Shown here: positions 1 through 64,000 of the stretch, in pieces
Position numbering within the stretch: the stretch's first letter is position 1
How the letters are laid out: each line of letters begins with the position of its first letter
NCBI GenBank assembly: GCA_036226585.1
Contig: CP108997.1
Location: 1,240,001-1,304,000, forward strand
DNA length: 64,000 bases
Origin: Streptomyces sp. NBC_00708
Lineage (GTDB): Bacteria; Actinomycetota; Actinomycetes; Streptomycetales; Streptomycetaceae
Direction: 5' to 3'
The notes under the pieces: model-generated
Seen by the model: only the letters and a program-made list of their open reading frames with translations
Databases searched by the model: none
What the model was told of the DNA's origin: nothing
Translations under genes and position numbers: made by a program

Positions 1-48
1 GGCCAGCAGTACGGCACAGGCTGCCGCACTCGTCGTACGCACTCTCAT
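1..48 (-). CDS. Start of a secreted or lipoprotein gene, cut by window edge
   Basis: Only the first 16 codons are present. They read MRVRTTSAAACAVLLA, two arginines followed by a hydrophobic run, which looks like the start of a Sec signal peptide. An AAAGGA ribosome-binding site lies about ten bases before the ATG at 48. The gene follows the enolase and SDR genes on the same strand after a 62-base gap. A sugar-binding lipoprotein of an ABC transporter is a common partner of such catabolic operons, but that function is only inferred because the mature protein lies outside the window. Confidence 0.6.
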   Translation of the reverse strand, partial: MRVRTTSAAACAVLLA

Positions 49-110
49 TGGTGTCCCGTTCCTTTGTGGGTCGCGGCTCGGAGCCCGGTTGGCATGGCGG
101 CGGTGCGGGT

Positions 111-890
111 TCAGCGGTCGGCGGGGCGCAGGCGCAGGCCCTGCATCCCGCCGTCGACGGCGAGGGCGGTGCCCGTCACGGAGGCCGCGGCGGGGCTGGC
201 GAGGTAGACGACCGCGGCGGCCACCTCGGTGGCGGAGACCAGCCGGCCCAGCGGCTGCCGGGCGTCGAGGGCGGCGCGTTCGGCGGCCGGGTCGTCGGCC
301 TGCTCCAGGAGCCGGCCGATCCAGGGCGTGTCGGCGGTGCCCGGGTTGACGCAGTTGACGCGGATGCCCTCGCGGACGTGGTCGGCGGCCATGGCGAGGG
401 TGAGCGAGAGGACGGCGCCCTTGCTCGCGCTGTACAGGGCGCGCTGGGGCAGCCCGGCGGTCGCGGCGATGGAGCAGGTGTGGGTGATGGATACGGCGCC
501 GGGGCGCTCGGCGGCGGCCCGGCGCAGGTGCGGCAGGGCGTGCCGGGCGGCGCGGACCATGCCGAGGACGTTGATGTCGAGAACCCGGGCCCACTCGGCG
601 TCGTCGTTGTCCTCGACGGTGCCGATGGCGCCGATGCCCGCGTTGGAGACCAGGGTGTGCAGGGGGCCCAGTTCCGCGGCGGCCCGGTCCACTCCGGCGC
701 GCACGGCCGCGTCGTCGGTGACGTCGGCCTGGACGGCGAGGGCGCCGCCGGGGGCGCCCGTGGTGTCCCGGTCGAGGACGGCGACCCGTGCTCCGCGTTC
801 CAGGAGCAGGGTGGTGACGGCGGCCCCTATTCCGGAGGCGCCGCCCGTCACCAGGGCGTTCATGCCCCCGAAGTCGCGTGTGCCGGTCAT
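111..890 (-). CDS. SDR family oxidoreductase, probable 2-keto-3-deoxy-L-fuconate dehydrogenase
   Basis: A 259-aa classical short-chain dehydrogenase. It shows the NAD(P)-binding glycine motif TGGASGIG near residue 17, the structural NAG motif, and the catalytic Tyr-x-x-x-Lys as YSASK. The ATG at 890 overlaps the TGA of the upstream enolase gene as ATGA, so the two are translationally coupled and probably act on successive intermediates. Because the partner resembles L-fuconate dehydratase, the likely reaction is NAD-dependent oxidation of 2-keto-3-deoxy-L-fuconate in non-phosphorylating L-fucose catabolism. The fold and cofactor class are clear from sequence. The substrate is inferred from the neighbour; L-rhamnose or D-arabinose pathway SDRs would look similar. 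Confidence 0.8.
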
Positions 891-2224
891 CGGCCGTTCT
901 CCTTCTCGGTGCGGCGGGCCTGCCAGACGGGGCCCTGCGGGTAGCGGTGGGCGGCGATCGACTCGGGGCGCATCCTGGCCGAGAAGCCGGGCGACGCGGG
1001 GGCCGTGTAGTGCCCGTTCTCGATGACGGCGGGGTCGACGAAGTGCTCGTGGAGGTGGTCGACGTACTCGATGACCCGGTCCTCGCGGGTGCCGGAGACG
1101 GCCACGTAGTCGAACATCGAGAGGTGCTGGACGAGTTCGCAGAGGCCGACGCCGCCGGCGTGCGGGCAGACCGGGACGCCGTACTTGGCGGCCAGCAGCA
1201 GGATCGCGAGGTTCTCGTTGACGCCGGCGACCCGTGCGGCGTCGATCTGGACGAAGTCGACGGCGCCGGCCTGGAGCAGCTGCTTGAAGACGACCCGGTT
1301 GGCGACGTGCTCCCCGGTGGCGACCTTGACCGGCTGCCCGGCGCGCACGGCGGCGTGGCCGAGTACGTCGTCGGGGCTGGTCGGCTCCTCGATCCAGTGG
1401 GGGTCGTACGGGGCCAGCGCGGTCATCCACGCGACGGCGTCGGCGACGTCCCAGCGCTGGTTGGCGTCGACGGCGATGCGGATGCCGGGGCCGACGGCCT
1501 CGCGGGCGAGCGCCATCCGGCGGACGTCGTCGTCGACCCGGCCGCCGACCTTGAGTTTGATCTGGGTGAAGCCGTCGGCGACGGCCTGCTCGGCGAGCCG
1601 GACGAGCTTGTCGTCGGAGTAGCCGAGCCAGCCGGGCGAGGTGGTGTACGCGGGGTAGCCCTCGGCGCGCAGCAGGGCGGCGCGTTCGGCGCGGCCCGGT
1701 CCGGCGGCGCGCAGGATCGCCAGTGCCTCGTCGGGGGTGAGGGCGTCGGTGAGGTAGCGGAAGTCGACGAGGGAGACCAGCTCCTCGGGTGTCATCTCCG
1801 CGAGGAACTGCCAGACGGGTCTGCCCGCCAGCTTGGCGGCCAGGTCCCAGGCGGCGTTGACCACCGCGCCGGCCGCCATGTGCATCACGCCCTTCTCGGG
1901 CCCCAGCCAGCGGAGTTGGGAGTCATGGGTCAGCTCCCGGTACAGGGCTCCGAGGTCCGCCGCCGTACGCGGCGCGGAACGCCCGGCCAGATAGGGCCGC
2001 AGCGCCTCGATGGCGGCGGCCATGACCTCGTTGCCGCGGCCGATGGTGAAGCAGAAGCCGTGCCCCTCGACCGGGTCGCCGTCCGCACCGGCGGCGTCGG
2101 TCCGCAGGACCACGTAGGCCGCCGAGTAGTCGGGGTCGGGGTTCATGGCGTCCGAACCGTCCAGTTGTTCCGAGGTCGGAAAACGGATGTCGTGGACCTC
2201 GAAATCCGTGACGGTCTGGCTCAT
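887..2224 (-). CDS. Enolase-superfamily dehydratase, L-fuconate dehydratase type
   Basis: About 445 residues of mandelate racemase/enolase architecture. The capping domain is followed by a barrel with the base motif KLKVGG (Lys-x-Lys), the metal ligands in VDANQRW and WIEEPT, the GEH segment, and a late histidine in CPHAGG. The stretch around [13 protein letters not shown] is characteristic of L-fuconate dehydratase rather than galactonate or glucarate dehydratase. It would dehydrate L-fuconate to 2-keto-3-deoxy-L-fuconate, which the coupled SDR then oxidises. An in-frame ATG at 2248 would add eight residues, but it lies inside a palindrome that looks like an operator, so ATG 2224 is preferred. 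The family is secure; substrate specificity is inferred from motif similarity. Confidence 0.82.
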
Positions 2225-2244
2225 GCGCGCCCCCAGGGGAAATA

Positions 2245-2275
2245 ACATCGGACCTCTATGCCGGTCATCCGATGT
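2245..2275. promoter_or_regulatory. Inverted repeat upstream of the fuconate-dehydratase-like gene
   Basis: ACATCGGA (2245-2252) and its exact complement TCCGATGT (2268-2275) are separated by 15 bases, just upstream of the preferred start codon. A third copy of the core, GTCCGATG, lies at 2347-2354. The layout suits operators of a GntR/FadR- or LacI-type repressor of the catabolic operon. No regulator gene for it is inside the window. Confidence 0.45.
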
Positions 2276-2332
2276 ATAGCCGCCCCGGAGGCGGCAAGTC
2301 CAGAGAGATGCGCGAATTTATGGCCGACAGCT

Positions 2333-2354
2333 CGGATGTATCGGGGGTCCGATG
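2333..2354. promoter_or_regulatory. Second operator-like site, same core sequence
   Basis: CGGATGTAT (2333-2341) and GTCCGATG (2347-2354) repeat the core of the inverted repeat at 2245-2275, about 80 bases further upstream. The shared core suggests two binding sites for one repressor in the 250-base region between the dehydratase gene and the PAC2 gene. Confidence 0.35.
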
Positions 2355-2480
2355 CCCCACTGAGGAGGTTCCGCACCCCGATACACCCTCTTCACCCGGC
2401 CGTGCACGGGGGCTGCGGTCCCGCAGGCCGCAAGCCGTAAGGTTGTTCCGTACGCAAGGGAACTTCGGAAGGAGGCCTGG

Positions 2481-3725
2481 GTGATCGAGCTCGAGGGGGT
2501 TCCCGAGCTGATCGACCCGGTCATGGTGGCCGCGTTCGAGGGGTGGAACGACGCAGGTGACGCCGCCTCCACGGCGGTCGCGCATCTGGACCGGGAATGG
2601 AAGGGCGAGGTGTTCGCGGCGCTGGACGCCGAGGACTACTACGACTTCCAGGTCAACCGCCCGACCGTCTTTCTGGACGGCGGGGTGCGCAAGATCACCT
2701 GGCCGACGACCCGGCTCTCCGTGGTCCGCATCGGCGGGGACAAGCCCCGCGACCTCGTCCTGGTCCGGGGCATCGAACCGTCCATGCGCTGGCGCTCGTT
2801 CTGCAACGAGATCCTGGGCTTCGCGCACGAACTGGGCGTCGAGATGGTGGTGGTGCTCGGTGCGCTGCTCGGCGACACCCCGCACACCCGCCCGGTCCCG
2901 GTCAGCGGGGTGACGTCCGACCCCGATCTGGCGCGCACCATGGACCTGGAGGAGACCAGGTACGAGGGCCCGACCGGCATCGTCGGCATCCTCCAGGAGG
3001 CGTGCACGCACGCGGGCGTGCCCGCGGTGAGCCTGTGGGCGGCGGTGCCGCACTACGTGTCGCAGCCGCCCAACCCCAAGGCCACACTGGCCCTGCTGAA
3101 CCGTCTGGAGGACCTGCTCGGGCTGCGCATCCCGCTCGGCGAACTGCCGGAGGACGCGCGCGCCTGGCAGGTCGGGGTCGACCAGCTGGCCGCCGAGGAC
3201 AGCGAGGTGGCCGAGTACGTGCAGACGCTGGAGGAGGCCCGGGACACCGCGGAGCTGCCCGAGGCGAGCGGCGAGGCGATCGCCCGGGAGTTCGAGCGCT
3301 ATCTGCGGCGCCGCGACCCGGGCCCCGCGCAGCCGCCCGGCGGGCATGCCACGGAGAGCGGGGACGCGACGTACCTCCGGGACACGTCGAGCGGCCGGAC
3401 GAAACCGCCGAAGCCGGGGCCCGGCCAGCCGGGAAGTCCCGCCCAGCCCGAGGGTCCTGGCCGGCCGACGACCGGCCGGACACCGGCCGACGGGCCCGGC
3501 GACCGGGCCACGGGCGCGGAGGGCGGCCCGGCGCGGACGCCCGGCGACGAGCCGGACGGCGACGGCCCGGACAGCTCCGGTGCGGACGACGACCGCACGG
3601 GCGAGGGCGGGCCGGCCGACGGCCGTACCGGCACCGGCCGGACGGACGACGACGGCCGCACCGACACCGGCCCGTCGGGCGATGACGGCCCCGACGAGCC
3701 CGGCGGCCCGTCGTCGCGGGGCTGA
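2481..3725 (+). CDS. PAC2 family protein with long disordered acidic tail
   Basis: The GTG start follows a strong GGAGG site. Residues 1 to about 280 match the PAC2 (proteasome assembly chaperone 2-like) family seen across actinobacteria: an N-terminal VAAFEGWNDAG segment, the GIEPSMRW motif, and a conserved VPHYVSQPPNPKAT stretch. The eukaryotic relatives help assemble the proteasome; the bacterial role is not established. After about residue 283 the chain becomes a low-complexity tail of some 130 residues rich in Gly, Pro, Asp, Arg and Thr, with repeats of GPDD/TGRTDD type. The tail is unlikely to fold. A hairpin terminator follows the stop codon. Confidence 0.85.
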   Translation: MIELEGVPELIDPVMVAAFEGWNDAGDAASTAVAHLDREWKGEVFAALDAEDYYDFQVNRPTVFLDGGVRKITWPTTRLSVVRIGGDKPRDLVLVRGIEPSMRWRSFCNEILGFAHELGVEMVVVLGALLGDTPHTRPVPVSGVTSDPDLARTMDLEETRYEGPTGIVGILQEACTHAGVPAVSLWAAVPHYVSQPPNPKATLALLNRLEDLLGLRIPLGELPEDARAWQVGVDQLAAEDSEVAEYVQTLEEARDTAELPEASGEAIAREFERYLRRRDPGPAQPPGGHATESGDATYLRDTSSGRTKPPKPGPGQPGSPAQPEGPGRPTTGRTPADGPGDRATGAEGGPARTPGDEPDGDGPDSSGADDDRTGEGGPADGRTGTGRTDDDGRTDTGPSGDDGPDEPGGPSSRG

Positions 3726-3734
3726 GAGCGGCAC

Positions 3735-3766
3735 GGAGCCGGACGGGTGCGCACCCGCCCGGCTCC
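3735..3766. terminator. Bidirectional hairpin terminator
   Basis: A near-perfect palindrome pairs 3735-3750 with 3751-3766, with one mismatch (A3743/C3758). It sits between the convergent PAC2 and GH31 genes, where either transcript would need to stop. Confidence 0.7.
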
Positions 3767-3785
3767 TTCGCTGCGCGACCGGCAT

Positions 3786-6700
3786 TCAGGAACAGCTGAA
3801 GCGTGCCGCGGCCCAGTCGCCGTGGTCACCGGTCTTGGACCCGTTGGTGTCCGTGACCTTGAGGCGCACATGGCGCGCGCCGTCGAGCGCCACGTCGACC
3901 GGTACGGCCTCCGACGCCCCGGTCACCTTCGGCGAGGTCCACAGCACCTTGCCGTCCGCCTCGACGGAGAACGCGACCTCGCCGTACCCGTTGATCTCGT
4001 CGTCGATGCCCGCGTCCGCGGTGAAACGGGAGCACCGGCCGCCGAGGTAGACCTCGATGTCGGAGTCGGCGTGGGTGCCGATCCCCTTCTCGTACGTCTT
4101 CCCGGCCAGTGTGAGCGGGTGCCCGTCGGCCGCGCCCGACTCGCCGTTGCTGCGGTCGCGTTCGGCGGGGCCGTAGCCGTTGACCGCGTTCAGCCACTCC
4201 AGGTCGCTCGCCCAGGTCTCACCGGTGGGCGGCGCCGGCATGACGGAGACCGCCAGCCGCTCCGTGGCGGTGCGGGACTCTCCCGCCGACCGGTAGCGCG
4301 CGAGGGCGGTCAGCCGCGCCTCGCCCGCCTTGGCGTCCTTCGCCGGAGTGACCTCGACCTCGACGCGGCGGGTGGTGCCCGCCGGTATCCGCTTGACGGG
4401 CGCGGCGGGGGTGGCCTGCCAGCCCTTCGGGACGTCGAGCGTGACGGACGCGTCCGTCACATCGGCCTTGCCCGCCGTGACGTCCACGGCGACGGTGCTC
4501 GGGGCGCCCGCACCGGCCTCCTGGCCGCGCGGGGCGGAGACGGCGGCGGTGGCGGCGGCGTTCCGGCCGCCGACCGCACTGGCGTTGCTCAGCTTCACGG
4601 TGAACTTCCGGTCCGTGGAGAGCGGTGCGGTCTTGATCCTCACCACGCCGCCCCGGTCGTCCCGGTCGTAGAACCAGCCCTGCTTCGCCTTCGCGTACGC
4701 GGCGGCCGAGGTGAGCCGGGGCAGCTTGCCGTTCAGCTGGACCGCGCTCGGCTCGGAACCGGTGTGCACGGTGAACTCGTACGGGCGGCTGCGCTGCTTG
4801 CCGTCGAACTTCCCCTTGCTCGCGCCGATGTCCACGGTCACGTCGCCGGAGCCCCGGGAGGGGGCGCGGACGTCGGCGGTCTGGGTGGCGTACGCGCCGT
4901 CGCGGTGCTCACGGGTGACGCCGTCGTCCTCGTACAGCGTGAACGAGGAGCGGCCCTGCGGGTAGATGTCCCAGGCCAGCGGGGAGGAGGCGGTGCGGTC
5001 GGTGTACGAGCGGATGCCCGGCCACATCGGCACGCTCGCCCCGGCCTTCACGAACAGCGGCAGGGTGTCGAGCGGGGCGCTGTAGTCGTCGAGGGTGACG
5101 GGCCCCTGGTAGGTGCGCCCGCTCCAGTAGTCGGTCCAGGTGCCCTTCGGCAGGTAGATGCCGTCGCGCTCGGTGCTGTCCTCGTAGACCGGGGCGACGA
5201 GGAAGTCCTCGCCCGACATGAACTCGTACTTCGCGGCGTCGGTCGCGGCCTTCGGGTCGTCCGGGTACTCCAGGGCCAGCGGCCGGACCATGCCGACACC
5301 GGTCTTCGTCGCCTCGTGGGCGTAGGAGTACTGGTAGGGCAGCAGCGACTCCTTGAGCTTGAGGTAGTCGCGGTTGATGGAGGTGTAGGGCTCGCCGTAG
5401 CGGAAGGGCTGCTTGTCGCTGGCCGCCCAGCCGTCCATGGTCATCGTGGTCCCCAGGAACATCTTCCACTGGAGGTCACGGGTGTACGTCTTGGCGCTGC
5501 CGCCGAAGATGCCGTCGACGTCGCCCGTGGTGTAGGCGAGGCCGGACATCGTGGCGCCCGCGTAGGTCGGGATCTGCCAGCGGATGTAGTCCCAGGTGCC
5601 GTACTGGTCGCCGGACCACTGGACCCCGCAGCGCTGAGCGCCGGACCAGCTCTCGGGGGCGTACGTGAAGCCGCGGGCGTCGCTGTTGGCCTCGATGCCC
5701 TTGTAGGCGTCCTTGCAGCCGTCCAGGGCGAACTTGTAACCCGCGCCGACCCAGGCCACGTCCAGCTTCGCGACGCGCTGGCCGGCCTTGACCTGGTCGC
5801 CGAGCTTGTCGATGCCGTCCTCGGTCCACAGGCCGGCCTGCATGCCGCGGTCCTGGAGGCCCTTCGCGGTCTCGGCGAGGTTCTCGTAGCCGCAGCCGTA
5901 GCCGTCGTTGACGAGCATCCAGCCGTTGGGCATGTCGTTGTCGAGGTAGCCGTCGGCGACCTTCAGGGCGTCCAGGGTGTGGCGCTCACCGCGGTTGGCG
6001 TTGTGCAGGTAGCAGTCGGCGTCGCCGATCTCCATGCCGTAGACGGGCGGCAGGAAGGGCTTGCCGGTGAGCTGCGTGTACTGGCCTATGACGTCCTTGG
6101 CGCTGTCGCCCGCGAAGTAGTACGCGTCGAAGCGCTGCTCCTTCTCGCTGGTGGTCACCGGGTCGTTGAACGCGTAGGTGCCGGGCGCGAAGGTGTTGCG
6201 GAAGACGCCGTAGCCGGCCGAGGAGAGGTAGAACGGCACCGAGTTGGGGTGGCCGCCGTCGTCCCAGTTGTAGTCGACGCCCACCTCGACGGTCTTGCCG
6301 CGGTGCGAGGTGTTGCCCCGGCCGTTCTGCATGCCGGCGCCGTAGAACTGCTCGTTCGCGCCCCGGGCGAGGGTCTGGGTGGTCTGGTCGGCGTCCCAGC
6401 TCAGCCCCTTCGCCTCGGACCAGACCTGGCTGCCGTCGGCCCGGTACAGAGCGAACCGCAAAGGCGACTTGTAGACACGGAGGGTGACGCTGCGGGTGGA
6501 GAGCTCGTAGCGGTCGCCGCGCTCCTTCCAGCGGGTGCGGGGCGGTGTGCCCTGCGGCAGGACGATGGCGTCGCCGGCCGGGTCCTGGAAGGTGCCGTCC
6601 GGGGCGAGTTCGATACGGAAGGTCTCCTCGGAGACGAAGCTGACGCGGGCCTTGGCCGCCCCCGCCGTCAGGCGGTACACGGCCCCGTCGGCCGCGAAAC

Positions 6701-6836
6701 CGGTGAGGTCACCGACCGTCGTGCCGGCGGGTTCCGCCGCGTCGTCGGCACGGGCGGCGCCCGGCCCGCTGAGTACGGCGAGCAGTCCCAGCAGCGCTGC
6801 AACTACCGCCGATCTGATGCGCGTTGATGATTGCAT
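3786..6836 (-). CDS. Secreted GH31 family alpha-glycosidase with NPCBM domain
   Basis: A 1016-aa exported enzyme. Residues 1-30 form a signal peptide ending in GAARA. The GH31 N-terminal and catalytic barrel domains span roughly 60-700. The nucleophile is probably the Asp in AKLDVAWVG, and the acid/base Asp lies in WSGDQYGTWD. The chain continues with a NEW3-like beta domain (about 740-860) and a C-terminal NPCBM carbohydrate-binding domain starting near ASDLEWL. The nucleophile context differs from the usual KTDFGE of alpha-glucosidases and resembles the alpha-galactosidase-like GH31 branch, so alpha-galactosidase activity is the best guess. The ATG at 6836 has no clear ribosome-binding site; a small palindrome lies in that position instead. 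Confidence 0.85.
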   Translation of the reverse strand: MQSSTRIRSAVVAALLGLLAVLSGPGAARADDAAEPAGTTVGDLTGFAADGAVYRLTAGAAKARVSFVSEETFRIELAPDGTFQDPAGDAIVLPQGTPPRTRWKERGDRYELSTRSVTLRVYKSPLRFALYRADGSQVWSEAKGLSWDADQTTQTLARGANEQFYGAGMQNGRGNTSHRGKTVEVGVDYNWDDGGHPNSVPFYLSSAGYGVFRNTFAPGTYAFNDPVTTSEKEQRFDAYYFAGDSAKDVIGQYTQLTGKPFLPPVYGMEIGDADCYLHNANRGERHTLDALKVADGYLDNDMPNGWMLVNDGYGCGYENLAETAKGLQDRGMQAGLWTEDGIDKLGDQVKAGQRVAKLDVAWVGAGYKFALDGCKDAYKGIEANSDARGFTYAPESWSGAQRCGVQWSGDQYGTWDYIRWQIPTYAGATMSGLAYTTGDVDGIFGGSAKTYTRDLQWKMFLGTTMTMDGWAASDKQPFRYGEPYTSINRDYLKLKESLLPYQYSYAHEATKTGVGMVRPLALEYPDDPKAATDAAKYEFMSGEDFLVAPVYEDSTERDGIYLPKGTWTDYWSGRTYQGPVTLDDYSAPLDTLPLFVKAGASVPMWPGIRSYTDRTASSPLAWDIYPQGRSSFTLYEDDGVTREHRDGAYATQTADVRAPSRGSGDVTVDIGASKGKFDGKQRSRPYEFTVHTGSEPSAVQLNGKLPRLTSAAAYAKAKQGWFYDRDDRGGVVRIKTAPLSTDRKFTVKLSNASAVGGRNAAATAAVSAPRGQEAGAGAPSTVAVDVTAGKADVTDASVTLDVPKGWQATPAAPVKRIPAGTTRRVEVEVTPAKDAKAGEARLTALARYRSAGESRTATERLAVSVMPAPPTGETWASDLEWLNAVNGYGPAERDRSNGESGAADGHPLTLAGKTYEKGIGTHADSDIEVYLGGRCSRFTADAGIDDEINGYGEVAFSVEADGKVLWTSPKVTGASEAVPVDVALDGARHVRLKVTDTNGSKTGDHGDWAAARFSCS

Positions 6837-6838
6837 AG

Positions 6839-6852
6839 AGCGCTTTTAGCGC
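6839..6852 (-). promoter_or_regulatory. Palindrome at the ribosome-binding position of the GH31 gene
   Basis: GCGCT, three bases, then AGCGC, only a few bases before the GH31 start codon. It could be a sugar-responsive LacI-type operator or an mRNA stem covering the translation start. The usual purine-rich ribosome-binding site is absent here. Confidence 0.35.
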
Positions 6853-6884
6853 AGTACCGAGCATTTGACCATGGACAAAACGGA

Positions 6885-6921
6885 ACCGGCCCCGAACTTC
6901 GTCAAGAAGTCCGAGGCCGGT
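6885..6921 (-). terminator. Terminator of the mshC transcript
   Basis: ACCGGCC (6885-6891) pairs with GGCCGGT (6915-6921), and an inner ACTTC/GAAGT pair extends the stem. Read on the minus strand, the stem is followed by a T-rich run (GTTTTG), giving a nearly classical intrinsic terminator just past the mshC stop codon. Confidence 0.7.
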
Positions 6922-6960
6922 GAAGTCGGCTGTTACGACGGAGAGTTACGAAGAAGGCGG

Positions 6961-8190
6961 CTAGAGCGCGACACCGAGCAGGGCGTCGACGGTGCGGGAG
7001 ACGAGGCCGGGCGCTCCCTCGTCCGTACCGCCCTCGGCGCTCTGCGCTTCGGCCCAGCGGTCGACGGCGGCCAGTGCGGCCGGGGCGTCCAGGTCGTCGG
7101 CGAGGGCCGCGCGGACCTCCTCGACCAGGGCGTCGGCGGACAGCCCGTCGGGGCGGGAGACGGCGGCGCGCCAGCGGGCGAGCCGGGCCACCGCGTCGGC
7201 GAGCACCTGGTCGGTCCACTCCCAGTCGGAGCGGTAGTGGTGGGCGAGCAGGGCCAGGCGGATCGCCGCCGGGTCCACGCCGTCGCGGCGCAGCGCCGAG
7301 ACGAAGACGAGGTTGCCCTTGGACTTGGACATCTTCTCGCCGTCCAGGGCGACCATGCCGGCGTGCACGTACGCCTGGGCGAAGGGGTGCTCGCCGGTGA
7401 GCACCTGGGCGTGGGAGGCGCCCATCTCGTGGTGCGGGAAGGCGAGGTCGGAGCCGCCCCCCTGGACGTCGAAGCCCATGCCGAGGTGGTCCAGGGCGAT
7501 GGCCACGCACTCGATGTGCCAGCCGGGCCGGCCGGCGCCGAGGGAGCCGCCGTCCCAGCTGGGCTCGCCCTCGCGGGCGGCCATCCAGAGCATGGGGTCG
7601 AGCGGGTTCTTCTTGCCGGGGCGCTCCGGGTCGCCGCCGCGTTCGGCGGAGAGCAGGCGCATCGCCTCGGCGTCGAGGTTCGACACCTCGCCGAAGTGCG
7701 GGTCGGTGTCGACGGAGAAGTAGACGTCCCCGTCGAGTTCGTAGGCGGCGCCCGCGTCACGGAGCCGTTCGACGAGCGGCACGATGCCGGGTATCGCCTC
7801 GACGGCTCCGATGTAGTGGCGCGGCGGGAGCATGCGCAGCGCGGTCATGTCCTCCCGGAACAGGGCCGTCTCGCGCTCGGCGAGTTCGGTCCAGTCCTGT
7901 CCGTCGCGCACGGCCCGCTCCAGCAGCGGGTCGTCCACGTCCGTCACGTTCTGGACATAGTGAACCTGCCGCTTGGTGTCGAGCCACACGCGCTGCACGA
8001 GGTCGAACGCGTTGTAGGTCGCCGCATGACCCATATGGGTCGCGTCGTACGGCGTGATGCCGCAGACGTAGATGCGGGCGACGGGACCGGGGTCAAGGGT
8101 GATCCGTCCGCCGGTCGCGGTGTCGTGGATCCGAAGGTCGCGGCCCTTGCCGGGCAGGGCGGGGACCTCAGAAGCGGGCCAGGCATGCAT
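6961..8190 (-). CDS. mshC: MshC, cysteine:1-D-myo-inositol 2-amino-2-deoxy-alpha-D-glucopyranoside ligase
   Basis: A 409-aa protein, the usual MshC length when started at ATG 8190. It is a cysteinyl-tRNA-synthetase-like class I enzyme: the HIGH box appears as THMGHA, the KMSKS box is intact as KMSKSKG, and the zinc/cysteine site begins with the Cys in [12 protein letters not shown]. MshC joins cysteine to GlcN-Ins with ATP in the penultimate step of mycothiol synthesis, in the cytoplasm. Its product links functionally to the mycothiol-dependent formaldehyde dehydrogenase at 44659-45744. Upstream on the same strand lie three conserved actinobacterial genes, with a 130-base gap before mshC, so co-transcription is possible. 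A terminator follows the stop. Confidence 0.97.
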
Positions 8191-8320
8191 GTCACGAGCG
8201 TAACCGGATGCGGCTTCCGGATACGAACCGGAGGGGCGATCCTGACCGAAGAGGCACTCTTGCGCCCCGGCCCCGGACGTGCATCCGGGTGCGCGGGCCG
8301 ACGGCCGGCCGGCGCGGGCG

Positions 8321-9160
8321 TCAGACCGGCGGCCAGGGGATGGCGGGCCACTCACCGCTCGGCTCCCGGTGCACCCCGCTCGTCCGCAGGCCGCCCACGC
8401 GGGCCCGCAGGGCCTCGATCTCGGCCGCCGTGATGAGTTCCGCCAGCCGGGTGACGAGCGCGGCCCCGGGCTCCAGTTCCGCGGCCAGCCGGTCGAGGAC
8501 CTCGACGGCCTCCGCGGTCAGGGGTTCGCCCGCCCAGCCCCAGAGCAGGGTGCGCAGCTTGTCGTCGGCGTTGAAGGTCACGCCGTGGTCGATGCCGTAG
8601 AGCCGGCCGCCGGGCGCGGGCAGCAGGTGGCCGCCCTTGCGGTCGCCGTTGTTGATCACCGCGTCCAGAACCGCCAGCCGCCGCAGCCGGGGGTCGTCCG
8701 CGTGCACCAGCAGGGCGGTCTTCCCCTCCCCCACCTCGGCGAACGCCACGGCCTTCCAGCCCTCGCCGGGCTCCTCGTCCTCCACGAGCGCGAGCAGCCC
8801 CGGCTCGTCCTCGCCCGGCTCCCCGGCCTCGATCCAGAGCTGGCACATGCCCGGTCCGTACGGGCCGTCCCGCAGCACGGTGGGCGGTACCAGGCCCCAG
8901 CCCGTGGCCTCGGAGACCGCGTAGGCGGCCACCTCGCGCTGGGCGAGGGTGCCCTCGGGAAAGTCCCACAGGGGCTGCTCGCCGGCCACCGGCTTGTACA
9001 CGCAGTACGCCTCCTCGCCCTCGTGGGCGACGGAGCAGTACAGCACCGCGTTGGACGCCCCGCGGACCTGCCCGAGGACGGTGAGCGTGCCCTCGGCCAG
9101 CAGGGCGACCTGCTCCGCGTCGGTCAGGCGCCCCGGCGGTATCCGTTCTGGCGCGGGCAT
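8321..9160 (-). CDS. SCO1664 family protein (PI3/4-kinase-like fold)
   Basis: A 279-aa protein. [15 protein letters not shown] with [23 protein letters not shown] resembles the nucleotide-binding half of phosphatidylinositol 3/4-kinase-like proteins. [17 protein letters not shown] carries the catalytic-loop NNxDRKxxH pattern, and [10 protein letters not shown] the metal-binding IDHG. A kinase-type fold is therefore likely, though the substrate is unknown. ATG 9160 has an AAGGA site and lies 37 bases inside the end of the DUF3090 gene, so the two are translationally linked. The trio with DUF3090 and the histidine phosphatase is a conserved actinobacterial neighbourhood. Confidence 0.8.
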
Positions 9161-9714
9161 ACGTGTCCTTCCGGGTCGAGCGGCAGGCTGCACAGCGGGC
9201 ACGGCGGGCGGCCCGCGTTCACCACGTCCAGGGCGCGCTTGGCGAACGCGCGGGCCTGGGCTCCGGTGAGCCGGACGCGGAGCATCGGCGGGCCGTTCTC
9301 CTCGTCCTGGAGCAGCCGCTCCTCGGCCTCGGCCAGGTCCTCGACGGAGTCGGCGTCCAGCTCGACCAGGGCCTGGGCCTCGACGATCATGCGCTGTTCC
9401 TCGCCGTCCCAGGCCAGCGCCATGGTGCCGACGCGGAACTCCTCCTCGACGGGGTTGTCGAGCGGGGCGGTGTCGGTGACGTCCGTGGGGGCGACGGCGG
9501 GCACCGGGGAGTTGCCGCCGGTGCGCCGCACCACCTCGTCGAGCAGTTCGTCCACGCGCTCGGCGAGGGCGGCGACCTGGGTCTTCTCCAGGGCCACGCT
9601 GGTGACACGTCCGCCTGAGGATGCCTGCAGGAAGAACGTACGGCGTCCAGGCAGCCCGACCGTGCCGGCCACGAAGCGGTCCGGGGGGTCGTAGAGGAAC
9701 ACCTGACGGGACAC
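9124..9714 (-). CDS. DUF3090 family protein with C-terminal zinc-ribbon-like motif
   Basis: A 196-aa protein beginning MSRQVFLYDPPDRFVAGTVG, the hallmark of DUF3090. It is mostly acidic and probably all-alpha/beta, and near the C terminus carries CPLC followed by HVCPR, which could bind zinc. The function is unknown. It sits between the histidine phosphatase gene and the SCO1664-like kinase gene and overlaps the latter by 37 bases. The three families are known to travel together in actinobacteria, which suggests one pathway or complex. Confidence 0.85.
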   Translation of the reverse strand: MSRQVFLYDPPDRFVAGTVGLPGRRTFFLQASSGGRVTSVALEKTQVAALAERVDELLDEVVRRTGGNSPVPAVAPTDVTDTAPLDNPVEEEFRVGTMALAWDGEEQRMIVEAQALVELDADSVEDLAEAEERLLQDEENGPPMLRVRLTGAQARAFAKRALDVVNAGRPPCPLCSLPLDPEGHVCPRQNGYRRGA

Positions 9715-9807
9715 GTCCTGTCTCCCTTGAGAGTCGACGGCGGATGAGGGTGGGGCCGGAGCCTCGGAAAGCGTTCTACGGCGCGTCCACCCTACTGCGC
9801 GCGGCGA

Positions 9808-10506
9808 TCACGGCGCCCCAGCGCCGCCCCCTACCGCCGCGTCCTGTGCGGCGCCGGTGTCCGGGCCCGGTTCGCGGGGCGCGAGTCCGGCGAGGTCGCC
9901 CGTGTCGCCGAGGCGCAGCAGATAGGGGCGCAGCCGGGTGTAGCGGATCGCGGTGACCGAGCACGGGTCGGCGTGGACGCGCTGGAAGAGGTCCAGATGC
10001 ATGCCGAGCGCGTCGGCGACGAGGGACTTGATGATGTCGCCGTGCGAGCACATGACGTAGACCGCGTGCTCGCCGTGCTCCGCCTCGATCCGCGCGTTCC
10101 ACTCCCGTACGGCGTCGACGGCACGGGCCTGCATGGCGCGCATCGACTCGCCGCCGGGGAAGGCGGCGGCGGAGGGGTGCTGCTGGACCACGGTCATCAG
10201 CGGTTCGTCGGTGAGTTCGGCGAGTTTGCGGCCCGACCAGTCGCCGTAGTCGCACTCGCTGATCCGCTCCTCGATGTGCAGTGGCAGGTCCGGGCGGGCG
10301 GCCAGCAGGGGCGCCAGGGTCTCCCGGCAGCGTTGCAGGGGGCTGCTGACGGCGGCGGCCAGCGGCAGCGCGGCCAGCCTTCCGGGGAGCGCGGCGGCCT
10401 GTGCGGCACCGCGCTCGTCGAGGGCGACACCGGGGGTCCGGCCCGCGAGCACCCCGGCCGTGTTGGCGGTCGAGCGTCCGTGGCGTACGAGGATCAGGGT
10501 GGGCAT
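9808..10506 (-). CDS. Histidine phosphatase family protein, MSMEG_4193-type phosphomutase
   Basis: A 232-aa histidine phosphatase. The N-terminal LVRHGRSTAN carries the phosphorylated histidine in the RHG motif. SSPLQRCRET supplies the second conserved arginine, SECDYGDWSG the glutamate region, and MCSHGDIIK the second catalytic histidine. It resembles the MSMEG_4193 subgroup annotated as a putative phosphomutase or broad-specificity phosphatase. The last 25 residues are a Gly/Ala/Pro-rich tail. It is probably the first gene of the leftward cluster (phosphatase, DUF3090, SCO1664-like, then mshC) and diverges from corA. Confidence 0.88.
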   Translation of the reverse strand: MPTLILVRHGRSTANTAGVLAGRTPGVALDERGAAQAAALPGRLAALPLAAAVSSPLQRCRETLAPLLAARPDLPLHIEERISECDYGDWSGRKLAELTDEPLMTVVQQHPSAAAFPGGESMRAMQARAVDAVREWNARIEAEHGEHAVYVMCSHGDIIKSLVADALGMHLDLFQRVHADPCSVTAIRYTRLRPYLLRLGDTGDLAGLAPREPGPDTGAAQDAAVGGGAGAP

Positions 10507-10595
10507 GCGTTCCAGCGTACGGGCCCGCCCCGGCGTCCCGGGGGCCGCGCGGTCCCCCCGGCCAAAGGTGCGTACCGAGCCCGAAGCAGGGAAGA

Positions 10596-11591
10596 ATGCG
10601 CGCCGTGATTGTCGACTGCGCCATCTACCGCGACGGACGCCGGACCGAGGGCCCCGCCGACTTCTCCGATGCCCTCGCCGAGGCGCGGGCGTCCGGCGAC
10701 GCGTTCCTCTGGATCGGCCTGCACGAGCCGACGGAGAAGGAGTTCGACCTCGTCAGCCACGAGTTCGGGCTGCACCCGCTGGCCGTGGAGGACGCGCTCT
10801 CCGCCCACCAGCGGCCGAAGCTGGAGGTGTACGACGACTCGCTGTTCGCGGTGGTCAAGCCGGTCCTGTACGACCACGACAGCGACACGGTGACCACCCA
10901 TGAGCTGATGGTGTTCATGGGCGACTCGTTCGTGGTGACGGTCCGGCACGGCGAGGGGGCACCGCTGGCCGCCGTACGCCGCCGGCTGGAGGCCGACCCG
11001 GAGGTGCTGAAGCACGGGCCGACGGCGGTCCTGTACGCGGTCAGCGACGCGATCGTGGACCACTACATAGACGTGGCGGGCGAGCTCCAGGTCGACCTGG
11101 AGGAGCTGGAGACGCAGGTCTTCGCGCCGAGCGGTACGGACGACTCCAAGAACACCGCGGCCCGCATCTACACCTTCAAGCGCCAGGTGCTGGAGTTCCG
11201 CCGGGCGACGGTCCCGCTGAGTGCGCCGATGGCCCGCCTCGCGAGCGCCGGGGTGCCGTTCGTCCAGGAGCACGCGCAGCCGTTCTTCCGGGACGTCCAG
11301 GACCATCTGACCCGCGCCAACGAGCAGGTGGAGGGCCTGGACCGGCTGCTGTCCGACATCCTGTCCGCGCATCTCGCGCAGATGGGGGTGCGGCAGAACG
11401 ACGACATGCGCAAGATCTCCGCCTGGGCGGCGATGGCCGCGGTGCCGACGATGGTCGCGGGGATCTACGGGATGAACTTCGACCACATGCCGGAGCTGCG
11501 CTGGGTCGGGTCGTACCCGGTGGTGCTGCTGCTGATGGCGGGGGCGGTCGTGGGCCTGTACCGCCAGTTCAAGCGGCGCGGCTGGCTCTGA
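10596..11591 (+). CDS. corA: CorA family magnesium/cobalt transporter
   Basis: A 331-aa CorA protein. A large N-terminal cytoplasmic domain (about 1-265) precedes two C-terminal membrane helices, the first ending in the selectivity motif YGMNF and the second leading to a basic tail KRRGW. CorA forms pentameric channels for Mg2+ uptake in the inner membrane. ATG 10596 sits three bases after an AGGGAAG-like site; a GTG nine bases later is the alternative. It is transcribed away from the histidine phosphatase gene across a short 89-base divergent promoter region and converges on the ferritin-like gene. Confidence 0.92.
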   Translation: MRAVIVDCAIYRDGRRTEGPADFSDALAEARASGDAFLWIGLHEPTEKEFDLVSHEFGLHPLAVEDALSAHQRPKLEVYDDSLFAVVKPVLYDHDSDTVTTHELMVFMGDSFVVTVRHGEGAPLAAVRRRLEADPEVLKHGPTAVLYAVSDAIVDHYIDVAGELQVDLEELETQVFAPSGTDDSKNTAARIYTFKRQVLEFRRATVPLSAPMARLASAGVPFVQEHAQPFFRDVQDHLTRANEQVEGLDRLLSDILSAHLAQMGVRQNDDMRKISAWAAMAAVPTMVAGIYGMNFDHMPELRWVGSYPVVLLLMAGAVVGLYRQFKRRGWL

Positions 11592-11609
11592 CGCCTCCGG
11601 TGGGCGGCC

Positions 11610-12398
11610 CTAGGCGTACTCGGGCGCGGGCGTCGCGGGGCCGCCGAGGGCGTCGCGCCGGGCGGGCGGCGCCAGGCTGACCATGCGCCGCCAGCCGCCG
11701 AGGCGCTCGTACGCGTACAGGGCGTGGATGCCCGCGGCGAGCACGGCGGCCTTCGCGCGGGACCAGCCGAGCACCCGGCCCATGTGGTCCATGACGGCGA
11801 GGCTGACGTCGCGGTAGACGCGGATCTCGGCGAGCGCGCACTCGCGCAGGATGTGCTGGATCGCGCGGCCGTGCCCGGCCCGCGCGAAGCGCAGCAGCTC
11901 CTCGTGGCAGTACGCCAGGTGGTTGTCCTCGTCGTTCGAGATCATCCGGACCGCGCGGCCGAGCTCGGGGTGGTCGGCGAAGTGCTTGTTCAGCAGCCGC
12001 ATCTGCTCGGAGGCACGCTGCTCGGTCACCCGGCTGTGCGCCAGATAGGTGATGATGTCGCGCTCGGTCAGGGGCTCCTCGCGGCCGAGCTGCTCGTGCG
12101 CGAGGCCGATGCCGTGCCGTTCGAGGAGCATCGTGTAGTCGGTGTCCGGCGGGACGGGCGCGGGGGCCAGGCCGCGCTTCCTGAGCAGGGCGTTGAAGAT
12201 CCTGCCGTGCTTGTCCTCGTCGGCACCGTGCCGGGCGATCTTGGGAGCCAGCGGGCGCTGGCTCGCGGGAACGAGGGCCGCGATCCGGCCGTTCTCCCAG
12301 CCGCCCTGGGACTCGCCGCTGGCCGCGATGGAGCAGAACAGCCGGAACGAGTCGTCGTTGTCGAGGATCTCCTGGAACAGGTTCTTTGCCGAGAGCAT
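11610..12398 (-). CDS. Ferritin-like domain protein
   Basis: A 262-aa, mainly helical protein. The pair EDKHGRIF and EDNHLAYCHEE, with acidic residues on flanking helices, fits the ExxH motifs of a ferritin-like diiron four-helix bundle. Such actinobacterial proteins are usually unassigned oxygen- or iron-dependent enzymes; I cannot name a substrate. GGAGGT seven bases before ATG 12398 fixes this start over the GTG at 12407. It converges on corA, with stop codons 18 bases apart. The C-terminal 30 residues are Ala/Pro-rich and probably unstructured. Confidence 0.75.
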   Translation of the reverse strand: MLSAKNLFQEILDNDDSFRLFCSIAASGESQGGWENGRIAALVPASQRPLAPKIARHGADEDKHGRIFNALLRKRGLAPAPVPPDTDYTMLLERHGIGLAHEQLGREEPLTERDIITYLAHSRVTEQRASEQMRLLNKHFADHPELGRAVRMISNDEDNHLAYCHEELLRFARAGHGRAIQHILRECALAEIRVYRDVSLAVMDHMGRVLGWSRAKAAVLAAGIHALYAYERLGGWRRMVSLAPPARRDALGGPATPAPEYA

Positions 12399-12611
12399 CA
12401 CTGCCACCTCCGTGCCGGCGTCGCCGAGCGCCAGTCAAATGCGCCCCGCCGGGGCGGGCAACAGGAAGAGTCGGCGGCTGGGCCGAACGGGGGACCGCCC
12501 CGACGCGGGGGCGCGGCCCGGAGAGGTCCGTCCGTGGGGCGGAGCGGCGGCGGACGAACCGTTTTTGCGCGGGCCCGTAACCCAGCCGTCCCGGCCACGT
12601 TGTTCCACGTG

Positions 12612-12653
12612 ACGGCCGTGGCGGGGAGGCCCCCGAGCCCCCACCACGGCCGT
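12612..12653 (-). terminator. Terminator of the LLM oxidoreductase gene
   Basis: ACGGCCGTGG (12612-12621) pairs perfectly with CCACGGCCGT (12644-12653), and an inner GGGG/CCCC lengthens the stem. It sits 14 bases past the LLM gene stop. There is no T-run, as is common for Streptomyces terminators. The rest of 12399-12666 (the region before the ferritin-like gene) shows nothing else I can identify. Confidence 0.7.
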
Positions 12654-12666
12654 AGGTGTGTCCGCG

Positions 12667-13716
12667 TTACGCGAGCCCGGCGCGCTCCAGCGCGTCCGTA
12701 CCGGCCCGCAGCGCGGCGATCCGCTCGTCGAGCGTGAAGCCGGCCGGCGCCAGGGTCAGCGTCGTGACCCCCACCTCCGCGTAGGCCTGCATGCGCTCGG
12801 CGATGCGGTCCACGGAACCGAGCAGCGTGGTCTGGTCGATCAGCTGGTGCGGGACGGCGGCCGCCGCGCCGCTCTTGTCGCCGGCGAGGTACTTCTCCTG
12901 GATCTCGGCGGCCTCCTTCTCGTACCCCATGCGCTGGGCGAGCCGGTTGTAGAAGTTCTGCTTGGCGCTGCCCATGCCGCCGACGTACAGCGCGGTGTAC
13001 GGGCGGAACATGTCCGCGAGGCCGGGGATGTCGTCGCCGACGGCAAGCGGGACGGTCGGGCAGACGTCGAAGCCCTCCATCGTCTTCCCCGCCTTCTCCC
13101 GGCCGGCCCGCAGATGGCTGACCGCGGTCTCCTCCAGGTGCTCGGCGGACGGGAAGATCAGCAGGGCGCCGTCGGCGATCTCACCGGTCTGCTCCAGGTT
13201 CTTCGGGCCGATCGCGGCGATGTAGAGCGGGATGTGCTCGCGCTGCGGGTGCACGGTGAGCTTGAGCGGCTTGCCCGGACCGTCCGGCAGCGGAAGCGTC
13301 CAGTGCTCCCCCTCGTACGAGAGCCGCTCGCGGGTCATCGCCTTGCGGACGATGTCCACGTACTCCCGGGTGCGGGCCAGCGGCTTGTCGAACTTGACGC
13401 CGTACCAGCCCTCGGAGACCTGCGGGCCGGAGACACCGAGGCCGAGGCGGAACCGGCCGCCGGACAGCGAGTCGAGCGTGGCCGCGGTCATGGCCGTCAT
13501 CGCGGGCTGGCGCGCCGGGATCTGGAGGATCGCCGAGCCGACGTCGATGGACTCGGTCTGCGCGGCCACCCAGGCGAGCACGGTCGGCGCGTCGGAGCCG
13601 TACGCCTCGGCCGCCCAGCAGACGTCGTAGCCGAGCCGGTCGGCCTCCTGCGCGACCGCGAGGTTGTCGCCGTCCATCCCCGCGCCCCAGTAACCGAGAT
13701 TGATGCCGAGCCGCAT
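12667..13716 (-). CDS. LLM class F420-dependent oxidoreductase
   Basis: A 349-aa luciferase-like barrel protein starting MRLGINLGYWGAG. The segments EADRLGYDVCWAAEAYGSDA, GRFRLGLGVSGPQV and IPLYIAAIGPKNLEQTGEIADGAL are typical of actinobacterial F420-dependent LLM enzymes, including the TIGR03559-like group. It probably transfers hydride from reduced F420 to an unknown substrate in the cytoplasm. An AAGGGG site precedes ATG 13716, and a perfect 14-base palindrome lies immediately upstream, so it may be repressor-controlled. It diverges from the aldo/keto reductase gene. Confidence 0.88.
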   Translation of the reverse strand: MRLGINLGYWGAGMDGDNLAVAQEADRLGYDVCWAAEAYGSDAPTVLAWVAAQTESIDVGSAILQIPARQPAMTAMTAATLDSLSGGRFRLGLGVSGPQVSEGWYGVKFDKPLARTREYVDIVRKAMTRERLSYEGEHWTLPLPDGPGKPLKLTVHPQREHIPLYIAAIGPKNLEQTGEIADGALLIFPSAEHLEETAVSHLRAGREKAGKTMEGFDVCPTVPLAVGDDIPGLADMFRPYTALYVGGMGSAKQNFYNRLAQRMGYEKEAAEIQEKYLAGDKSGAAAAVPHQLIDQTTLLGSVDRIAERMQAYAEVGVTTLTLAPAGFTLDERIAALRAGTDALERAGLA

Positions 13717-13727
13717 AGCCGAACCCC

Positions 13728-13741
13728 TTACTGATCAGTAA
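13728..13741. promoter_or_regulatory. Perfect palindrome upstream of the LLM gene
   Basis: TTACTGATCAGTAA is a 14-base perfect palindrome twelve bases before the LLM start codon, in the region between two divergent genes. It is AT-rich against a very GC-rich background and resembles TetR-family operators. No regulator gene lies adjacent. Confidence 0.5.
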
Positions 13742-13857
13742 CGTCCCTGAGTTCCGGACTCTAGCGCGCGCGAGTGCGATCCGGCAGGGGGTCGCCCCCA
13801 CGCCGGTTGTCCACAGCCCTGCGACGCGTGCGGCCCCGGCCAGTAATCTCAGCGCCC

Positions 13858-14841
13858 ATGGAGCAGAGGCATCTGGGCCGCACCGGCCTTCGAGTGTCCC
13901 GGATCGGGCTCGGCACCCTCACCTGGGGCCGGGACACCGACGAGCACGACGCCGCCGAGCAGTTGAAGGCGTTCTGGGACGCGGGCGGGACCCTGGTGGA
14001 CACGGCCGACGTGTACGGCGGCGGCGAGGCCGAGTATCTGCTCGGGCGGCTCGTGGACGGCCTCGTGCCGAGGCGCGATCTGGTCGTCGCCACCAAGGCG
14101 GGCAGCGTCGCCGACCCGTACCGCAGGGTCGACGGCTCGCGCGGGCACCTGCTGGCGGCCCTCGACGCTTCGCTGGGCCGGCTCGGCACGGATTACGTGG
14201 ATCTGTGGCAGCTCCACGCGTTCGACCCGCAGACCCCGCTGGAGGAGACGCTCCAGGCCTTGGACCTCGCGGTGTCCTCCGGGCGTGCCCGGTACGCCGG
14301 GGTGTCCGGCTTCTCCGGCTGGCAGCTGGCGAAGGCCGCGACCTGGCAGCTGGCGGCCCCCGGGACGCGGACCCGGCTGGCCGCGACGCAGATGGAGTAC
14401 TCGCTGCTCCAGCGCGGCGTGGAGCGCGAGGTGCTGCCCGCCGCGCTCGACCTGGGCGTGGGGCTGCTGCCTTCCTCGCCGCTGGGCCGGGGCGTGCTGA
14501 CGGGCAAGTACCGCACGGGGACGCCGGCCGACTCGCGCGGCGCGTCCGAGCTGCTGGCCCCCTTCGTCGAGCCGTACCTCGACGACGCGGCGAGCCGCAT
14601 CGTGGACGCCGTGGCGACGGCGGCGGAGGGGCTGGCCACGTCCGCCGCCCAGGTCGCCCTGGCCTGGGTCCGGGACCGGCCCGGGGTGGCGGCGCCGATC
14701 GTCGGCGCGCGCAACGCGCAGCAGCTGACGGAGGCGTTGTCAGTGGAGACGCTTAGTCTTCCTGACGAGATCCGCCAGGCGCTCGACGATGTGTCGGCGC
14801 CCGTGCACCGCTATCCCGACCAGGACTGGAGCACCCTGTGA
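13858..14841 (+). CDS. Aldo/keto reductase
   Basis: A 327-aa AKR of the Gcy/tas-like group, starting MEQRHLGRTGLRVSRIGLG. The catalytic set is visible: Asp in LVDTADVYG, the Tyr of that DVYG, Lys in VATKAGS, and His in DLWQLHAFD. The C-terminal PIVGARNAQQL segment binds NADPH. It would reduce a carbonyl compound using NADPH; the substrate is unknown. Its TGA overlaps the GTG of the next gene, so the two are co-translated. It diverges from the LLM gene. Confidence 0.9.
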   Translation: MEQRHLGRTGLRVSRIGLGTLTWGRDTDEHDAAEQLKAFWDAGGTLVDTADVYGGGEAEYLLGRLVDGLVPRRDLVVATKAGSVADPYRRVDGSRGHLLAALDASLGRLGTDYVDLWQLHAFDPQTPLEETLQALDLAVSSGRARYAGVSGFSGWQLAKAATWQLAAPGTRTRLAATQMEYSLLQRGVEREVLPAALDLGVGLLPSSPLGRGVLTGKYRTGTPADSRGASELLAPFVEPYLDDAASRIVDAVATAAEGLATSAAQVALAWVRDRPGVAAPIVGARNAQQLTEALSVETLSLPDEIRQALDDVSAPVHRYPDQDWSTL

Positions 14842-17210
14842 CCGCGCTTCCCCGGGGGGAATCCCCCGGCACCCCGGCCACCGGTGACGACACCGCCGCC
14901 ACCCCGGACGCCCCCGCCACCGGCCCCGCACCCACGGCCGATGCCGCCCCCGTCGACACGCCCGGGGCGGCGGCCGACGGCGACGCGGCGGACGGCGCAC
15001 AGGACGAAGGCGACGGTGCGGAGGCGGGCAGCCCGAGCGACACCGCGGACGTCGGCCGAAGCGACGCGCAGGACGGCGCGGAGGCGCACGACGGCGCGGA
15101 CGCGGACGACGGTGCGGACGCGGGCAGCCGGGGTGACGACGCCGAGGCGGGCGCCGACCGCCGGGGCGACGCGCAGGGCGGCGACGAAGGCGCCCCCGTG
15201 CTCTCCGAGGCCGAGGCCGAGCTCGCCGCGCAGCGGGAACTGCGCGAGCGGATCGAGCAGCGCAAGGCCGAGAAGGACGGCCCGATCGACGCCGGAGCCA
15301 AGCTGAGCGGCGCGGCGGCCGATCTGCTGGCGGCCGTCCGGGCGGTGGAGAGCGGGCAGAAGCCCGCCACGGCCTTCTTCGACTCCCCCGCACCCACTCC
15401 CGCCCGCCGGGCCGCTCCCGCCCCCGAGCCCGTCCGGGAGCGGGCCTCCGAGCCCGCCCCGGCGCCCCGTGACGCCTCGCCCGAGACCGTCGACGCCGTG
15501 GCGGCCGTGCTCTCCGCCGGCGGGGCCCCCGCGGCCCTGGCCCAGCCCGCCGCCCGGCTGCTCGGTGACCGGGCCGGCGAAGTCCTGCGCGAGGACCCCT
15601 GGCAGCTGCTGGCCCTGCCCGGCGTCGGGCCCGACCAGGCGGACGGGTTCGCGCGGGCGCTGCTCGGCGCGGCAGCCGGGCCGGACGACGAGCGGCGCAC
15701 CGCCGCCCTGACCGGGTGGCTCCTGGAGCAGGCCGCCCTCCGGGGCCACACCGCGCTGGACGCCGAGCAGGTGCGTACGGCCCTGGGCGGCCGGGGGGTC
15801 ACCGACCCCGCCGCGGCCGTGCGGCACGCGATCGCCGAGGGCGTCGTGCTGGTCTTCCAGGACGGCCCCGAGGAGCCCGGCGAGGACGCGGAGGAGTCCG
15901 CCGAGGCGGTGGAGCCCGCCGCGCCCGTGGAGGTACTTCTCGGCCTCGACCGGTACGCGCTGGCGGAGGAGAGCCTGGCCGACGGGCTCGCCCGGCTGGT
16001 CAACGGCGGCGACAAGGACGCGGACTGGTCGCAGGCGGCCTCCGCCGCGCCCTCCCCGTCGGCCGCCGAGCTGATCCGCGCGGCCGGCGCCCACGGCCTC
16101 GTCGCGCACACGGGCGGCGAGGCGGCCCGCGCCGAACCCGCCGCGCTGATCGCCGCCGCGCGCGGGCTCGGCCTGCGCGCCCTGGGCGCCGCGCACAGCG
16201 TGGACGGCCGCAGGCGGCTCGCCGGGGACACGGGCGACCCGGAGTCGGCCGTCACGCTCGCCGGGCTGCTGTCGGGCACCGAGGGGCCGGGGCGGGACGA
16301 GGAGGGGGCGCTCGCCCTCGACCTGCTCGTCGTGCTGGACGCCCCGCAGCTGGACGTCGAGACCGGCGCGATGCTCGTGGAGTCGCTGGCCGACGGCGCC
16401 CGTCTGGTGCTCAGCGGCGACCCGGGCGTGCTGGGTTCGGCGGGCGCCGGGCAGGTCTTCGCCGATGTGCTGGCCGCCCGCGCCTGCCCCCGCGTCGTCT
16501 CCCGCACCCCGGACGCCGGCCCGATCGGCGAGCTGGTCTCGGGCATCGGCATCGGTGAGCTGAACCAGGTGGAGGCGCCCGGCAAGGAGGTCGTCATCGT
16601 CCCCGTGCGGGACGCGGGCGAGGCGGTGCACCGCACGGTGCAGCTGGTCGCCGACTCGGTGCCGCGTGCCCTCGGGGTGCCGTCCGGCGACACCCAGGTC
16701 ATCACCGTCGGCCACGGCGGGGCCGCGGGCACCCGGGCGTTGAACGAGGCGCTGAAGCAGCGGCTCAACCCGGGCCCCGGGCGCTTCGGCGGCTTCGACC
16801 CGGGCGACCGGGTCGCCCATGTCCCGGCGCCGGGACGGACGGTGCCCGGCGTGGTCGTGTCGGCGGACGCGGAGGGCCTGCACCTGGACTGTGCGGGGAC
16901 CCCGGTCGTCGTACCGCAGGAGCGGGTGGCCGCGTCCGTGCGCCATGCCTGGGCGCTCAGTGCGCACCAGGCCGCCGGGACGCGGTGGCCGGCGGCGGTC
17001 GTGGTGCTGCCGGGCGACGCGGCGCGTGGGCTGAGCCGGCCGTGGGTCTACACCGCGTTCGGCCGGGGCGAGCGGCACCTGTCCGTGGTGCACGGCGTCG
17101 ACCAGGCCCTGCCGCGCGCGGTGGCCGAGGTGCCCGCCCAGGAGCGCACCACCCGCCTGCGGGCGCTGCTGGAGGCGTCGCAGGAGTCGCAGCAGTCGCA
17201 GGAGCAGTGA
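14838..17210 (+). CDS. RecD2-like protein with helix-hairpin-helix domain and lost ATPase motifs
   Basis: A 790-aa protein started at GTG 14838, overlapping the reductase stop. Residues 1-120 are an acidic Ala/Asp/Gly-rich tail. A helix-hairpin-helix region with LPGVGPDQADG follows near 260. The remainder aligns by eye with RecD2/TraA-type superfamily 1 helicases: an RG-rich motif Ia-like stretch, LVLSGDPGVLGSAGAGQVFADVL (like the GD..QLPSVGAG..L segment), LNEALKQRLNP, and a C-terminal HQAAGTRWPAAVVVLP (like HKSQGSE motif). The Walker A GGPGTGKT is replaced by TGGEAARA (near 425-432), Walker B DE by LDAPQLD (near 500), and the motif IV Gln is missing. It should therefore not hydrolyse ATP; a DNA-binding scaffold role is inferred. 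Confidence 0.75.
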   Translation: MTALPRGESPGTPATGDDTAATPDAPATGPAPTADAAPVDTPGAAADGDAADGAQDEGDGAEAGSPSDTADVGRSDAQDGAEAHDGADADDGADAGSRGDDAEAGADRRGDAQGGDEGAPVLSEAEAELAAQRELRERIEQRKAEKDGPIDAGAKLSGAAADLLAAVRAVESGQKPATAFFDSPAPTPARRAAPAPEPVRERASEPAPAPRDASPETVDAVAAVLSAGGAPAALAQPAARLLGDRAGEVLREDPWQLLALPGVGPDQADGFARALLGAAAGPDDERRTAALTGWLLEQAALRGHTALDAEQVRTALGGRGVTDPAAAVRHAIAEGVVLVFQDGPEEPGEDAEESAEAVEPAAPVEVLLGLDRYALAEESLADGLARLVNGGDKDADWSQAASAAPSPSAAELIRAAGAHGLVAHTGGEAARAEPAALIAAARGLGLRALGAAHSVDGRRRLAGDTGDPESAVTLAGLLSGTEGPGRDEEGALALDLLVVLDAPQLDVETGAMLVESLADGARLVLSGDPGVLGSAGAGQVFADVLAARACPRVVSRTPDAGPIGELVSGIGIGELNQVEAPGKEVVIVPVRDAGEAVHRTVQLVADSVPRALGVPSGDTQVITVGHGGAAGTRALNEALKQRLNPGPGRFGGFDPGDRVAHVPAPGRTVPGVVVSADAEGLHLDCAGTPVVVPQERVAASVRHAWALSAHQAAGTRWPAAVVVLPGDAARGLSRPWVYTAFGRGERHLSVVHGVDQALPRAVAEVPAQERTTRLRALLEASQESQQSQEQ

Positions 17211-17259
17211 CGGCCGGGGAAGGGGCTCGCGGGCTCCCCCGAGCACGCCGGAGGGCCCT

Positions 17260-17320
17260 GGAACGGCCGGAGGGCCCCCGCGGACGCCTGGAGCGTTCGC
17301 GGGGGCCCTCCGGCCGTTCC
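17260..17320. terminator. Long bidirectional terminator
   Basis: A perfect 23-base inverted repeat pairs 17260-17282 with 17298-17320 around a 15-base loop. It lies between the convergent helicase-like gene and the acidic hypothetical gene, and is the strongest stem in the window. Confidence 0.85.
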
Positions 17321-17334
17321 GGGGCGGGTGGCCG

Positions 17335-17994
17335 TCAACTGATGTTGTGCGCCGGTCCCTCCGGGTCGTCGTCGAGCTCGTCGTCGTCGAAGACCGCGCT
17401 GACGTCGAAGCGGCAGACCACCAGCTGCGGGTCCGCGTCGTCGAACGGGGCGCCCAGCCACTCCCCCGGCTCCGGCAGCTCGTCCGCCGCCGCGACCCAG
17501 AGCGTGGAGTCGCCCTCCTCCAGGCCGAACTCCGTGTGCCGGGAGGCGATCTCGTCCGCCTCGTACTCCCCGAAGAGCACCCCCAGCGCCGCGTGCACAC
17601 TGCCGCCGACGACCGCCGCGCCCGCGCTGTCCCGGTCGTCCGGGTCCGCGTCGGCGAGGCGCTGTGCCTGGGCCAGCAGCCGCTGGGGCTCCACCACCGC
17701 GTAGTCGCGGCGGATCAGCACGCTGAGCGCGTGCGGCTCGTCGGGGCCGTTGTAGGGCGGCAGGGAGTCCTGCTCCCCCGGGATCTCGAACGGGGTGACC
17801 TCGTCGTGGCGGTCGTAGAGGAGTTCGTCGTAGGCCTCGGCCGCGGCGGCCAGTGCGTTGAACGCGTCGTAGACAGCGGGATCATCGTCCCCCGACCGGC
17901 GTTCGACCGCCGCGAGGTGGTGGTCGATCGCGGCTTTGACCGCATCGGCGGCGGCGCGTACCTCGGCAGCGGTGGGCTGCGCAGCATCAGACAT
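17335..17994 (-). CDS. Conserved hypothetical acidic protein
   Basis: A 219-aa strongly acidic protein with no signal peptide or membrane segment. The N-terminal half is helical (AAADAVKAAIDHHLAAVERRSGDDD..VYDAFNALAAAAEAYDELLYDRHDEVTPFEIP). The C-terminal half looks beta-rich and ends in an Asp/Glu-rich stretch. I recognise it as an actinobacterial conserved family without an assigned function. The start at ATG 17994 follows from the conserved MSDAAQ beginning. It diverges from the DUF5703 gene and ends against the strong terminator at 17260-17320. Confidence 0.75.
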   Translation of the reverse strand: MSDAAQPTAAEVRAAADAVKAAIDHHLAAVERRSGDDDPAVYDAFNALAAAAEAYDELLYDRHDEVTPFEIPGEQDSLPPYNGPDEPHALSVLIRRDYAVVEPQRLLAQAQRLADADPDDRDSAGAAVVGGSVHAALGVLFGEYEADEIASRHTEFGLEEGDSTLWVAAADELPEPGEWLGAPFDDADPQLVVCRFDVSAVFDDDELDDDPEGPAHNIS

Positions 17995-18032
17995 GGGGCA
18001 GACGCTATCCGTACCGGGGCCTTGCCCGCACA

Positions 18033-18230
18033 ATGGATTCGATGCCGGAATACGAATTTGTCGATGTGTACGTGCCACGCGGGGTGTCCCGGAAGGACAC
18101 GGCCCGCCTGTTGACCGACCATGCCGAGTACGGGCACTGGGAGCTGGACCGCCTGACACTGCGCCGGGACGGCAGCCGCCGCGTGCGGCTGCGCCGCCGG
18201 ATCATCCGTCAGCTGCGGGCCACGTGGTGA
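18033..18230 (+). CDS. DUF5703 family small protein
   Basis: A 65-aa basic protein: YEFVDVYVPRGVSRKDTARLL, then HAEYGHWELDRL, then an Arg-rich end (RRVRLRRRIIRQLRATW). This is the DUF5703 pattern, well conserved in Streptomyces and of unknown function; the basic tail suggests nucleic-acid or membrane contact. No clear ribosome-binding site precedes ATG 18033; ATG 18042 (MPEYEF) is the alternative start. A perfect hairpin follows its stop codon. Confidence 0.8.
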   Translation: MDSMPEYEFVDVYVPRGVSRKDTARLLTDHAEYGHWELDRLTLRRDGSRRVRLRRRIIRQLRATW

Positions 18231-18266
18231 GCCGGACGGACCGGCCACAGCCCGTCTGAGCACGTG

Positions 18267-18299
18267 GAACGGGCCCCGCGGTGACCGCGGGGCCCGTTC
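18267..18299. terminator. Terminator between DUF5703 gene and chpC
   Basis: 16 bases at 18267-18282 pair perfectly with 18284-18299, leaving a very tight loop. The stem lies between two convergent genes and can serve both. Confidence 0.8.
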
Positions 18300-18325
18300 G
18301 CTTCGTCTCGTCGCGCTCGCTGCCG

Positions 18326-19069
18326 TCAGGCGGCGGCCTTCGCGCGACGGTAGAGCACCGTGCCCGCGCCGGCCAGCAGCAGGCCCGCGCTCGCCGGGAT
18401 GAGCACGTCGAGCCCGCCCGCGCCGGTGTGGGCGAGCTGCGGCGGCTCCGGCACCGTGTGCGGCTCCGGCACGTTCGGCACGTGCGGCTCGGGAGTCGGC
18501 GGGGTGACGTGGCGGACCGGGGGTTCCGGAACGTCGACCGGCGGCGTGCTCTCGTTCTCGCACTCGTTGCCGAACGCGGGGTTCAGCAGACCGACGACGT
18601 CGATGCTGTTGCCGCAGACGTTCACGGGAATGTCGATGGGCGCCTGGATCTGGTTGCCCGAGAGCAGACCGGGTGATCCGTGCGTGTACCCCTCCGCGGT
18701 GGCCCCGCCCCCGTTGTCGCCGGAGGCCCGGTGCTTGCCGGTGCCCCCCTTCGCCCCCTGGCCGTGCTCGTCGGAGGCGTGGCCCCCGGCGTGGCTGCCG
18801 GACGTGCCCGAGGCGGACGTGCCGTCCGAGCCGTTCTTGCAGGCGTTGCCGAAGGTCGGGTTGAGCAGCCCGACGACGTCCACGGAGTTTCCGCAGACGT
18901 TGACCGGCACACTGACCGGAACCTGTACCGAATTCCCTGACAGCACCCCCGGGGAATTCGACGCGCCGCCGGACGCTCCCGCGTCGGCGTGCGCGTAACC
19001 GCCGCCGAGGGCGAGAACGCCGCCCGCGGCCGCCATGGTGATCAGGCCTTTTCGCGTGACCTGTCGCAT
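18326..19069 (-). CDS. chpC: Long chaplin with two chaplin domains and LAHTG sortase anchor (ChpC type)
   Basis: A 247-aa secreted surface protein. Signal peptide residues 1-29 end in AHADA. Two chaplin domains follow, each with the VPVNVCGNS..VGLLNP..FGN pattern and a cysteine pair for a disulfide, separated by a Gly/Ser/His-rich linker. Next is a Pro/Val/Glu-rich wall spacer, the sortase E motif LAHTG, a hydrophobic helix and a basic tail RRAKAAA. Long chaplins are covalently anchored to peptidoglycan and, with short chaplins, form the amyloid sheath that lets aerial hyphae break the surface. The family is controlled by BldN in S. coelicolor. An AGGAAA site precedes ATG 19069. It is adjacent to chpH, as in S. 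coelicolor. Confidence 0.95.
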   Translation of the reverse strand: MRQVTRKGLITMAAAGGVLALGGGYAHADAGASGGASNSPGVLSGNSVQVPVSVPVNVCGNSVDVVGLLNPTFGNACKNGSDGTSASGTSGSHAGGHASDEHGQGAKGGTGKHRASGDNGGGATAEGYTHGSPGLLSGNQIQAPIDIPVNVCGNSIDVVGLLNPAFGNECENESTPPVDVPEPPVRHVTPPTPEPHVPNVPEPHTVPEPPQLAHTGAGGLDVLIPASAGLLLAGAGTVLYRRAKAAA

Positions 19070-19134
19070 AGGTGTTTCCTGCCTTCTACCTTCCGGAGTA
19101 CCCCCGGACTACCGTGCGGAGGCAAAGGACCCGA

Positions 19135-19169
19135 CGGCCCCGGGGCACATGGAGTGCGCTCCGGGGCCG
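19135..19169 (-). terminator. Terminator-like hairpin after chpH
   Basis: CGGCCCCGG (19135-19143) pairs with CCGGGGCCG (19161-19169), with an inner GCAC/GTGC pair. It lies after the chpH stop on the minus strand, upstream of chpC, and could separate or attenuate the two chaplin transcripts. Confidence 0.55.
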
Positions 19170-19204
19170 AGCGGGCTCAAACCCTTACGGGTTGACGCGC
19201 AACG

Positions 19205-19438
19205 TCAGTCGTTGACGCAGACGTTGCCGAAGGCCGGGTTCAGCAGCCCGATCACGTTGATCGTGTTGCCGCACACGTTCACGGGAACGTGGACGGGAAC
19301 CTGGATGACGTTGCCCGAGATGACGCCGGGGCTGCCGATGGCGGCACCCTGGGCACCCGAGTCGGCGACGGCCATGCCGGCGCCGGCGAGCACCAGGCCA
19401 CCGGTGGCAGCCGCAGCGGCGACGATCTTCTTGATCAT
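19205..19438 (-). CDS. chpH: Short chaplin, ChpH type
   Basis: A 77-aa secreted protein. The signal peptide ends near AVADS, followed by a single chaplin domain with GVISGNVIQVPVHVPVNVCG, NTINVIGLLNPAFGN and the second cysteine in VCVND. Short chaplins self-assemble into amyloid fibrils that lower surface tension and coat aerial hyphae and spores. AGGAGG seven bases before ATG 19438 predicts strong translation. The 143 bases upstream, up to the M20 gene, hold its promoter; I cannot assign the sigma-factor boxes with confidence. Confidence 0.96.
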   Translation of the reverse strand: MIKKIVAAAAATGGLVLAGAGMAVADSGAQGAAIGSPGVISGNVIQVPVHVPVNVCGNTINVIGLLNPAFGNVCVND

Positions 19439-19581
19439 GATTCCTCCTAGTTGGCAAACACGGTCCCAGCCGCGGACCGCATCACCTGTAACGAGGAGGG
19501 AGTAACGGGGCTACGAGCCAAACGCTCCATTCACTCGTTCCGGTCATAGGCGTACACCCTGGCGAATTACGCCGTGGCGGG

Positions 19582-20916
19582 TCAGCTGTGGTCGATGAAA
19601 CGGTCCAGGACCCGGGCGCCGAATTTCAGCCCCTCGACCGGAACCCGCTCGTCCACGCCGTGGAACATGCCGGCGAAGTCGAGCTCCGGCGGCAGCTTCA
19701 GCGGGGCGAAACCGAAGCAGCGGATACCGAGATCGTCGAAGGACTTGGCGTCCGTACCGCCGGAGAGCATGTACGGGACGGCGCGGGCGATCGGGTCCTC
19801 GGCCTTGAGCGCCGTCTGCATCGCGTCCACGAGCGCACCGTCGAAGTCGGTCTCCAGTGCCTTGTCCCCGTGCACGTCCTCGCGCCGCACGCGCGGGCCC
19901 AGGATGCGGTCGAGGTCGGCCAGGAACTCCTCCTCGTACCCCGGCAGGAAGCGCCCGTCGACATGGGCGGTGGCCTGTCCGGGGATCACGTTGACCTTGT
20001 AGCCGGCGCCGAGCATGGTCGGGGCGGCGGAGTTGCGCAGGGTGGCGCCGACCATCTTGGCGATGCCGCCGAGCTTGGCCAGGGTGGCCTCCATGTCCTC
20101 CGGGTCCAGCGGGGTGCCGAGCGCGTCCGACAGCTCGTCCAGGAAGGAGCGCACCGTCTTGGTCACCCGTACCGGCCAGGTGTGCCGGCCGAGCCGCCCG
20201 ACCGCCTCGCACAGCTCGGTGATCGCGTTGTCGTTGTTGGTCATGGAACCGTGGCCCGCCGTGCCGTCGACGGTCAGCCGCATCCAGTGCATGCCCTTCT
20301 GGGCCGTCTCGACGAGGTAGAGCCGCAGGTTCTCGTTGACGGTGAACGAGAAGCCGCCGACCTCGCCGATCGCCTCGCTGACGCCCTCGAACAGGCCGGG
20401 GTGCTTGTCCACGAGGTAGCGGGCCCCGTACGTGCCGCCCGCCTCCTCGTCCGCGAGGAAGGCCAGCACGATGTCGCGCGGGGGCTTGCGGCCGCTGCGC
20501 ATGCGCTCGCGCACCACCGCCAGCGTCATCGCGTCCATGTCCTTCATGTCGACCGCGCCCCGGCCCCACACACAGCCGTCCGCGATCTCGCCGGAGAACG
20601 GGTGGTGCGTCCAGTCGTGGGCGTTGGCCGGGACGACGTCGGTGTGGCCGTGGATCAGCAGGGCCGGCCGGGACGGGTCCTCGCCCTCGATCCGCGCCAC
20701 GGTGGAGGCGCGGCCCTTGTGGGACTCGAAGATCTTCGGTTCGAGCCCGACCTCCGCGAGCTTCTCCGCCACGTACTCGGCGGCCGCCCGCTCGCCCGGC
20801 CCCGAGTGGTCGCCGTAGTTGCTGGTGTCGATCCGGATCAGGTCACGACAGAGGTCCACCACCTCGTTCTCGGCCCGCTCGCCCAAGCCGCTCCGGGCCC
20901 CATTGCTCTCGCTCAC
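19582..20916 (-). CDS. M20/M25/M40 family metallohydrolase
   Basis: A 444-aa dizinc hydrolase of the M20 family (ArgE/DapE/CPG2 type). LIHGHTDVVPA supplies the first metal-ligand His and Asp; GRGAVDMKDMDA carries the bridging Asp; FLADEEAGGTYGA the catalytic Glu-Glu pair; and the dimerisation domain and a late FHGVDER histidine complete the fold. It probably cleaves a peptide or N-acyl amino acid in the cytoplasm; the substrate is unknown. GTG 20916 is chosen because GGAAGGA lies seven bases before it; the longer frame upstream lacks such a site. The 183 bases between it and the tRNA show no other feature. Confidence 0.9.
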   Translation of the reverse strand: MSESNGARSGLGERAENEVVDLCRDLIRIDTSNYGDHSGPGERAAAEYVAEKLAEVGLEPKIFESHKGRASTVARIEGEDPSRPALLIHGHTDVVPANAHDWTHHPFSGEIADGCVWGRGAVDMKDMDAMTLAVVRERMRSGRKPPRDIVLAFLADEEAGGTYGARYLVDKHPGLFEGVSEAIGEVGGFSFTVNENLRLYLVETAQKGMHWMRLTVDGTAGHGSMTNNDNAITELCEAVGRLGRHTWPVRVTKTVRSFLDELSDALGTPLDPEDMEATLAKLGGIAKMVGATLRNSAAPTMLGAGYKVNVIPGQATAHVDGRFLPGYEEEFLADLDRILGPRVRREDVHGDKALETDFDGALVDAMQTALKAEDPIARAVPYMLSGGTDAKSFDDLGIRCFGFAPLKLPPELDFAGMFHGVDERVPVEGLKFGARVLDRFIDHS

Positions 20917-21099
20917 GCTGGTTCCTTCCACTGTCGCTGTGGTGCTCCCCCTCATCCTCCCGCGCGCCGCCCGCGCGCCCAAGGCCCCCCGCGCCTCGTC
21001 ATGCGGCCTTCACACGGGACCGGGCGTGATCGAGCACCCTCCAATGTTTGCTATGGTTTTCCACGTCGGAACGGGCCAGGCCCGCGAGACAGACACCTT

Positions 21100-21187
21100 G
21101 TCCGGGTGGCGGAATGGCAGACGCGCTAGCTTGAGGTGCTAGTGCCCTTTATCGGGCGTGGGGGTTCAAGTCCCCCCTCGGACACCA
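21100..21187 (+). tRNA. tRNA-Leu (anticodon GAG)
   Basis: 88 bases with a 7-bp acceptor stem (GTCCGGG with CTCGGAC, one G-T pair), the anticodon loop CTTGAGG giving anticodon GAG, a long class II variable arm, the TTCAAGT T-loop, and an encoded CCA end. It reads leucine CTC codons. A strong hairpin begins three bases after the CCA. Confidence 0.95.
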
Positions 21188-21189
21188 GC

Positions 21190-21227
21190 CACAGGCCCAC
21201 GGTTCCTTCAGGAATCGTGGGCCTGTG
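21190..21227. terminator. Terminator of tRNA-Leu overlapping the end of the STAND gene
   Basis: CACAGGCCCACG (21190-21201) pairs with CGTGGGCCTGTG (21216-21227), and an inner TTCCT/AGGAA pair extends it. On the plus strand it ends the tRNA transcript. On the minus strand the same bases encode the last codons of the trypsin-STAND-TPR protein, whose stop lies at 21208-21210. Confidence 0.75.
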
Positions 21228-24200
21228 TCGTTGTACGGTCCTCCCCGGTGCGGCCGGCCAGGCCGTACCAGAACGCCGCCTCCTCGTACGCGCCCTCCGC
21301 GTCCGCCACATCGCCCAGCAGCGCGAGCAGCGCCGGCGGGAGCGGGTGCGGGGCCGGGGCGGCGGGGGCCGGGCGTGCGGGGCGGGGCAGGGTGAGCGTC
21401 GGGCGGTCGGTGCCCGGCGGCTGGTGCGGGGTGTCCTCGTCGATGGCCGTCTCCTCGTCCGGGGCTGTGTCCTCGTCGTCTTCGTCGTCAGCCACCAGCG
21501 GCCGGTAGATCTCCATGGCCCGCTCCCGCTGCCCGGCGCTCAGCAGCAGTTCCGCGTACGTCTGGCGGGCGCCGGTCTCCGTGTCGCCGTCGCCGCCGGC
21601 GCACTCGATGGCCGCTTCCAGCCAGGGGTACGCCTCCTCCGGCCGGTTGTCCGCCGCCAGGACCCGGCCGAGCAGCAGCAGGGCCTGCGGCCGGTGCTCG
21701 GTGTCGTCGGAGCGGGCCAGCGGCAGCAGGACCTCCTCGGCCTCGGGCAGCAGGCCCAGCCGGAAGAGGGTGCTGCCGAGGTAGCGGCGGGCGAGCGGTT
21801 CGGTCTCCGGGTCGCCGGCGGCGAGGGCGTCCGTCAGCAGCTCGCGCGCGCCCTCCAGGTCGTTGACCGAGCGCCGGACGACGCCGAGCAGCGCACCGAT
21901 CCGGGGAGCGGTGCCGGGGCCCGTCAGCTCCAGCGCCGCTTCGAGCAGTTCGCCGGCCGTCTGGACCTCGCCGGTCTCCAGCAGGTATTCGCCGGCGCCG
22001 AGGTAGCCGGCGACGATGGCCTCCGCGTCGCCGGAGTCCTCCACCCGGACCAGGAGCGCCTGCGCGGCCTCGGGGTCGCGGTGCAGCAGCCGTACGGCGA
22101 GCCAGGCGCGGGCCACCTCGGTGACCTGGGACGGTTCGCCGTCGACCACCGTGCGCACCAGGGCCTCGGCGGCCTCGTCCTCGCCGTCGGCGGCCAGGCA
22201 CTTGGCGAGGTGGAAGCGGGCGAACTGGGAGGCGGCGCCGACATCGGCGTCGGCCGCGGCCCGCAGCTGCTCCCGGCCCTCCTCCTGCCGTTCGTTGCCG
22301 ATGTGGACGACGCCGAGGACACCGCGCGCCCAGGCCTCGGCGCCCGGGTCGTCCGACTCGGCCACCACCAGGAGCAGGCGTTCGGCCTCCTCGAAGTCGC
22401 CATGGTCGGCGAGCATGACGGCCAGGTCCATGCGGGCGATCAGCGACCACTGGGCGTGCCCGGAGTCGATGGCGACCCGGTAGTACCGCTCGGCCTCCTC
22501 GACACGGCCCTCGCGGACGAGGAGGTCGCCCAGCAGGTCGGCCGCGCGGGGGCCCTGGTGCGGGTGGCCGGAGCCGATGACGCTGTGGAACAGCTCGGCG
22601 GCGGCCTCCGCGCCGCCGTCCCGGGCCGTCTGCAGCAGGGCGAGTTCGATCCGGACGACCTGGACCCAGTCACGGTGTCCGGAGGCGACCGCGAGGCCGT
22701 ACGCGTGCTCGGCCTCCTCGATGCTGCCCTCGCGGACGAGGAGGTCGCCGAGCGCGGCGGCGGCGAGCGGGGAGAGGCCGGGGTGGCCGGCGCCGATGAC
22801 GGTGTTCAGCAGCTCCGTCGGCCGGGCCATGGGCTCCCCGCTGCCGGCGAGCATCAGGGCCAGCTCGACCCGGGCCATCCCGCCCCACTCCGGGTGCCCG
22901 GTGGCGATGGCCCGCTCGAACCACTCCTCGGCGGTGATCAGGTCGCCCTCGTTGGCGTACCACTCGGCGAGACCGCAGACCGCCCGCGGGCCCTGGGCGG
23001 GGTGCCCGGACTCGGCGGCCTCGCGCAGCAGGTCCATGCCCTGCGCGATGAGCCCGCGCGGGCGCAGCGACACGGCGAGCAGGATCTTGGCGTACGGGAT
23101 GAGGAGCGGGTTCCCCGAGTTGATCAGGGCCCGCAGGACCTCCTCCGCCTCCTCGTTGCGTCCCCGTACGATCAGGAGCTCGCCGAGGCCGACCTGGGCG
23201 CGGGGCACGGCGTGGAAGCGGCCGCCGGCCAGTGCGGAGCGCAGCAGTTCCTCGGCGCGGTCGACGTCGCCCTGGCTGATCAGCATGGAGCCGAGGCTGG
23301 CCTGGGCGACCGAGGCGACCTGGCCGGCCATGGACTCGCCGACCGCGCGGGACAGCGACCACGGCTGTTCGGAGGGTTCGGTGCGGCCGACGGTGGTGCC
23401 GGCGGCGCGCACCGTGGCCTTGCCCTGGCCGCTGCCGGGGCGTTGTCCCGTACGGGCGCCGGCGGCGTCGCCGTCGGCGCCGCTGAGGACGCTGACCAGG
23501 CGGGCCTGGGCCAGCGGGGCGGCCTCGGTGTCGCCGGCCGCGACGATCGCCTCCAGCATGCGTTCGGCGCGTTCGTCCTCGCCGTCCGCGAAGAGCAGGG
23601 TGGCCAGGCCGACCTGGGCGACCTGGGAGAGCTGGGGGTCGCGGGCGGCGACGGCGCTCTCCAGGAGCTGCCGTGAGCGGGTGCGGTCGCCGTACATCAT
23701 GAGCAGTTCGGCCAGGACGGCCTGGGCGAGCGGGACGACGCTGTCCACGGCGGACGCGACGGCGCGCTCCAGGAGGCGGGCCGCCGCGTCGAAGTCGGCC
23801 AGGTAGAGGTACATCTCGCCGAGCATCAGCGCGGCCCAGGCGGCGCTGTCGCGGTCGTCGGCGGCGTCCGCGATGCGCTCCAGGAGCCGTTCGGCGATCC
23901 CGGCCTCACCCCGCACGAGGGCGGTGTAGGCACGGGGGAGGAGTTCGGCGGCGGGACGGCGGTCGGCGAGGTACTTCCAGGCGAACCAGGGGACGAGCGC
24001 GGAGGGGTCGTCGTCGCGGCTGTCCAGGTACTCCGAGAGGTACGGCGTGCCGGCGTAGCCGTCGGGACCGGGTGCGCGGTGGACGAGGGCGATGGTGCCG
24101 GCGACCGGTTCGCGGGCCCAGGCCAGGGCCGTGCGGTAGGCGGTGTCGTCGGCGTCGAGCGCGGGGTGGTGCTCGGCCAGGTAGGCGGCGAACAGCTCGC

Positions 24201-25659
24201 GCAGGACGGCGTCCGGGACGGGGTCGGTGACGCCCATCCGCATCCAGTCGGCGGCGGCGCGTGCCAGGGCCCAGCCGGCCGGGCAGCTCTCGGCGCCGTC
24301 GGTGAACCGCTGCTCCAGGCTGGGGGCCGCGACCATGAGTTCGCCGATGCCCCGGGCGGTGAAGTCCTCGCCGGGGTACATCTCCCGGGCTGCCTCGGCG
24401 TCCTGCGGGCCCAGCAGCGAGGGCAGTTCGACGGTGGCCGCCTTGTTGAGCACGGTACGGGCGATGCGGCCGACGTCGTTCTCCATGGCGGTCAGCGCGG
24501 CCCGCTGCTTGGCGGGGATCGTCGCCACGATCGTGACGGCGGGCCGGCTGCGGGCCAGCCGGTCCAGGATCTGGAGGTCGAGGCCGCCGGGGTGGAGGTA
24601 GCGGTGCAGGTCGTCGAGCCAGAGCACCACCCGGTCGGAGCCGGTGGGCAGCGTGAGCCGGCTGAGGTCGTCCAGGGTCCGGCGCGCCGAGTCTCCGGGG
24701 CGCGGCACGACGAGCCGGGCGTCGGGCATCGCCCGCACCAGCGCCTCGTACAGCGTGCGGGACTTGCCGGCCTTGGAGCGCCCGGCGAGCAGCACGAACC
24801 GGTGTCCGGTGAGGAGTTCGGCGAGGCGGTCGTCCTGGGGGCTGCGGCGGACGTAGGGGGCGCGGTCGGTGCCGCCCCGGCCGGGGTCGCTGTACTTGGA
24901 GCGGCAGACACCGATGTCGTACGGATCCACCTCGTCGGCCCTCGGGATGCGGCCGTCCTCGGTGAGCGGCGTCCACAGCAGGGACTCCAGCCGGTCGCGC
25001 ATCTCGCTCGTGGTCATGTCGCGGACGAGGGGGCCGAGTTCGGGCCAGTAGCGGACGAGGGCCTCGACCTTGATGGCGTAGGCGGTGCGCCGGTCCACGG
25101 AGTTCACGGAGTCGCGGGCGACGAGCATCCCGACGACGCCCCCGCTGTTGACGTCCCACACCGGGCCGCCCGAGAAGCCCTTCTCCAGGCCCCATCCGGT
25201 GTGCGGGCCCGCCTCGACCTGGATCCACTCGCTGCCGGCGTGCCCGATGATGTCGCCGCGCACCGGGACGCCCCGGCGCTTGTGCTCCTCGGGGTAGCCG
25301 TAGGCGCGGAAGCGGTGGTCCCAGGTGCCGGGGTCGGTGGTGCGCAGCGGCGCGGGCACGGCCTCGGGGGGCGCGGGCGCGGCGAGTTCGAGGACGGCGA
25401 CGTCGCCCGTGCCGTCGCCGGTGTCCGGGTGCCAGCCGCCGGGCACGACCGTGGCGGGCAGCGGGTCGTGCGGGGCGGCGTACTGGAACCGTACGTACAC
25501 CGGCTTGCCGGGCGGCGCCGGGGCCCGCCCGGGGCCCACGACGTGGGCGCAGGTCAGGATGTGGCGCGGGGTGACGAGGAGTCCGGCGCCGACCGGGTCG
25601 CCGTGTTCGGTCCTGCGGACGCTGACCAGCCAGGGCGGGCGCTCCCAGTCGGGCGGCAC
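21208..25659 (-). CDS. Trypsin-like protease - STAND NTPase - TPR protein
   Basis: A 1483-aa multidomain protein without a signal peptide. Residues 1-210 are a trypsin/V8-like protease with an intact triad: His39 in LTCAHVV, Asp86 in TGDVAVL, Ser163 in GFSGGPVWD. Residues 270-560 are a P-loop NTPase with Walker A GRSKAGKSRT (Lys299) and Walker B VVLWLDD (about 344-350), fitting the STAND class. From about 560 to the end runs a long array of TPR/Sel1-like helical repeats with recurring GHP-type turns. Known relatives sense a signal through the repeats, use nucleotide-driven switching, and release an N-terminal effector protease. The GTG 25659 lies six bases after the stop of the upstream Trypco1-like gene and has no ribosome-binding site, so its translation probably depends on that gene. 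Its last codons overlap the tRNA terminator. Confidence 0.88.
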   Translation of the reverse strand: MPPDWERPPWLVSVRRTEHGDPVGAGLLVTPRHILTCAHVVGPGRAPAPPGKPVYVRFQYAAPHDPLPATVVPGGWHPDTGDGTGDVAVLELAAPAPPEAVPAPLRTTDPGTWDHRFRAYGYPEEHKRRGVPVRGDIIGHAGSEWIQVEAGPHTGWGLEKGFSGGPVWDVNSGGVVGMLVARDSVNSVDRRTAYAIKVEALVRYWPELGPLVRDMTTSEMRDRLESLLWTPLTEDGRIPRADEVDPYDIGVCRSKYSDPGRGGTDRAPYVRRSPQDDRLAELLTGHRFVLLAGRSKAGKSRTLYEALVRAMPDARLVVPRPGDSARRTLDDLSRLTLPTGSDRVVLWLDDLHRYLHPGGLDLQILDRLARSRPAVTIVATIPAKQRAALTAMENDVGRIARTVLNKAATVELPSLLGPQDAEAAREMYPGEDFTARGIGELMVAAPSLEQRFTDGAESCPAGWALARAAADWMRMGVTDPVPDAVLRELFAAYLAEHHPALDADDTAYRTALAWAREPVAGTIALVHRAPGPDGYAGTPYLSEYLDSRDDDPSALVPWFAWKYLADRRPAAELLPRAYTALVRGEAGIAERLLERIADAADDRDSAAWAALMLGEMYLYLADFDAAARLLERAVASAVDSVVPLAQAVLAELLMMYGDRTRSRQLLESAVAARDPQLSQVAQVGLATLLFADGEDERAERMLEAIVAAGDTEAAPLAQARLVSVLSGADGDAAGARTGQRPGSGQGKATVRAAGTTVGRTEPSEQPWSLSRAVGESMAGQVASVAQASLGSMLISQGDVDRAEELLRSALAGGRFHAVPRAQVGLGELLIVRGRNEEAEEVLRALINSGNPLLIPYAKILLAVSLRPRGLIAQGMDLLREAAESGHPAQGPRAVCGLAEWYANEGDLITAEEWFERAIATGHPEWGGMARVELALMLAGSGEPMARPTELLNTVIGAGHPGLSPLAAAALGDLLVREGSIEEAEHAYGLAVASGHRDWVQVVRIELALLQTARDGGAEAAAELFHSVIGSGHPHQGPRAADLLGDLLVREGRVEEAERYYRVAIDSGHAQWSLIARMDLAVMLADHGDFEEAERLLLVVAESDDPGAEAWARGVLGVVHIGNERQEEGREQLRAAADADVGAASQFARFHLAKCLAADGEDEAAEALVRTVVDGEPSQVTEVARAWLAVRLLHRDPEAAQALLVRVEDSGDAEAIVAGYLGAGEYLLETGEVQTAGELLEAALELTGPGTAPRIGALLGVVRRSVNDLEGARELLTDALAAGDPETEPLARRYLGSTLFRLGLLPEAEEVLLPLARSDDTEHRPQALLLLGRVLAADNRPEEAYPWLEAAIECAGGDGDTETGARQTYAELLLSAGQRERAMEIYRPLVADDEDDEDTAPDEETAIDEDTPHQPPGTDRPTLTLPRPARPAPAAPAPHPLPPALLALLGDVADAEGAYEEAAFWYGLAGRTGEDRTTTQAHDS

Positions 25660-25665
25660 GGGAGG

Positions 25666-25986
25666 TCAGTCCGCCTGGGGGCGGTTCCAGGAGACCTTGA
25701 CCGAGAAGTGCCCCTCGATCGCGGTCTTGGCGATCACCACGCCGGACTCGGCGTTGAACTTCATGCCGAACTCGATCTCGTAGGCGTCGGGGCCGAGCGC
25801 CCGCACCGACTCCATCACGGAGCGGAGCGCGGGGCGGGTCTGCGCGAGCGCGTCCTCCAGCCGCCGTCCGGCGCGCACGACCTCGCCGGAGTCGCGCGAG
25901 ATGCGTTCGAGCCCGGGGGCGTCGTCGTCCACCTCGACCTGGAGCGAGGCGCCGTCCGGGCCCTCGAAGGACACGACTTCCGGCAT
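25666..25986 (-). CDS. CU044_2847 / Trypco1-type trypsin-co-occurring small protein
   Basis: A 106-aa protein: an N-terminal beta strand pair (VVSFEGPDGASLQVEVDDDAP), a helix with ALAQTRPALRSVMESVRALG, and a C-terminal strand segment (FGMKFNAESGVVIAKTAIEGHFSVKVSW). This is the CU044_2847 pattern, the trypsin-co-occurring domain type 1, which is found next to trypsin-STAND proteins and may regulate or feed the protease. AGGGGGA precedes ATG 25986. It is the first gene of a two-gene unit with the 1483-aa protein, separated by six bases. Confidence 0.85.
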   Translation of the reverse strand: MPEVVSFEGPDGASLQVEVDDDAPGLERISRDSGEVVRAGRRLEDALAQTRPALRSVMESVRALGPDAYEIEFGMKFNAESGVVIAKTAIEGHFSVKVSWNRPQAD

Positions 25987-26126
25987 GAAGTCCCCCTGTG
26001 CCTGTGGTGGTTGTGTGGCGGCCGGGACATTCCGGCAGCTCGATCGTATCGGCCGGGACCGCCCCGCGCGGGGGCTTCGGGTGATGTGATGATGGCGATC
26101 GGGTGCACCTGGGGACGGAGACCGTC

Positions 26127-27110
26127 GTGAACGACGCCACGGACGAGATCGCTGCCGCGCTGTCGGGTCCCGGGCCGGATGCGGAGGTCGCGCTGCGGGT
26201 GCTGCGCCTGGCCTTCCGGTGGGCCGGCGCGGCGCTGGAAGGGGTCGACGGCGCGGAGAGCGGCGCGCCCGCCCTCGCGGCGCTGTTCGCGCTGGAGGAC
26301 GCGCTGGAGGAGTCCGGGGCGCTGGCCGCCGCGCTGCCCGCGCTGGTGGAGGCGGCGATGCCCGGCGAGGCGGTCGGCGGCGGCACCGAGGAGCTGATGC
26401 GCAAGCTCGGCACCGTACGCGCACGGGTCCGGGAGGAGCGCGAGCGGACCGAGCTCGCGCACGCCGCGCTGGAGAAGCTGGCAGCCGCCGAGGAGGCGCT
26501 GCGCGGCCGGCTCGCCGAGCACGAGGCGCTGCGCCGTCAGGTCGACGAACTGCGCCGGCTGGAGCGCCTGGTGCTCGCCCTGGACGCGCTCCAGGAGCAG
26601 CAGGAGGTCATCGCGGAGCGGCTGGCCGCCCTGCGCGGCCGGGATGCCGGGGTCGAGGGGACGCTGCGCACGAGCAGCGACGCGCTGGTCCGGCTGTCGG
26701 AGGACCAGCTCGCCGCCCTGGCCCCGCGCACCCGGCAGGTCCTGGAGCGGGCCGAGGCCGCGCAGCGCGCGCTGGCCGCCGAGGAGCGCGAGCACGGCGA
26801 CGCGGCGGCGGACCTGGCCGAACGGCAGGCCCGGCTCGAACGCATCCGCGAGTCGCAGGGCGACCGGGTCGCCTCGCTCCGGCGGTACGCGGCGGTGGAC
26901 CGGGAGCTGGCCGGTGCCCTGGCGGCGCCGGGGGGCGCACCGTCCGGCACGGTCACCCCGGAGCACCGGGTGACGCTGGCCGAGGTGGAGGCGGCCGGCG
27001 AGGAGATCGAACGGCGCCTCGGCGAGGCCGACGAGGCGCTGCGGCGGGTCCTGGCCGAGCGGGACGCCCGGGACCGGGACGGGAAGACCGTGGTGCACCG
27101 GGCCGGGTGA
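26127..27110 (+). CDS. Long coiled-coil protein divergent from the trypsin-STAND unit
   Basis: A 327-aa protein. About 85 residues of Ala-rich helix lead into roughly 200 residues of heptad-patterned coiled coil (LRGRLAEHEALRRQVDELRRLERL, KTRQVLERAEAAQRAL and similar), then a short basic tail. No catalytic motif or membrane segment is seen. GGAG eight bases before GTG 26127 favours this start over GTG 26103. It diverges from the Trypco1-like gene across about 140 bases and converges on the AAA+ gene with stop codons only 11 bases apart, so it sits exactly between the two halves of the system and may be a structural partner or signal arm. Confidence 0.75.
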   Translation: MNDATDEIAAALSGPGPDAEVALRVLRLAFRWAGAALEGVDGAESGAPALAALFALEDALEESGALAAALPALVEAAMPGEAVGGGTEELMRKLGTVRARVREERERTELAHAALEKLAAAEEALRGRLAEHEALRRQVDELRRLERLVLALDALQEQQEVIAERLAALRGRDAGVEGTLRTSSDALVRLSEDQLAALAPRTRQVLERAEAAQRALAAEEREHGDAAADLAERQARLERIRESQGDRVASLRRYAAVDRELAGALAAPGGAPSGTVTPEHRVTLAEVEAAGEEIERRLGEADEALRRVLAERDARDRDGKTVVHRAG

Positions 27111-27121
27111 GGGGCGCCGCC

Positions 27122-29722
27122 TCAGTACGGCGGTGGCGGTACGTCCCCCGGCAGGAAGCGGGTGAACGCCTCGGCCTCCGCCTCCGCGCCTCCCCGTGCG
27201 AAGCGGTCGGCCAGACGGGCCTCCATGAGTTCGAGCAGTTTGCGGACCGTGCGGGCGTTGCCGAAGCCTGCGGGGTCGGCGCGCCGGACCACGCGGAGCC
27301 ACTCCCCCGCGTGCCGGGGCACCTCGGGGTCCAGGGTGTAGCCCTGGTCCGCGGCCATCCGGCGCAGGATCTCCAGGAGGTCGTCGAGCCCGTAGTGCGG
27401 GAAGGGCACATGCTCGGTGAAACGGGACGCCAGGCCGGCGTTGGAGGCCAGGAAGGTGTCCATCTCGTGGGGGTAGCCGGCGACGATCACGGAGAGGCGG
27501 CCCCGCCACTGCTCCATCTCCAGCACCAGGGTGTCGATCGCCTCCTTCCCGTAGCCACCGTGCCGCACATCGCTGACCAGGCTGTACGCCTCGTCGATGA
27601 ACAGCACCCCGTCCAGCGCCTCCTGCACGGCCGCGCGGACCAGCCGGGCGGTCTCGCCGAGGTAGGCGCCGACGAGGGTCGCCCGGCTCGCCTGCACCAC
27701 ATGCCCCTTGCGCAGCAGGCCGAGGTCGCGGAAGAGGGTGCCGACGAGCCGGGCGACGGAGGTCTTCCCGGTCCCGGGCGGGCCGGTGAACAGCAGGTGC
27801 GGGGGTGTCAGCTCACCGGTGCCGTGGGCCTGGCGCAGGCGCTGCCGGTTGGCGAGGCCGGTCAGCACCTCGCGTACGGGCCGCAGTCCCACGTACGCGT
27901 CCAGCTCGGCGAGGAGCCGCGCGGGGTCGGGCGCCGGGCGTTCCAGGTAGTCGCGGTAGCGCTCCGGCAGGTCGTCGGGGGCGACCGGTTCGTCGACCCT
28001 GCCGCGCACCCGGTGGGACCAGCGGGCGAAGACGGCGTCGGCGAGGGTGCGCATGTCGCGGGCGTTGCCGAAGAACTCGTCGCGGGTGCGGTGCATCTCG
28101 GAGACGATCCGCAGGAGCCGCGTCTCCGTCTCGGGGGCGGGGAGGGCGCCGCGCTCCCGGAGCCGGCCCAGGGCGATGGAGTGCAGGACCGGTGGCGGGT
28201 AGTCGGGGAAGCGCAGGATGTTGTCCTCGGCGAATCTGCTCCGCAGGCCGGGGTTGGCCTCCAGGAACTCCCGCATCTTGTCCGGGTAGCCGGCGACGAT
28301 GACCACGAGCCGGGCGCGGTCGTTCTCCATGCGGGCGAGGAGCGCCTGAATGGCCTCGTCGCCGAACCCGTCGCGCTGGTCGCTCAGTCCGTACGCCTCG
28401 TCGATGAACAGCACGCCGTCCAGGGCGCTGTCGATCGTGGCCTCGGTCAGCTCCGAGGTCCGGCCCACGAAGCTCGCCACCAGGTCGCTCATCTTCGCCT
28501 CGACCACATGGCCCCGTTCCAGGAGCCCGAGGTCGCGGTAGATCTCCCCGACGAGCCGGGCCACGGTGGTCTTCCCGGTGCCCGGGTTCCCGGTGAACAC
28601 CAGGTGCAGGGAGGGCGGTTCGAAGTGGCCGGCCCGGCCGCCGGCGTGCAGCGCCCGCACCGTCTCGACCTCGGCCCGCAGCTGTTCGAAGCGCTCGCGC
28701 ACCACGTCGAGCCCCGGCATGGCCTCCAGCCGCTCCCAGGGGCCGCGGGGGTCTCCCGCCGTGGCCCCGGGGACGGAGGCGCGTACCGCGGCCGCTCCGA
28801 GGGCGGCCCCGGGGGTGTCGCCCAGGTGCTCCAGCCAGGCCTTCCAGGCGCTCGCCGTGCGGGGGTGGCTGCCCATCGCCTTGACGACGCCGTCGAGTTC
28901 CCGCCAGTCCGCGACGGGCAGACCGGTGCGCAGCCGTACGGCGTGGACCAGCCGTTCCACCTCGGCGGCGGGCGGGTAGTCGATCCTGGCCGTTCCGGGC
29001 CGGCCCGGCCGCCCCGCCTGCTGGCGGATCAGCGCCTCCAGGGCCGGGTAGGCGTGGCAGGACTCCACGAACCGGGCCACCTCGTTCAGGTCGGGCCTGC
29101 GGAAGACCATCAGCCACAGGTTGCCGTTGCCGTGCTCGTCGGTCCAGCTGTCCATGGCTCCGGCCAGCTCGCGCTCGGCGCGGTAGTGGCGCAGGGTGCC
29201 CTCGGCGTGCGCGAAGACGACCGCCGTACGGTGCTCGCGCCGGCTCAGGTAGCCCTTCAGGGTCATCACGGCGAACGGATCGCTCACGCCGGGGGCGGAC
29301 ACGGGGGCGGGCAGCGGCGCGCTCTCCTCGCGGGGCGCGAGGGCGGGCCCGCCGGTCACCCGGAGGGTGCCCATCGGGCCGCGCATGCCGGGGGTGCGCA
29401 TGACGGGCCGCCCGGCGCCGCCGCCGGTGCGGGCCGGGGACGGGCGCCCGCCGGGACGGGACAGGTCCCGGGAGGCGGTGTCCCGGAAGTAGACGGGGTG
29501 GTCCGTGGAGCTGAAGACGATCCGTTCGTAGCCCTCGGCGCGCAGCAGCCGCCACAGCGCCTCCTCCAGCCGGCACACCTGGTAGGCGGTGTCCACGAAG
29601 ATGTCGCCGGCGCCGGGCCCGTAGAGGATGGTGAACGGCTCGCCGCCGCGCAGCGCCGCCGCGTCGAGGCGTTCCACGACCGGCCCGGCGGCGGCGCGTG
29701 CCGGCTTGTTCAGCCGGGTCAT
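27122..29722 (-). CDS. Double AAA+ ATPase (CbbX/SpoVK type) with degenerate N-terminal domain
   Basis: An 866-aa protein with two CbbX/CfqX-type AAA+ modules. Module 1 has Walker A FTGNPGTGKTT (about 374-383) and Walker B GVLFIDEAYGL (about 434). Module 2 has Walker A FTGPPGTGKTS (about 642) and Walker B GVLFIDEAYSL (about 705). Both have the VAGYP..M sensor segment and arginine-finger region. The N-terminal 300 residues resemble a third, P-loop-less module (PFTILYGPGAGDIFVD, then FSSTDHPVYFRD). Such ATPases remodel protein partners. ATG 29722 overlaps the stop of the upstream coiled-coil gene as ATGA. This is the last gene of the eight-gene operon. Confidence 0.88.
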   Translation of the reverse strand: MTRLNKPARAAAGPVVERLDAAALRGGEPFTILYGPGAGDIFVDTAYQVCRLEEALWRLLRAEGYERIVFSSTDHPVYFRDTASRDLSRPGGRPSPARTGGGAGRPVMRTPGMRGPMGTLRVTGGPALAPREESAPLPAPVSAPGVSDPFAVMTLKGYLSRREHRTAVVFAHAEGTLRHYRAERELAGAMDSWTDEHGNGNLWLMVFRRPDLNEVARFVESCHAYPALEALIRQQAGRPGRPGTARIDYPPAAEVERLVHAVRLRTGLPVADWRELDGVVKAMGSHPRTASAWKAWLEHLGDTPGAALGAAAVRASVPGATAGDPRGPWERLEAMPGLDVVRERFEQLRAEVETVRALHAGGRAGHFEPPSLHLVFTGNPGTGKTTVARLVGEIYRDLGLLERGHVVEAKMSDLVASFVGRTSELTEATIDSALDGVLFIDEAYGLSDQRDGFGDEAIQALLARMENDRARLVVIVAGYPDKMREFLEANPGLRSRFAEDNILRFPDYPPPVLHSIALGRLRERGALPAPETETRLLRIVSEMHRTRDEFFGNARDMRTLADAVFARWSHRVRGRVDEPVAPDDLPERYRDYLERPAPDPARLLAELDAYVGLRPVREVLTGLANRQRLRQAHGTGELTPPHLLFTGPPGTGKTSVARLVGTLFRDLGLLRKGHVVQASRATLVGAYLGETARLVRAAVQEALDGVLFIDEAYSLVSDVRHGGYGKEAIDTLVLEMEQWRGRLSVIVAGYPHEMDTFLASNAGLASRFTEHVPFPHYGLDDLLEILRRMAADQGYTLDPEVPRHAGEWLRVVRRADPAGFGNARTVRKLLELMEARLADRFARGGAEAEAEAFTRFLPGDVPPPPY

Positions 29723-31107
29723 CCGCCGCTCCCCGGCTCCCCGCGCCGGGCCCGCTCCCCGCGCCGCCGGTGGGCCTCGATGTCCAGGAAGCCGCGGTCG
29801 GGGGTGCCGGGCTCGGACTCCGGGGCGGCCGGCACCGCCCGGCCGTCCTCGGCGAGGGCCCGCCGGACGGCCTCGGCGCGGTCGCGGAGCTGTTCCTCGG
29901 AGGTGCTGTCGTAGTCGTAGGAGAGGACCCGCACCACCTGTTCGCCGGAGTCGGGCGAGGCCTGCGAGATGTCGAGGACGATCTCGTTGCCGTTCTCGTG
30001 GCGCAGCTTGGCGTAGTACGAGCCCCGGGGGTCGGCGTTCTCGTACTCGCCGTCGACGAAGTCGTAGTAGGCCAGGGTGGAGAGGGTGTGGGCCACGGTG
30101 TCGGCGAGATTCACCCGGAGCTGCGAGGCCAGGTGCCGCATGGTCGCCCGGCCGACGGTGTCGCCCAGCTCCTCCTCCAGGCGGGGTGCCTCCCGGTCCC
30201 GCAGATGGAGCAGTTCGTCGGTGCCCGTCGCGTCGTCCCGGGCGCGGGTCAGGATCTCGGCGGCCTCCGTGTGCAGCCGGTCCCAGTCGCCGTCGGACCA
30301 GTAGGCGACGTCCACGGTGTAGTCGGGCAGGACCGCCCCGTCGGGGCCGGTGACGGGCTGTTCCCGGCTGCCCTCGATCTCGCCGGCGACGGTGGCCAGG
30401 GCGTCGATCGCCGCCATCTGGGCGGTGCAGCGCTCCAGTTCGCGCTGTTCGGTGTCGGCCCGCAGTTCGCTCAGCGAGTGGTAGGTCTCCTGGACGATCG
30501 CGAGGGCCGCGTCGAACCTGCCCTCGGCGGCGTTCTGTTCGGCGGTGGCGAGCCGGCCGGTGAGGCGGTCGAGCTCGCCCGGTGCGTAGCGCTCGTGGAG
30601 CCCGGCCTCGGTGAGGTCGGCCGCCATCGCGCGGGCGTCGCCCAGCCAGGTCCGTACGGTACGGCCGGCGCGGACGCGGTCCTGCGTGAGCTCGCCGATC
30701 TCCTGGGCCAGCCGGGCGGTCTCGGCGCGCCGTTCGGCGCGTTCCTCGGCGATGGCCCGGCGGACCTGTTCCTGCTGCTGTGCGAGGCGCTGCCGGGTCT
30801 CCTCGCGGATCTGCCCGGCGGACGCGGCGAGCGCCCCGCGCACCTCGGCGGCCTGGTCGCGGAGCCGGCGCGCGGTGTCGGCCTCCAGGCGGCGGGCCTG
30901 TTCGCTGAGGCCCTGGACGACCGTCTCGTGCCGCTGCTGGCGCTCCTCGACGCGCGCGAAGACCCGGTCCAGGTCCTCGCCGGTCTTCCGGCGCACCTCG
31001 TCGATGAGCTCGGGGATGTTGCGCTGTACGTCCTTGAGCTGCTGGGCCTTGCGCTGGATGCGGTACCACTCCGACTCGTCGACCTGGATGCGTTTCCTAC
31101 CGCTCAT
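29719..31107 (-). CDS. Coiled-coil protein of the GTPase/AAA+ operon
   Basis: A 462-aa protein. Residues about 10-160 are an extended coiled coil rich in Arg, Glu and Gln. A helical region (to about 290) is followed by a compact domain near 340-420 with YYDFVDGEYENADPRGSYYAKL and IVLDISQASPDSGEQVVRVLSYDY. No known enzyme motif is visible. It overlaps the radical-SAM gene by 11 bases upstream and the AAA+ gene by four bases downstream, so its dosage is tied to both. A role as substrate or scaffold of the AAA+ ATPase is inferred from this coupling. Confidence 0.75.
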   Translation of the reverse strand: MSGRKRIQVDESEWYRIQRKAQQLKDVQRNIPELIDEVRRKTGEDLDRVFARVEERQQRHETVVQGLSEQARRLEADTARRLRDQAAEVRGALAASAGQIREETRQRLAQQQEQVRRAIAEERAERRAETARLAQEIGELTQDRVRAGRTVRTWLGDARAMAADLTEAGLHERYAPGELDRLTGRLATAEQNAAEGRFDAALAIVQETYHSLSELRADTEQRELERCTAQMAAIDALATVAGEIEGSREQPVTGPDGAVLPDYTVDVAYWSDGDWDRLHTEAAEILTRARDDATGTDELLHLRDREAPRLEEELGDTVGRATMRHLASQLRVNLADTVAHTLSTLAYYDFVDGEYENADPRGSYYAKLRHENGNEIVLDISQASPDSGEQVVRVLSYDYDSTSEEQLRDRAEAVRRALAEDGRAVPAAPESEPGTPDRGFLDIEAHRRRGERARRGEPGSGG

Positions 31108-31756
31108 CGTGTTCCTGTCCTCTCACGGGGGTCGTGGTACGGGTGCGGACCGCGTCGACCGCGAGGTCGAAGGCGTCGAGCAGGCCGGGCGGCGGTACGC
31201 CGATGAGCAGCGCCTCCGGGCCGTTGACGGCGATCTCGGCGGACCGGGTGCGGTGCTCGAAGTCGTAATCCGCTCCGGCCAGGCGGCCGGTGAGGTGGTG
31301 GACGCGCTGGTTGGTGCTGCCGCGCAGGCCGCGTCCGTCGTCCAGGGCGGCCACGTACACACCGTCGACGAGGACGTCCACCTCGGCGAGGAGCGCGGGG
31401 ACGCCGGGGTCCGGGGGGCGGGTGCGGAGCCGTTCGAGCCGGTGGCCGGTGAAGCAGATGACCGAGACGTCGCGGATCTCCCGGGCCAGCCGGGCGACTT
31501 CGGCGAGGCCGGCCGCCTGGGCCATCGGCTCGCCGCCGGAGAAGGTCAGCCCGGTCACCCGCTCGTCGGCCAGCAGTTCCCGGGCCAGTTCCGCAGGGCC
31601 GGCCCGCCGGGCGGGCCGGAAGGGGATCCAGTCGGGCGCCATGCACCCGGCACAGCTGAACGGGCAGCCCTGCACCCAGAGCGCCGACCGCACCCCGGGG
31701 CCCAGTGCCTCGGTGCCGACGCGGGTGGCCGCCACGTTCAGCGCGGCGGCGGTCAT
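31097..31756 (-). CDS. NrdG-like 4Fe-4S radical SAM protein
   Basis: A 219-aa protein with the cluster motif CPFSCAGC: Cys31, Cys35 and Cys38, the CX3CX2C spacing of radical SAM enzymes. LTFSGGEPMAQA is the GGE SAM-binding motif. Its size and WVQGCPFSC context match the NrdG/pyruvate-formate-lyase-activating group (4Fe-4S single cluster domain). These normally install a glycyl radical on a partner enzyme, yet no glycyl-radical enzyme is present in the window. ATG 31756 overlaps the vWA gene stop as ATGA. In this operon it may modify a neighbouring protein; that is inference. Confidence 0.85.
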   Translation of the reverse strand: MTAAALNVAATRVGTEALGPGVRSALWVQGCPFSCAGCMAPDWIPFRPARRAGPAELARELLADERVTGLTFSGGEPMAQAAGLAEVARLAREIRDVSVICFTGHRLERLRTRPPDPGVPALLAEVDVLVDGVYVAALDDGRGLRGSTNQRVHHLTGRLAGADYDFEHRTRSAEIAVNGPEALLIGVPPPGLLDAFDLAVDAVRTRTTTPVRGQEHDER

Positions 31757-33363
31757 CCCGGCCATCCGGCGGCCGGGGCCTGGGCGGCGCGGGCCGGCTC
31801 GGCGAGATGGGTGAAGGAGACGCCGCCGACGACGACTTCGCCGCCCGGTGCGCAGACCGCGCCGCTCTCGCGGGCGGCGGTGCCGTCCGGGGAGAACCGG
31901 ATGTGCAGCTCGGTGCGGGGGCCCTCGCCCGTCGGCCTGCGCCTGCCGTGCACGGTGCCCCGGCCGCCGGTCGAGACCGGGCGCAGCGCCATCCTGCGGC
32001 CCCGCAGTTCGATGCGTTCGGGCAGCGGTCCGCCGAAGGGGGTCGCCAGCAGGAGCACGCCCCGCAGCGGCGGCCGGTTCACCCGCCGCCAGGCCAGCCA
32101 GCCGGCGAGGACGGCGAGCACGACGGCGGCCCCCAGGAGGGGCAGGAAGGCGGCGGAGCCCACGCTCGCCCGCAGCGGCACCTCCGCCTTCCGGACATGG
32201 ACCGCCGGTGGGGTCCTCAGCTCGATGTCGGGGGCGAGGGGCTGCTGCCAGGAGGAGGTGACCCGGCCGGCCAGGTGGAGGGTGGCGCGCGCGTCCTCGG
32301 TCCTGCGGTAGGGCAGCCCGCCGGCGCTCAGCCGGCCGTGCAGGGTGAGCGTGTACGTCTTGGACTCTCCGGGTTCCAGGGCGAGTTGGCCGGGCAGCCC
32401 ATCCACGGTGAGGTCCGGGCCGGTGACGGAGGCGCGCAGGCCGCTGACGGTCAGCGGGACATGGGCGGTCGTCGAGCGCAGGGTGAGCTTCCGGGTGGCG
32501 GAACCGTCGCCGAGGTCGAGGGCGTCGCCGTCCTCCCAGGTGGCGGTGACGCCCTTGCCGGTGTCGGGTGCGAGCAGCCGCGCGGCCTTGCGGGCGCGGG
32601 TGCGGTCGCCGGCCCTGGCGAGGTAGGCGCCGAGGTCCTGGATGCCCTTGGGCCGGAGCACGGTGGTGTCGGGGACGACGTCCGCGAGGAGGCCGGCGCC
32701 GGTCGCGCCGCCGCCCAGCGGGATGGCGTATCCGGCGAGTTCGGTGCGGCCGGCGACCGCCTGCGCCCGCTTGCCGAGCGCGTCCCAGGCGGGGCCCGAG
32801 GCCTTGGGGTAGCGGGAGTGGGCGGCGGGGCGGTGTTCGCCGTCGGTGAGGAGCACGACCGAGGCGACCGGGGACGCGTCGTCGCGTGCCACCTCCTTCA
32901 GGGCGGCGTCCAGGGCGGCCCCGATGTCGGTGTCGCCGTCCGGGGTGGGAGTGCCGGGGAGGGAAGCGATGATCTTCGAGGTGTCGCCGGCCGCGCCCAC
33001 GTACCGTGCCTCGGTCCGGGAGTCGAACGTGAACAGCGCGACGTGGTCCTCGGCCGTGAGCCCGTCCAGGAAGGGGCGCAGCGTCGACCGGACCGTGTTG
33101 TACCGGCCCTCCTTGGTCATGGACCCGGAGGTGTCCACGAGGATCACGTAGTCGGCGGGCTCCCGGTCCAGTTCGAGCGCGCGGTATATCTCGGCGCGGG
33201 TCGGCCCGGGGGCGGCGGGCGCGGCCTGCGCGGGGGCGGCCGGCAGGGCCACCAGAAACGCGGCGGCGAGCAGCGCGGCGCACTGCCGGACCAGGCCTCG
33301 GCCGTGCGGGCGTGCCGGGTGCGGTCCCGGCGGGGCCTCGGGCGCGGGGGCGGGGTGGTTCAC
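31753..33363 (-). CDS. Membrane-anchored extracytoplasmic vWA protein
   Basis: A 536-aa protein. A signal peptide (about 10-50, ending AAPAQA) precedes a von Willebrand A domain with the intact MIDAS motif DTSGSM near residue 76 and conserved Thr and Asp (TDGEH). A beta-rich region follows, then one membrane helix (about 404-424, FLPLLGAAVVLAVLAGWLAW) and a cytoplasmic tail of about 110 residues. The tail resembles a beta domain and could transmit a signal to the cytosolic partners. GTG 33363 overlaps the Hsp70-like gene stop as GTGA. It is the only operon product clearly facing outside, so it is a candidate sensor. Confidence 0.85.
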   Translation of the reverse strand: MNHPAPAPEAPPGPHPARPHGRGLVRQCAALLAAAFLVALPAAPAQAAPAAPGPTRAEIYRALELDREPADYVILVDTSGSMTKEGRYNTVRSTLRPFLDGLTAEDHVALFTFDSRTEARYVGAAGDTSKIIASLPGTPTPDGDTDIGAALDAALKEVARDDASPVASVVLLTDGEHRPAAHSRYPKASGPAWDALGKRAQAVAGRTELAGYAIPLGGGATGAGLLADVVPDTTVLRPKGIQDLGAYLARAGDRTRARKAARLLAPDTGKGVTATWEDGDALDLGDGSATRKLTLRSTTAHVPLTVSGLRASVTGPDLTVDGLPGQLALEPGESKTYTLTLHGRLSAGGLPYRRTEDARATLHLAGRVTSSWQQPLAPDIELRTPPAVHVRKAEVPLRASVGSAAFLPLLGAAVVLAVLAGWLAWRRVNRPPLRGVLLLATPFGGPLPERIELRGRRMALRPVSTGGRGTVHGRRRPTGEGPRTELHIRFSPDGTAARESGAVCAPGGEVVVGGVSFTHLAEPARAAQAPAAGWPG

Positions 33364-34694
33364 GAGCCCACTTCCTTGGAGTCGGTGCCGATGTCGGCCG
33401 GCAGGATGCCCAGCGGGAAGGCCCCGGGTGATCCGGCGCCCAGGGGGTGCAGGACCAGGGCGGCCGTTCCGTCCGCGGCGATCCGGACGCCCACGTGGAA
33501 GCGGTCCGTCGCGTCGCCGCCGGGCAGGGTGAGGGTGCGGACGGGTGTGCCGGCGCCGCCTCCGGGGGCGCCCACCCGCACGCGCACCGGGTGGTCCGCC
33601 CGGGTGCGTACGCCGATCCGCCGCCCGTCCGCCTCGGCGAAGACGACGGGCCCGCCCGGTTCCAGCGTCCCGGCGGCGCTGACGAGCAGTTCGCTGTCGG
33701 CCGGGTGGCCCGCCTCGGTGCGGTGGGCGCCGACCCGCACCTCGTACGGGTAGCGGTCGGCCGGGTCGACGCGGCCGGCGGCGACGAGCGCGGCGCCGAG
33801 GACCGCCGCGTGGGCCGGGTCGGTGCCCTCGGGCAGCGCGGTGAGCGGCCGGCCGGCGCCGTCCAGGTGGGGGCGCAGGGGGCCGAGTCGGGCGACGCCG
33901 CCGACCAGGGCGAGCGGGGTGTCCCGGCCGGGGCCCAGCGCCTCGGCCAGCGCCCGGTCCAGGCCGTCCGTCAGCAGCGGCAGCGCGGAGCGGACCGCGC
34001 CGGCGGTGACCGGGCGGCCCGCCACGTGGTGGACGGCGGTGGCCTCGAAGCGGCCGGGGTCGCGGGCGGCCCGGTCGAGGACGAGGCCGAGGCGGCGGGC
34101 GGCGCCGGGCTCGGCCCGGACGGCGGCCAGGGCGCGGCGGTGGTCCTCGTCCGGGGGGAGCCCGGCCCGGGTCAGGAGGGCCGTGTCGAAGCCGGTGCCG
34201 TAGCCGTCGTCGGGGGCGTGCCGGGACGTGGCGGCGACGGCCACCGCGCCCGGTGTCACCGTGCACACGGAGACCTCGGCCGCCGCCGCGCCGAGGTCGC
34301 ACACCGCGTACCGGCCGGGGGCGGCACCGCCCGTGTGGCGCAGGAGGGCGAGCACGGCGTGCGGGGTGGCCAGCGTGCGCACGTCGGGTGCAGGTCCCGC
34401 GCCGGGCGGTGCGGCGAGTGCGTCGGCGGCGCGGCGCGCGTGGGCGGCCCGGTCGTGCTGCGGGACGACGACGAGCAGCCGGTGCGGGGCGTCGTGGTGC
34501 CGGAGGTAGGCGTCGTACGCGGCGCGCAGCGCGGCGCCCCGGTCACCGGCCGCGGACCCGGGCACGGGCAGCCCCTCGCCGGGCACCGCGCCCTCCAGTT
34601 CGACCGGTTCGGGTGCGCCGCCGGGGCCGACGCGGGCGAGGCGGACGTACCGCGAGCCCGCGTCGATCGCCAGGGCGTGTCCCGGGGCCGTCAT
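33360..34694 (-). CDS. Hsp70/actin-fold ATPase-like protein
   Basis: A 444-aa protein. The N terminus LAIDAGSRYVRLA matches the phosphate-1 loop; YAVCDLGAAAAEVSV matches phosphate-2; LALVGGVARLGPLRPHL matches the adenosine loop of Hsp70/actin-fold ATPases. The C-terminal 110 residues are beta-rich (EVRVGAHRTEAG, GGPVVFAEADGRRIGV) like a shortened substrate-binding part. It lacks the DnaK lid, so it is not a normal chaperone. ATG 34694 overlaps the GAP1-like gene stop as ATGA. It probably couples ATP state to one of its operon partners. Confidence 0.78.
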   Translation of the reverse strand: MTAPGHALAIDAGSRYVRLARVGPGGAPEPVELEGAVPGEGLPVPGSAAGDRGAALRAAYDAYLRHHDAPHRLLVVVPQHDRAAHARRAADALAAPPGAGPAPDVRTLATPHAVLALLRHTGGAAPGRYAVCDLGAAAAEVSVCTVTPGAVAVAATSRHAPDDGYGTGFDTALLTRAGLPPDEDHRRALAAVRAEPGAARRLGLVLDRAARDPGRFEATAVHHVAGRPVTAGAVRSALPLLTDGLDRALAEALGPGRDTPLALVGGVARLGPLRPHLDGAGRPLTALPEGTDPAHAAVLGAALVAAGRVDPADRYPYEVRVGAHRTEAGHPADSELLVSAAGTLEPGGPVVFAEADGRRIGVRTRADHPVRVRVGAPGGGAGTPVRTLTLPGGDATDRFHVGVRIAADGTAALVLHPLGAGSPGAFPLGILPADIGTDSKEVGS

Positions 34695-37408
34695 GGGCGC
34701 CCCCGGTTCTTGAACCGGCCGGGGTGCCACCAGGGCGAGCGCTCCTCCGGGTACGCGGAGGCGGGCGGGTAGGCGGGGTGACCGTCGGGGCCCTGGGGCG
34801 GCGGGGACGCGGGCGGGGCACCGGGCGGCTGGTGGGGGCCGGGGCCCGGGTGCCCGCCGGGGCCCGGGTGTGCGGGAGGCGCGCCCGGTCCCTGGTGCGC
34901 ACCCTGCGGAGGGGGCGCGGCCGGCGGGGCCGCGGGTGGGAAGGGCCGCTGCTGGTACGGGGCGTGGGCCGGGCCGGCGGTGGGTACGGCGGAGCGGCTC
35001 AGGGCGCCGATGATCCGGCGGTGCCGCTCCTCCTCCAGCCTGCTGAAGCGCATCAGCCGGGCGCGCAGCTCCTCGAACCGGGTGTCCCGGCCCAGCGCCT
35101 CGTACAGGGCGAGGCCGATACCGGGCTGCTGCCGGTCCAGGTCCATGGTCAGCGCGAAGGCGAACTCGGCCCCGCAGCGGCTCAGCAGGGCGGCGACCTC
35201 GTCCAGCAGGCGGCCCGTGAAGGCACGATGCGGACAGCCGCTGATGATGATCCCGGCCAGTTCGTTCAGTTCGGCCTCGGCGGTGACGGCCAGTCTCAAC
35301 TGCCGCACCGCCCCCAGCCAGCCGTGTCCCCGGCGGTCCAGGTCCGCCAGCAGGTTCTCGGACAGGTCGAGGTCGAGCCAGCGGGCGTACTCCGGGGTCC
35401 TGAGCCGCTGGGACAGCCCTTCGCACACGGTGATCTGGGTGCTGGGCACCTGTTGCATCCACCGGGAGAGGACGGGCCAGCCGTGCACGGGGTCCGGCCG
35501 GTCCCCGAGAAGGGCCTCGATGGCGTCGTCCCGCAGCGCGGAGTCGCCTTCGGTGCGGGCGACGAGCGCGTGGGCGTACCGGTCGAGGGCGGGGGCGCCG
35601 TCGGTGATCCCGCGCAGCCGGCGCAGCGGGGCCGCCGGGCGGCCTCCGGGCCCCGCCGGCCGGCCGAGCAGCGACAGCAGGTCGGCGGCGGCGGCGGTCT
35701 CCGGCGCGAGTCCGGGTGCGCCGGGGGGTGCCAGCTCCTCCAGGAGCGCGGGCAGTGCGGACGGCCGGCCGCCGAGGAGGACCCGGCGCAGGACCGGCCA
35801 CAGGGGGCCGATGACCCCGGGCTGCCGGTGGTCCCGGGCGGTCTCCAGCGCGCTGCGCCAGGCGTCCTCCTTGTCCCCGAGGAACGCGGCGGCGTCGGCC
35901 TCGGTGGCCCCGGCCGCGGCGTGGTGCCCGGTGAGCGCGCCGGCGAAGCGCAGCCAGCCGGGGACCGGGCCGCTCCCGGGGGCGGCTGCCAGGGCCAGCA
36001 GGCGGTCCAGCGGCCCCAGTTCGCGGGCCCGGTTGCTGAACAGCCCCCGTACCCAGGCGAGTCCGGCCGCCGGGACGCCGATGAGGACCCGGTCGACCGC
36101 CTCGGTGGAGTATCCGTACTCCTTCTCCACCATGTAGGCGAGCTGCCCGGCCCAGTCGGGGGCGTAGCCGGGCGCCGTCGCCAGCGCCGTGAAGAGGCGG
36201 CCGAACGCCGTGGGGCGGGTGGGGCCCTCCAGCCCCTGCATCAGGCGCAGATACGCCCTGGCCCGGGTGAACGTCTCCTGGGACGCGGGCCGCGCGAGGA
36301 CCTCGGCGGCCAGCAGGTCCGGGATGCGCGGCGTCCAGTGGCGGGCGAGCAGGGCCTTCGCTGTGCCGTCGTCGGGGAGTGCGGCGCTGTCCGCGAGGAA
36401 GGTGACCAGCTCCTGCTGCCGTCCCTCGTCCAGGGTCTCCAGGGCGTGCAGGGCGAGCAGCCGGCCGACCTCCTCCACCTGGCCCCTGCCCTGCCGTACG
36501 GCGTCCAGGACGGAGTCCAGGAGGTCGAGTTCGCGCAGGACGCGTACCGCGTCGGCGCCTTCGCGCAACGGGACGGGCGCGGTGGCGGCGAGGAGGTGGG
36601 CGATGACGTCGGCGGTCGACTCCCGTTTGGCCCGGACCCGTGCGAGTTCGGCGAGGTAGACGCGGGCGGTGTCACTGCCGGGGGCCGGGGGCCGTCCGGT
36701 GGCGAGCGGCGTCTCCGTCTGCCCGGTGCGCGCGGACCCGGCGAACACCAGCCGCAGGGCGTGCTCGGTCTTCCCGGCCCAGGTGGCGCCGCTGAGCCAG
36801 GTGCGGCAGCCGTACGGGAGCAGGGCGCAGATCGCGTCGAGGACCCGGACCCGTTCGTCGATGTCCGGGAGGGTGCCGCCGCGCGGGGCGGTGATGACGA
36901 GGTGGCGGCCGTCCAGCAGGAGGGCGGCCATGGCTGCGGCCCACTCGAAGCCCAGCCGGTCGACGGTGGCGGCGAGTTCGGCGGCCGGGGTGCGCTCGGC
37001 GTGCAGGACGGCTTCCGCGCCGGGATGGGTCTCGGCGCGCGCGGCGGCCCGGTCGAGCGAGGTCCAGGTCACCCCGGCGCGGCTGGCGGGCTGCCATTCG
37101 GCGAGCAGCAGCCGCCAGGTGTAACTGGGCGTGCCGGTGGCGTCCTTGGAGCCGTCCCAGGTGGTGTCGACCACCGCGCAGACGGGCCGGTCCTCGCCGT
37201 CCGCGGTGCTGAGGAAGACCCGCCAGGGCAGGCTGCCGGCCGGATCGCGGACATCCGGGGTGCCGGTGGTGGCGCTCCACAGATAGCGCTGGGCCCTGTT
37301 CCCCGGCAGGCTGCCGTCCAGGACCTCGTACCCCATGCCGCGGCCCGGCTGCTTGCCCAGGACGGCCCAGTCGGCGGGCAGCGGCACCGCGCCCCGGTCC
37401 TCGCTCAC
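34691..37408 (-). CDS. GTPase-associated protein 1 (GAP1)-related protein
   Basis: A 905-aa cytoplasmic protein. The N-terminal 120 residues (LGKQPGRGMGYEVLDGSLPGN.., SLPWRVFLSTA..CAVVDTTWDGSKD) match what I recall as the GAP1 N-terminal domain. A P-loop-free alpha-helical middle and C-terminal region of about 620 residues follow, with a final Pro/Gly-rich tail (about 770-890). It is coupled by GTGA to the GTPase gene, consistent with being its dedicated partner. No catalytic residues can be pointed to. The family assignment is from memory and would need a profile search. Confidence 0.75.
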   Translation of the reverse strand: MSEDRGAVPLPADWAVLGKQPGRGMGYEVLDGSLPGNRAQRYLWSATTGTPDVRDPAGSLPWRVFLSTADGEDRPVCAVVDTTWDGSKDATGTPSYTWRLLLAEWQPASRAGVTWTSLDRAAARAETHPGAEAVLHAERTPAAELAATVDRLGFEWAAAMAALLLDGRHLVITAPRGGTLPDIDERVRVLDAICALLPYGCRTWLSGATWAGKTEHALRLVFAGSARTGQTETPLATGRPPAPGSDTARVYLAELARVRAKRESTADVIAHLLAATAPVPLREGADAVRVLRELDLLDSVLDAVRQGRGQVEEVGRLLALHALETLDEGRQQELVTFLADSAALPDDGTAKALLARHWTPRIPDLLAAEVLARPASQETFTRARAYLRLMQGLEGPTRPTAFGRLFTALATAPGYAPDWAGQLAYMVEKEYGYSTEAVDRVLIGVPAAGLAWVRGLFSNRARELGPLDRLLALAAAPGSGPVPGWLRFAGALTGHHAAAGATEADAAAFLGDKEDAWRSALETARDHRQPGVIGPLWPVLRRVLLGGRPSALPALLEELAPPGAPGLAPETAAAADLLSLLGRPAGPGGRPAAPLRRLRGITDGAPALDRYAHALVARTEGDSALRDDAIEALLGDRPDPVHGWPVLSRWMQQVPSTQITVCEGLSQRLRTPEYARWLDLDLSENLLADLDRRGHGWLGAVRQLRLAVTAEAELNELAGIIISGCPHRAFTGRLLDEVAALLSRCGAEFAFALTMDLDRQQPGIGLALYEALGRDTRFEELRARLMRFSRLEEERHRRIIGALSRSAVPTAGPAHAPYQQRPFPPAAPPAAPPPQGAHQGPGAPPAHPGPGGHPGPGPHQPPGAPPASPPPQGPDGHPAYPPASAYPEERSPWWHPGRFKNRGRP

Positions 37409-38580
37409 CGCTGCCACAGCTTCGTGCCGCTGGACCGGATGCGCTTTTCGAGGTCGATCAGCGGTTCCAGGACGTTGATGGGCACGGGCGAGGTGCAGAT
37501 GTGGGGCACGCCTTCGATGAGCTCGACGTTCAGATAGTTGCGGTAGTCGAAGATGTTCTGCGGGTTGAGCCGGAAGCCGATGGCGGAGGTGGCGTAGTAC
37601 GAGATGCGGGACGGGTGGAAGAAGTTCGCCAGGCCGTCGCGCACCAGGCGGGCACCGGCGCCGCGCACGTCGTCGCACATCCACTGGAAGAAGCGGGCGG
37701 CCTGCTCGTCGGGGACGCGGGGCAGCCGGTTGCCCTCCAGGCTCTGCGTGACCCAGCCCGCCTCCACGGCGGGGCGGAACACCTCGGGGTGGTCGAACTT
37801 GGTGATGCAGACCGAGACATGGTGCGGCAGCCGGTTGCGGTAGAGCTTCCCGGCGTCCCGGACCCGGGCGTTCAGCTCGTTGAGCATCGAGTAGAGGAAG
37901 TTGAGCCCCTCGCTGGCCCGCTGGCTGTCGAGCAGCGGGTCGAAGAGGTAGATCAGCCCCTGGGAGCGGGCCAGCTGGTCCAGCACCCTGGGCCGCAGGG
38001 CGTTGGCCTCGTCGCCCCGGTACGCCTCGCCGGTGACGTCCTGCACCTCCAGGATGAAGCCGGTCTCCCGGCTCTTCCTGAACGGTCCGGCCTTGGGCTC
38101 GTCGCCCTGGAAGGACCAGGAGAGCGGCTGGAGGCCCACGGTGGCCTCGGGGAAGAGGCGGCGGATCGCCAGCCGGTTGACGCCGTCACTGAGGAATTCG
38201 ATGGACTCGGGGTTCATCCCGCCGATGACCCAGTTCGAGCGGCTGTGGCGCTGCTGCTGCATCGCCGCGATGGCCATGGAGGCGAGGTACGTCGTCTTGC
38301 CGGAGCGGGGCGCGCCCCACAGCCCGATGCGGACGCGCTCGGAGGCGGGGTTCTCCACGCCCGTGGGGGCGACCGGGATGGGCATCGGTTCGAGGTTGCC
38401 GTCCATCGCCGAGTACGAGGCCTGCCGGTAGTCGGGGACGGGGTCGGGCTGCTGCGGGAGGGTGCCCCAGGGTGCCGTGGTGGCTTCGGGATCGGAGGAC
38501 GAGGGGGCGGGGCCCGGCGGTTCGGACGGCCCGACCGCGTCCTGCGGGGGCTCGTTGGGGTCGTAGTACGGATCGTTCAT
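37405..38580 (-). CDS. TRAFAC-type GTPase
   Basis: A 391-aa protein. A proline-rich N terminus (1-75) precedes a GTPase domain: G1 GAPRSGKTT near 87-95, G3-like QDVTGE, G4 ITKFD near 258, G5 TSAIG near 331. The order and TKxD form fit the TRAFAC class. The C terminus ends with a conserved DLEKRIRSSGTKLW helix. A GAGGAGAG site precedes ATG 38580. It follows the zinc-ribbon gene by 28 bases and overlaps its GAP1-like partner by four. It may act as the switch of the system. Confidence 0.85.
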   Translation of the reverse strand: MNDPYYDPNEPPQDAVGPSEPPGPAPSSSDPEATTAPWGTLPQQPDPVPDYRQASYSAMDGNLEPMPIPVAPTGVENPASERVRIGLWGAPRSGKTTYLASMAIAAMQQQRHSRSNWVIGGMNPESIEFLSDGVNRLAIRRLFPEATVGLQPLSWSFQGDEPKAGPFRKSRETGFILEVQDVTGEAYRGDEANALRPRVLDQLARSQGLIYLFDPLLDSQRASEGLNFLYSMLNELNARVRDAGKLYRNRLPHHVSVCITKFDHPEVFRPAVEAGWVTQSLEGNRLPRVPDEQAARFFQWMCDDVRGAGARLVRDGLANFFHPSRISYYATSAIGFRLNPQNIFDYRNYLNVELIEGVPHICTSPVPINVLEPLIDLEKRIRSSGTKLWQR

Positions 38581-38608
38581 GTCTCTCTCCTCGTACCGGA
38601 GCGGTCGG

Positions 38609-40498
38609 TCACAGCAGCGGGGTCGCGAGGGCCAGCGGGCAGGGCAGGCCGTCCCACTGCCAGGGAGGGGCGAGGGCGTCGGCCACGTCGTCCGCCGTGT
38701 CGGCGCCGGGGCGGAACGAGCCGCCGGCCCCGAGGGCGTCCCAGGCGGACAGGGCGTAGTGCTGTACGGGGCCGGGCTTCCCGGGCCCGGTCTCCCGGTC
38801 CGCCCGCGCCATGACGCGGACCCCCCGGGCGTGCAGGGCGTCGAGTTCGGCACGCCAGTCGGCGCCCAGGGGGCAGGAGGGCACCACCTCGTGCTGTTCG
38901 GGCAGTCCGGGCGGGCGGCGGCCGACGACGAGCAGGACGCGTTCGGTGTGCGGGAGGCGCGCCGGGCGGGCCCGGTCCTTCACGAGCCGCCCCACTTCCT
39001 TCAGGGCGTCCTCCAGTGAGGAGGCGGTGTCCTGTTCGCGCCGTGCGGGCCGCCAGCCGGTCAGCTCGGCGAGGGCGGTGCGGGCGGGTCCGGCCGGGGC
39101 GCGCCGCAGAAGCACGGGGCGGGGCCCGTAGCGGTTCTCGTGGACGGCGTGGTCGTAGTGGCCGACGACGCCGACGCGCAGGCCCGGTCCGTGGCGGCGG
39201 TCCAGGGCGGCGATGACGTCCCGGACGAACGTGAGCCGCTCGCCGGTCTCCGCCGGGCCGGTGCCGCTCATCTCGACGGTGAGGAACACCTCCAGGGCGG
39301 GCGGGTGGATGACGCGCCGGGGCAGGCTCCCCAGCAGGGCGGGGATGTCCGGTAACTCGCCCCGTGCGTGGCCCTCCGGGCGGGCGGTGCCGGGTGCGGC
39401 GCCCTCGTCCGGAGTGACCTCGCCGGGGCCGTGCAGGACGAACGCCAGCCGGGCCGGGGCGAAGGCGGCCAGCGCCGTCCGCCGCGCGGACAGGGTCACC
39501 GCTCCGCTGCCGTCCGCCCCCGGTGCGCCGGCGAGGACGGGCAGCAGGACCGGGGCGCGGGCGGCGAGTCCTCCGTAGACGGTGATCTCGGCGGTCGCGG
39601 TCTCGCCGCGCCGCAGCCGTGATCCGGCCGGGAAGAGGACCTGGGTGTGGGCGTGCACCTCGCCGGTGCGGCGGTCCACGCGGGCGAGCAGGAGGGAGTG
39701 GTCGACGGCCAGCGGCGCCGTCCGCAGCGCCGCGCGCACCGCGTCCTCGGTGTCCGTGCCGGGGATCCCGGCGGCTTCGCCGGGCCCGGGGCCGATCTCG
39801 GCGCTCGGGCGGTGGAGGGACCGCAGCAGGGCGGCGGCCCGGTCGAGCAGGACCCAGCCGCTGCGGCGGCCGAGCATCACGAGCGTGCGGGCCCGGGAGA
39901 GCGCGGGGTGGGTGCGCAGCCACTGTGTGAGGGCCGCGTCGAACTCGGCGCGTTCCAGGGGCTCCTGGGTGCCGATACCTCCGGCGAGCCGGAACCTGCG
40001 CGGTTCCGCTTCGCCCTCGAGGACGGGCAGGAGCCGGCCCCAGTCGGTGCTTCCGGCGTCGGTCTGCCGGGGGATGCCGCTGCTGTCGGCGGCGGCCCGG
40101 ATCACGCGCACGCGGTCGGGCGTGAACTCGGCGAACACCACGTCGGGGATGCGGCCGTCGACCAGGTCCGTGAGGATCTGCTGCCAGCGGGCGGAGTCGT
40201 GCGGGGGTAAGGAGTCCTCGGGGAGCGGCACGGGGTTCGCGGGGTCCGCCGGTCCGGCCCGCAGCAGCGGGGCGATCCGCCGTAAGCCCTCCGCGTCGCC
40301 CTGGGAGAGCGTCGCGGCGCGCAGGTCCCAGGTGTGCTGGGCGGTGCGCAGGGCGGTCCGGGCGGCTTCCCGGTCGTCGTCGGTCAGGGCGCCCAGGACC
40401 GGGTCGTCCCACATCCGCCAGGAGCAGCCGGCGCACTCCGGCCCGCCCGTGTCCGGCATCGCGCACACCGGGCACACCACTCCGGTTCCACTCGCCAA
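38609..40498 (-). CDS. Zinc-ribbon protein with vWA-like C-terminal domain
   Basis: A 629-aa protein, first gene of the operon. The N terminus has CPVC and CAGC pairs (about residues 9-25), a probable zinc ribbon. The middle is mixed alpha/beta. The C-terminal domain (about 410-600) resembles a vWA fold, LEVFLTVEMSGTGP standing where DxSGSM would be, so its metal site may be altered. A TTG start at 40498 follows a GAGGGGG site at good spacing; GTG at codon 7 or 8 is the alternative. Together with the outward-facing vWA protein it gives the operon two vWA-type modules. Confidence 0.72.
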   Translation of the reverse strand: MASGTGVVCPVCAMPDTGGPECAGCSWRMWDDPVLGALTDDDREAARTALRTAQHTWDLRAATLSQGDAEGLRRIAPLLRAGPADPANPVPLPEDSLPPHDSARWQQILTDLVDGRIPDVVFAEFTPDRVRVIRAAADSSGIPRQTDAGSTDWGRLLPVLEGEAEPRRFRLAGGIGTQEPLERAEFDAALTQWLRTHPALSRARTLVMLGRRSGWVLLDRAAALLRSLHRPSAEIGPGPGEAAGIPGTDTEDAVRAALRTAPLAVDHSLLLARVDRRTGEVHAHTQVLFPAGSRLRRGETATAEITVYGGLAARAPVLLPVLAGAPGADGSGAVTLSARRTALAAFAPARLAFVLHGPGEVTPDEGAAPGTARPEGHARGELPDIPALLGSLPRRVIHPPALEVFLTVEMSGTGPAETGERLTFVRDVIAALDRRHGPGLRVGVVGHYDHAVHENRYGPRPVLLRRAPAGPARTALAELTGWRPARREQDTASSLEDALKEVGRLVKDRARPARLPHTERVLLVVGRRPPGLPEQHEVVPSCPLGADWRAELDALHARGVRVMARADRETGPGKPGPVQHYALSAWDALGAGGSFRPGADTADDVADALAPPWQWDGLPCPLALATPLL

Positions 40499-40573
40499 AC
40501 CCCGACCCCCTCGCTGCTCGGTCCCGGTACGCCGCCCGGAGGAGTCACCCTCCGCGCACGGTCACTGACCACA

Positions 40574-40618
40574 GGCGCCCGCCTCCGGAGGCGTCATGGT
40601 GACACAACGGCGGGCGCC
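40574..40618. repeat. Inverted repeat in the divergent promoter region
   Basis: GGCGCCCGCC (40574-40583) pairs with GGCGGGCGCC (40609-40618) over a 25-base loop that itself contains CCTCCGGAGG. GGTCACTGACC (40560-40570) is a nearby odd palindrome. It sits in the 265-base region between the eight-gene operon and the tandem membrane-protein genes and may be a leader structure or operator cluster. Confidence 0.45.
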
Positions 40619-40763
40619 GGGGTCAGGGTTCGGACGGATGGGCGGGCGATCTCGGACAACACCCCCTGACGAACCGGTTCTTCACCCCTCTTCTCCCGGG
40701 CGGTCACCGACGTCGTAGCATCGTCGTTTTATGTGATCTTTACTGTTTGCCAGGGGGAATGTG

Positions 40764-41828
40764 ATGGACATCGGCAGGCGACGGACCTCGGTCATCGCCG
40801 GGGTGGTGACCGCGGCGGTGCTGGCGACGGGCACCGCCCTGTGGAAGACGGACAGTTGGCCGTTCCGTGACAGCTACTGCTGGGGCGCGTGGGAGCAGAA
40901 CAGCGGACCTTTCTTCCTGGGCGACGAGACGCTCGGGAAGTCCGGTTCCGAGCGCGGCTCCACCCAGTCCGCGGCACCCTCGGCCGCCCGCCCGCACGGG
41001 ACCTGCACGGTGTCCGTCAGCTCCGAGGTCGAGGACGACGACTCCGACGAGCCGCTGACCTTCGAGGAGTCGGTGACCCTGGAGTACGGGCCCGTCCCCG
41101 CCGAGGTGAAGGAGCACCGGGACTGGCTGGCCCGGTACTTCCACGGATCGGCGTCCCCGCTGCCCGACGGGCTCGAAGGGCTGGTCGCCGAGGACCGGGG
41201 CATGCTGGTGCTGCCGTCGTCCTGCGACCGGGACGGCGGGCCGACCGTGGTGACGATCCGCGGCGAGAGCACCGGCGACGGCCATCTCGGCAAGGTCGCC
41301 ATGCCGTTCACGATCGGTACCCGCGCCGATGTCCTGCGGATGCTGCTCGACGCCGCCAACACCGGTATGGAAAAGGCCGGATGTGCACCCGCACAGCCTC
41401 TGCGCAGCAGCTCCCCGATGGTGACGGTGGCCGAGGACGAGGAGTCCGCCGCGTCACCGCTGTGCCGGATCCCCGGGATGAGCTTCGACTACGGCGAGGG
41501 CTCCCGCTACAAGGAGCAGGTGGGCGCGGTCACCGACCGGCTCCAGACGTGTTCGGTGGTGTGGAAGACCCGGCGGATGCCCGACGAGCCGTCCGCGCAG
41601 TACGTGATGGCCAACCGGAGCCGGCTGGTGGACCTGTTCAAGGGCCTGCCGGAGGGCGCGGAGCAGGGGCTGGTGCGCCGCGGCTGCGGCGGGCGGCAGA
41701 CGGTGTTCTACGGGCGGGTGGAGGCGGGTCTCCAGGACCGCGGCCGCCCCTCCGACCAGCGGGTGTTCGACCGCTTCGTCGAGTCCGTGGGCAAGCGCAT
41801 CGGGTGCGGGAGCGGTGAGGACGCGTGA
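40764..41828 (+). CDS. Membrane-anchored extracytoplasmic protein, tandem paralog 1
   Basis: A 354-aa protein. Residues 8-28 are a membrane helix (VIAGVVTAAVLATGTALW) followed by WKTDSWPFRDSYCWGAW and a long extracytoplasmic domain with several cysteines. AGGGGG six bases before ATG 40764 favours it over the adjacent GTG. It shares its layout (helix, W[KR]TD, CW, an acidic domain, a late RIGC) with the next gene, so the two are paralogs. No enzyme motif is visible. It diverges from the GTPase/AAA+ operon and could be a receptor or co-expressed surface component, which is inferred only from position. Confidence 0.78.
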   Translation: MDIGRRRTSVIAGVVTAAVLATGTALWKTDSWPFRDSYCWGAWEQNSGPFFLGDETLGKSGSERGSTQSAAPSAARPHGTCTVSVSSEVEDDDSDEPLTFEESVTLEYGPVPAEVKEHRDWLARYFHGSASPLPDGLEGLVAEDRGMLVLPSSCDRDGGPTVVTIRGESTGDGHLGKVAMPFTIGTRADVLRMLLDAANTGMEKAGCAPAQPLRSSSPMVTVAEDEESAASPLCRIPGMSFDYGEGSRYKEQVGAVTDRLQTCSVVWKTRRMPDEPSAQYVMANRSRLVDLFKGLPEGAEQGLVRRGCGGRQTVFYGRVEAGLQDRGRPSDQRVFDRFVESVGKRIGCGSGEDA

Positions 41829-41842
41829 ACGAGGAGAACCCC

Positions 41843-43018
41843 ATGACGGACACCGGAGCCGAGGCGGAGCACGGACAGGCCGCCGCCGTCCCCGGGAACC
41901 CCGCCCCGCCGGAGTCCCCCCGGCCCTCGTTCGTCCGCCGGCTGCTGCGCAGCCGTACCGCACGGGCCGCCACCGCCGCCGCGCTGGCCGGGGCGCTCGT
42001 CGGCGCCGGTACGGTCGCCTGGCGCACGGACACGTTTCCGCTGCTGGGGCCCTCGCCCTGCTGGGACTCGCTGCGCTCCGGCTCCGTCGACGCGCTGTTC
42101 GGCGACCGCAGGACCGAGGTCGACGAGCAGGCGCTGCGCACCGACCCGATGGGCGACGGCGGTGCGTACGGCCAGTGCCGCATCACCAGTTACGACGGTG
42201 ACCGGGCCCTCCGCCAGGTGACCGTGAGCGTGCGCCGGCTGGACGGACTGCGGGGCACCGACGCCCAGGACTGGCCCGCCGAGTTCCTCTCCTCGGGCAT
42301 GGTGTGGCTCGGCGACGGACTGCCCGGCATGGTGTCCCCCTCGCGCGCCTGGATCGCCCTGCCGCAGGCCTGCACGGGGCGCGACGAGTTCACCGGGCCC
42401 ACGGTGGTGGAGGCCGGCATGGGCCGGGCGGGCTTCGAGGTCTCCTCCGAGTACAACCTGCGCGACCGCAACGCCCTGACCGGGGCGCTCATCGACGCGG
42501 CCAACGGGGTCATCGACAAGTTCGGCTGCTCCGGCACCTATCAGGAGCCGCGTAACCTGCCCGCGCCGGTGGAGTGGGACGACACCGAAGCGTCCGCGTT
42601 CTGCGGCATCAAGGGCCTCACGCTGCCCGCGGCGTACCGCAAGGATCTGAGGGAGTCCCGGGTGGGCGGCGCGGGCGGCCCGGCCCGGGTCTGCGAGGCG
42701 GGGAGCAGCTTCCGGGAGGCGTCCGTGCGGCTGACGACGGTGGAGGACCCGGCCCTGGCCGAGATCTACTCCTGGGACGCGCTGCGTTCCGGCTCGCCCG
42801 TCAAGGGGTCCGGGGGCTACGGGCGGATCGGCGGGAACCGCGCGGTGTACCGGGCCGTCTGCCAGACCGGCCAGGTGATGTTCGTCCTGGAGCAGCTGCG
42901 CCCCACGGACGAGGGCGGCCGGTTCACGTTCACCCGCGACCTGCTGCCGGCGTACGCGGAGGCGGAGGCCCGGCGGATCGGCTGCGCCCCGCAGAAGCTG
43001 ACGTCGCCGGCGTCCTGA
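41843..43018 (+). CDS. Membrane-anchored extracytoplasmic protein, tandem paralog 2
   Basis: A 391-aa protein. A Pro-rich cytoplasmic segment of about 45 residues leads to a membrane helix (AATAAALAGALVGAGTVAW), then WRTDTFPLLGPSPCWDSL and an extracytoplasmic domain with paired cysteines ending RIGCAPQ. GAGGAG six bases before ATG 41843 favours this start; a GTG at 41825 overlapping the previous stop would add six residues. Its similarity to the preceding protein in order of landmarks indicates gene duplication. Function unknown. Confidence 0.78.
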   Translation: MTDTGAEAEHGQAAAVPGNPAPPESPRPSFVRRLLRSRTARAATAAALAGALVGAGTVAWRTDTFPLLGPSPCWDSLRSGSVDALFGDRRTEVDEQALRTDPMGDGGAYGQCRITSYDGDRALRQVTVSVRRLDGLRGTDAQDWPAEFLSSGMVWLGDGLPGMVSPSRAWIALPQACTGRDEFTGPTVVEAGMGRAGFEVSSEYNLRDRNALTGALIDAANGVIDKFGCSGTYQEPRNLPAPVEWDDTEASAFCGIKGLTLPAAYRKDLRESRVGGAGGPARVCEAGSSFREASVRLTTVEDPALAEIYSWDALRSGSPVKGSGGYGRIGGNRAVYRAVCQTGQVMFVLEQLRPTDEGGRFTFTRDLLPAYAEAEARRIGCAPQKLTSPAS

Positions 43019-43094
43019 GTCACCCCGGGGCCCGTGAAAGGATGCCCGGCACCATGAGAACGATCAGCATTCCGGTGCCGGGCGGGAGCCCCCG

Positions 43095-44033
43095 GTGAGG
43101 GGCCGGGCGAAGCCGCCGCCGTCGCCGCTCCCCCAGCGCGACGGCGTCGACCCGGTCCGGGTGCGGCTCCCGGCCGACCCGGAGGGGCGGTGGGCGACGG
43201 TCCGGGACCATCTGCTGGACCGGTTCGCCGGGGCGATCGGCGCGGACCGGGTGGAGGCGCTGCTCGCGGGCGGCCGCTTCGTTTCCACGCAGGGCCCGGT
43301 CCTCGGCGACGAGCCGTACACGGCGGGCCGCTACCTGTGGTTCCACCGGGACTTCGCCCCGGAGGAGCCGGTGCCGTTCCCGGTGGGTGTGGTGTACCGG
43401 GACACGCATCTGGTGGTCGCGGACAAGCCGCATTTCCTGGCGACGATGCCGCGCGGCCGGCACATCACCCAGACGGCGGTGGCCCGGCTCCGCCGCGACC
43501 TGGACCTGCCGCGGTTGCAGCCCGCGCACCGGCTGGACCGGGCGACGGCGGGGCTGGTGCTGTTCGTGGTGCGGCCCGGGGAGCGCGGGGCCTACCAGAC
43601 GCTGTTCCGGGACCGGCGGGTGCGCAAGGAGTACGAGGCGGTGGCCCCGTACGATCCCTCGCTCGTGCTGCCGCGTACGGTGCGCAGCCGCATCGTGAAG
43701 GAGCGCGGGGTGCTCGCCGCGCGCGAGGAGCCCGGGGAGCCGAACAGCGAGAGCCGGATCGAGCTGCTGGAGCACCGGCAGGGGCTCGGCCGCTACCGGC
43801 TGCTGCCCGCCACCGGCCGCACCCACCAGCTGCGGGTGCACATGAACAGCCTGGGCCTGCCGCTGGTCAACGACCCGGTCTATCCGGCGGTCCTGCCGGA
43901 CGCCGCGCCCGGTGACTTCTCGCACCCGCTGCAACTCCTGGCCAGGGTGCTGGAGTTCACCGACCCGGTCACCGGAGAGCCGCACCGCTTCGAGAGCGGG
44001 CTGCGGCTCTCCGCGTGGCCGGAAGGGCCCTAG
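43095..44033 (+). CDS. RluA family pseudouridine synthase
   Basis: A 312-aa enzyme. The catalytic motif HRLDRATAG holds the nucleophilic Asp; VVADKPHFLATMPRG and RTHQLRVHMNSLGLPLVND are the other RluA family blocks. It isomerises uridine to pseudouridine in rRNA or tRNA; the exact site cannot be told. The start is GTG 43095 after a GGGAG site. Its TAG stop overlaps the TAG stop of the convergent MBL gene inside one CTAG (44030-44033). Confidence 0.92.
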   Translation: MRGRAKPPPSPLPQRDGVDPVRVRLPADPEGRWATVRDHLLDRFAGAIGADRVEALLAGGRFVSTQGPVLGDEPYTAGRYLWFHRDFAPEEPVPFPVGVVYRDTHLVVADKPHFLATMPRGRHITQTAVARLRRDLDLPRLQPAHRLDRATAGLVLFVVRPGERGAYQTLFRDRRVRKEYEAVAPYDPSLVLPRTVRSRIVKERGVLAAREEPGEPNSESRIELLEHRQGLGRYRLLPATGRTHQLRVHMNSLGLPLVNDPVYPAVLPDAAPGDFSHPLQLLARVLEFTDPVTGEPHRFESGLRLSAWPEGP

Positions 44034-44659
44034 TGTCCCCGGGCGATCCACTCGTCCAGGTGCGGGGCCTCCGCGCCGATGGTGGTGGAGTCGCCGTGCC
44101 CGGTGCGTACCTCGGTCGCCGGGTCGAGGGTGAGCAGCCGGTCCCTGATCGAGTCGACGATCACCGGGAAGGACGAGAAGGACCGGCCGGTGGCGCCGGG
44201 CCCGCCCTGGAAGAGCGTGTCCCCGGTGAAGACGGTGGCCAGCTCGGGGGCGTACAGGCAGACCGCGCCCGGCGCGTGGCCCGGGGTGTGCAGCACCGTC
44301 AGCGTGGTGCCCGCGACGGTGATCTCCTGGCCGTCGGTCAGTTCGCCGTCGGGCGCCCGGTCCGGGTGGGTCTGCTTCCACAGCGGCAGGTCGTCCGGGT
44401 GGAGCAGGACCGGCGCGCCGGTGGCGTCGGCGAGGGCCGGGGCGGCGTCGATGTGGTCGTTGTGCGCGTGGGTGCAGATGATGGCGCGCAGCGTACGGCC
44501 GCCGAGGGCGTCCTCGATGGCGGTGGCGTCGTGGGCGGCGTCGATGACGACGGCCTCGGTGTCGTCGCCGACGATCCAGACGTTGTTGTCGACGTCCCAC
44601 TCGCCGCCGTCGAGGGCGAAGGTGCCGGAGGTGACGAGGTGGTCGATGCGGGCGGTCAT
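44030..44659 (-). CDS. MBL-fold metallohydrolase, probable mycothiol-conjugate thioesterase
   Basis: A 209-aa metallo-beta-lactamase-fold protein. THAHNDHID is the metal-binding HxHxDH motif, HTPGHAPGAV and FTGDTLF supply the remaining ligands, and the late GHGDSTT is present. It resembles hydroxyacylglutathione hydrolase. Its ATG shares one base with the stop of the upstream formaldehyde dehydrogenase gene (TGATG), so it most likely hydrolyses the S-formyl-mycothiol product to formate and mycothiol. The fold is certain; the substrate is inferred from this coupling. Confidence 0.88.
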   Translation of the reverse strand: MTARIDHLVTSGTFALDGGEWDVDNNVWIVGDDTEAVVIDAAHDATAIEDALGGRTLRAIICTHAHNDHIDAAPALADATGAPVLLHPDDLPLWKQTHPDRAPDGELTDGQEITVAGTTLTVLHTPGHAPGAVCLYAPELATVFTGDTLFQGGPGATGRSFSSFPVIVDSIRDRLLTLDPATEVRTGHGDSTTIGAEAPHLDEWIARGH

Positions 44660-45744
44660 CAGAACACCACCACCGAGCGCAGCACGTCGCCGTCGTGCAT
44701 CCGGCCGAAGGCCTGCTCGATGTCGCCGAGGCCGATGGTCTCGGTGACGAACGCGGCGAGGTCCAGGCGGCCCTGCCGGTGCAGGTCGACGAGCATCGGG
44801 AAGTCGCGGGACGGCAGGCAGTCGCCGTACCAGGAGGACTTGAGCGAGCCGCCGCGGCCGAAGACGTCGAGCAGCGGGAGTTCGAGCCGCATCTCGGGGG
44901 TGGGGACGCCGACGAGGACGACGGTGCCGGCGAGGTCGCGGGCGTAGAAGGCCTGCTTGTACGTCTCCGGGCGGCCGACGGCCTCGATGACGACGTCGGC
45001 GCCGTTGCCGCCGGTCAGCTCGCGGATCGCCTCGACGGGGTCGGTGGAGCGGGAGTTGACGGTGTGGGTGGCGCCCATCGACTTCGCCGTCTCCAGCTTG
45101 CGGTCGTCGATGTCCACGGCGATGATCTTCGCCGCGCCGGCCAGCCGGGCGCCCGCGATCGCGGCGTCGCCGACGCCGCCGCAGCCGATGACGGCGACCG
45201 AGTCGCCGCGCCCGACGTGGCCGGTGTTGATGGCGGCGCCGATGCCCGCCATGACGCCGCAGCCGAGGAGCCCTGCCACCTCGGGGGCGACCTCCGGGTC
45301 GACCTTGGTGCACTGGCCGGAGGCGACGAGGGTCTTCTCGGCGAAGGCGCCGATGCCCAGGGCCGGGGACAGCTCGGTGCCGTCGAGCAGGGTCATCCTC
45401 TGCTTCGCGTTGTGCGTGTCGAAGCAGTACCAGGGGCGCCCGCGCAGACAGGCGCGGCACTGGCCGCACACCGCACGCCAGTTGAGGATCACGAAGTCGC
45501 CCGGGGCCACATCGGTGACGCCCTCGCCGACGGACTCCACGACGCCCGCGGCCTCGTGGCCGAGGAGGAAGGGGAACTCGTCGTTGATGCCGCCCTGCTT
45601 GTAGTGCAGGTCGGTGTGGCAGACGCCGCACGCCTGGACCTTCACCACGGCCTCACCGGGGCCGGGGTCCGGAATGACGATCGTCTCGACGCGGACCGGT
45701 TCGTTCTTCCCCGGCGCGATGACCCCTTGTACGTGCTGCGGCAT
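44659..45744 (-). CDS. S-(hydroxymethyl)mycothiol dehydrogenase (MSCR)
   Basis: A 361-aa zinc-dependent alcohol dehydrogenase, exactly the usual length from ATG 45744. [10 protein letters not shown] carries the catalytic zinc cysteine, LLGHEAAG the His, and [15 protein letters not shown] the structural zinc site; [11 protein letters not shown] is the NAD-binding motif. The [10 protein letters not shown] context identifies the mycothiol-dependent formaldehyde dehydrogenase / nitrosomycothiol reductase. It oxidises the formaldehyde-mycothiol adduct with NAD+ in the cytoplasm, and the coupled MBL protein would finish the pathway. Mycothiol itself depends on mshC in this window. Confidence 0.94.
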
Positions 45745-45847
45745 TCCCGTGGACTCCCTTTTCCCGACTCTTCGCTGAGACCGGTGCTCCCGGATTTCCC
45801 GGGATCGATCACGGGCCACCGTACGCCGTGCGGGGTGTCCGCCGGTC

Positions 45848-46549
45848 TCAGGGCGCGAGAACGTCCAGCTCGTGCAGGGCGCCGACGGCGATCTCCTTCG
45901 TCAGGCGCTCGGCCTCGGCCGCGTCGCCCTCGCGCACGGCCTCGGCGAGCCGTACGTGCAGGGTGACGGCCGCCGGGTCGGGGTCCTCGAACATCACCTG
46001 GTGGTGCGTGCGGCCGGCCAGGACCTCGGCGACCACGTCGCCCAGGCGCGCGAACATCTCGTTGCCGGAGGCGTTGAGGACGATGCGGTGGAAGGCGATG
46101 TCGTGTTCCAGGTAGCCCTCCAGCTGCTGGCCCCGCGAGGTGGCGACCATGCCGAGGGCACGCTCGGTCAGCTCGGCGCACTGCTCGGGGGTGGCGTGGC
46201 GGGCGGCGAGCGAGGCGGCGACCGGTTCGACGGCGGAGCGCAGCACGGTCAGTGAGCGCAGCTGGCGGGGGCGGTCCGCGCCGGCCAGCCGCCACCGGAT
46301 GACCTGGGGGTCGTACACGTTCCACGCCTCGGCCGGCCGTACGGTCACGCCGACCCGGCGTCGGGACTCGACCAGGTGCATGGACTCCAGGACCCGGACC
46401 ACCTCGCGGACCACCGTGCGCGAGACGTCGAAGCGCTGCGCCAGCTCGTCCGTGCGCAGCACCTGGCCGGGCGCGTGCTCCCCGGCGGCGATCTCCAGGC
46501 CCAGGGCGTCCAGGACATGCGTGTGGAGCCCCTGGGCAGGTGTGGTCAT
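45848..46549 (-). CDS. gntR: GntR/FadR-family repressor of the gluconate operon
   Basis: A 233-aa regulator. The N-terminal winged helix-turn-helix ([27 protein letters not shown]) is followed by an FCD-type helical sensor domain with the metal-binding Asp/His pattern ([14 protein letters not shown], ..[10 protein letters not shown]). It diverges from gntK and gntP, the same arrangement as the S. coelicolor gluconate operon, so it most likely represses gluconate uptake and phosphorylation until gluconate or 6-phosphogluconate binds. Operator half-sites lie in the shared intergenic region. Confidence 0.9.
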
Positions 46550-46585
46550 GGCCCCAGGGTACGGGGCGCCCCCCGGAGCCGTTAA

Positions 46586-46624
46586 GTACGACGTTTATGT
46601 CACACCCTCTTGAATAAGTCGTAC
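46586..46624. promoter_or_regulatory. Paired GntR operator half-sites
   Basis: GTACGAC (46586-46592) and its inverse GTCGTAC (46618-46624) lie 25 bases apart in AT-richer flanks between the divergent gntR and gntK genes. Position and symmetry fit binding sites for GntR controlling both directions. Confidence 0.6.
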
Positions 46625-46691
46625 GTATAGGTTTCAGTGGCGCGACGGACCGATGTCGAGGAAGACATCGCAGAGACAGCGAGGCACCGCA

Positions 46692-47201
46692 ATGAGCACC
46701 CCCCACGTCGTCGTGGTGATGGGCGTGGCAGGGACCGGCAAGACCACGATCGGCCCCCTGCTCGCCGCCGCACTGGGCGTTCCGTACGCCGAGGGCGACG
46801 ACTTCCATCCCCCCGCGAACATCGCCAAGATGTCGGCCGGCACCCCGCTGGACGACGCGGACCGGTGGCCCTGGCTCGACGCGATCGGGCAGTGGGCGCA
46901 CGGCCGGGCGGGGCTCGGCGGGGTCGTCAGCAGCTCGGCCCTCAAGCGCGCCTACCGCGACCGGCTGCGCGCCGAGGCCCCGGGCGCCGTCTTCCTGCAT
47001 CTGACCGGCGACCGGTCCCTCATCGAGGAGCGGATGGCCGCCCGCAAGGGCCACTTCATGCCGACCGCGCTCCTCGACTCGCAGTTCGCCACCCTCCAGC
47101 CCCTGGAGGACGACGAGGCCGGCGTGTCGGTCGACGTCTCCGGCACCCCCGAAGAAATCACCCAGCGAGCCGTCGCCGCGCTGCGCCGGCTCGACAGTTA
47201 A
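46692..47201 (+). CDS. gntK: Gluconokinase
   Basis: A 169-aa kinase. Walker A is GVAGTGKTTI; AEGDDFHPPANIAKMSAGTPLDDADRWPWL is the signature of the GntK type. It phosphorylates D-gluconate to 6-phosphogluconate with ATP. GAGG nine bases before ATG 46692 sets the start. The gntP start follows the stop by only 11 bases, so the two form an operon under GntR. Confidence 0.96.
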   Translation: MSTPHVVVVMGVAGTGKTTIGPLLAAALGVPYAEGDDFHPPANIAKMSAGTPLDDADRWPWLDAIGQWAHGRAGLGGVVSSSALKRAYRDRLRAEAPGAVFLHLTGDRSLIEERMAARKGHFMPTALLDSQFATLQPLEDDEAGVSVDVSGTPEEITQRAVAALRRLDS

Positions 47202-47212
47202 GGATCACCACC

Positions 47213-48610
47213 GTGACCAGTCTCAGCGTCGAGATGCTGGCAGCGGACGCCGTCGAACCGATCACCTCGGCCGGCAACGCCCAGCTGGGCATCGCCGTCC
47301 TGGCGGGGATCGCCGTCATCGTCCTGCTCATCACCAAGTTCAAGATGCACGCGTTCCTCGCGCTGACCATCGGCTCGCTGGCGCTCGGTTCCTTCGCCGG
47401 CGCCGCGCCGGCGAAGACGATAGCCAGCTTCACCGCGGGCCTCGGCTCGACCGTCGCGGGCGTCGGCGTCCTCATCGCGCTCGGCGCGATCCTGGGGAAG
47501 CTGCTCGCGGACTCCGGCGGCGCCGACCAGATCGTCGACACCATCCTGGCGCGGACCAGCAAGCGGGCCATGCCGTGGGCGATGGTCCTCATCGCCTCGA
47601 TCATCGGCCTGCCGCTGTTCTTCGAGGTCGGGATCGTGCTGATGATCCCCGTGGTGCTGCTCGTCGCCAAGCGCGGCAACTACTCCCTGATGCGCATCGG
47701 CATCCCGGCCCTGGCCGGCCTGTCCGTCATGCACGGCCTCATCCCGCCGCACCCGGGACCGCTCGTCGCGATCGACGCGCTCGGTGCCAACCTGGGCGTC
47801 ACGCTGGCCCTCGGCGTGGTCGTCGCGATCCCGACGGTGATCCTCGCCGGTCCGGTCTTCTCCCGTTACGCCGCCCGCTGGGTGGACATCGAGGCGCCGG
47901 ACAAGATGATCCCGCAGCGTCCCTCGGAGGACCTGGAGCGCCGGCCGAGCTTCGGCGCCACCCTCGCCACCATCCTGCTGCCCGTCGTGCTGATGCTCGT
48001 CAAGGCGCTCGTCGACATCGTGGTGGACGACCCGGAGCAGGGTCTCCAGAAGGTCACCGATGTGATCGGCTCGCCGCTGATCGCGCTGCTCGCGGCCGTG
48101 ATCGTCGGCATGTTCACGCTGGGCCGGGCGGCCGGCTTCACCAAGGGGCGGCTCTCCACCACCGTCGAGAAGTCCCTCGCCCCGATCGCCGGTGTGCTGC
48201 TCATCGTGGGCGCGGGCGGCGGCTTCAAGCAGACGCTGATCGACGCGGGCGTGGGCCGGATGATCCTGGACTTCTCCGAGAACTGGTCGATCCCCGCCCT
48301 GCTGCTGGGCTGGCTGATCGCCGTGGCGATCCGGCTCGCGACCGGTTCGGCGACCGTGGCGACGATCTCGGCGGCCGGCCTGGTCGCCCCGCTGGCGGCC
48401 GACATGTCGACTTCCCACGCGGCCCTGCTGGTCCTCGCCGTCGGCGCGGGCTCGCTCTTCTTCAGCCATGTCAACGACGCCGGCTTCTGGCTGGTGAAGG
48501 AGTACTTCGGCATGGACGTGGGCCAGACGGTGAAGACCTGGTCGGTGATGGAGACCATCATCTCCGTGGCCTCGCTGGTCTTCATCCTGCTGCTGTCACT
48601 CGTCCTCTAG
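47213..48610 (+). CDS. gntP: Gluconate permease, GntP family
   Basis: A 465-aa membrane protein of the gluconate:H+ symporter family, with about 12-14 hydrophobic segments. The GLSVMHGLIPPHPGPL motif is typical of GntP, and the C-terminal ATGSATVATISAAG and FFSHVNDAGFWLVKEYFG blocks are conserved. GTG 47213 follows an AAGGA site. It imports D-gluconate for GntK. Its last 15 bases overlap the end of the convergent cytochrome b gene. Confidence 0.95.
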   Translation: MTSLSVEMLAADAVEPITSAGNAQLGIAVLAGIAVIVLLITKFKMHAFLALTIGSLALGSFAGAAPAKTIASFTAGLGSTVAGVGVLIALGAILGKLLADSGGADQIVDTILARTSKRAMPWAMVLIASIIGLPLFFEVGIVLMIPVVLLVAKRGNYSLMRIGIPALAGLSVMHGLIPPHPGPLVAIDALGANLGVTLALGVVVAIPTVILAGPVFSRYAARWVDIEAPDKMIPQRPSEDLERRPSFGATLATILLPVVLMLVKALVDIVVDDPEQGLQKVTDVIGSPLIALLAAVIVGMFTLGRAAGFTKGRLSTTVEKSLAPIAGVLLIVGAGGGFKQTLIDAGVGRMILDFSENWSIPALLLGWLIAVAIRLATGSATVATISAAGLVAPLAADMSTSHAALLVLAVGAGSLFFSHVNDAGFWLVKEYFGMDVGQTVKTWSVMETIISVASLVFILLLSLVL

Positions 48611-49285
48611 CCGGCCGTCCGCCCGCTCTCGGGGTGCCCACAGCGGGTGCTCACGGCGGGCCCACTCCCCGCTCACCGACCCGGAGCGCATGCCGCGGCG
48701 TGCCTCCGGGTCGGCGTACGCCATGGCGATGTGCCCGGCCAGCACCAGGCCGGCCGCGAGGGCCAGCCAGTCGTGGACGAAGGTCGCGGCGGTGCGCCAC
48801 ACCAGCGGGGCGAAGCCGGTGAACCACATCAGCAGCCCGGTGCCCGCCATGACGAGCACCGCCCCGGCGATCCACGCCGCATACAGCTTCTGCCCGGCGT
48901 TGAACTTCCCGGCCGGCCGCGCACCGGGCCGCCGGTCGCGCCGCAGGGCCGCCCGCAGCCACCGCCGGTCGTGCGGCCCGAAGCGGTTGAGCCGCCGCAG
49001 GTCCGCCCGCAGCGACCGCGCCGCGAGACCCGCGAGCAGCGGTACGGGGATGAGCAGCCCGGACCACTCGTGCACGGTGACCACGAGGTGGCGGCGGCCG
49101 ACGAGTTCGGCGAGCTGCGGCACGTACAGGCAGGCGGCCGAGGCCACGCACAGCAGCATCAGCGCGGCCGTGGCCCGGTGCACCAGGCGTACCGGACGGG
49201 CGAACCGGTGCACCCGGCCCCCCGCTTCAGGCGGTGGGGGCGTCGTCGCGGCCGTTGGACCGGCCGACCCAGGCATCGACGTCAT
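48596..49285 (-). CDS. Cytochrome b/b6 domain membrane protein
   Basis: A 229-aa membrane protein with four or so hydrophobic helices (LMLLCVASAACLYV, LLIPVPLLAGLAA, AWIAGAVLVMAGTGLLMWF, WLALAAGLVLAGHIAMAYA). Several histidines on or near the helices (HEWSGL, HDWLAL, GHIAM) could bind heme. It overlaps the molybdopterin oxidoreductase gene by 59 bases and is probably its membrane electron partner, as MsrQ is to MsrP. GGGAGAA precedes ATG 49285. Confidence 0.82.
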   Translation of the reverse strand: MTSMPGSAGPTAATTPPPPEAGGRVHRFARPVRLVHRATAALMLLCVASAACLYVPQLAELVGRRHLVVTVHEWSGLLIPVPLLAGLAARSLRADLRRLNRFGPHDRRWLRAALRRDRRPGARPAGKFNAGQKLYAAWIAGAVLVMAGTGLLMWFTGFAPLVWRTAATFVHDWLALAAGLVLAGHIAMAYADPEARRGMRSGSVSGEWARREHPLWAPRERADGRLEDE

Positions 49286-49976
49286 AACCGAGCTTCTCCC
49301 AGTAACCGGGGCGTACGGAGTCCGTGACGGTGATCCCGGAGAGCCATTTCGCCGACTTGTAGAAGTACATCGGGGCCACGTACAGCCGCACCGGCCCGCC
49401 GTGCGCGTGCGACACGGGCTCGTCGTTCATCCGCAGCGCCACGAGCACATCGGCGCGCCGGGCCTGGGCGAGGGTCAGGCTCTCGCTGTAGGTCCCGTCG
49501 AAGCAGGTGAAGCGGACGGCCTTCGCCCCGGACCGCACGCCGGCCGCGTCCAGCAGGGCGGAGAGCCGCACGCCCTCGAAGGCCGTTTCCGGAACCCGCC
49601 AGCCGGTGACGCACTGGACGTCCCGGACGGTGCGGGTCTGCTCCAGCCCGCGCAGCGCGTCCAGCGTGTACGTGGCCGGGCGGTCGACCAGCCCGTCCAC
49701 CCGCAGCCGGTAGTCGGCGGCGCCCCTGGACGGTACGGAGGAGGCGACGGAGTAGTAGCGGAAGCCGCCGCCGTTGGGCAGCAGGCCGGTGAGCCCGGTG
49801 GGGTCCTTGCCGGCGAGCGCGCCCAGGCCCGATTCGAGGGTCCGCTGCAAAGCCGGCGCGGCGACGAGTCCGGCGGCGCCGAGGCCCAGCATGGCCAGGA
49901 CCACGCGGCGGCCGACGGGGGCGCCGACGCCGTCCGGGCCGTCCGCGGGGCCGTCGTCGGGAGAAGAACTGTTCAC
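49227..49976 (-). CDS. Molybdopterin-dependent oxidoreductase (sulfite oxidase / MsrP fold)
   Basis: A 249-aa protein. RRVVLAMLGLGAAG near the start is a twin-arginine signal. The molybdenum-ligand Cys lies in VQCVTGWRV, and YSESLTLAQARRADVLVALRMN followed by HGGPVRLYVAPMYFYKSAKWLSGI is typical of the YedY/MsrP-type Moco domain. It is probably exported folded with its cofactor and reduces an oxidised substrate outside the membrane, fed by the overlapping cytochrome b protein. The substrate (for example methionine sulfoxide) is not proven. Confidence 0.88.
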   Translation of the reverse strand: MNSSSPDDGPADGPDGVGAPVGRRVVLAMLGLGAAGLVAAPALQRTLESGLGALAGKDPTGLTGLLPNGGGFRYYSVASSVPSRGAADYRLRVDGLVDRPATYTLDALRGLEQTRTVRDVQCVTGWRVPETAFEGVRLSALLDAAGVRSGAKAVRFTCFDGTYSESLTLAQARRADVLVALRMNDEPVSHAHGGPVRLYVAPMYFYKSAKWLSGITVTDSVRPGYWEKLGYDVDAWVGRSNGRDDAPTA

Positions 49977-50086
49977 CTCTTGATTCGAGCACCCGGGGTG
50001 CCCGGACGCCAGGGGCGGCGCCCGGCCGTCACCATTCCGTCAGATGTGCCGCGCGCCGGACCCCGGCCCGGTGCCAGACTGGCGCC

Positions 50087-50527
50087 ATGGAGAACCGTGA
50101 AGCGCTCAAGCCCTTCCTGCTCGCCTTTCCGGGGCCGCTGCGCGACGAGTTGACCGCCGCGGTCCTGGAGGGGCGCAAGGTGTCGACCTCCGGCCTGCTC
50201 CTGGAGTACGAGATCGAGAAGGAGGAGCTGCCCCCGGTCGGTGAGCGGTCCGCCCTCATCGACTCGGACGGCCGGGAGATCGCCGTACTCGAAGTGACGG
50301 AGGTCCGGGTGCTCCGGCTGGCGGACGTGGATCTCCAGCACGCGCTGGACGAGGGCGAGGGCTACGCCTCGGTCGCCGAGTGGCGGGCGGGGCACGAGCG
50401 GTTCTGGCACAGCGAGGAGATGCGGGACGCGCTCGGCGACCCGGAGTTCACCGTGGACGACGACACGATGATCGTCGCCGAACGGTTCCGGGTCGTCGAG
50501 CGCATCGGCACGGACGTGGCGGACTGA
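50087..50527 (+). CDS. ASCH domain protein
   Basis: A 146-aa cytoplasmic protein of the ASCH (PUA-like) fold: FPGPLRDELTAAVLEGRKVSTSGLLLEYEIE.. with VGERSALIDSDGREIAVLEVTEVRVLRLADVD and an HERFW motif. ASCH proteins bind RNA or modified nucleotides; some hydrolyse N4-acetylcytidine. The specific role is unknown. It diverges from the molybdenum enzyme gene across 110 bases. Confidence 0.88.
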   Translation: MENREALKPFLLAFPGPLRDELTAAVLEGRKVSTSGLLLEYEIEKEELPPVGERSALIDSDGREIAVLEVTEVRVLRLADVDLQHALDEGEGYASVAEWRAGHERFWHSEEMRDALGDPEFTVDDDTMIVAERFRVVERIGTDVAD

Positions 50528-50546
50528 GGCTCCGGCGCCCGCGCCG

Positions 50547-51797
50547 TCACCGCACCTCGGCCTCCGCCCGCTTCTCCCGGTCCTCGCCCTTCACCAGGCC
50601 CAGGCGGCGGCGGAACGCGAGCACCCGGGGGTGGCGTTCGTGCAGGTACGCCGAGCGCCGGTCGAGCTCCTGGCCCAGCCGCTCGGCACGCTTCTCGATG
50701 TCCAGCTCGTCCAGGATGCGGTCGACCTCTGCGAGCAGGGCCCCGTGCAGCTGCCACTTCCTGGGGTGTTCCTGGACGGCGGCCAGCAGCATGTCCGCCA
50801 CCAGGTCGCGGGTCCTGCGGCTGGTGTCGAGCGCTTCGGTGAGCCGGTCCTCGGCCTCCTCGGCGCTGGCGGCGACCGGGGTGGTGATGAGCAGCGAGAA
50901 GCTCTCGATGGCCCCCGCCATCTGTTCGAACAGTTCGGTGATGTGGGCGGCGACCTCGACGGGGAACTGCGGTGCGTCGCCCCGGTCCTTGGCGAGGTCG
51001 GTCAGGGTCCTGGACAGCACCCGTACGACGACCGCGCAGATCTCCAGCGTGTCCAGACCGGTGCGCAGCACCACGCGGTGCAGCAGCCCCTGCCGCACCC
51101 TCGGGTTGTACATGAGGCTTTCCTCGGCCTGCCGCAGGGAGGCGTCCACCTCGACGATGTCGTGGTCGAGACGGCGGGCCCGGTGCAGCCGGTCGGCCGC
51201 CTCCGCGACGGTCACCGGACGGGCGAGGTCGCTGCCCAGGTCGCGGAACATCTGCCCCATCTCGCGGGCCAGTCCGTCGATGGACGCACCCGCGGTCTGC
51301 ACCCACACGGGCGGGGCGAACAGCAGGTTGAACAGCAGGCCCACACCCGCGCCGATCAGCGTCTCGAACACGCGCTCCCACGCCATGCTGGACCGCGCGC
51401 TTCCCGAGGTGACACCGAGGACGAGCATGGCGCTGATCGCCACCTCGGGGACGAATTCGTCGACCCGGACCAGTCTGCCGATGATCAGCGCCGTGAAGAT
51501 GGTCAGCCCCAGGCTCCACCAGGACAGGCCGACCAGGGAGCTGAAGCCGCTCGCGATGAGGACGCCGACGACGACGGCCACCACACGCTTCACCGACATG
51601 GTGACGGTGGCGTACAGGGTGACCTGGACGACGAGCAGCGCGGTGAGCGGCGCGGTCAGGGGGGCGGGCTCGGACAGCGTCGCGGTCGCCACGGCATAGG
51701 CGATCACCGCCGCGCCCGTGGAGCGCAGGGTCTGCGCGGCCACGGGCTCGGTCGTGCGCCGGACGAGGTTGATGACGGGTTCGGCTACTCCTGGCAT
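50547..51797 (-). CDS. FUSC / aromatic acid exporter family protein
   Basis: A 416-aa protein with an N-terminal membrane module of about six helices (SEPAPLTAPLTALLVVQVTLYATVTMS.., VVAVVVGVLIASG, GLTIFTALIIGRLV, VFETLIGAGVGLLFNLLF) and a long cytoplasmic helical region rich in charged residues. This layout matches the ArAE_1/FUSC exporters, which may remove small aromatic acids. No substrate can be assigned. It lies downstream of the flavoprotein dehydrogenase gene on the same strand. Confidence 0.82.
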   Translation of the reverse strand: MPGVAEPVINLVRRTTEPVAAQTLRSTGAAVIAYAVATATLSEPAPLTAPLTALLVVQVTLYATVTMSVKRVVAVVVGVLIASGFSSLVGLSWWSLGLTIFTALIIGRLVRVDEFVPEVAISAMLVLGVTSGSARSSMAWERVFETLIGAGVGLLFNLLFAPPVWVQTAGASIDGLAREMGQMFRDLGSDLARPVTVAEAADRLHRARRLDHDIVEVDASLRQAEESLMYNPRVRQGLLHRVVLRTGLDTLEICAVVVRVLSRTLTDLAKDRGDAPQFPVEVAAHITELFEQMAGAIESFSLLITTPVAASAEEAEDRLTEALDTSRRTRDLVADMLLAAVQEHPRKWQLHGALLAEVDRILDELDIEKRAERLGQELDRRSAYLHERHPRVLAFRRRLGLVKGEDREKRAEAEVR

Positions 51798-51854
51798 CTT
51801 CTTCCCATGCCCGGATCCGGCGCCCGGGCACGGTTCCGGCGCAGGAACCCCACC

Positions 51855-51899
51855 GGACGGACGCGCGCCGGGACCTCCGCGGGCCCCGGCGGGCCGTCC
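51855..51899 (-). terminator. Imperfect hairpin after the flavoprotein gene
   Basis: GGACGG (51855-51860) pairs with CCGTCC (51894-51899), and GCCGGG (51867-51872) with CCCGGC (51885-51890). It spans the end of the flavoprotein gene and the gap before the FUSC gene and may reduce read-through. Confidence 0.45.
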
Positions 51900-53554
51900 T
51901 AGCCGACCGCCTTCGCCGCCGCGCGGCCCGCCGCCCGGCCGGAGAAGATGCAGCCGCCGAGGAACGTGCCCTCGAGCGAGCGGTAGCCGTGCACCCCGCC
52001 GCCGCCGAATCCGGCCGCCTCGCCCGCCGCGTACACCCCGGCCAGCGGGGTGCCGTCGCCGGTCAGGACGCGCGAGGAAAGGTCCGTCTCCAGGCCGCCG
52101 AGCGACTTGCGGGTCAGGATGTTGAGCCGTACGGCGATGAGCGGCCCGGCCTTGGGGTCGAGGATGCGGTGGGGCCTCGCGGTGCGGATCAGCTTGTCGC
52201 CGAGGTAGGTGCGGGCGCCCCGGATCGCGGTGATCTGGAGGTCCTTGGTGAAGGGGTTGGCGATCTCCCGGTCGCGGGCGGTGATCTCGCGGCGCAGCGC
52301 GTCCTCGTCGATGAGCCCGTCCCCGGTGAGCGCGTTCATCCCGCGTACGAGGGCGCCGAGGTCCTTCTCGACGACGAAGTCCACGCCGTTGTCCATGAAC
52401 GCCTTGACGGGGCCCGGCACGTCCGCGCGGGCCCGGCCGATCACGTCACGGACCGACTTGCCGGTCAGGTCGGGGTTCTGCTCGGAGCCGGAGAGCGCGA
52501 ACTCCTTGCCGATGATCTTCTGATCCAGGACGAACCAGGTGTAGTCGTGGCCGGTGCGCATGATGTGTTCGAGGGTGCCCAGCGTGTCGAAGCCGGGGAA
52601 GAGCGGGACGGGCAGCCGTTTGCCGGTCGCGTCCAGCCAGAGGGAGGACGGGCCGGGCAGGATGCGGATGGCGTGCTTGTCCCAGATCGGGTTCCAGTTC
52701 TCGATGCCCTCGGTGTAGTGCCACATCCGGTCGCGGTTGATGTGGTGGGCGCCCGCCTCCTCGGCGATGCCGAGCATCAGCCCGTCGACGTGCGCGGGGA
52801 CGCCGGAGAGCATCTTGGCCGGCGGGGTGCCGAGCCGGTCGGGCCACTGCTTGCGTACGAGGTCGTGGTTGCCGCCGATGCCGCCCGAGGTGACGATCAC
52901 CGCCTGGGCCTTCAGCTCGAAGGCGCCGGCGGTCTCCCGGCCGCTCGCGGTCCCGCGCGGGGCGGCGCTCGGCTCCAGGATCTCCCCGGTCACCGTGTCG
53001 ACGGCGCCCCCGGTGCGGGCGAGGCCGGTGACCCGGTGGCGGAAGCGGAAGGTGACCAGGCCCTTGGCGACACCCTCGCGGACCCGGCGCTCGAAGGGGG
53101 CGACGACGCCGGGTCCGGTGCCCCAGGTGATGTGGAAGCGGGGGACGGAGTTGCCGTGGCCGTTCGCGTCGTAGCCACCGCGTTCCGCCCAGCCGACGAC
53201 GGGGAAGAACCGCATGCCCTGCGCGTGCAGCCAGGAGCGCTTCTCACCGGCGGCGAAGTCGACGTACGCCTCGGCCCACTTGCGCGGCCAGTGGTCCTCC
53301 TCGCGGTCGAAACCGGCCGTGCCCAGCCAGTCCTGGAGGGCCAGCTCGTGACTGTCCTTGATCCGCATCCGGCGCTGCTCGGGCGAGTCGACGAGGAACA
53401 GGCCGCCGAAGGACCAGTGCGCCTGGCCGCCGAGCGACTGTTCGGGCTCCTGGTCGAGCAGGATGACCGAGCGGCCCGCGTCCACGAGTTCCGCGGTGGC
53501 GACGAGCCCCGCGAGCCCCGCCCCGATCACGATCACATCAGCGTCGTACGCCAT
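51899..53554 (-). CDS. FAD-dependent dehydrogenase of the fumarate reductase/KstD-like group
   Basis: A 551-aa flavoprotein. The N-terminal ADVIVIGAGLAGLVATAEL binds FAD; SLGGQAHWSFGGLF and VTSGGIGGNH are further FAD-dependent dehydrogenase blocks; the C-terminal GVYAAGEAAGFGGGGVHGYRSLEG closes the FAD site. Actinobacterial relatives are often annotated 3-ketosteroid-dehydrogenase-like, but the substrate is unknown. AAGGA eight bases before ATG 53554 favours this start over the ATG at 53563. Confidence 0.88.
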   Translation of the reverse strand: MAYDADVIVIGAGLAGLVATAELVDAGRSVILLDQEPEQSLGGQAHWSFGGLFLVDSPEQRRMRIKDSHELALQDWLGTAGFDREEDHWPRKWAEAYVDFAAGEKRSWLHAQGMRFFPVVGWAERGGYDANGHGNSVPRFHITWGTGPGVVAPFERRVREGVAKGLVTFRFRHRVTGLARTGGAVDTVTGEILEPSAAPRGTASGRETAGAFELKAQAVIVTSGGIGGNHDLVRKQWPDRLGTPPAKMLSGVPAHVDGLMLGIAEEAGAHHINRDRMWHYTEGIENWNPIWDKHAIRILPGPSSLWLDATGKRLPVPLFPGFDTLGTLEHIMRTGHDYTWFVLDQKIIGKEFALSGSEQNPDLTGKSVRDVIGRARADVPGPVKAFMDNGVDFVVEKDLGALVRGMNALTGDGLIDEDALRREITARDREIANPFTKDLQITAIRGARTYLGDKLIRTARPHRILDPKAGPLIAVRLNILTRKSLGGLETDLSSRVLTGDGTPLAGVYAAGEAAGFGGGGVHGYRSLEGTFLGGCIFSGRAAGRAAAKAVG

Positions 53555-53738
53555 GGCATCCATCCTTGTCGGGGCTCGCGCCTTGTCGGGACGCGCGAAG
53601 TTACTGGTGCGTCAGATCTTCGGCACCGCCCGCCCCCGCGTCAACCGCCCGGTCGGCCGCGCTGTCCCCGCACCGGCCGGGGGCAGGCGCTATCGTCGAA
53701 CCACATCACCCTCTTCCGGCCTGACGTGGGGTGGAGAC

Positions 53739-54629
53739 GTGTCGGTGCTGGTCCTCGTGCTCGCCGTGGCTGCCGCCTGCTGCCTGGGCTTCGGCTTCGT
53801 GCTCCAGCAGGCCGCCGCCGCGCACGCGCCCAAGCGCGACTATCTGACGTTCCGGCTGCTGCTCGACCTGATGAAGGTGCGCAGCTGGCTGGCCGGCATC
53901 GGCCTCATGGTGTGCGGGATGGTGCTGGGCGCGCTGGCGCTCGGCAAGGGTGAGGTCTCCCTCGTCGAACCGCTCCTGGCGACCAATCTGCTCTTCGCGA
54001 TGGCCCTGTCCCGGCACCGCACCGGCCAGCGGCTGGGCCGGCAGGGCTGGGCGGGGCTCTGGCTGCTGGCCGGCGGGGTCGCCGCGTTCCTGCTGGCGGG
54101 CCAGCCGCAGGGCGGCCGGGCGGAGTCCAGTCCGCTGCGGCACTGGCTGGTCGTGGGCGTGGTGGCCGGGCTCGCCCTGCTGCTCACCGCGTTCGCCAAG
54201 CGCCGCAGGTCGGCCGCGTCCCCGGCGCTGCTCGCGGTGGCGGCAGGGCTGCTCTACGGATTGCAGGACGCGCTGACCCGGGTCAGCGGGCAGCGCTTCT
54301 CGGAGGGCGGCTGGGCGGGCCTGGTGACGTCCTGGCAGCCGTACGCGGTGCTGGTGCTCGGGGTGACGGGGCTGCTGCTGGTGCAGTCCGCCTTCGAGAC
54401 GGGCCCGCTGCGGATGTCGCTGCCCGCCCTGACGGCCGCCCAGCCGCTGGCCGGGATCGCCTGCGGGATCGGGTTCATGGGCGACCAGGTGCGGACCGAC
54501 ACGGGCGCGCTGGCCTGGCAGGCCGTCGGGCTCGCGGCGATCGTGACCGGGATCGTGCTGCTGGGCCTGCATCCGGCGATGCCGGAGGGGCCGGTGCGGC
54601 GCGGTACGCACAGCCTCCAGCAGCGCTGA
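53739..54629 (+). CDS. EamA/DMT-like membrane transporter
   Basis: A 296-aa membrane protein with about ten hydrophobic helices and a basic C-terminal tail. LGKGEVSLVEPLLATNLLFAMAL and AFETGPLRMSLPALTAAQPL are typical of this actinobacterial DMT subgroup. The transported compound is unknown. GTG 53739 follows a GGAG site. The NUDIX gene begins 38 bases after its stop. Confidence 0.85.
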   Translation: MSVLVLVLAVAAACCLGFGFVLQQAAAAHAPKRDYLTFRLLLDLMKVRSWLAGIGLMVCGMVLGALALGKGEVSLVEPLLATNLLFAMALSRHRTGQRLGRQGWAGLWLLAGGVAAFLLAGQPQGGRAESSPLRHWLVVGVVAGLALLLTAFAKRRRSAASPALLAVAAGLLYGLQDALTRVSGQRFSEGGWAGLVTSWQPYAVLVLGVTGLLLVQSAFETGPLRMSLPALTAAQPLAGIACGIGFMGDQVRTDTGALAWQAVGLAAIVTGIVLLGLHPAMPEGPVRRGTHSLQQR

Positions 54630-54667
54630 GCCCCCGGCCCGGCGGGGTGCCGGGGGGCTGCTGTTGG

Positions 54668-55207
54668 ATGGCGGACATGAACCCTTCCGCGGACATGAAC
54701 CCTTCCGACGAGATCCTGGACATCGTCGACGAGAACGACGTGGTCGTGGGGCAGGCCCCGCGCGGCGAGGCGACGGCCCGGGGCCTGCGCCACCGCTGCG
54801 TCTTCATCGAGGCCCGGGACGCCGAGGGCCGCGTCTTCGTGCACCGCAGGACCGCGACCAAGCTGGTGTTCCCCTCGCACTACGACATGTTCGTCGGCGG
54901 GGTGGTCGGCGCGGGCGAGAGCTACGAGGACGCGGCGCTGCGGGAGGCCGAGGAGGAGCTGGGCGTCTCGGGGCTCCCCCGCCCGGAGCCGCTCTTCAAG
55001 TTCCTGTACGAGGACGGCCGGCACGCCTGGTGGTCGTCCGTCTACCGGGTCAGGTGCGAGCTGCCGGTGCGGCCGCAGGTGGAGGAGGTCGCCTGGCACA
55101 CCTTCCTGGACGACGAGGAGCTGGAGCGGCGGCTCGACGACTGGCTGTGGGTGCCGGACGGCCTCGACTGCTACCGGCGGCTGCGGGCGCTGCGCGGCGG
55201 TTCGTGA
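54668..55207 (+). CDS. NUDIX hydrolase, isopentenyl-diphosphate-isomerase-like YfcD type
   Basis: About 179 residues. The NUDIX box GVVGAGESYEDAALREAEEELG is complete. The N-terminal DEILDIVDENDVVVGQAPRGEATARGLRHRC.. segment is like YfcD and IDI proteins. It probably hydrolyses a nucleoside diphosphate derivative. The first residues contain a tandem duplication of DMNPS (18-base repeat), giving several possible ATG starts (54668, 54677, 54695); none has a strong ribosome-binding site. Confidence 0.88.
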   Translation: MADMNPSADMNPSDEILDIVDENDVVVGQAPRGEATARGLRHRCVFIEARDAEGRVFVHRRTATKLVFPSHYDMFVGGVVGAGESYEDAALREAEEELGVSGLPRPEPLFKFLYEDGRHAWWSSVYRVRCELPVRPQVEEVAWHTFLDDEELERRLDDWLWVPDGLDCYRRLRALRGGS

Positions 55208-55235
55208 ACGGAAAACCGGCGGATAAGGTCCACGC

Positions 55236-55631
55236 GTGAACGAATTCGTACAGAGTCTGCGGCTGTGGTTCGCGCCGGAGCGGATCCGCGACGAGGGCGA
55301 CACCCCGGACTACCGCTTCTCGCTCGCCAACGAGCGGACCTTCCTCGCCTGGATCCGGACGGCGCTGGCGCTGATCGGCGGTGGCTTCGCGGTCGACCAG
55401 TTCCTGCCGGAGCTGTCGTGGGGGGTACGGGCCGGTCTGGCGCTCGCGCTGCTGGCCGCCGGTGTGCTGTGCGCGCTGCGGGCGGTCAACCACTGGGTGC
55501 GGTGCGAGCGGGCGATGCGACGGGGTGAGGATCTGCCGGTCTCCCGTTTCCCGACGCTGCTGAGCGTCGCGGTCGCCGTGGTGGCGGTGGCGATGGTGGT
55601 GGTGGTCCTCTTCGGCTGGGAGGGCCGGTGA
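55236..55631 (+). CDS. DUF202 / YidH family membrane protein
   Basis: A 131-aa membrane protein: RFSLANERTFLAWIRTALALIGGG is the DUF202 signature, followed by three helices. Function unknown. The start is GTG 55236. It is coupled by a GTGA overlap to the next DUF202 gene and follows the NUDIX gene by 28 bases. Confidence 0.88.
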   Translation: MNEFVQSLRLWFAPERIRDEGDTPDYRFSLANERTFLAWIRTALALIGGGFAVDQFLPELSWGVRAGLALALLAAGVLCALRAVNHWVRCERAMRRGEDLPVSRFPTLLSVAVAVVAVAMVVVVLFGWEGR

Positions 55632-55939
55632 CCGCCGGGGAGCGCGACCCGGGGCTCCAGCCGGAGCGGACCCGGCTGGCGTGGCGGCGTACGACGCTGT
55701 CCTGCACGGTGGCGGCGGTGCTGGCCGTGCGGCAGACGCTGCACGGCGGGACGACGGGCGCGGGGGTCGTGGCGCTGTCGCTGAGCGCGCTGGCCTGGGT
55801 GGGGTTCCTGTGGGTCGCCAACCGCCGGGTGCAGAGCATGGGCGGCGCCCGTCCGCGTCCGATGGAGGCGGCGGGCGCGCTCACGGCCGCGGCCTGCGTG
55901 GTGGCGCTGGCGGTGTTCGCGGCGGCCATGCTGTTCTGA
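55628..55939 (+). CDS. Second DUF202 membrane protein
   Basis: A 103-aa membrane protein beginning MTAGERDPGLQPERTRLAWRRTTLS, the short DUF202 form, with three helices. It overlaps the preceding DUF202 gene by four bases (GTGA) and probably forms a heteromer with it. Function unknown. It converges on the quinone-reductase-like gene with a 13-base gap. Confidence 0.85.
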   Translation: MTAGERDPGLQPERTRLAWRRTTLSCTVAAVLAVRQTLHGGTTGAGVVALSLSALAWVGFLWVANRRVQSMGGARPRPMEAAGALTAAACVVALAVFAAAMLF

Positions 55940-55952
55940 CGGGCCGCGGCCC

Positions 55953-56897
55953 TCAGCCCTGCGGCGCGTCCCAGTCCACCGTGACGACGATCTTGCCGCG
56001 CGTCCGGCCCTCGGCGTTCAGCCGCTGGGCCGCCGCCGTCTCGGCCAGCGGGAAGACCCGGTCGACGTGGACCGTGACGATGCCCTGCTCGGCCAGTTCC
56101 GCGAGGTGCGCGAGGTCATCGGCGTCGGGCCGCACGAACGCGTAGCGCCCGCCGTACGAGAAGACCTCGGGGTCCACGATGGAGGCGAGGCGCCCGCCGG
56201 GGGCCAGCGTCTCGGCGGAGGCGCGCAGGGCGTCCCCGCCCACGGTGTCGAACGCGGCGTCGATACCGTCGGGGGCCAGGTCCCGCAGCCGGTCCACGAG
56301 CCCGTCCCCGTACGCCACGGGCTCCGCGCCGAGCGTGCGCAGGTGGTCGTGGTTGCGTTCGCTCGCGGTGCCGATGACGCGGCAGCCGGCGTGCCGGGCG
56401 AGCTGGACGGCGAGCGAGCCGACTCCGCCGGCCGCCGCGTGGACGAGGACGGTGTCGCCCTCCTGGACGCGCAGGGTGCGGTGGAGCACCTGGTAGGCGG
56501 TGAGACCGGCCAGCGGCAGGCCCGCCGCCTCCTCGAAGCTCAGGCGCAGCGGCTTGCGGGCGAGGGTGCGCACGGGCGCGGCCACGTACTCGGCGAAGGT
56601 GCCCCGGCTCAGGAAGTCCTCGCGGACGTAGCCGATGACCTCGTCGCCCACCGCGAACTCGTCGACGGCGATGCCTGGCTGGACGACGACCCCGGAGACG
56701 TCCCAGCCGGGGATCACCGGGAAGACCGTGTCCAGGACGCCGTCGAGCTTCCCTTCCCGGGTGGCCCGGTCGACGGGGTTCACGGCGGCGGCCCGGACCT
56801 TCACCAGGACGGTGTCGGGGCCCACCTTCGGGTCGGGCCGCTCGCCGTACTCCAGGACACTCTCGTCGCCGAATCCGCTGTAGCTGATCGCCTTCAT
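55953..56897 (-). CDS. NADP-dependent quinone oxidoreductase-like MDR protein
   Basis: A 314-aa medium-chain dehydrogenase without the zinc cysteines. PVIPGWDVSGVV, VHAAAGGVGSLAVQLARHAG (the NADPH motif) and DAAFDTVGGDALRAS are the family blocks. It probably reduces a quinone or enone with NADPH. The substrate is unknown. It is separated from the glucarate dehydratase gene upstream by 49 bases on the same strand, so co-expression is possible. Confidence 0.88.
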   Translation of the reverse strand: MKAISYSGFGDESVLEYGERPDPKVGPDTVLVKVRAAAVNPVDRATREGKLDGVLDTVFPVIPGWDVSGVVVQPGIAVDEFAVGDEVIGYVREDFLSRGTFAEYVAAPVRTLARKPLRLSFEEAAGLPLAGLTAYQVLHRTLRVQEGDTVLVHAAAGGVGSLAVQLARHAGCRVIGTASERNHDHLRTLGAEPVAYGDGLVDRLRDLAPDGIDAAFDTVGGDALRASAETLAPGGRLASIVDPEVFSYGGRYAFVRPDADDLAHLAELAEQGIVTVHVDRVFPLAETAAAQRLNAEGRTRGKIVVTVDWDAPQG

Positions 56898-56946
56898 GCT
56901 CCGACCCTCGCGGCGGGCCGGTGCGCCCGCAACTCGGCCGGTGCGG

Positions 56947-58236
56947 TCACCAGCGCGGGATCGACGGGGTCCGCCACTCCGGTTCGGCCTTGCGCATCGC
57001 GGCGGCGTCGTCGCGCTCGCGCATGGTGCCGTCGTCGTCGAGCCAGCGGCGGTGCAGTGCGGCGAGCCGGTCCCGGTCGAGTTCGACGCCGAGGCCGGGG
57101 GCGTCGGAGACGGTGAGGTGCCCGTCCCGGAAGACGTGGCGGGCGGTGATGACGTCCTCGGTCTGCCAGGGGTAGTGGCTGTCGCAGGCGTAGTCCAGGT
57201 TGGGGACAGTGGCCGCGACGTGCGTCATGGCGGCGAGGCTGATCCCCAGATGGGTGTTGGAGTGCATCGAGAGCCCGACGCCGTGGACGCGGCAGATCGC
57301 GGCGAGTTCGCGGGTGCGGTGCAGTCCGCCCCAGTAGTGGTGGTCGGACAGGACGACCTGGACGGCGTCCCGGGCGAACGCCTCGGGGACCTCGGCGAGC
57401 GTCGTGACGCACATGTTCGTGGCCAGCGGCACGTCCGTGCCCGCCGAGACGGCGGCCATCGCCTCCGTGCCGCTCGCCGGGTCCTCCAGGTATTCGAGTA
57501 CGTCCTTCAGCTGCTCGGCGACGTACAGCGAGGTCTCCACGGACCAGGCGCCGTTGGGGTCGAGGCGCAGCGGCTGCCCGGGAAACGCCTCGGCGAGGGC
57601 GCGGACGGCGGCGATCTCCTCGTCGGGAGGGAGGACGCCGCCCTTGAGCTTGAAGGAGGAGAAGCCGTGGTCGCGGGCGAAGCGGCGGGCCTGGGCGACG
57701 ACTCCGGCCGGGTCGAGGGCCGCGCCCCAGTCGTCGCGCTCGCCGCCCTCCGGGTGGCCGGCCCAGCGGTAGAAGAGGTACGCGCTGTACTCCACGCGGT
57801 CGCGGACCCTGCCGCCGAGCAGCGCGTGCACCGGCAGCCCGAGGGTCTTGCCGAGCGCGTCCAGGCAGGCCACCTCGAAGCCGGAGACCACGGAGAGGCG
57901 CAGCTTGTCGGCGGTCTGGACACCGCGCAGCCCGCCCGCGTCGACCCGCTCGTCGGCCGCCCGTGAATCACCGCACACCTCGTCGGCCAGGGCGAACAGC
58001 CCGTTCACATCGCTGACCGGGCGGCCGGGCAGGGCGGCGGCCAGGGGCTCCGCGAGCGCGAGGTACTTGCCGTCGCCGTAGGTCTCCCCGATTCCGGTGA
58101 CCCCGCCCCGGGTGACGATCTCCACCACGAGCCGGGGCGTGTACGGCTGGTGGACGCCCTGGGTGTTGAGGAGGGGCGGGTCGGCCATGAGGATCGGGGT
58201 CAGCCGGACTTCGTCAATCAGCAGCGCGGTATCCAT
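56947..58236 (-). CDS. Glucarate dehydratase, enolase superfamily
   Basis: A 429-aa enolase-superfamily protein. FSSFKLKGGVL carries the Lys-x-Lys base; RLDPNGAWSV, YLEDPASG and ATNMCVT hold the metal ligands; MHSNTHLGISLA carries the second catalytic His. The overall pattern is glucarate dehydratase, which converts D-glucarate to 5-keto-4-deoxyglucarate. With the fuconate-dehydratase-like gene at the other end, the window has two distinct sugar-acid dehydratases. No transporter or aldolase for glucarate lies beside it. Confidence 0.9.
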   Translation of the reverse strand: MDTALLIDEVRLTPILMADPPLLNTQGVHQPYTPRLVVEIVTRGGVTGIGETYGDGKYLALAEPLAAALPGRPVSDVNGLFALADEVCGDSRAADERVDAGGLRGVQTADKLRLSVVSGFEVACLDALGKTLGLPVHALLGGRVRDRVEYSAYLFYRWAGHPEGGERDDWGAALDPAGVVAQARRFARDHGFSSFKLKGGVLPPDEEIAAVRALAEAFPGQPLRLDPNGAWSVETSLYVAEQLKDVLEYLEDPASGTEAMAAVSAGTDVPLATNMCVTTLAEVPEAFARDAVQVVLSDHHYWGGLHRTRELAAICRVHGVGLSMHSNTHLGISLAAMTHVAATVPNLDYACDSHYPWQTEDVITARHVFRDGHLTVSDAPGLGVELDRDRLAALHRRWLDDDGTMRERDDAAAMRKAEPEWRTPSIPRW

Positions 58237-58332
58237 ACGTGAACCCTATTCAGGGATGCGATCGAGCGCCAGAGCCGGGGCCGGGATGGGACCGGAGTCT
58301 CCTCATCCGGTTCCGGGGACGCACTGGACGAC

Positions 58333-58350
58333 ATACCGACTGGTCGGCAT
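58333..58350. promoter_or_regulatory. TetR-type operator upstream of the acyl-CoA dehydrogenase operon
   Basis: An 18-base near-perfect palindrome whose first twelve bases are ATACCGACTGGT, centred on CCGAC/GTCGG arms, 40 bases before the phosphotransferase start. The same 12-base core recurs at the right end of the window before the SDR gene, and a TetR gene lies between. Confidence 0.7.
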
Positions 58351-58389
58351 CATGAGAGCGACCGTTCGCCCACCCCGGAGGTACGCACG

Positions 58390-59412
58390 ATGAGCCACGT
58401 CCATCCGCCAGGTCTCGACCTCGACCGGCTGCGCGGACACCTGGACCGCGAGCGTCCCGGACTGGTGAACGGACCGCTCGGCGCCCGCGTCGTGGAGGGC
58501 GGCCGGTCGAACCTGACGTACGTGGTCACCGACGGAACCGGCCACTGGGTGGTCCGCCGGCCCCCGCTGGGGCACGTCCTGGCCACCGCGCACGACATGA
58601 AGCGCGAGCACCGGGTGATCAGCGCCCTGCACCCGACGGCCGTCCCGGTCCCCGAACCGCTGCTGCTCTGCGAGGACGACGCGGTCATCGGCGCGCCGTT
58701 CTACGTCATGGAGTACGTCGAGGGCACCCCGTACCGCACGGCCGAGCAGCTGGCCCCGCTCGGCCCGGAGCGCACCCGGGCGGCGGTCCTCGCGCTCGTC
58801 GACACGCTCGTCGAGCTGCACGCCGTGGACCCCGAGGCCGTCGGGCTCGGCGACTTCGGGCGGCCCGAGGGCTTCCTCGACCGGCAGCTGCGCCGCTGGG
58901 GCAAGCAGCTGGACGCGTCCCGCAACCGCGAGCTGCCCGGCATCGACGAACTGCACGCGGCGCTCGGCCGGGAGCTTCCCGTCTCCCCCGCGCCCACCGT
59001 GGTGCACGGCGACTACCGGCTGGACAACGCGCTGATCGGCGCCGACGACGAGATCAAGGCCGTCCTGGACTGGGAGATGTCCACGCTCGGCGACCCGCTG
59101 ACCGACCTCGGGCTGCTCGTCATGTACAGCTCCGACCTGGGGCTGCCGCAGTCGCCGGTCTCCACGACCAGCGGCGCGCCCGGCCACCCGACCCCCGCCG
59201 AGCTGATCGAGCGCTACGCCGCCCGCTCCGGCCGCGACACCTCCGCCCTCTCCTGGTACACGGCCTTCGCGTGGTTCAAGCTCGCCGTGATCCTGGAGGG
59301 CATCCACTACCGCTACACCCTCGGCCAGACGGTCGGCGGCGGCTTCGACCACATCGGCGACCTCGTCCCCGTCTTCATCGAGCACGGCCTCACCACCCTC
59401 CAGGAAGGCTGA
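58390..59412 (+). CDS. Phosphotransferase (APH) family protein, ACAD10/11-like
   Basis: A 340-aa kinase-fold protein. VVHGDYRLDNALIG is the Brenner catalytic loop with the catalytic Asp, and VLDWEMSTLGDP the metal-binding Asp; WVVRRPPLGHVLATAHDMKRE carries the ATP-binding Lys/Arg region. Relatives are fused to or linked with acyl-CoA dehydrogenases (as in ACAD10/11) and are thought to phosphorylate hydroxyacyl-CoA so it can be dehydrated. GGAGG eight bases before ATG 58390 sets the start. Operator at 58333-58350 upstream; acyl-CoA dehydrogenase gene seven bases downstream. Confidence 0.9.
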   Translation: MSHVHPPGLDLDRLRGHLDRERPGLVNGPLGARVVEGGRSNLTYVVTDGTGHWVVRRPPLGHVLATAHDMKREHRVISALHPTAVPVPEPLLLCEDDAVIGAPFYVMEYVEGTPYRTAEQLAPLGPERTRAAVLALVDTLVELHAVDPEAVGLGDFGRPEGFLDRQLRRWGKQLDASRNRELPGIDELHAALGRELPVSPAPTVVHGDYRLDNALIGADDEIKAVLDWEMSTLGDPLTDLGLLVMYSSDLGLPQSPVSTTSGAPGHPTPAELIERYAARSGRDTSALSWYTAFAWFKLAVILEGIHYRYTLGQTVGGGFDHIGDLVPVFIEHGLTTLQEG

Positions 59413-59419
59413 ACCACCC

Positions 59420-60634
59420 ATGGACTTCGCATTCGACGCCCGTACCGAGGAGCTGCGCACCCGGCTGCTCGCCTTCATGGACGAGCACGTCTACCCGGCC
59501 GAGCGGATCGCGGACGAGCAGCGCGCCGGGCTGGACTCTCCCTGGCAGACCCCGCGGATCGTGGAGGACCTCAAGGCGGAGGCCCGCCGGCAGGGCCTGT
59601 GGAACCTCTTCCTGCCGGGCACGGAGCACGGGGCCGGGCTGAGCAACCTCCAGTACGCGCCGCTGGCGGAGATCCTGGGCCGCTCGCCGCGTCTGGCGCC
59701 CACCGCGACCAACTGCGCGGCGCCGGACACCGGGAACATGGAGGTGCTGGCCGAGTTCGGCACCGACGAGCAGAAGAAGCGGTGGCTGGAACCCCTGCTG
59801 GCCGGGGAGATCCGCTCGGCGTTCGCCATGACGGAGCCGGAGGTCGCCTCCTCGGACGCGACCAACATCGAGACCCGGATCACCCGCGACGGCGGTGACT
59901 ACGTCATCAACGGCCGCAAGTGGTACATCTCCGGGGCGATGAACCCGGACTGCGAGATCTTCATCGTGATGGGCAAGACCGACCCGGACGGCGCGGACAT
60001 CCGCCGCCAGCAGTCGCAGATCCTCGTCCCCCGGGACACCCCCGGTCTGACGGTGAAGCGTGCCATGCAGGTGTACGGCTACGAGGACCACTGGCACGGC
60101 GGCCACGCGGAGGTCGTGTTCGACAACGTGCGGGTGCCGGCGGCGAACCTGATCGGCGAGGAGGGCGGCGGCTTCGCCATCGCCCAGGCGCGGCTGGGTC
60201 CGGGGCGCATCCACCACTGCATGCGGCTCATCGGGATGGCCGAGCGCGCCATCGAGCTGATGTGCCGGCGCGCGGTCTCCCGTACCGCCTTCGGCAAGCC
60301 GCTCGCCCAGCAGGGCGTCGTGCAGAACTGGATCGCGGACGCCCGCGTCACCGTGGAGCAGCTGCGGCTGCTGGTGCTGAAGACGGCCTGGCTGATGGAC
60401 ACGGTCGGCAACCGGGGCGCGCACACGGAGATCCAGTCCATCAAGATCGCGACCCCGCGCGCGGTGGTCGCCATCCTCGACCAGGCGGTGCAGCTGCACG
60501 GCGCGGGCGGGGTGAGCCAGGACTTCCCGCTGGCCGAGCTGTGGGCCTCGGCGCGCACGCTGCGGCTGGCGGACGGGCCGGACGAGGTGCACCAGCGCTC
60601 GCTGGCACGGCGGGAGATCAAGAAGTACCTGTAG
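59420..60634 (+). CDS. Acyl-CoA dehydrogenase family protein, ACAD10/11-like
   Basis: A 404-aa flavoenzyme. FAMTEPEVASSDATNIET is the FAD/substrate-binding signature; GRIHHCMRLIGMAERAIELMCRRA and RTAFGKPLAQQGVVQNWIAD are further ACAD blocks; VQLHGAGGVSQDFPLAELW is the C-terminal motif. It oxidises an acyl-CoA to the enoyl-CoA. An AGGAAGG site overlaps the upstream stop codon, so it is expressed with the kinase. Together they look like a hydroxyacyl-CoA or branched-acyl-CoA degradation pair. Confidence 0.93.
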   Translation: MDFAFDARTEELRTRLLAFMDEHVYPAERIADEQRAGLDSPWQTPRIVEDLKAEARRQGLWNLFLPGTEHGAGLSNLQYAPLAEILGRSPRLAPTATNCAAPDTGNMEVLAEFGTDEQKKRWLEPLLAGEIRSAFAMTEPEVASSDATNIETRITRDGGDYVINGRKWYISGAMNPDCEIFIVMGKTDPDGADIRRQQSQILVPRDTPGLTVKRAMQVYGYEDHWHGGHAEVVFDNVRVPAANLIGEEGGGFAIAQARLGPGRIHHCMRLIGMAERAIELMCRRAVSRTAFGKPLAQQGVVQNWIADARVTVEQLRLLVLKTAWLMDTVGNRGAHTEIQSIKIATPRAVVAILDQAVQLHGAGGVSQDFPLAELWASARTLRLADGPDEVHQRSLARREIKKYL

Positions 60635-60649
60635 GCGGGCTCCCGGCCG

Positions 60650-60814
60650 TCAATAGCCTCCGTACGGTACGTGATCGGCCAGGGCCAGTTCCCGGGCGAA
60701 GGCCCGTACCCGCAGCAGGGTGCGGGCCAGCAGCCGGACCGGGAAGAGGCGGTGGGGGCCGTACGCCACGGCCCACAGAGCGGGGATGCGGGTGGAGCTC
60801 TGGATGTGCGCCAT
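60650..60814 (-). CDS. Possible small basic protein
   Basis: A 54-aa reading frame (MAHIQSSTRIPALWAVAY then an Arg/Leu-rich helix and GGY end) in the 269-base gap between the acyl-CoA dehydrogenase and TetR genes. The amphipathic Arg/Leu composition is protein-like, but the ribosome-binding site is weak. It may be a real small gene or chance; the rest of the gap (60635-60903) shows no terminator or other feature. Confidence 0.35.
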   Translation of the reverse strand: MAHIQSSTRIPALWAVAYGPHRLFPVRLLARTLLRVRAFARELALADHVPYGGY

Positions 60815-60903
60815 AAATCCAGCTTGGGCCCGGGGCACGGACGCCGCGCGGGCACGGGCCCGGAGACGGCGGTGCGGCGGGGAGCCCTCGAAGCAGGCCG
60901 CCG

Positions 60904-61497
60904 TTACGGTCGGAGCGCGCGAAGCAGCAGGTCGGCCAGGTGGTCGGCGACCTCCTGCGGGGTGAGGGGGCCGTCCGGGCGGTACCAGGTCGACAGGTGG
61001 TGGACCGAGCCGAAGTGGTAGTCGACGATCAGGTCCGCCGGGGTGGCCGTGGAGAACACCCCGCTGCGCTGGCCCTCCTCGACCAGAGCGCGGAAGCGCT
61101 CGTGGTAGCGCCGCCGCTCACCCCGTACCTGCTTGTTCTTCTCGGGACTCAGGTGGTGCATGGAGCGGAAGAAGATAGAGGCGTCGTCGAGGTTGTCGAT
61201 GGTGGTGACGACGACGTCGGCCGCCGCGTCGCGCAGGCGCTGCTCGATGGGCGCGTCGGCGTTCGCGAAGGCGTCGAGCCGCTCCTGCTGGAGGCGCAGC
61301 ACCCGGGCGTAGACCTCCTGGAGCAGGTCCTCCTTGGAGCCGAAGTAGTGGTACAGCGCCCCCTTGGTGACGCCGGCCGCCTCGACGATCTCCTGGACCG
61401 AGGTGCGGTCGTAGCCCTGCTCGGCGAAGAGCCTCGTGGCGGCGGCCAGCAACCGCTGGGGGACGGGGGTGCCGTTCCCGTCCGTCTCCTTGGCCAT
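60904..61497 (-). CDS. TetR family regulator of the acyl-CoA cluster
   Basis: A 197-aa repressor. RLLAAATRLFAEQGYDRTSVQEIVEAAGVTKGALYHYFGSKEDLL is a textbook TetR helix-turn-helix; the helical ligand-binding part follows. It is the last gene of the leftward SDR/acyl-CoA-synthetase unit and lies between two copies of the same operator core (58333-58350 and 63985-64000). It probably senses an acyl-CoA and represses both units, including its own. Confidence 0.9.
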   Translation of the reverse strand: MAKETDGNGTPVPQRLLAAATRLFAEQGYDRTSVQEIVEAAGVTKGALYHYFGSKEDLLQEVYARVLRLQQERLDAFANADAPIEQRLRDAAADVVVTTIDNLDDASIFFRSMHHLSPEKNKQVRGERRRYHERFRALVEEGQRSGVFSTATPADLIVDYHFGSVHHLSTWYRPDGPLTPQEVADHLADLLLRALRP

Positions 61498-61530
61498 AGC
61501 CGCCGCCTTCCTTCCGTTCGTATCTCTGTG

Positions 61531-63189
61531 CTACCGGGGGGAACGCAGTTCCCGCCTGAGGATCTTCCCACTTGCCGTCTTGGGCAGCTCGGCCAGGATC
61601 TCGACTTCCCGCGGGTATTTGTACGCGGCGAGCCGTTCCTTGCAGTACGCGCCCAGCTCCTCCGGCGCGACGCTCTCGCCGGGCCGCAGGCTGACGTACG
61701 CGCGGACCGTCTCGCCCCGGTAGGTGTCGGGCACGCCCACGACGGCGGCCTCGCGGACGGCCGGGTGCGTGTAGAGGACGTCCTCCACCTCGCGGGGCCA
61801 GACCTTGAAGCCGGAGGCGTTGATCATGTCCTTCTTGCGGTCGACGACGTAGAGCCAGCCCTCGCGGTCCATGAAGCCGATGTCGCCGGTGCGCAGCTCG
61901 CCGTCGGGGAAGGCGGCGGCGGTGGCCTCGGGCAGCCGCCAGTAGCCGGAGACGACCTGCGGGCCGCGCACCGCGATCTCGCCCTGCTCGCCGAAGGGCA
62001 CGTCCGCGCCGTTCTCGTCGATGATCCGGACGACGGTGTCCGGGCCGGGCACGCCGACCGAGAGGGTGCCGGAGACCGGGTCGACGGGGGCCTCGCGCTC
62101 CGGGGGTACGGAGGCGCAGGGGGCGGTGCACTCGGTGAGGCCGTAGCCGTTGCGTATGTACGGGCCGAAGCCGGACCGGAACTTCTCCACGAGCGCGGGC
62201 GGCAGCGGCGCCCCGCCGGAGGAGATGACCTGGAAGGACGCGAAGTGCTCGGGCGTCACGCCGGGCGTCGCGGCCAGGGCCATGAAGGCGGTGGAGGGGC
62301 CGACGGTGTACGCGGGCCGGTGCTCGGCGAAGGCGCCGAGGACGACGCCGGGGTGGAAGCGGTAGGCGAGGACCAGGGTGCCCCCGTTGGTGAGGCAGGC
62401 GGCCAGCTGGCAGACCATGCCGGTGATGTGGAAGAGCGGGGCGAGCGCGAAATAGGCGGCGCCCTCGGGGACGGGGTGGCCGGTGCGCTGGCGTTCGGCG
62501 TTGACCATGATGTTGCCGTGGGAGTTCATGGCGCCCTTGGGGGTGCCGCTGGTCCCGGAGGTGTAGCTGATCAGCGCGGTGTCGGCTGCGGTGAGGTCCC
62601 GGCCCGCCGGGGCTGCGAGGCCCTGTCGGGCGACGGCGACCAGGTCGTCGGCGTCCTCGGCGGCGGGCAGCCGCTCGAAGTTCAGCACCCGCTCGTCGTT
62701 CTTCGTCTGGAGGTCCAGCTCGCAGGCGGTGAGCGCGATCCGGACGCCGGGCGCGGCGGCGGCGGTGTCCCGCAGATACGCCTCCCAGGCCCGGTCCGCG
62801 CAGATGAGGGCGGTGACCTCGGCGTCCTTGAGTACGTGGCCGACCTCGGCGGACTTGTACATCGGGTTGAGCGGGACGACGGTGGCCCCGGCCTTCCAGG
62901 CGCCGAGGAGCGCGAGGACGAACTGCGGGGAGTTCTGGAGCATGATCGCGACCCGGTCGCCGCGCTCCAGGCCCCGGGCGGCGAGGTGGCCGGCCACGGA
63001 GTCGGACAGCTCGTCCGTCTCGCGGTAGCTCAGGCGTCCGTCGAAGTAGGCGAGCGCCGGGTGGTCCGGGGTACGGCCGGCGGACTCGCGGAAGGCGTGC
63101 ACCAGGGTCTCGGCGGGGTGGACGGGGGCCCGCTGGGCCTCGCTGAGCAGCGGCAGCCAGGGCTTCGCCGCGTAGATCGACTCGGTCAT
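61531..63189 (-). CDS. Acyl-CoA synthetase, AMP-forming
   Basis: A 552-aa adenylate-forming enzyme. ISYTSGTSGTPKGA is the P-loop-like A3 motif, YGLTEC the A5 motif, GELRTGDIGFMDREG the A7 motif, VDRKKDMINASGFKVWPREVE the hinge A8, and PKTASGKILRREL carries the A10 lysine. It activates a carboxylic acid to its CoA thioester. ATG 63189 overlaps the upstream SDR stop as ATGA. It feeds the acyl-CoA dehydrogenase of the divergent unit. The chain-length preference cannot be told. Confidence 0.94.
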   Translation of the reverse strand: MTESIYAAKPWLPLLSEAQRAPVHPAETLVHAFRESAGRTPDHPALAYFDGRLSYRETDELSDSVAGHLAARGLERGDRVAIMLQNSPQFVLALLGAWKAGATVVPLNPMYKSAEVGHVLKDAEVTALICADRAWEAYLRDTAAAAPGVRIALTACELDLQTKNDERVLNFERLPAAEDADDLVAVARQGLAAPAGRDLTAADTALISYTSGTSGTPKGAMNSHGNIMVNAERQRTGHPVPEGAAYFALAPLFHITGMVCQLAACLTNGGTLVLAYRFHPGVVLGAFAEHRPAYTVGPSTAFMALAATPGVTPEHFASFQVISSGGAPLPPALVEKFRSGFGPYIRNGYGLTECTAPCASVPPEREAPVDPVSGTLSVGVPGPDTVVRIIDENGADVPFGEQGEIAVRGPQVVSGYWRLPEATAAAFPDGELRTGDIGFMDREGWLYVVDRKKDMINASGFKVWPREVEDVLYTHPAVREAAVVGVPDTYRGETVRAYVSLRPGESVAPEELGAYCKERLAAYKYPREVEILAELPKTASGKILRRELRSPR

Positions 63190-63950
63190 GCGCCGGTCTC
63201 CTCCCAGGTGCGCTGGAGGCGGTTCATGCCGCGGATCCAGCGTTCGGTGTCGGCGGCCCTGGCTGCGTAGTAGCGGCCGACTTCGGGGTGCGGCAGGACC
63301 AGGAAGCGGTCGTTCGCCATGGCGTCGAACAGCGCGTCCGCGACGGCCTCGGGCTCGATGGCGCCGGGCGCGAGGACGAGTTCGCCGGCCGATCCCGCGG
63401 CGGTGAGCATGTCCGTGCGCACGCCCTGCGGGCAGATCGCGTGGACCTTGACACCCCGGTGCCGGTAGGTCAGCGAGAGCCATTCGGCGAAGGCGACCGC
63501 GCCGTGCTTGGTGACGCTGTACGGGGCTGCGCCGATCATGGTCAGCAGCCCGGCGGCGGACGCCGTGGAGACGAACCGGCCGCTGCCGCGCTCCAGCCAG
63601 TCCGGGAGCAGCGCGCGGGCCGCCCGGACGTGGGCCATCACATTGACGTCCCAGGCCGCGGCCCAGACCTCCTCGTCGGCCATCGGGTCGCCCGGCGAGG
63701 CGAGGCCCGCGTTGGCGCAGTAGATGTCGATGGTGCCGTCCAGCGCGTCCCGGGCGGCGTCCACGATCCGCGAGGCATCCCCGGCGACCGCGGTCGCGCC
63801 GGTCTCCTCGGCGAGCGCCTCGATCCGGGACGCGTCGAGGTCGTTGACGACGACCCGTGCGCCCTCGGCGGCGAATCTGCGGGCGAGGGCGGCGCCGATG
63901 CCGCCTCCGGCCCCGGTGACCACCACGCCCGCGCCCTGCACCGTACTCAT
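63186..63950 (-). CDS. SDR family oxidoreductase of the acyl-CoA cluster
   Basis: A 254-aa classical SDR. VVTGAGGGIGAALA binds NAD(P), CANAGLAS is the NAG motif, and PYSVTKHGA the catalytic Tyr-x-x-x-Lys. It probably oxidises a hydroxyacyl or related intermediate. It is the first gene of the leftward unit, with the operator core 35 bases upstream at the window edge, and is coupled to the synthetase by ATGA. Confidence 0.92.
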   Translation of the reverse strand: MSTVQGAGVVVTGAGGGIGAALARRFAAEGARVVVNDLDASRIEALAEETGATAVAGDASRIVDAARDALDGTIDIYCANAGLASPGDPMADEEVWAAAWDVNVMAHVRAARALLPDWLERGSGRFVSTASAAGLLTMIGAAPYSVTKHGAVAFAEWLSLTYRHRGVKVHAICPQGVRTDMLTAAGSAGELVLAPGAIEPEAVADALFDAMANDRFLVLPHPEVGRYYAARAADTERWIRGMNRLQRTWEETGA

Positions 63951-63984
63951 CGCTCTCGCACCTCTCAGCCGACTGCACGGGCAG

Positions 63985-64000
63985 ACTAACCAGTCGGTAT
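63985..64000. promoter_or_regulatory. TetR-type operator upstream of the SDR gene
   Basis: Read on the minus strand, these last 16 bases start with ATACCGACTGGT, the same 12 bases as in the site at 58333-58350. The palindrome's second arm is less well conserved here (TTAGT in place of TCGGC). It lies where the promoter of the leftward unit should be and is cut by the window edge. Confidence 0.65.

Follow-up and report, generated by a model that had tools for sequence, protein, structure and literature searches.

Gene content of the locus

Eleven genes (A–K) are found on a Streptomyces chromosome between positions 21208 and 40498 of the window, i.e. the whole stretch of 64,000 nucleotides that was analysed, which confirms the gene content given in the initial annotation. 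The coordinates and features are presented in Table 1. Genes A–H are eight minus-strand genes, of which B through H overlap; I is a coiled-coil gene convergent to H, and J–K are a pair comprising a Trypco1 gene and a trypsin–TPR gene.

Table 1. Features of the locus and its surroundings (positions in the window)
Feature	Position	Strand	Description
tRNA-Leu(GAG)	21100..21187	+	Left border of the island; ARAGORN and Rfam
K	21208..25659	-	Trypsin-like protease with intact triad motifs; P-loop of STAND-like type; TPR array
J	25666..25986	-	Trypco1 (trypsin-co-occurring domain 1), Pfam 2.4e-25
I	26103..27110	+	Coiled-coil protein, convergent to H; no family match
H	27122..29722	-	Own N-terminal domain and two CbbX/EccA-type AAA+ modules
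G	29719..31107	-	Long coiled coil, with a beta domain at the C-terminus; forms the core with F and H
F	31097..31765	-	NrdG/PFL-AE-like radical SAM enzyme, CxxxCxxC intact
E	31753..33363	-	Signal-peptide-like start; vWA (DTSGS motif); hydrophobic stretch at 401-419; ~115-aa tail
D	33360..34694	-	Short Hsp70-like protein: nucleotide-binding domain and beta-rich C-terminal region
C	34691..37408	-	GTPase partner in GAP1 position; weak GAP1-M matches only
B	37405..38580	-	TRAFAC-type GTPase, DO-GTPase2 group (GAPRSGKTT, DxxGE, TKFD; alignment A2)
A	38609..40498	-	N-terminal zinc-ribbon-like motif (CPxC..CxxC, by eye); no Pfam match
M and N	40761..43018	+	Two genes without Pfam match; further island cargo

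The locus had been delimited as A–K; these genes lie in a tRNA-Leu island which also carries M and N (40761-43018). The same tRNA is present at this site in eight relatives; five relatives have little or nothing inserted there, and the cargo found there in relatives is metabolic-looking by translation. M and N are not seen beside A–K elsewhere (no match of at least 45 bits in the orthologous loci, and none above 60 bits at the relatives' site). The 3' end of the tRNA has no exact duplicate between the tRNA and position 46000, the longest shared piece being 14 bases from the 5' part of the tRNA, and the Pfam tables show no recognisable integrase among the island genes. A tRNA-Pro called by ARAGORN at 28930-29015 was rejected as false because it lies inside H and does not reach the Rfam gathering score.

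Conserved domains of the proteins

F matches Fer4_12 of Pfam (3.6e-29), and its cysteines and GGEP motif are invariant in 27/27 sequences. It resembles PFL-AE as well as NrdG: it shares the family and the CxxxCxxC and GGEP motifs with NrdG and the pyruvate formate-lyase activating enzyme, but its match to the NCBI NrdG model (4e-24, 85.3 bits) is below the cut-off of 126.1, and no glycyl-radical partner was found, since neither NRDD (PF13597) nor Gly_radical (PF01228) is matched across this genome or among the 18 window proteins scanned. F requires a 4Fe-4S cluster, which is awkward in an aerobe. The structure model of G (pLDDT 81.7) gave no Foldseek match in PDB or among viral structures (BFVD) at E<=0.001, a result that does not by itself indicate a new fold. 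H matches Pfam AAA in two stretches, and the nearest proteins are CbbX (rubisco activase; 3e-90) and EccA1 (type VII secretion; 3e-76), with which it shares AAA+ modules with AAA_lid_6; it differs from both in having two modules per chain and an N-terminal domain of its own.

D has the Hsp70 nucleotide-binding fold but differs from Hsp70/DnaK in its length (444 aa), its altered phosphate loop, a structure model in which no helical lid is visible, and conserved cysteines at positions 132 and 144, which are kept in 93/95 and 94/95 sequences, respectively. One sequence, a distant Hsp70 (P0187), is an exception at both positions. These cysteines were considered as a disulphide or cluster site and rejected: the strand register of the model, as we read it, would place them on opposite faces of a hairpin, and C144 is a leucine in the relative found at locus L157.

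Concerning the GTPase, 27/35 members of the B family match DO-GTPase2 at E<=0.01, while B of the window is itself below the curated cut-off and gave no match in the family search of its own genome. It contains the glutamate in Walker B (DxxGE) that is expected of the DO-GTPase in a GAP1-N2 system, and an hhalign comparison, run without a control, aligns it with the over-cut-off DO-GTPase2 of L157 (98.6%, E 7e-16). C had been annotated as GAP1; its length and its position next after the GTPase fit such a protein, but the assignment is unproven, C being below the GAP1 profile both as a single sequence (GAP1-M, 0.25) and member by member in its family (n=31; one member at 0.008). The comparison with the full GAP1 of L157, also run without a control, is collinear but weak (7.1%, E 0.005), and the HMMER profile of C does not match that protein. 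Sets of 12 GAP1 sequences from Streptomyces loci, whole and trimmed, gave 0.1-1.6%, with 1.4% for the control E; a value of 27.7% (E 0.0006) against a single GAP1 sequence was discounted, as it came from a one-sequence set in a flawed run. C is a distant GAP1 relative at best, judging by its sequence.

Two vWA modules had been proposed. The first is clear in E (Pfam VWA_2, 2.5e-13; other features from hydropathy and a motif scan), and it probably faces outward, as had been suggested, because the protein begins with a hydrophobic, signal-peptide-like stretch, carries DTSGS and has a single further hydrophobic segment downstream. The second, in A, is unproven. There is no Pfam match; the C-terminal region of A may be a degenerate vWA, the alignment of A (A6, 31 members) giving 2.3% against E in hhalign and 0.2-0.3% against four controls. 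In two scanned relatives (L053, L075) WD40 stands in place of this region at the same position.

K is the probable effector. The His-Asp-Ser triad motifs are found in the window protein and in 11/11 orthologues (eight checked by script, L044 and L051 by alignment, and L049 by tblastn).

Recurrence and distribution across taxa

The block A–I is found again, as one unit, in 19 other loci. Seventeen of these are among 80 fetched genome loci, drawn from 257 F loci, and contain A–H in order and, in 17/17 cases, I; the other two are in genomes G068 and G038, where the outer flanks differ from those of the window. Beside the block, J–K is found in 13 of the 19, a CHAT-family gene in four and neither in two (11, four and two of the 17 fetched loci, where the four genes belong to family f13, whose one scanned member matches CHAT at 3.6e-42). 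J–K therefore look like an exchangeable effector module. The initial annotation treated all eleven genes as one system, and regarded the trypsin and GTPase/AAA+ units as mere neighbours if they never occurred together elsewhere. Since they are together in 13 of the 19 loci, its own test is passed; the recurring unit, though, is A–I, with J–K replaced or missing in the remainder. The same core thus stands beside either a trypsin or a CHAT gene, with unlike flanks and in a tRNA-Leu island, which fits the GAP1-N2 pattern of an invariant core whose effectors vary and whose surroundings are mobile.

Orthologues of K (72-74%) are found in 2/100 other genomes of the genus, both adjoining the block, and the remaining matches reach at most 99 bits; no K orthologue was seen away from the block in the 101 genomes. 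Further neighbours are found directly upstream of F in other loci: Trypsin_2/TPR proteins in L058 and L098 (with weak, sub-cut-off nSTAND5 matches), and CHAT with an alpha/beta hydrolase in L092; L057 has EAD1. In four loci, three from Chloroflexota and one from Acrocarpospora, I directly follows D.

The most widespread part of the locus is F–G–H, found in that order in 72/80 fetched loci (56 in Actinomycetota, 15 in Chloroflexota and one in Thiomargarita). The radical SAM, coiled-coil and AAA+ proteins, previously listed as parts among others, are present as annotated but form this core. The module of radical SAM, coiled coil, double AAA+ and Hsp70-like proteins recurs in both Actinomycetota and Chloroflexota, and Thiomargarita and a Calothrix plasmid have part of it. 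Based on the genomes searched, B is present in 10/101 genomes of the genus and F (E<=1e-40) in at least 4/396 genomes of the phylum, a lower bound with seven candidates scored per genome; one of the four, in G153, is probably a plain NrdG. For G, also a lower bound (five candidates per genome), the search gave besides its own match four that cover part of the model with E no better than 7e-5 and are probably coiled-coil noise; the plasmid search with G gave 1/72,556 records.

Comparison with known systems

The GAP1-N2-type GTPase-centric conflict systems, with their kinase theme, are defined by Kaur et al. 2020 (PMC7159879). In the sections of that paper covered here, they resemble the block in that a DO-GTPase-like gene precedes a partner at the GAP1 position, that Hsp70-like, vWA and membrane components are present, and that effectors vary and the actinobacterial neighbourhoods are mobile. 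They differ in that C of the window is far from the GAP1-N2/M/C profiles and the block has no kinase, PP2C or FNIII gene; no fn3 match was found at E<=1 in the 18 window proteins (for H, among the best 25 of 37 families). In the initial annotation the full combination was not known as a described system; it is absent from the sections covered and from the literature searched, as is, from those sections, the set of NrdG-like radical SAM, G and double AAA+. PADLOC gave weak or generic matches only.

A bridging locus, L157 of genome G088, contains a kinase, PP2C, vWA, F, G-, H- and D-like proteins, a ZnR DO-GTPase2 and a full GAP1-N2/M/C over cut-off. The HMMER profiles of B, D and F match it clearly and that of H marginally (0.0014), whereas those of G and C do not match. 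As L157 joins the F–G–H/D-like set with a full GAP1, it ties the window to the published GAP1-N2 systems. Its neighbours are CHAT and a RES-like gene.

The VMAP/FtsH ternary systems of the same paper, as far as covered, likewise have trypsin and Trypco1 neighbours, and radical-SAM proteins occur in their peptide-processing sets (SPASM-fused or Memo-Ammecr1-related). Here, in contrast, F is NrdG-like and, at 222 aa, not long enough for a SPASM fusion, H is of the CbbX/EccA type, no MoxR, VMAP or FtsH was recognised, and no precursor-peptide gene stood out; among the Pfam matches of the window proteins (for H, the best 25 of 37 families) there is no MoxR or VMAP family, although vWA is present.

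Proposed function and alternative explanations

The gene content supports the conflict-system-like assembly proposed initially, as far as sequence comparison can tell. We somewhat favour the reading that the locus encodes a mobile conflict system, whose action probably leads the affected compartment into dormancy or death. It would be related to the GAP1-N2 GTPase-centric systems, though divergent from them, and built around a radical-SAM/coiled-coil/AAA+ core. At the membrane, the zinc-ribbon protein A and E, with its vWA facing outward, would serve as sensor or scaffold, and GTPase B with its partner C could act as a threshold switch, as its family suggests. The Hsp70-like D, the double AAA+ H and the coiled coils G and I would hold or remodel a client, and F, whose 4Fe-4S and SAM motifs are intact, may license assembly by modifying one of the proteins in the set. 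The signal would then open the STAND gate of K, and the trypsin-like domain, aided by J, would cleave proteins of the cell or the invader; in the sister loci a CHAT protease occupies the position of K. Points against this reading are the weak or generic PADLOC matches, the sub-threshold scores of B and C, the lack of an fn3 match in the proteins scanned, the incomplete profile match to L157, the 4Fe-4S requirement of F, the metabolic-looking cargo at this site in relatives, and the rarity of B and F.

On this reading, the predicted GTPase-centric conflict systems gain a recurrent module of radical SAM, coiled-coil, double AAA+ and Hsp70-like proteins. That one core occurs with a trypsin in some loci and with a CHAT protease in others is a natural experiment, and the wiring of GTPase, Hsp70 and AAA+ switches could be studied at one defined locus. 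A more tentative idea, which we consider rather doubtful, is that F–G–H and the Hsp70-like partner are an unrecognised, widely shared radical-licensed switch: the NrdG-like enzyme would install a radical-derived modification on a coiled-coil/chaperone client held by the double CbbX-type AAA+ motor, so that, in filamentous bacteria, exchangeable death effectors under GTPase control are gated by iron-sulphur/SAM status. Should the protease be licensed by the core, radical chemistry would be a gating step in the immunity or death of bacterial cells.

The proximity of H to CbbX and EccA1 and the resemblance of E to a membrane protein also fit an envelope or morphogenesis machine, in which a membrane complex or a secretion apparatus is built or recycled by E, H, D and the GTPase as filaments grow, with K or CHAT only processing its parts. 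Many of the carrier taxa are filamentous bacteria. DO-GTPases are also tied to membrane stress in the part of PMC11237479 covered. Yet housekeeping genes are not expected to be so patchy (the GTPase in 10/101 genomes, the site empty or nearly so in five relatives) or to have their protease module swapped, and we regard this explanation as possible but unlikely.

That J–K is a stand-alone trypsin–STAND module lying by chance beside an unrelated operon appears improbable. It is missing in 6/19 other complete loci, and I stands between it and H on the opposite strand; against this, it adjoins the block in the other 13, with outer flanks unlike those of the window in the two examined, no K orthologue was seen apart from the block in the 101 genomes, and similar trypsin–TPR proteins lie beside F in two distant loci. 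Slightly less credible still is an activase–chaperone set for a glycyl-radical enzyme, with F as an NrdG-type activase and D and H as maturation factors, given that F is under the NrdG cut-off and that Gly_radical and NRDD are unmatched in the genome and in the 18 window proteins. What favours it is that F is both NrdG-like (4e-24) and PFL-AE-like, and that its profile reaches a gene in genome G153 (141.9 bits) which is probably a plain NrdG, as it lies directly after an NrdD-like frame.

Gene organisation and genomic site

Codon-usage scoring places eight genes on the minus strand: A (zinc-ribbon-like), B (DO-GTPase2-type GTPase), C (partner in the GAP1 position), D (short Hsp70-like), E (vWA), F (NrdG-like radical SAM), G (long coiled coil) and H (double CbbX/EccA-type AAA+); by the same scoring, neighbouring genes from B through H overlap by 4-13 bp. 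The coiled-coil gene I, which completes the block, is convergent on the plus strand, and J (Trypco1) and K (trypsin-like protease with STAND-like P-loop and TPR) come next after it. The genome comprises 7.65 Mb in three contigs. PADLOC reports nothing specific on the window. In D, an alignment of 95 sequences keeps the cysteines C132 and C144, around the phosphate-2 hairpin, in 93 and 94 members, respectively, although the most distant of these are only 14-30% identical to D of the window.

Coordinates of the features in the window and in the compared loci
Feature	Source	Position	Strand	Remarks
Window	C1	1240001-1304000
tRNA-Leu(GAG)	window	21100-21187		between M20 peptidase gene and K
A-H	window	40498-27122	minus
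D	window	~33360-34694	minus
M, N	window	40761-43018
GAP1-M protein	C1, own genome	5820959
L115	Calothrix sp. PCC 6303 plasmid NC_019728.1	5349-22576		Hsp70, TPR protein, F, G, H
B-like GTPase	G024 (L019)	13719-16421		900-aa frame
f26 protein	L057	10784-11755		between F and G; EAD1 match
DUF4407 protein (f7)	L059, Actinomadura-type	7612-9231
TnpB-like frame	L048	10738-11934		between F and G

The regions around the pseudouridine synthase gene were compared in 11 relatives. The M20 gene, the tRNA-Leu and the synthase gene occur together in eight; the gap from M20 to synthase is below 0.5 kb in four of these and 0.9 kb in one, and in the other three it is 2.7-7.2 kb and holds other cargo. Because the relatives' site holds little or other cargo, A-K with M and N are taken to be an insertion at a variable site. 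In the remaining three relatives, which include genomes G049 and G038, the synthase gene has a different location, and the blocks of these two accordingly sit at other sites. M and N are further island cargo in which no family was recognised; N-terminal hydrophobic stretches are seen by eye.

Distribution of the block

A match to B is found in 10 of the 101 genus genomes, own genome counted; 20 kb around it was taken from the other nine, with a further 20 kb on one side in five. G068, G038, G049 and G075 possess A-H and I in identical order, with outer flanks that differ from those of the window. Among these four, only G068 and G038 have J-K next to the block; in G049 and G075 their place is taken by a large gene belonging to family f13. 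Upstream of A, G049 contains genes scanning as CHAT and RES plus a weak, sub-cut-off macro domain, and G075 contains genes similar to these, judged by translation. G024 has a B-like GTPase, and the rest of the block is absent from the 40 kb fetched. Distant relatives of A, B, C and E are present in G034, G084, G087 and G095, together with kinase-like genes recognised by translation only.

To widen the survey, five F sequences were aligned and the alignment searched against genome contigs; the best 80 of the 257 loci were taken, profiles of all parts were run on them, and phyla were assigned from record titles. F-G-H are in order in 72 of these 80 (Actinomycetota 56/59, Chloroflexota 15/16, others 1/5, Thiomargarita). 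Concerning the remaining eight, in L036 and L081 the contig stops close to F or G, L091 and L105 keep F and H, and four keep F only. Six viral-contig loci have F alone (27-35% identity). Within the same best 80, A-H are in order in 17, all with I, and 29 Actinomycetota loci have the order F-G-H-A-B-C. Five loci that lack B have F-G-H together with a protein of ZnR-WD40 type and a different Hsp70-like protein (one member per family scanned), the latter scoring 20.0 bits, slightly below its cut-off. A DUF4407 protein often neighbours F (f7, 20 loci, one member scanned), and an f26 protein lies between F and G in L057, L074, L076 and L080. The frame in L048 presumably resembles a TnpB-type gene, as judged by eye.

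Exchange of the protease module

The 17 A-H loci carry J-K in 11 cases, f13 in four (L037, L038, L041, L046) and neither in two (L033, L048). The f13 member of L038 matches CHAT (3.6e-42). L038 and L041 are the same loci as G049 and G075; with G068 and G038 added, the 19 complete loci besides the window comprise 13 with J-K, four with the CHAT family and two with neither, and since some are close relatives they do not represent 19 independent events. The first 500 residues of K have orthologues in G038 (74%) and G068 (72%) only among the 101 genus genomes, both adjoining the block; the remaining matches listed reach at most 99 bits. Triad motifs are intact in all 11 K orthologues examined. Judged from sequence, K goes together with the A-I block.

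Relation to GAP1-N2 systems and proposed working

Against 396 phylum genomes the F profile gives four matches at E<=1e-40: the own genome, G088, G369 and G153, the last probably a plain NrdG because it comes right after an NrdD-like frame. In G088 a GAP1-M match lies ~8 kb from F. In this locus (L157), vWA, PP2C and kinase genes are followed in order by F, a coiled-coil protein resembling G, one AAA_2 and one Hsp70-like protein, a ZnR DO-GTPase2 and then a GAP1 protein whose N2, M and C are above cut-off; a CHAT gene and a RES-like gene adjoin it (L158). HMMER profiles of the window families match it clearly for F, B and D and marginally for H, with no match for G and C. Uncontrolled hhalign probabilities are 98.6% (GTPase), 97.0% (Hsp70-like protein), 88.9% (start of the AAA protein), 59% (end of the coiled coil) and 7.1% (C vs GAP1). 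In our reading, L157 represents the kinase theme described by Kaur et al. (PMC7159879) plus F and partners. The accessible part of that account of GTPase-centric systems does not mention F and partners, and places radical-SAM proteins in peptide-processing sets of other systems. CHAT with RES or RES-like genes occur close to the GAP1 system in G088 and likewise close to G049's A-H block (L017), which suggests effector modules common to the two. Canonical GAP1-M proteins are found in 34 of the 101 genus genomes, own genome included; the window block is therefore not the sole class member in its own genome.

Taken together, our analysis slightly favours the block being a conflict system of the GAP1-N2 GTPase-centric class; a role in the envelope or morphogenesis seems rather unlikely. 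The literature searched, which covered few subscription papers, yielded no description of this gene combination. In the conflict system, E or A would sense, B-C would switch, D and H would remodel by acting on G and I, F would license and K would carry out proteolysis, an order proposed from family knowledge and the effector exchange.

The Calothrix plasmid locus has two DO-GTPase-like genes on the opposite strand, one above cut-off. Its gene set contrasts with the near absence of such GTPase-centric systems from cyanobacteria stated in the accessible part of Kaur et al. (PMC7159879). The plasmid is mobilizable and also encodes ParA/ParB.
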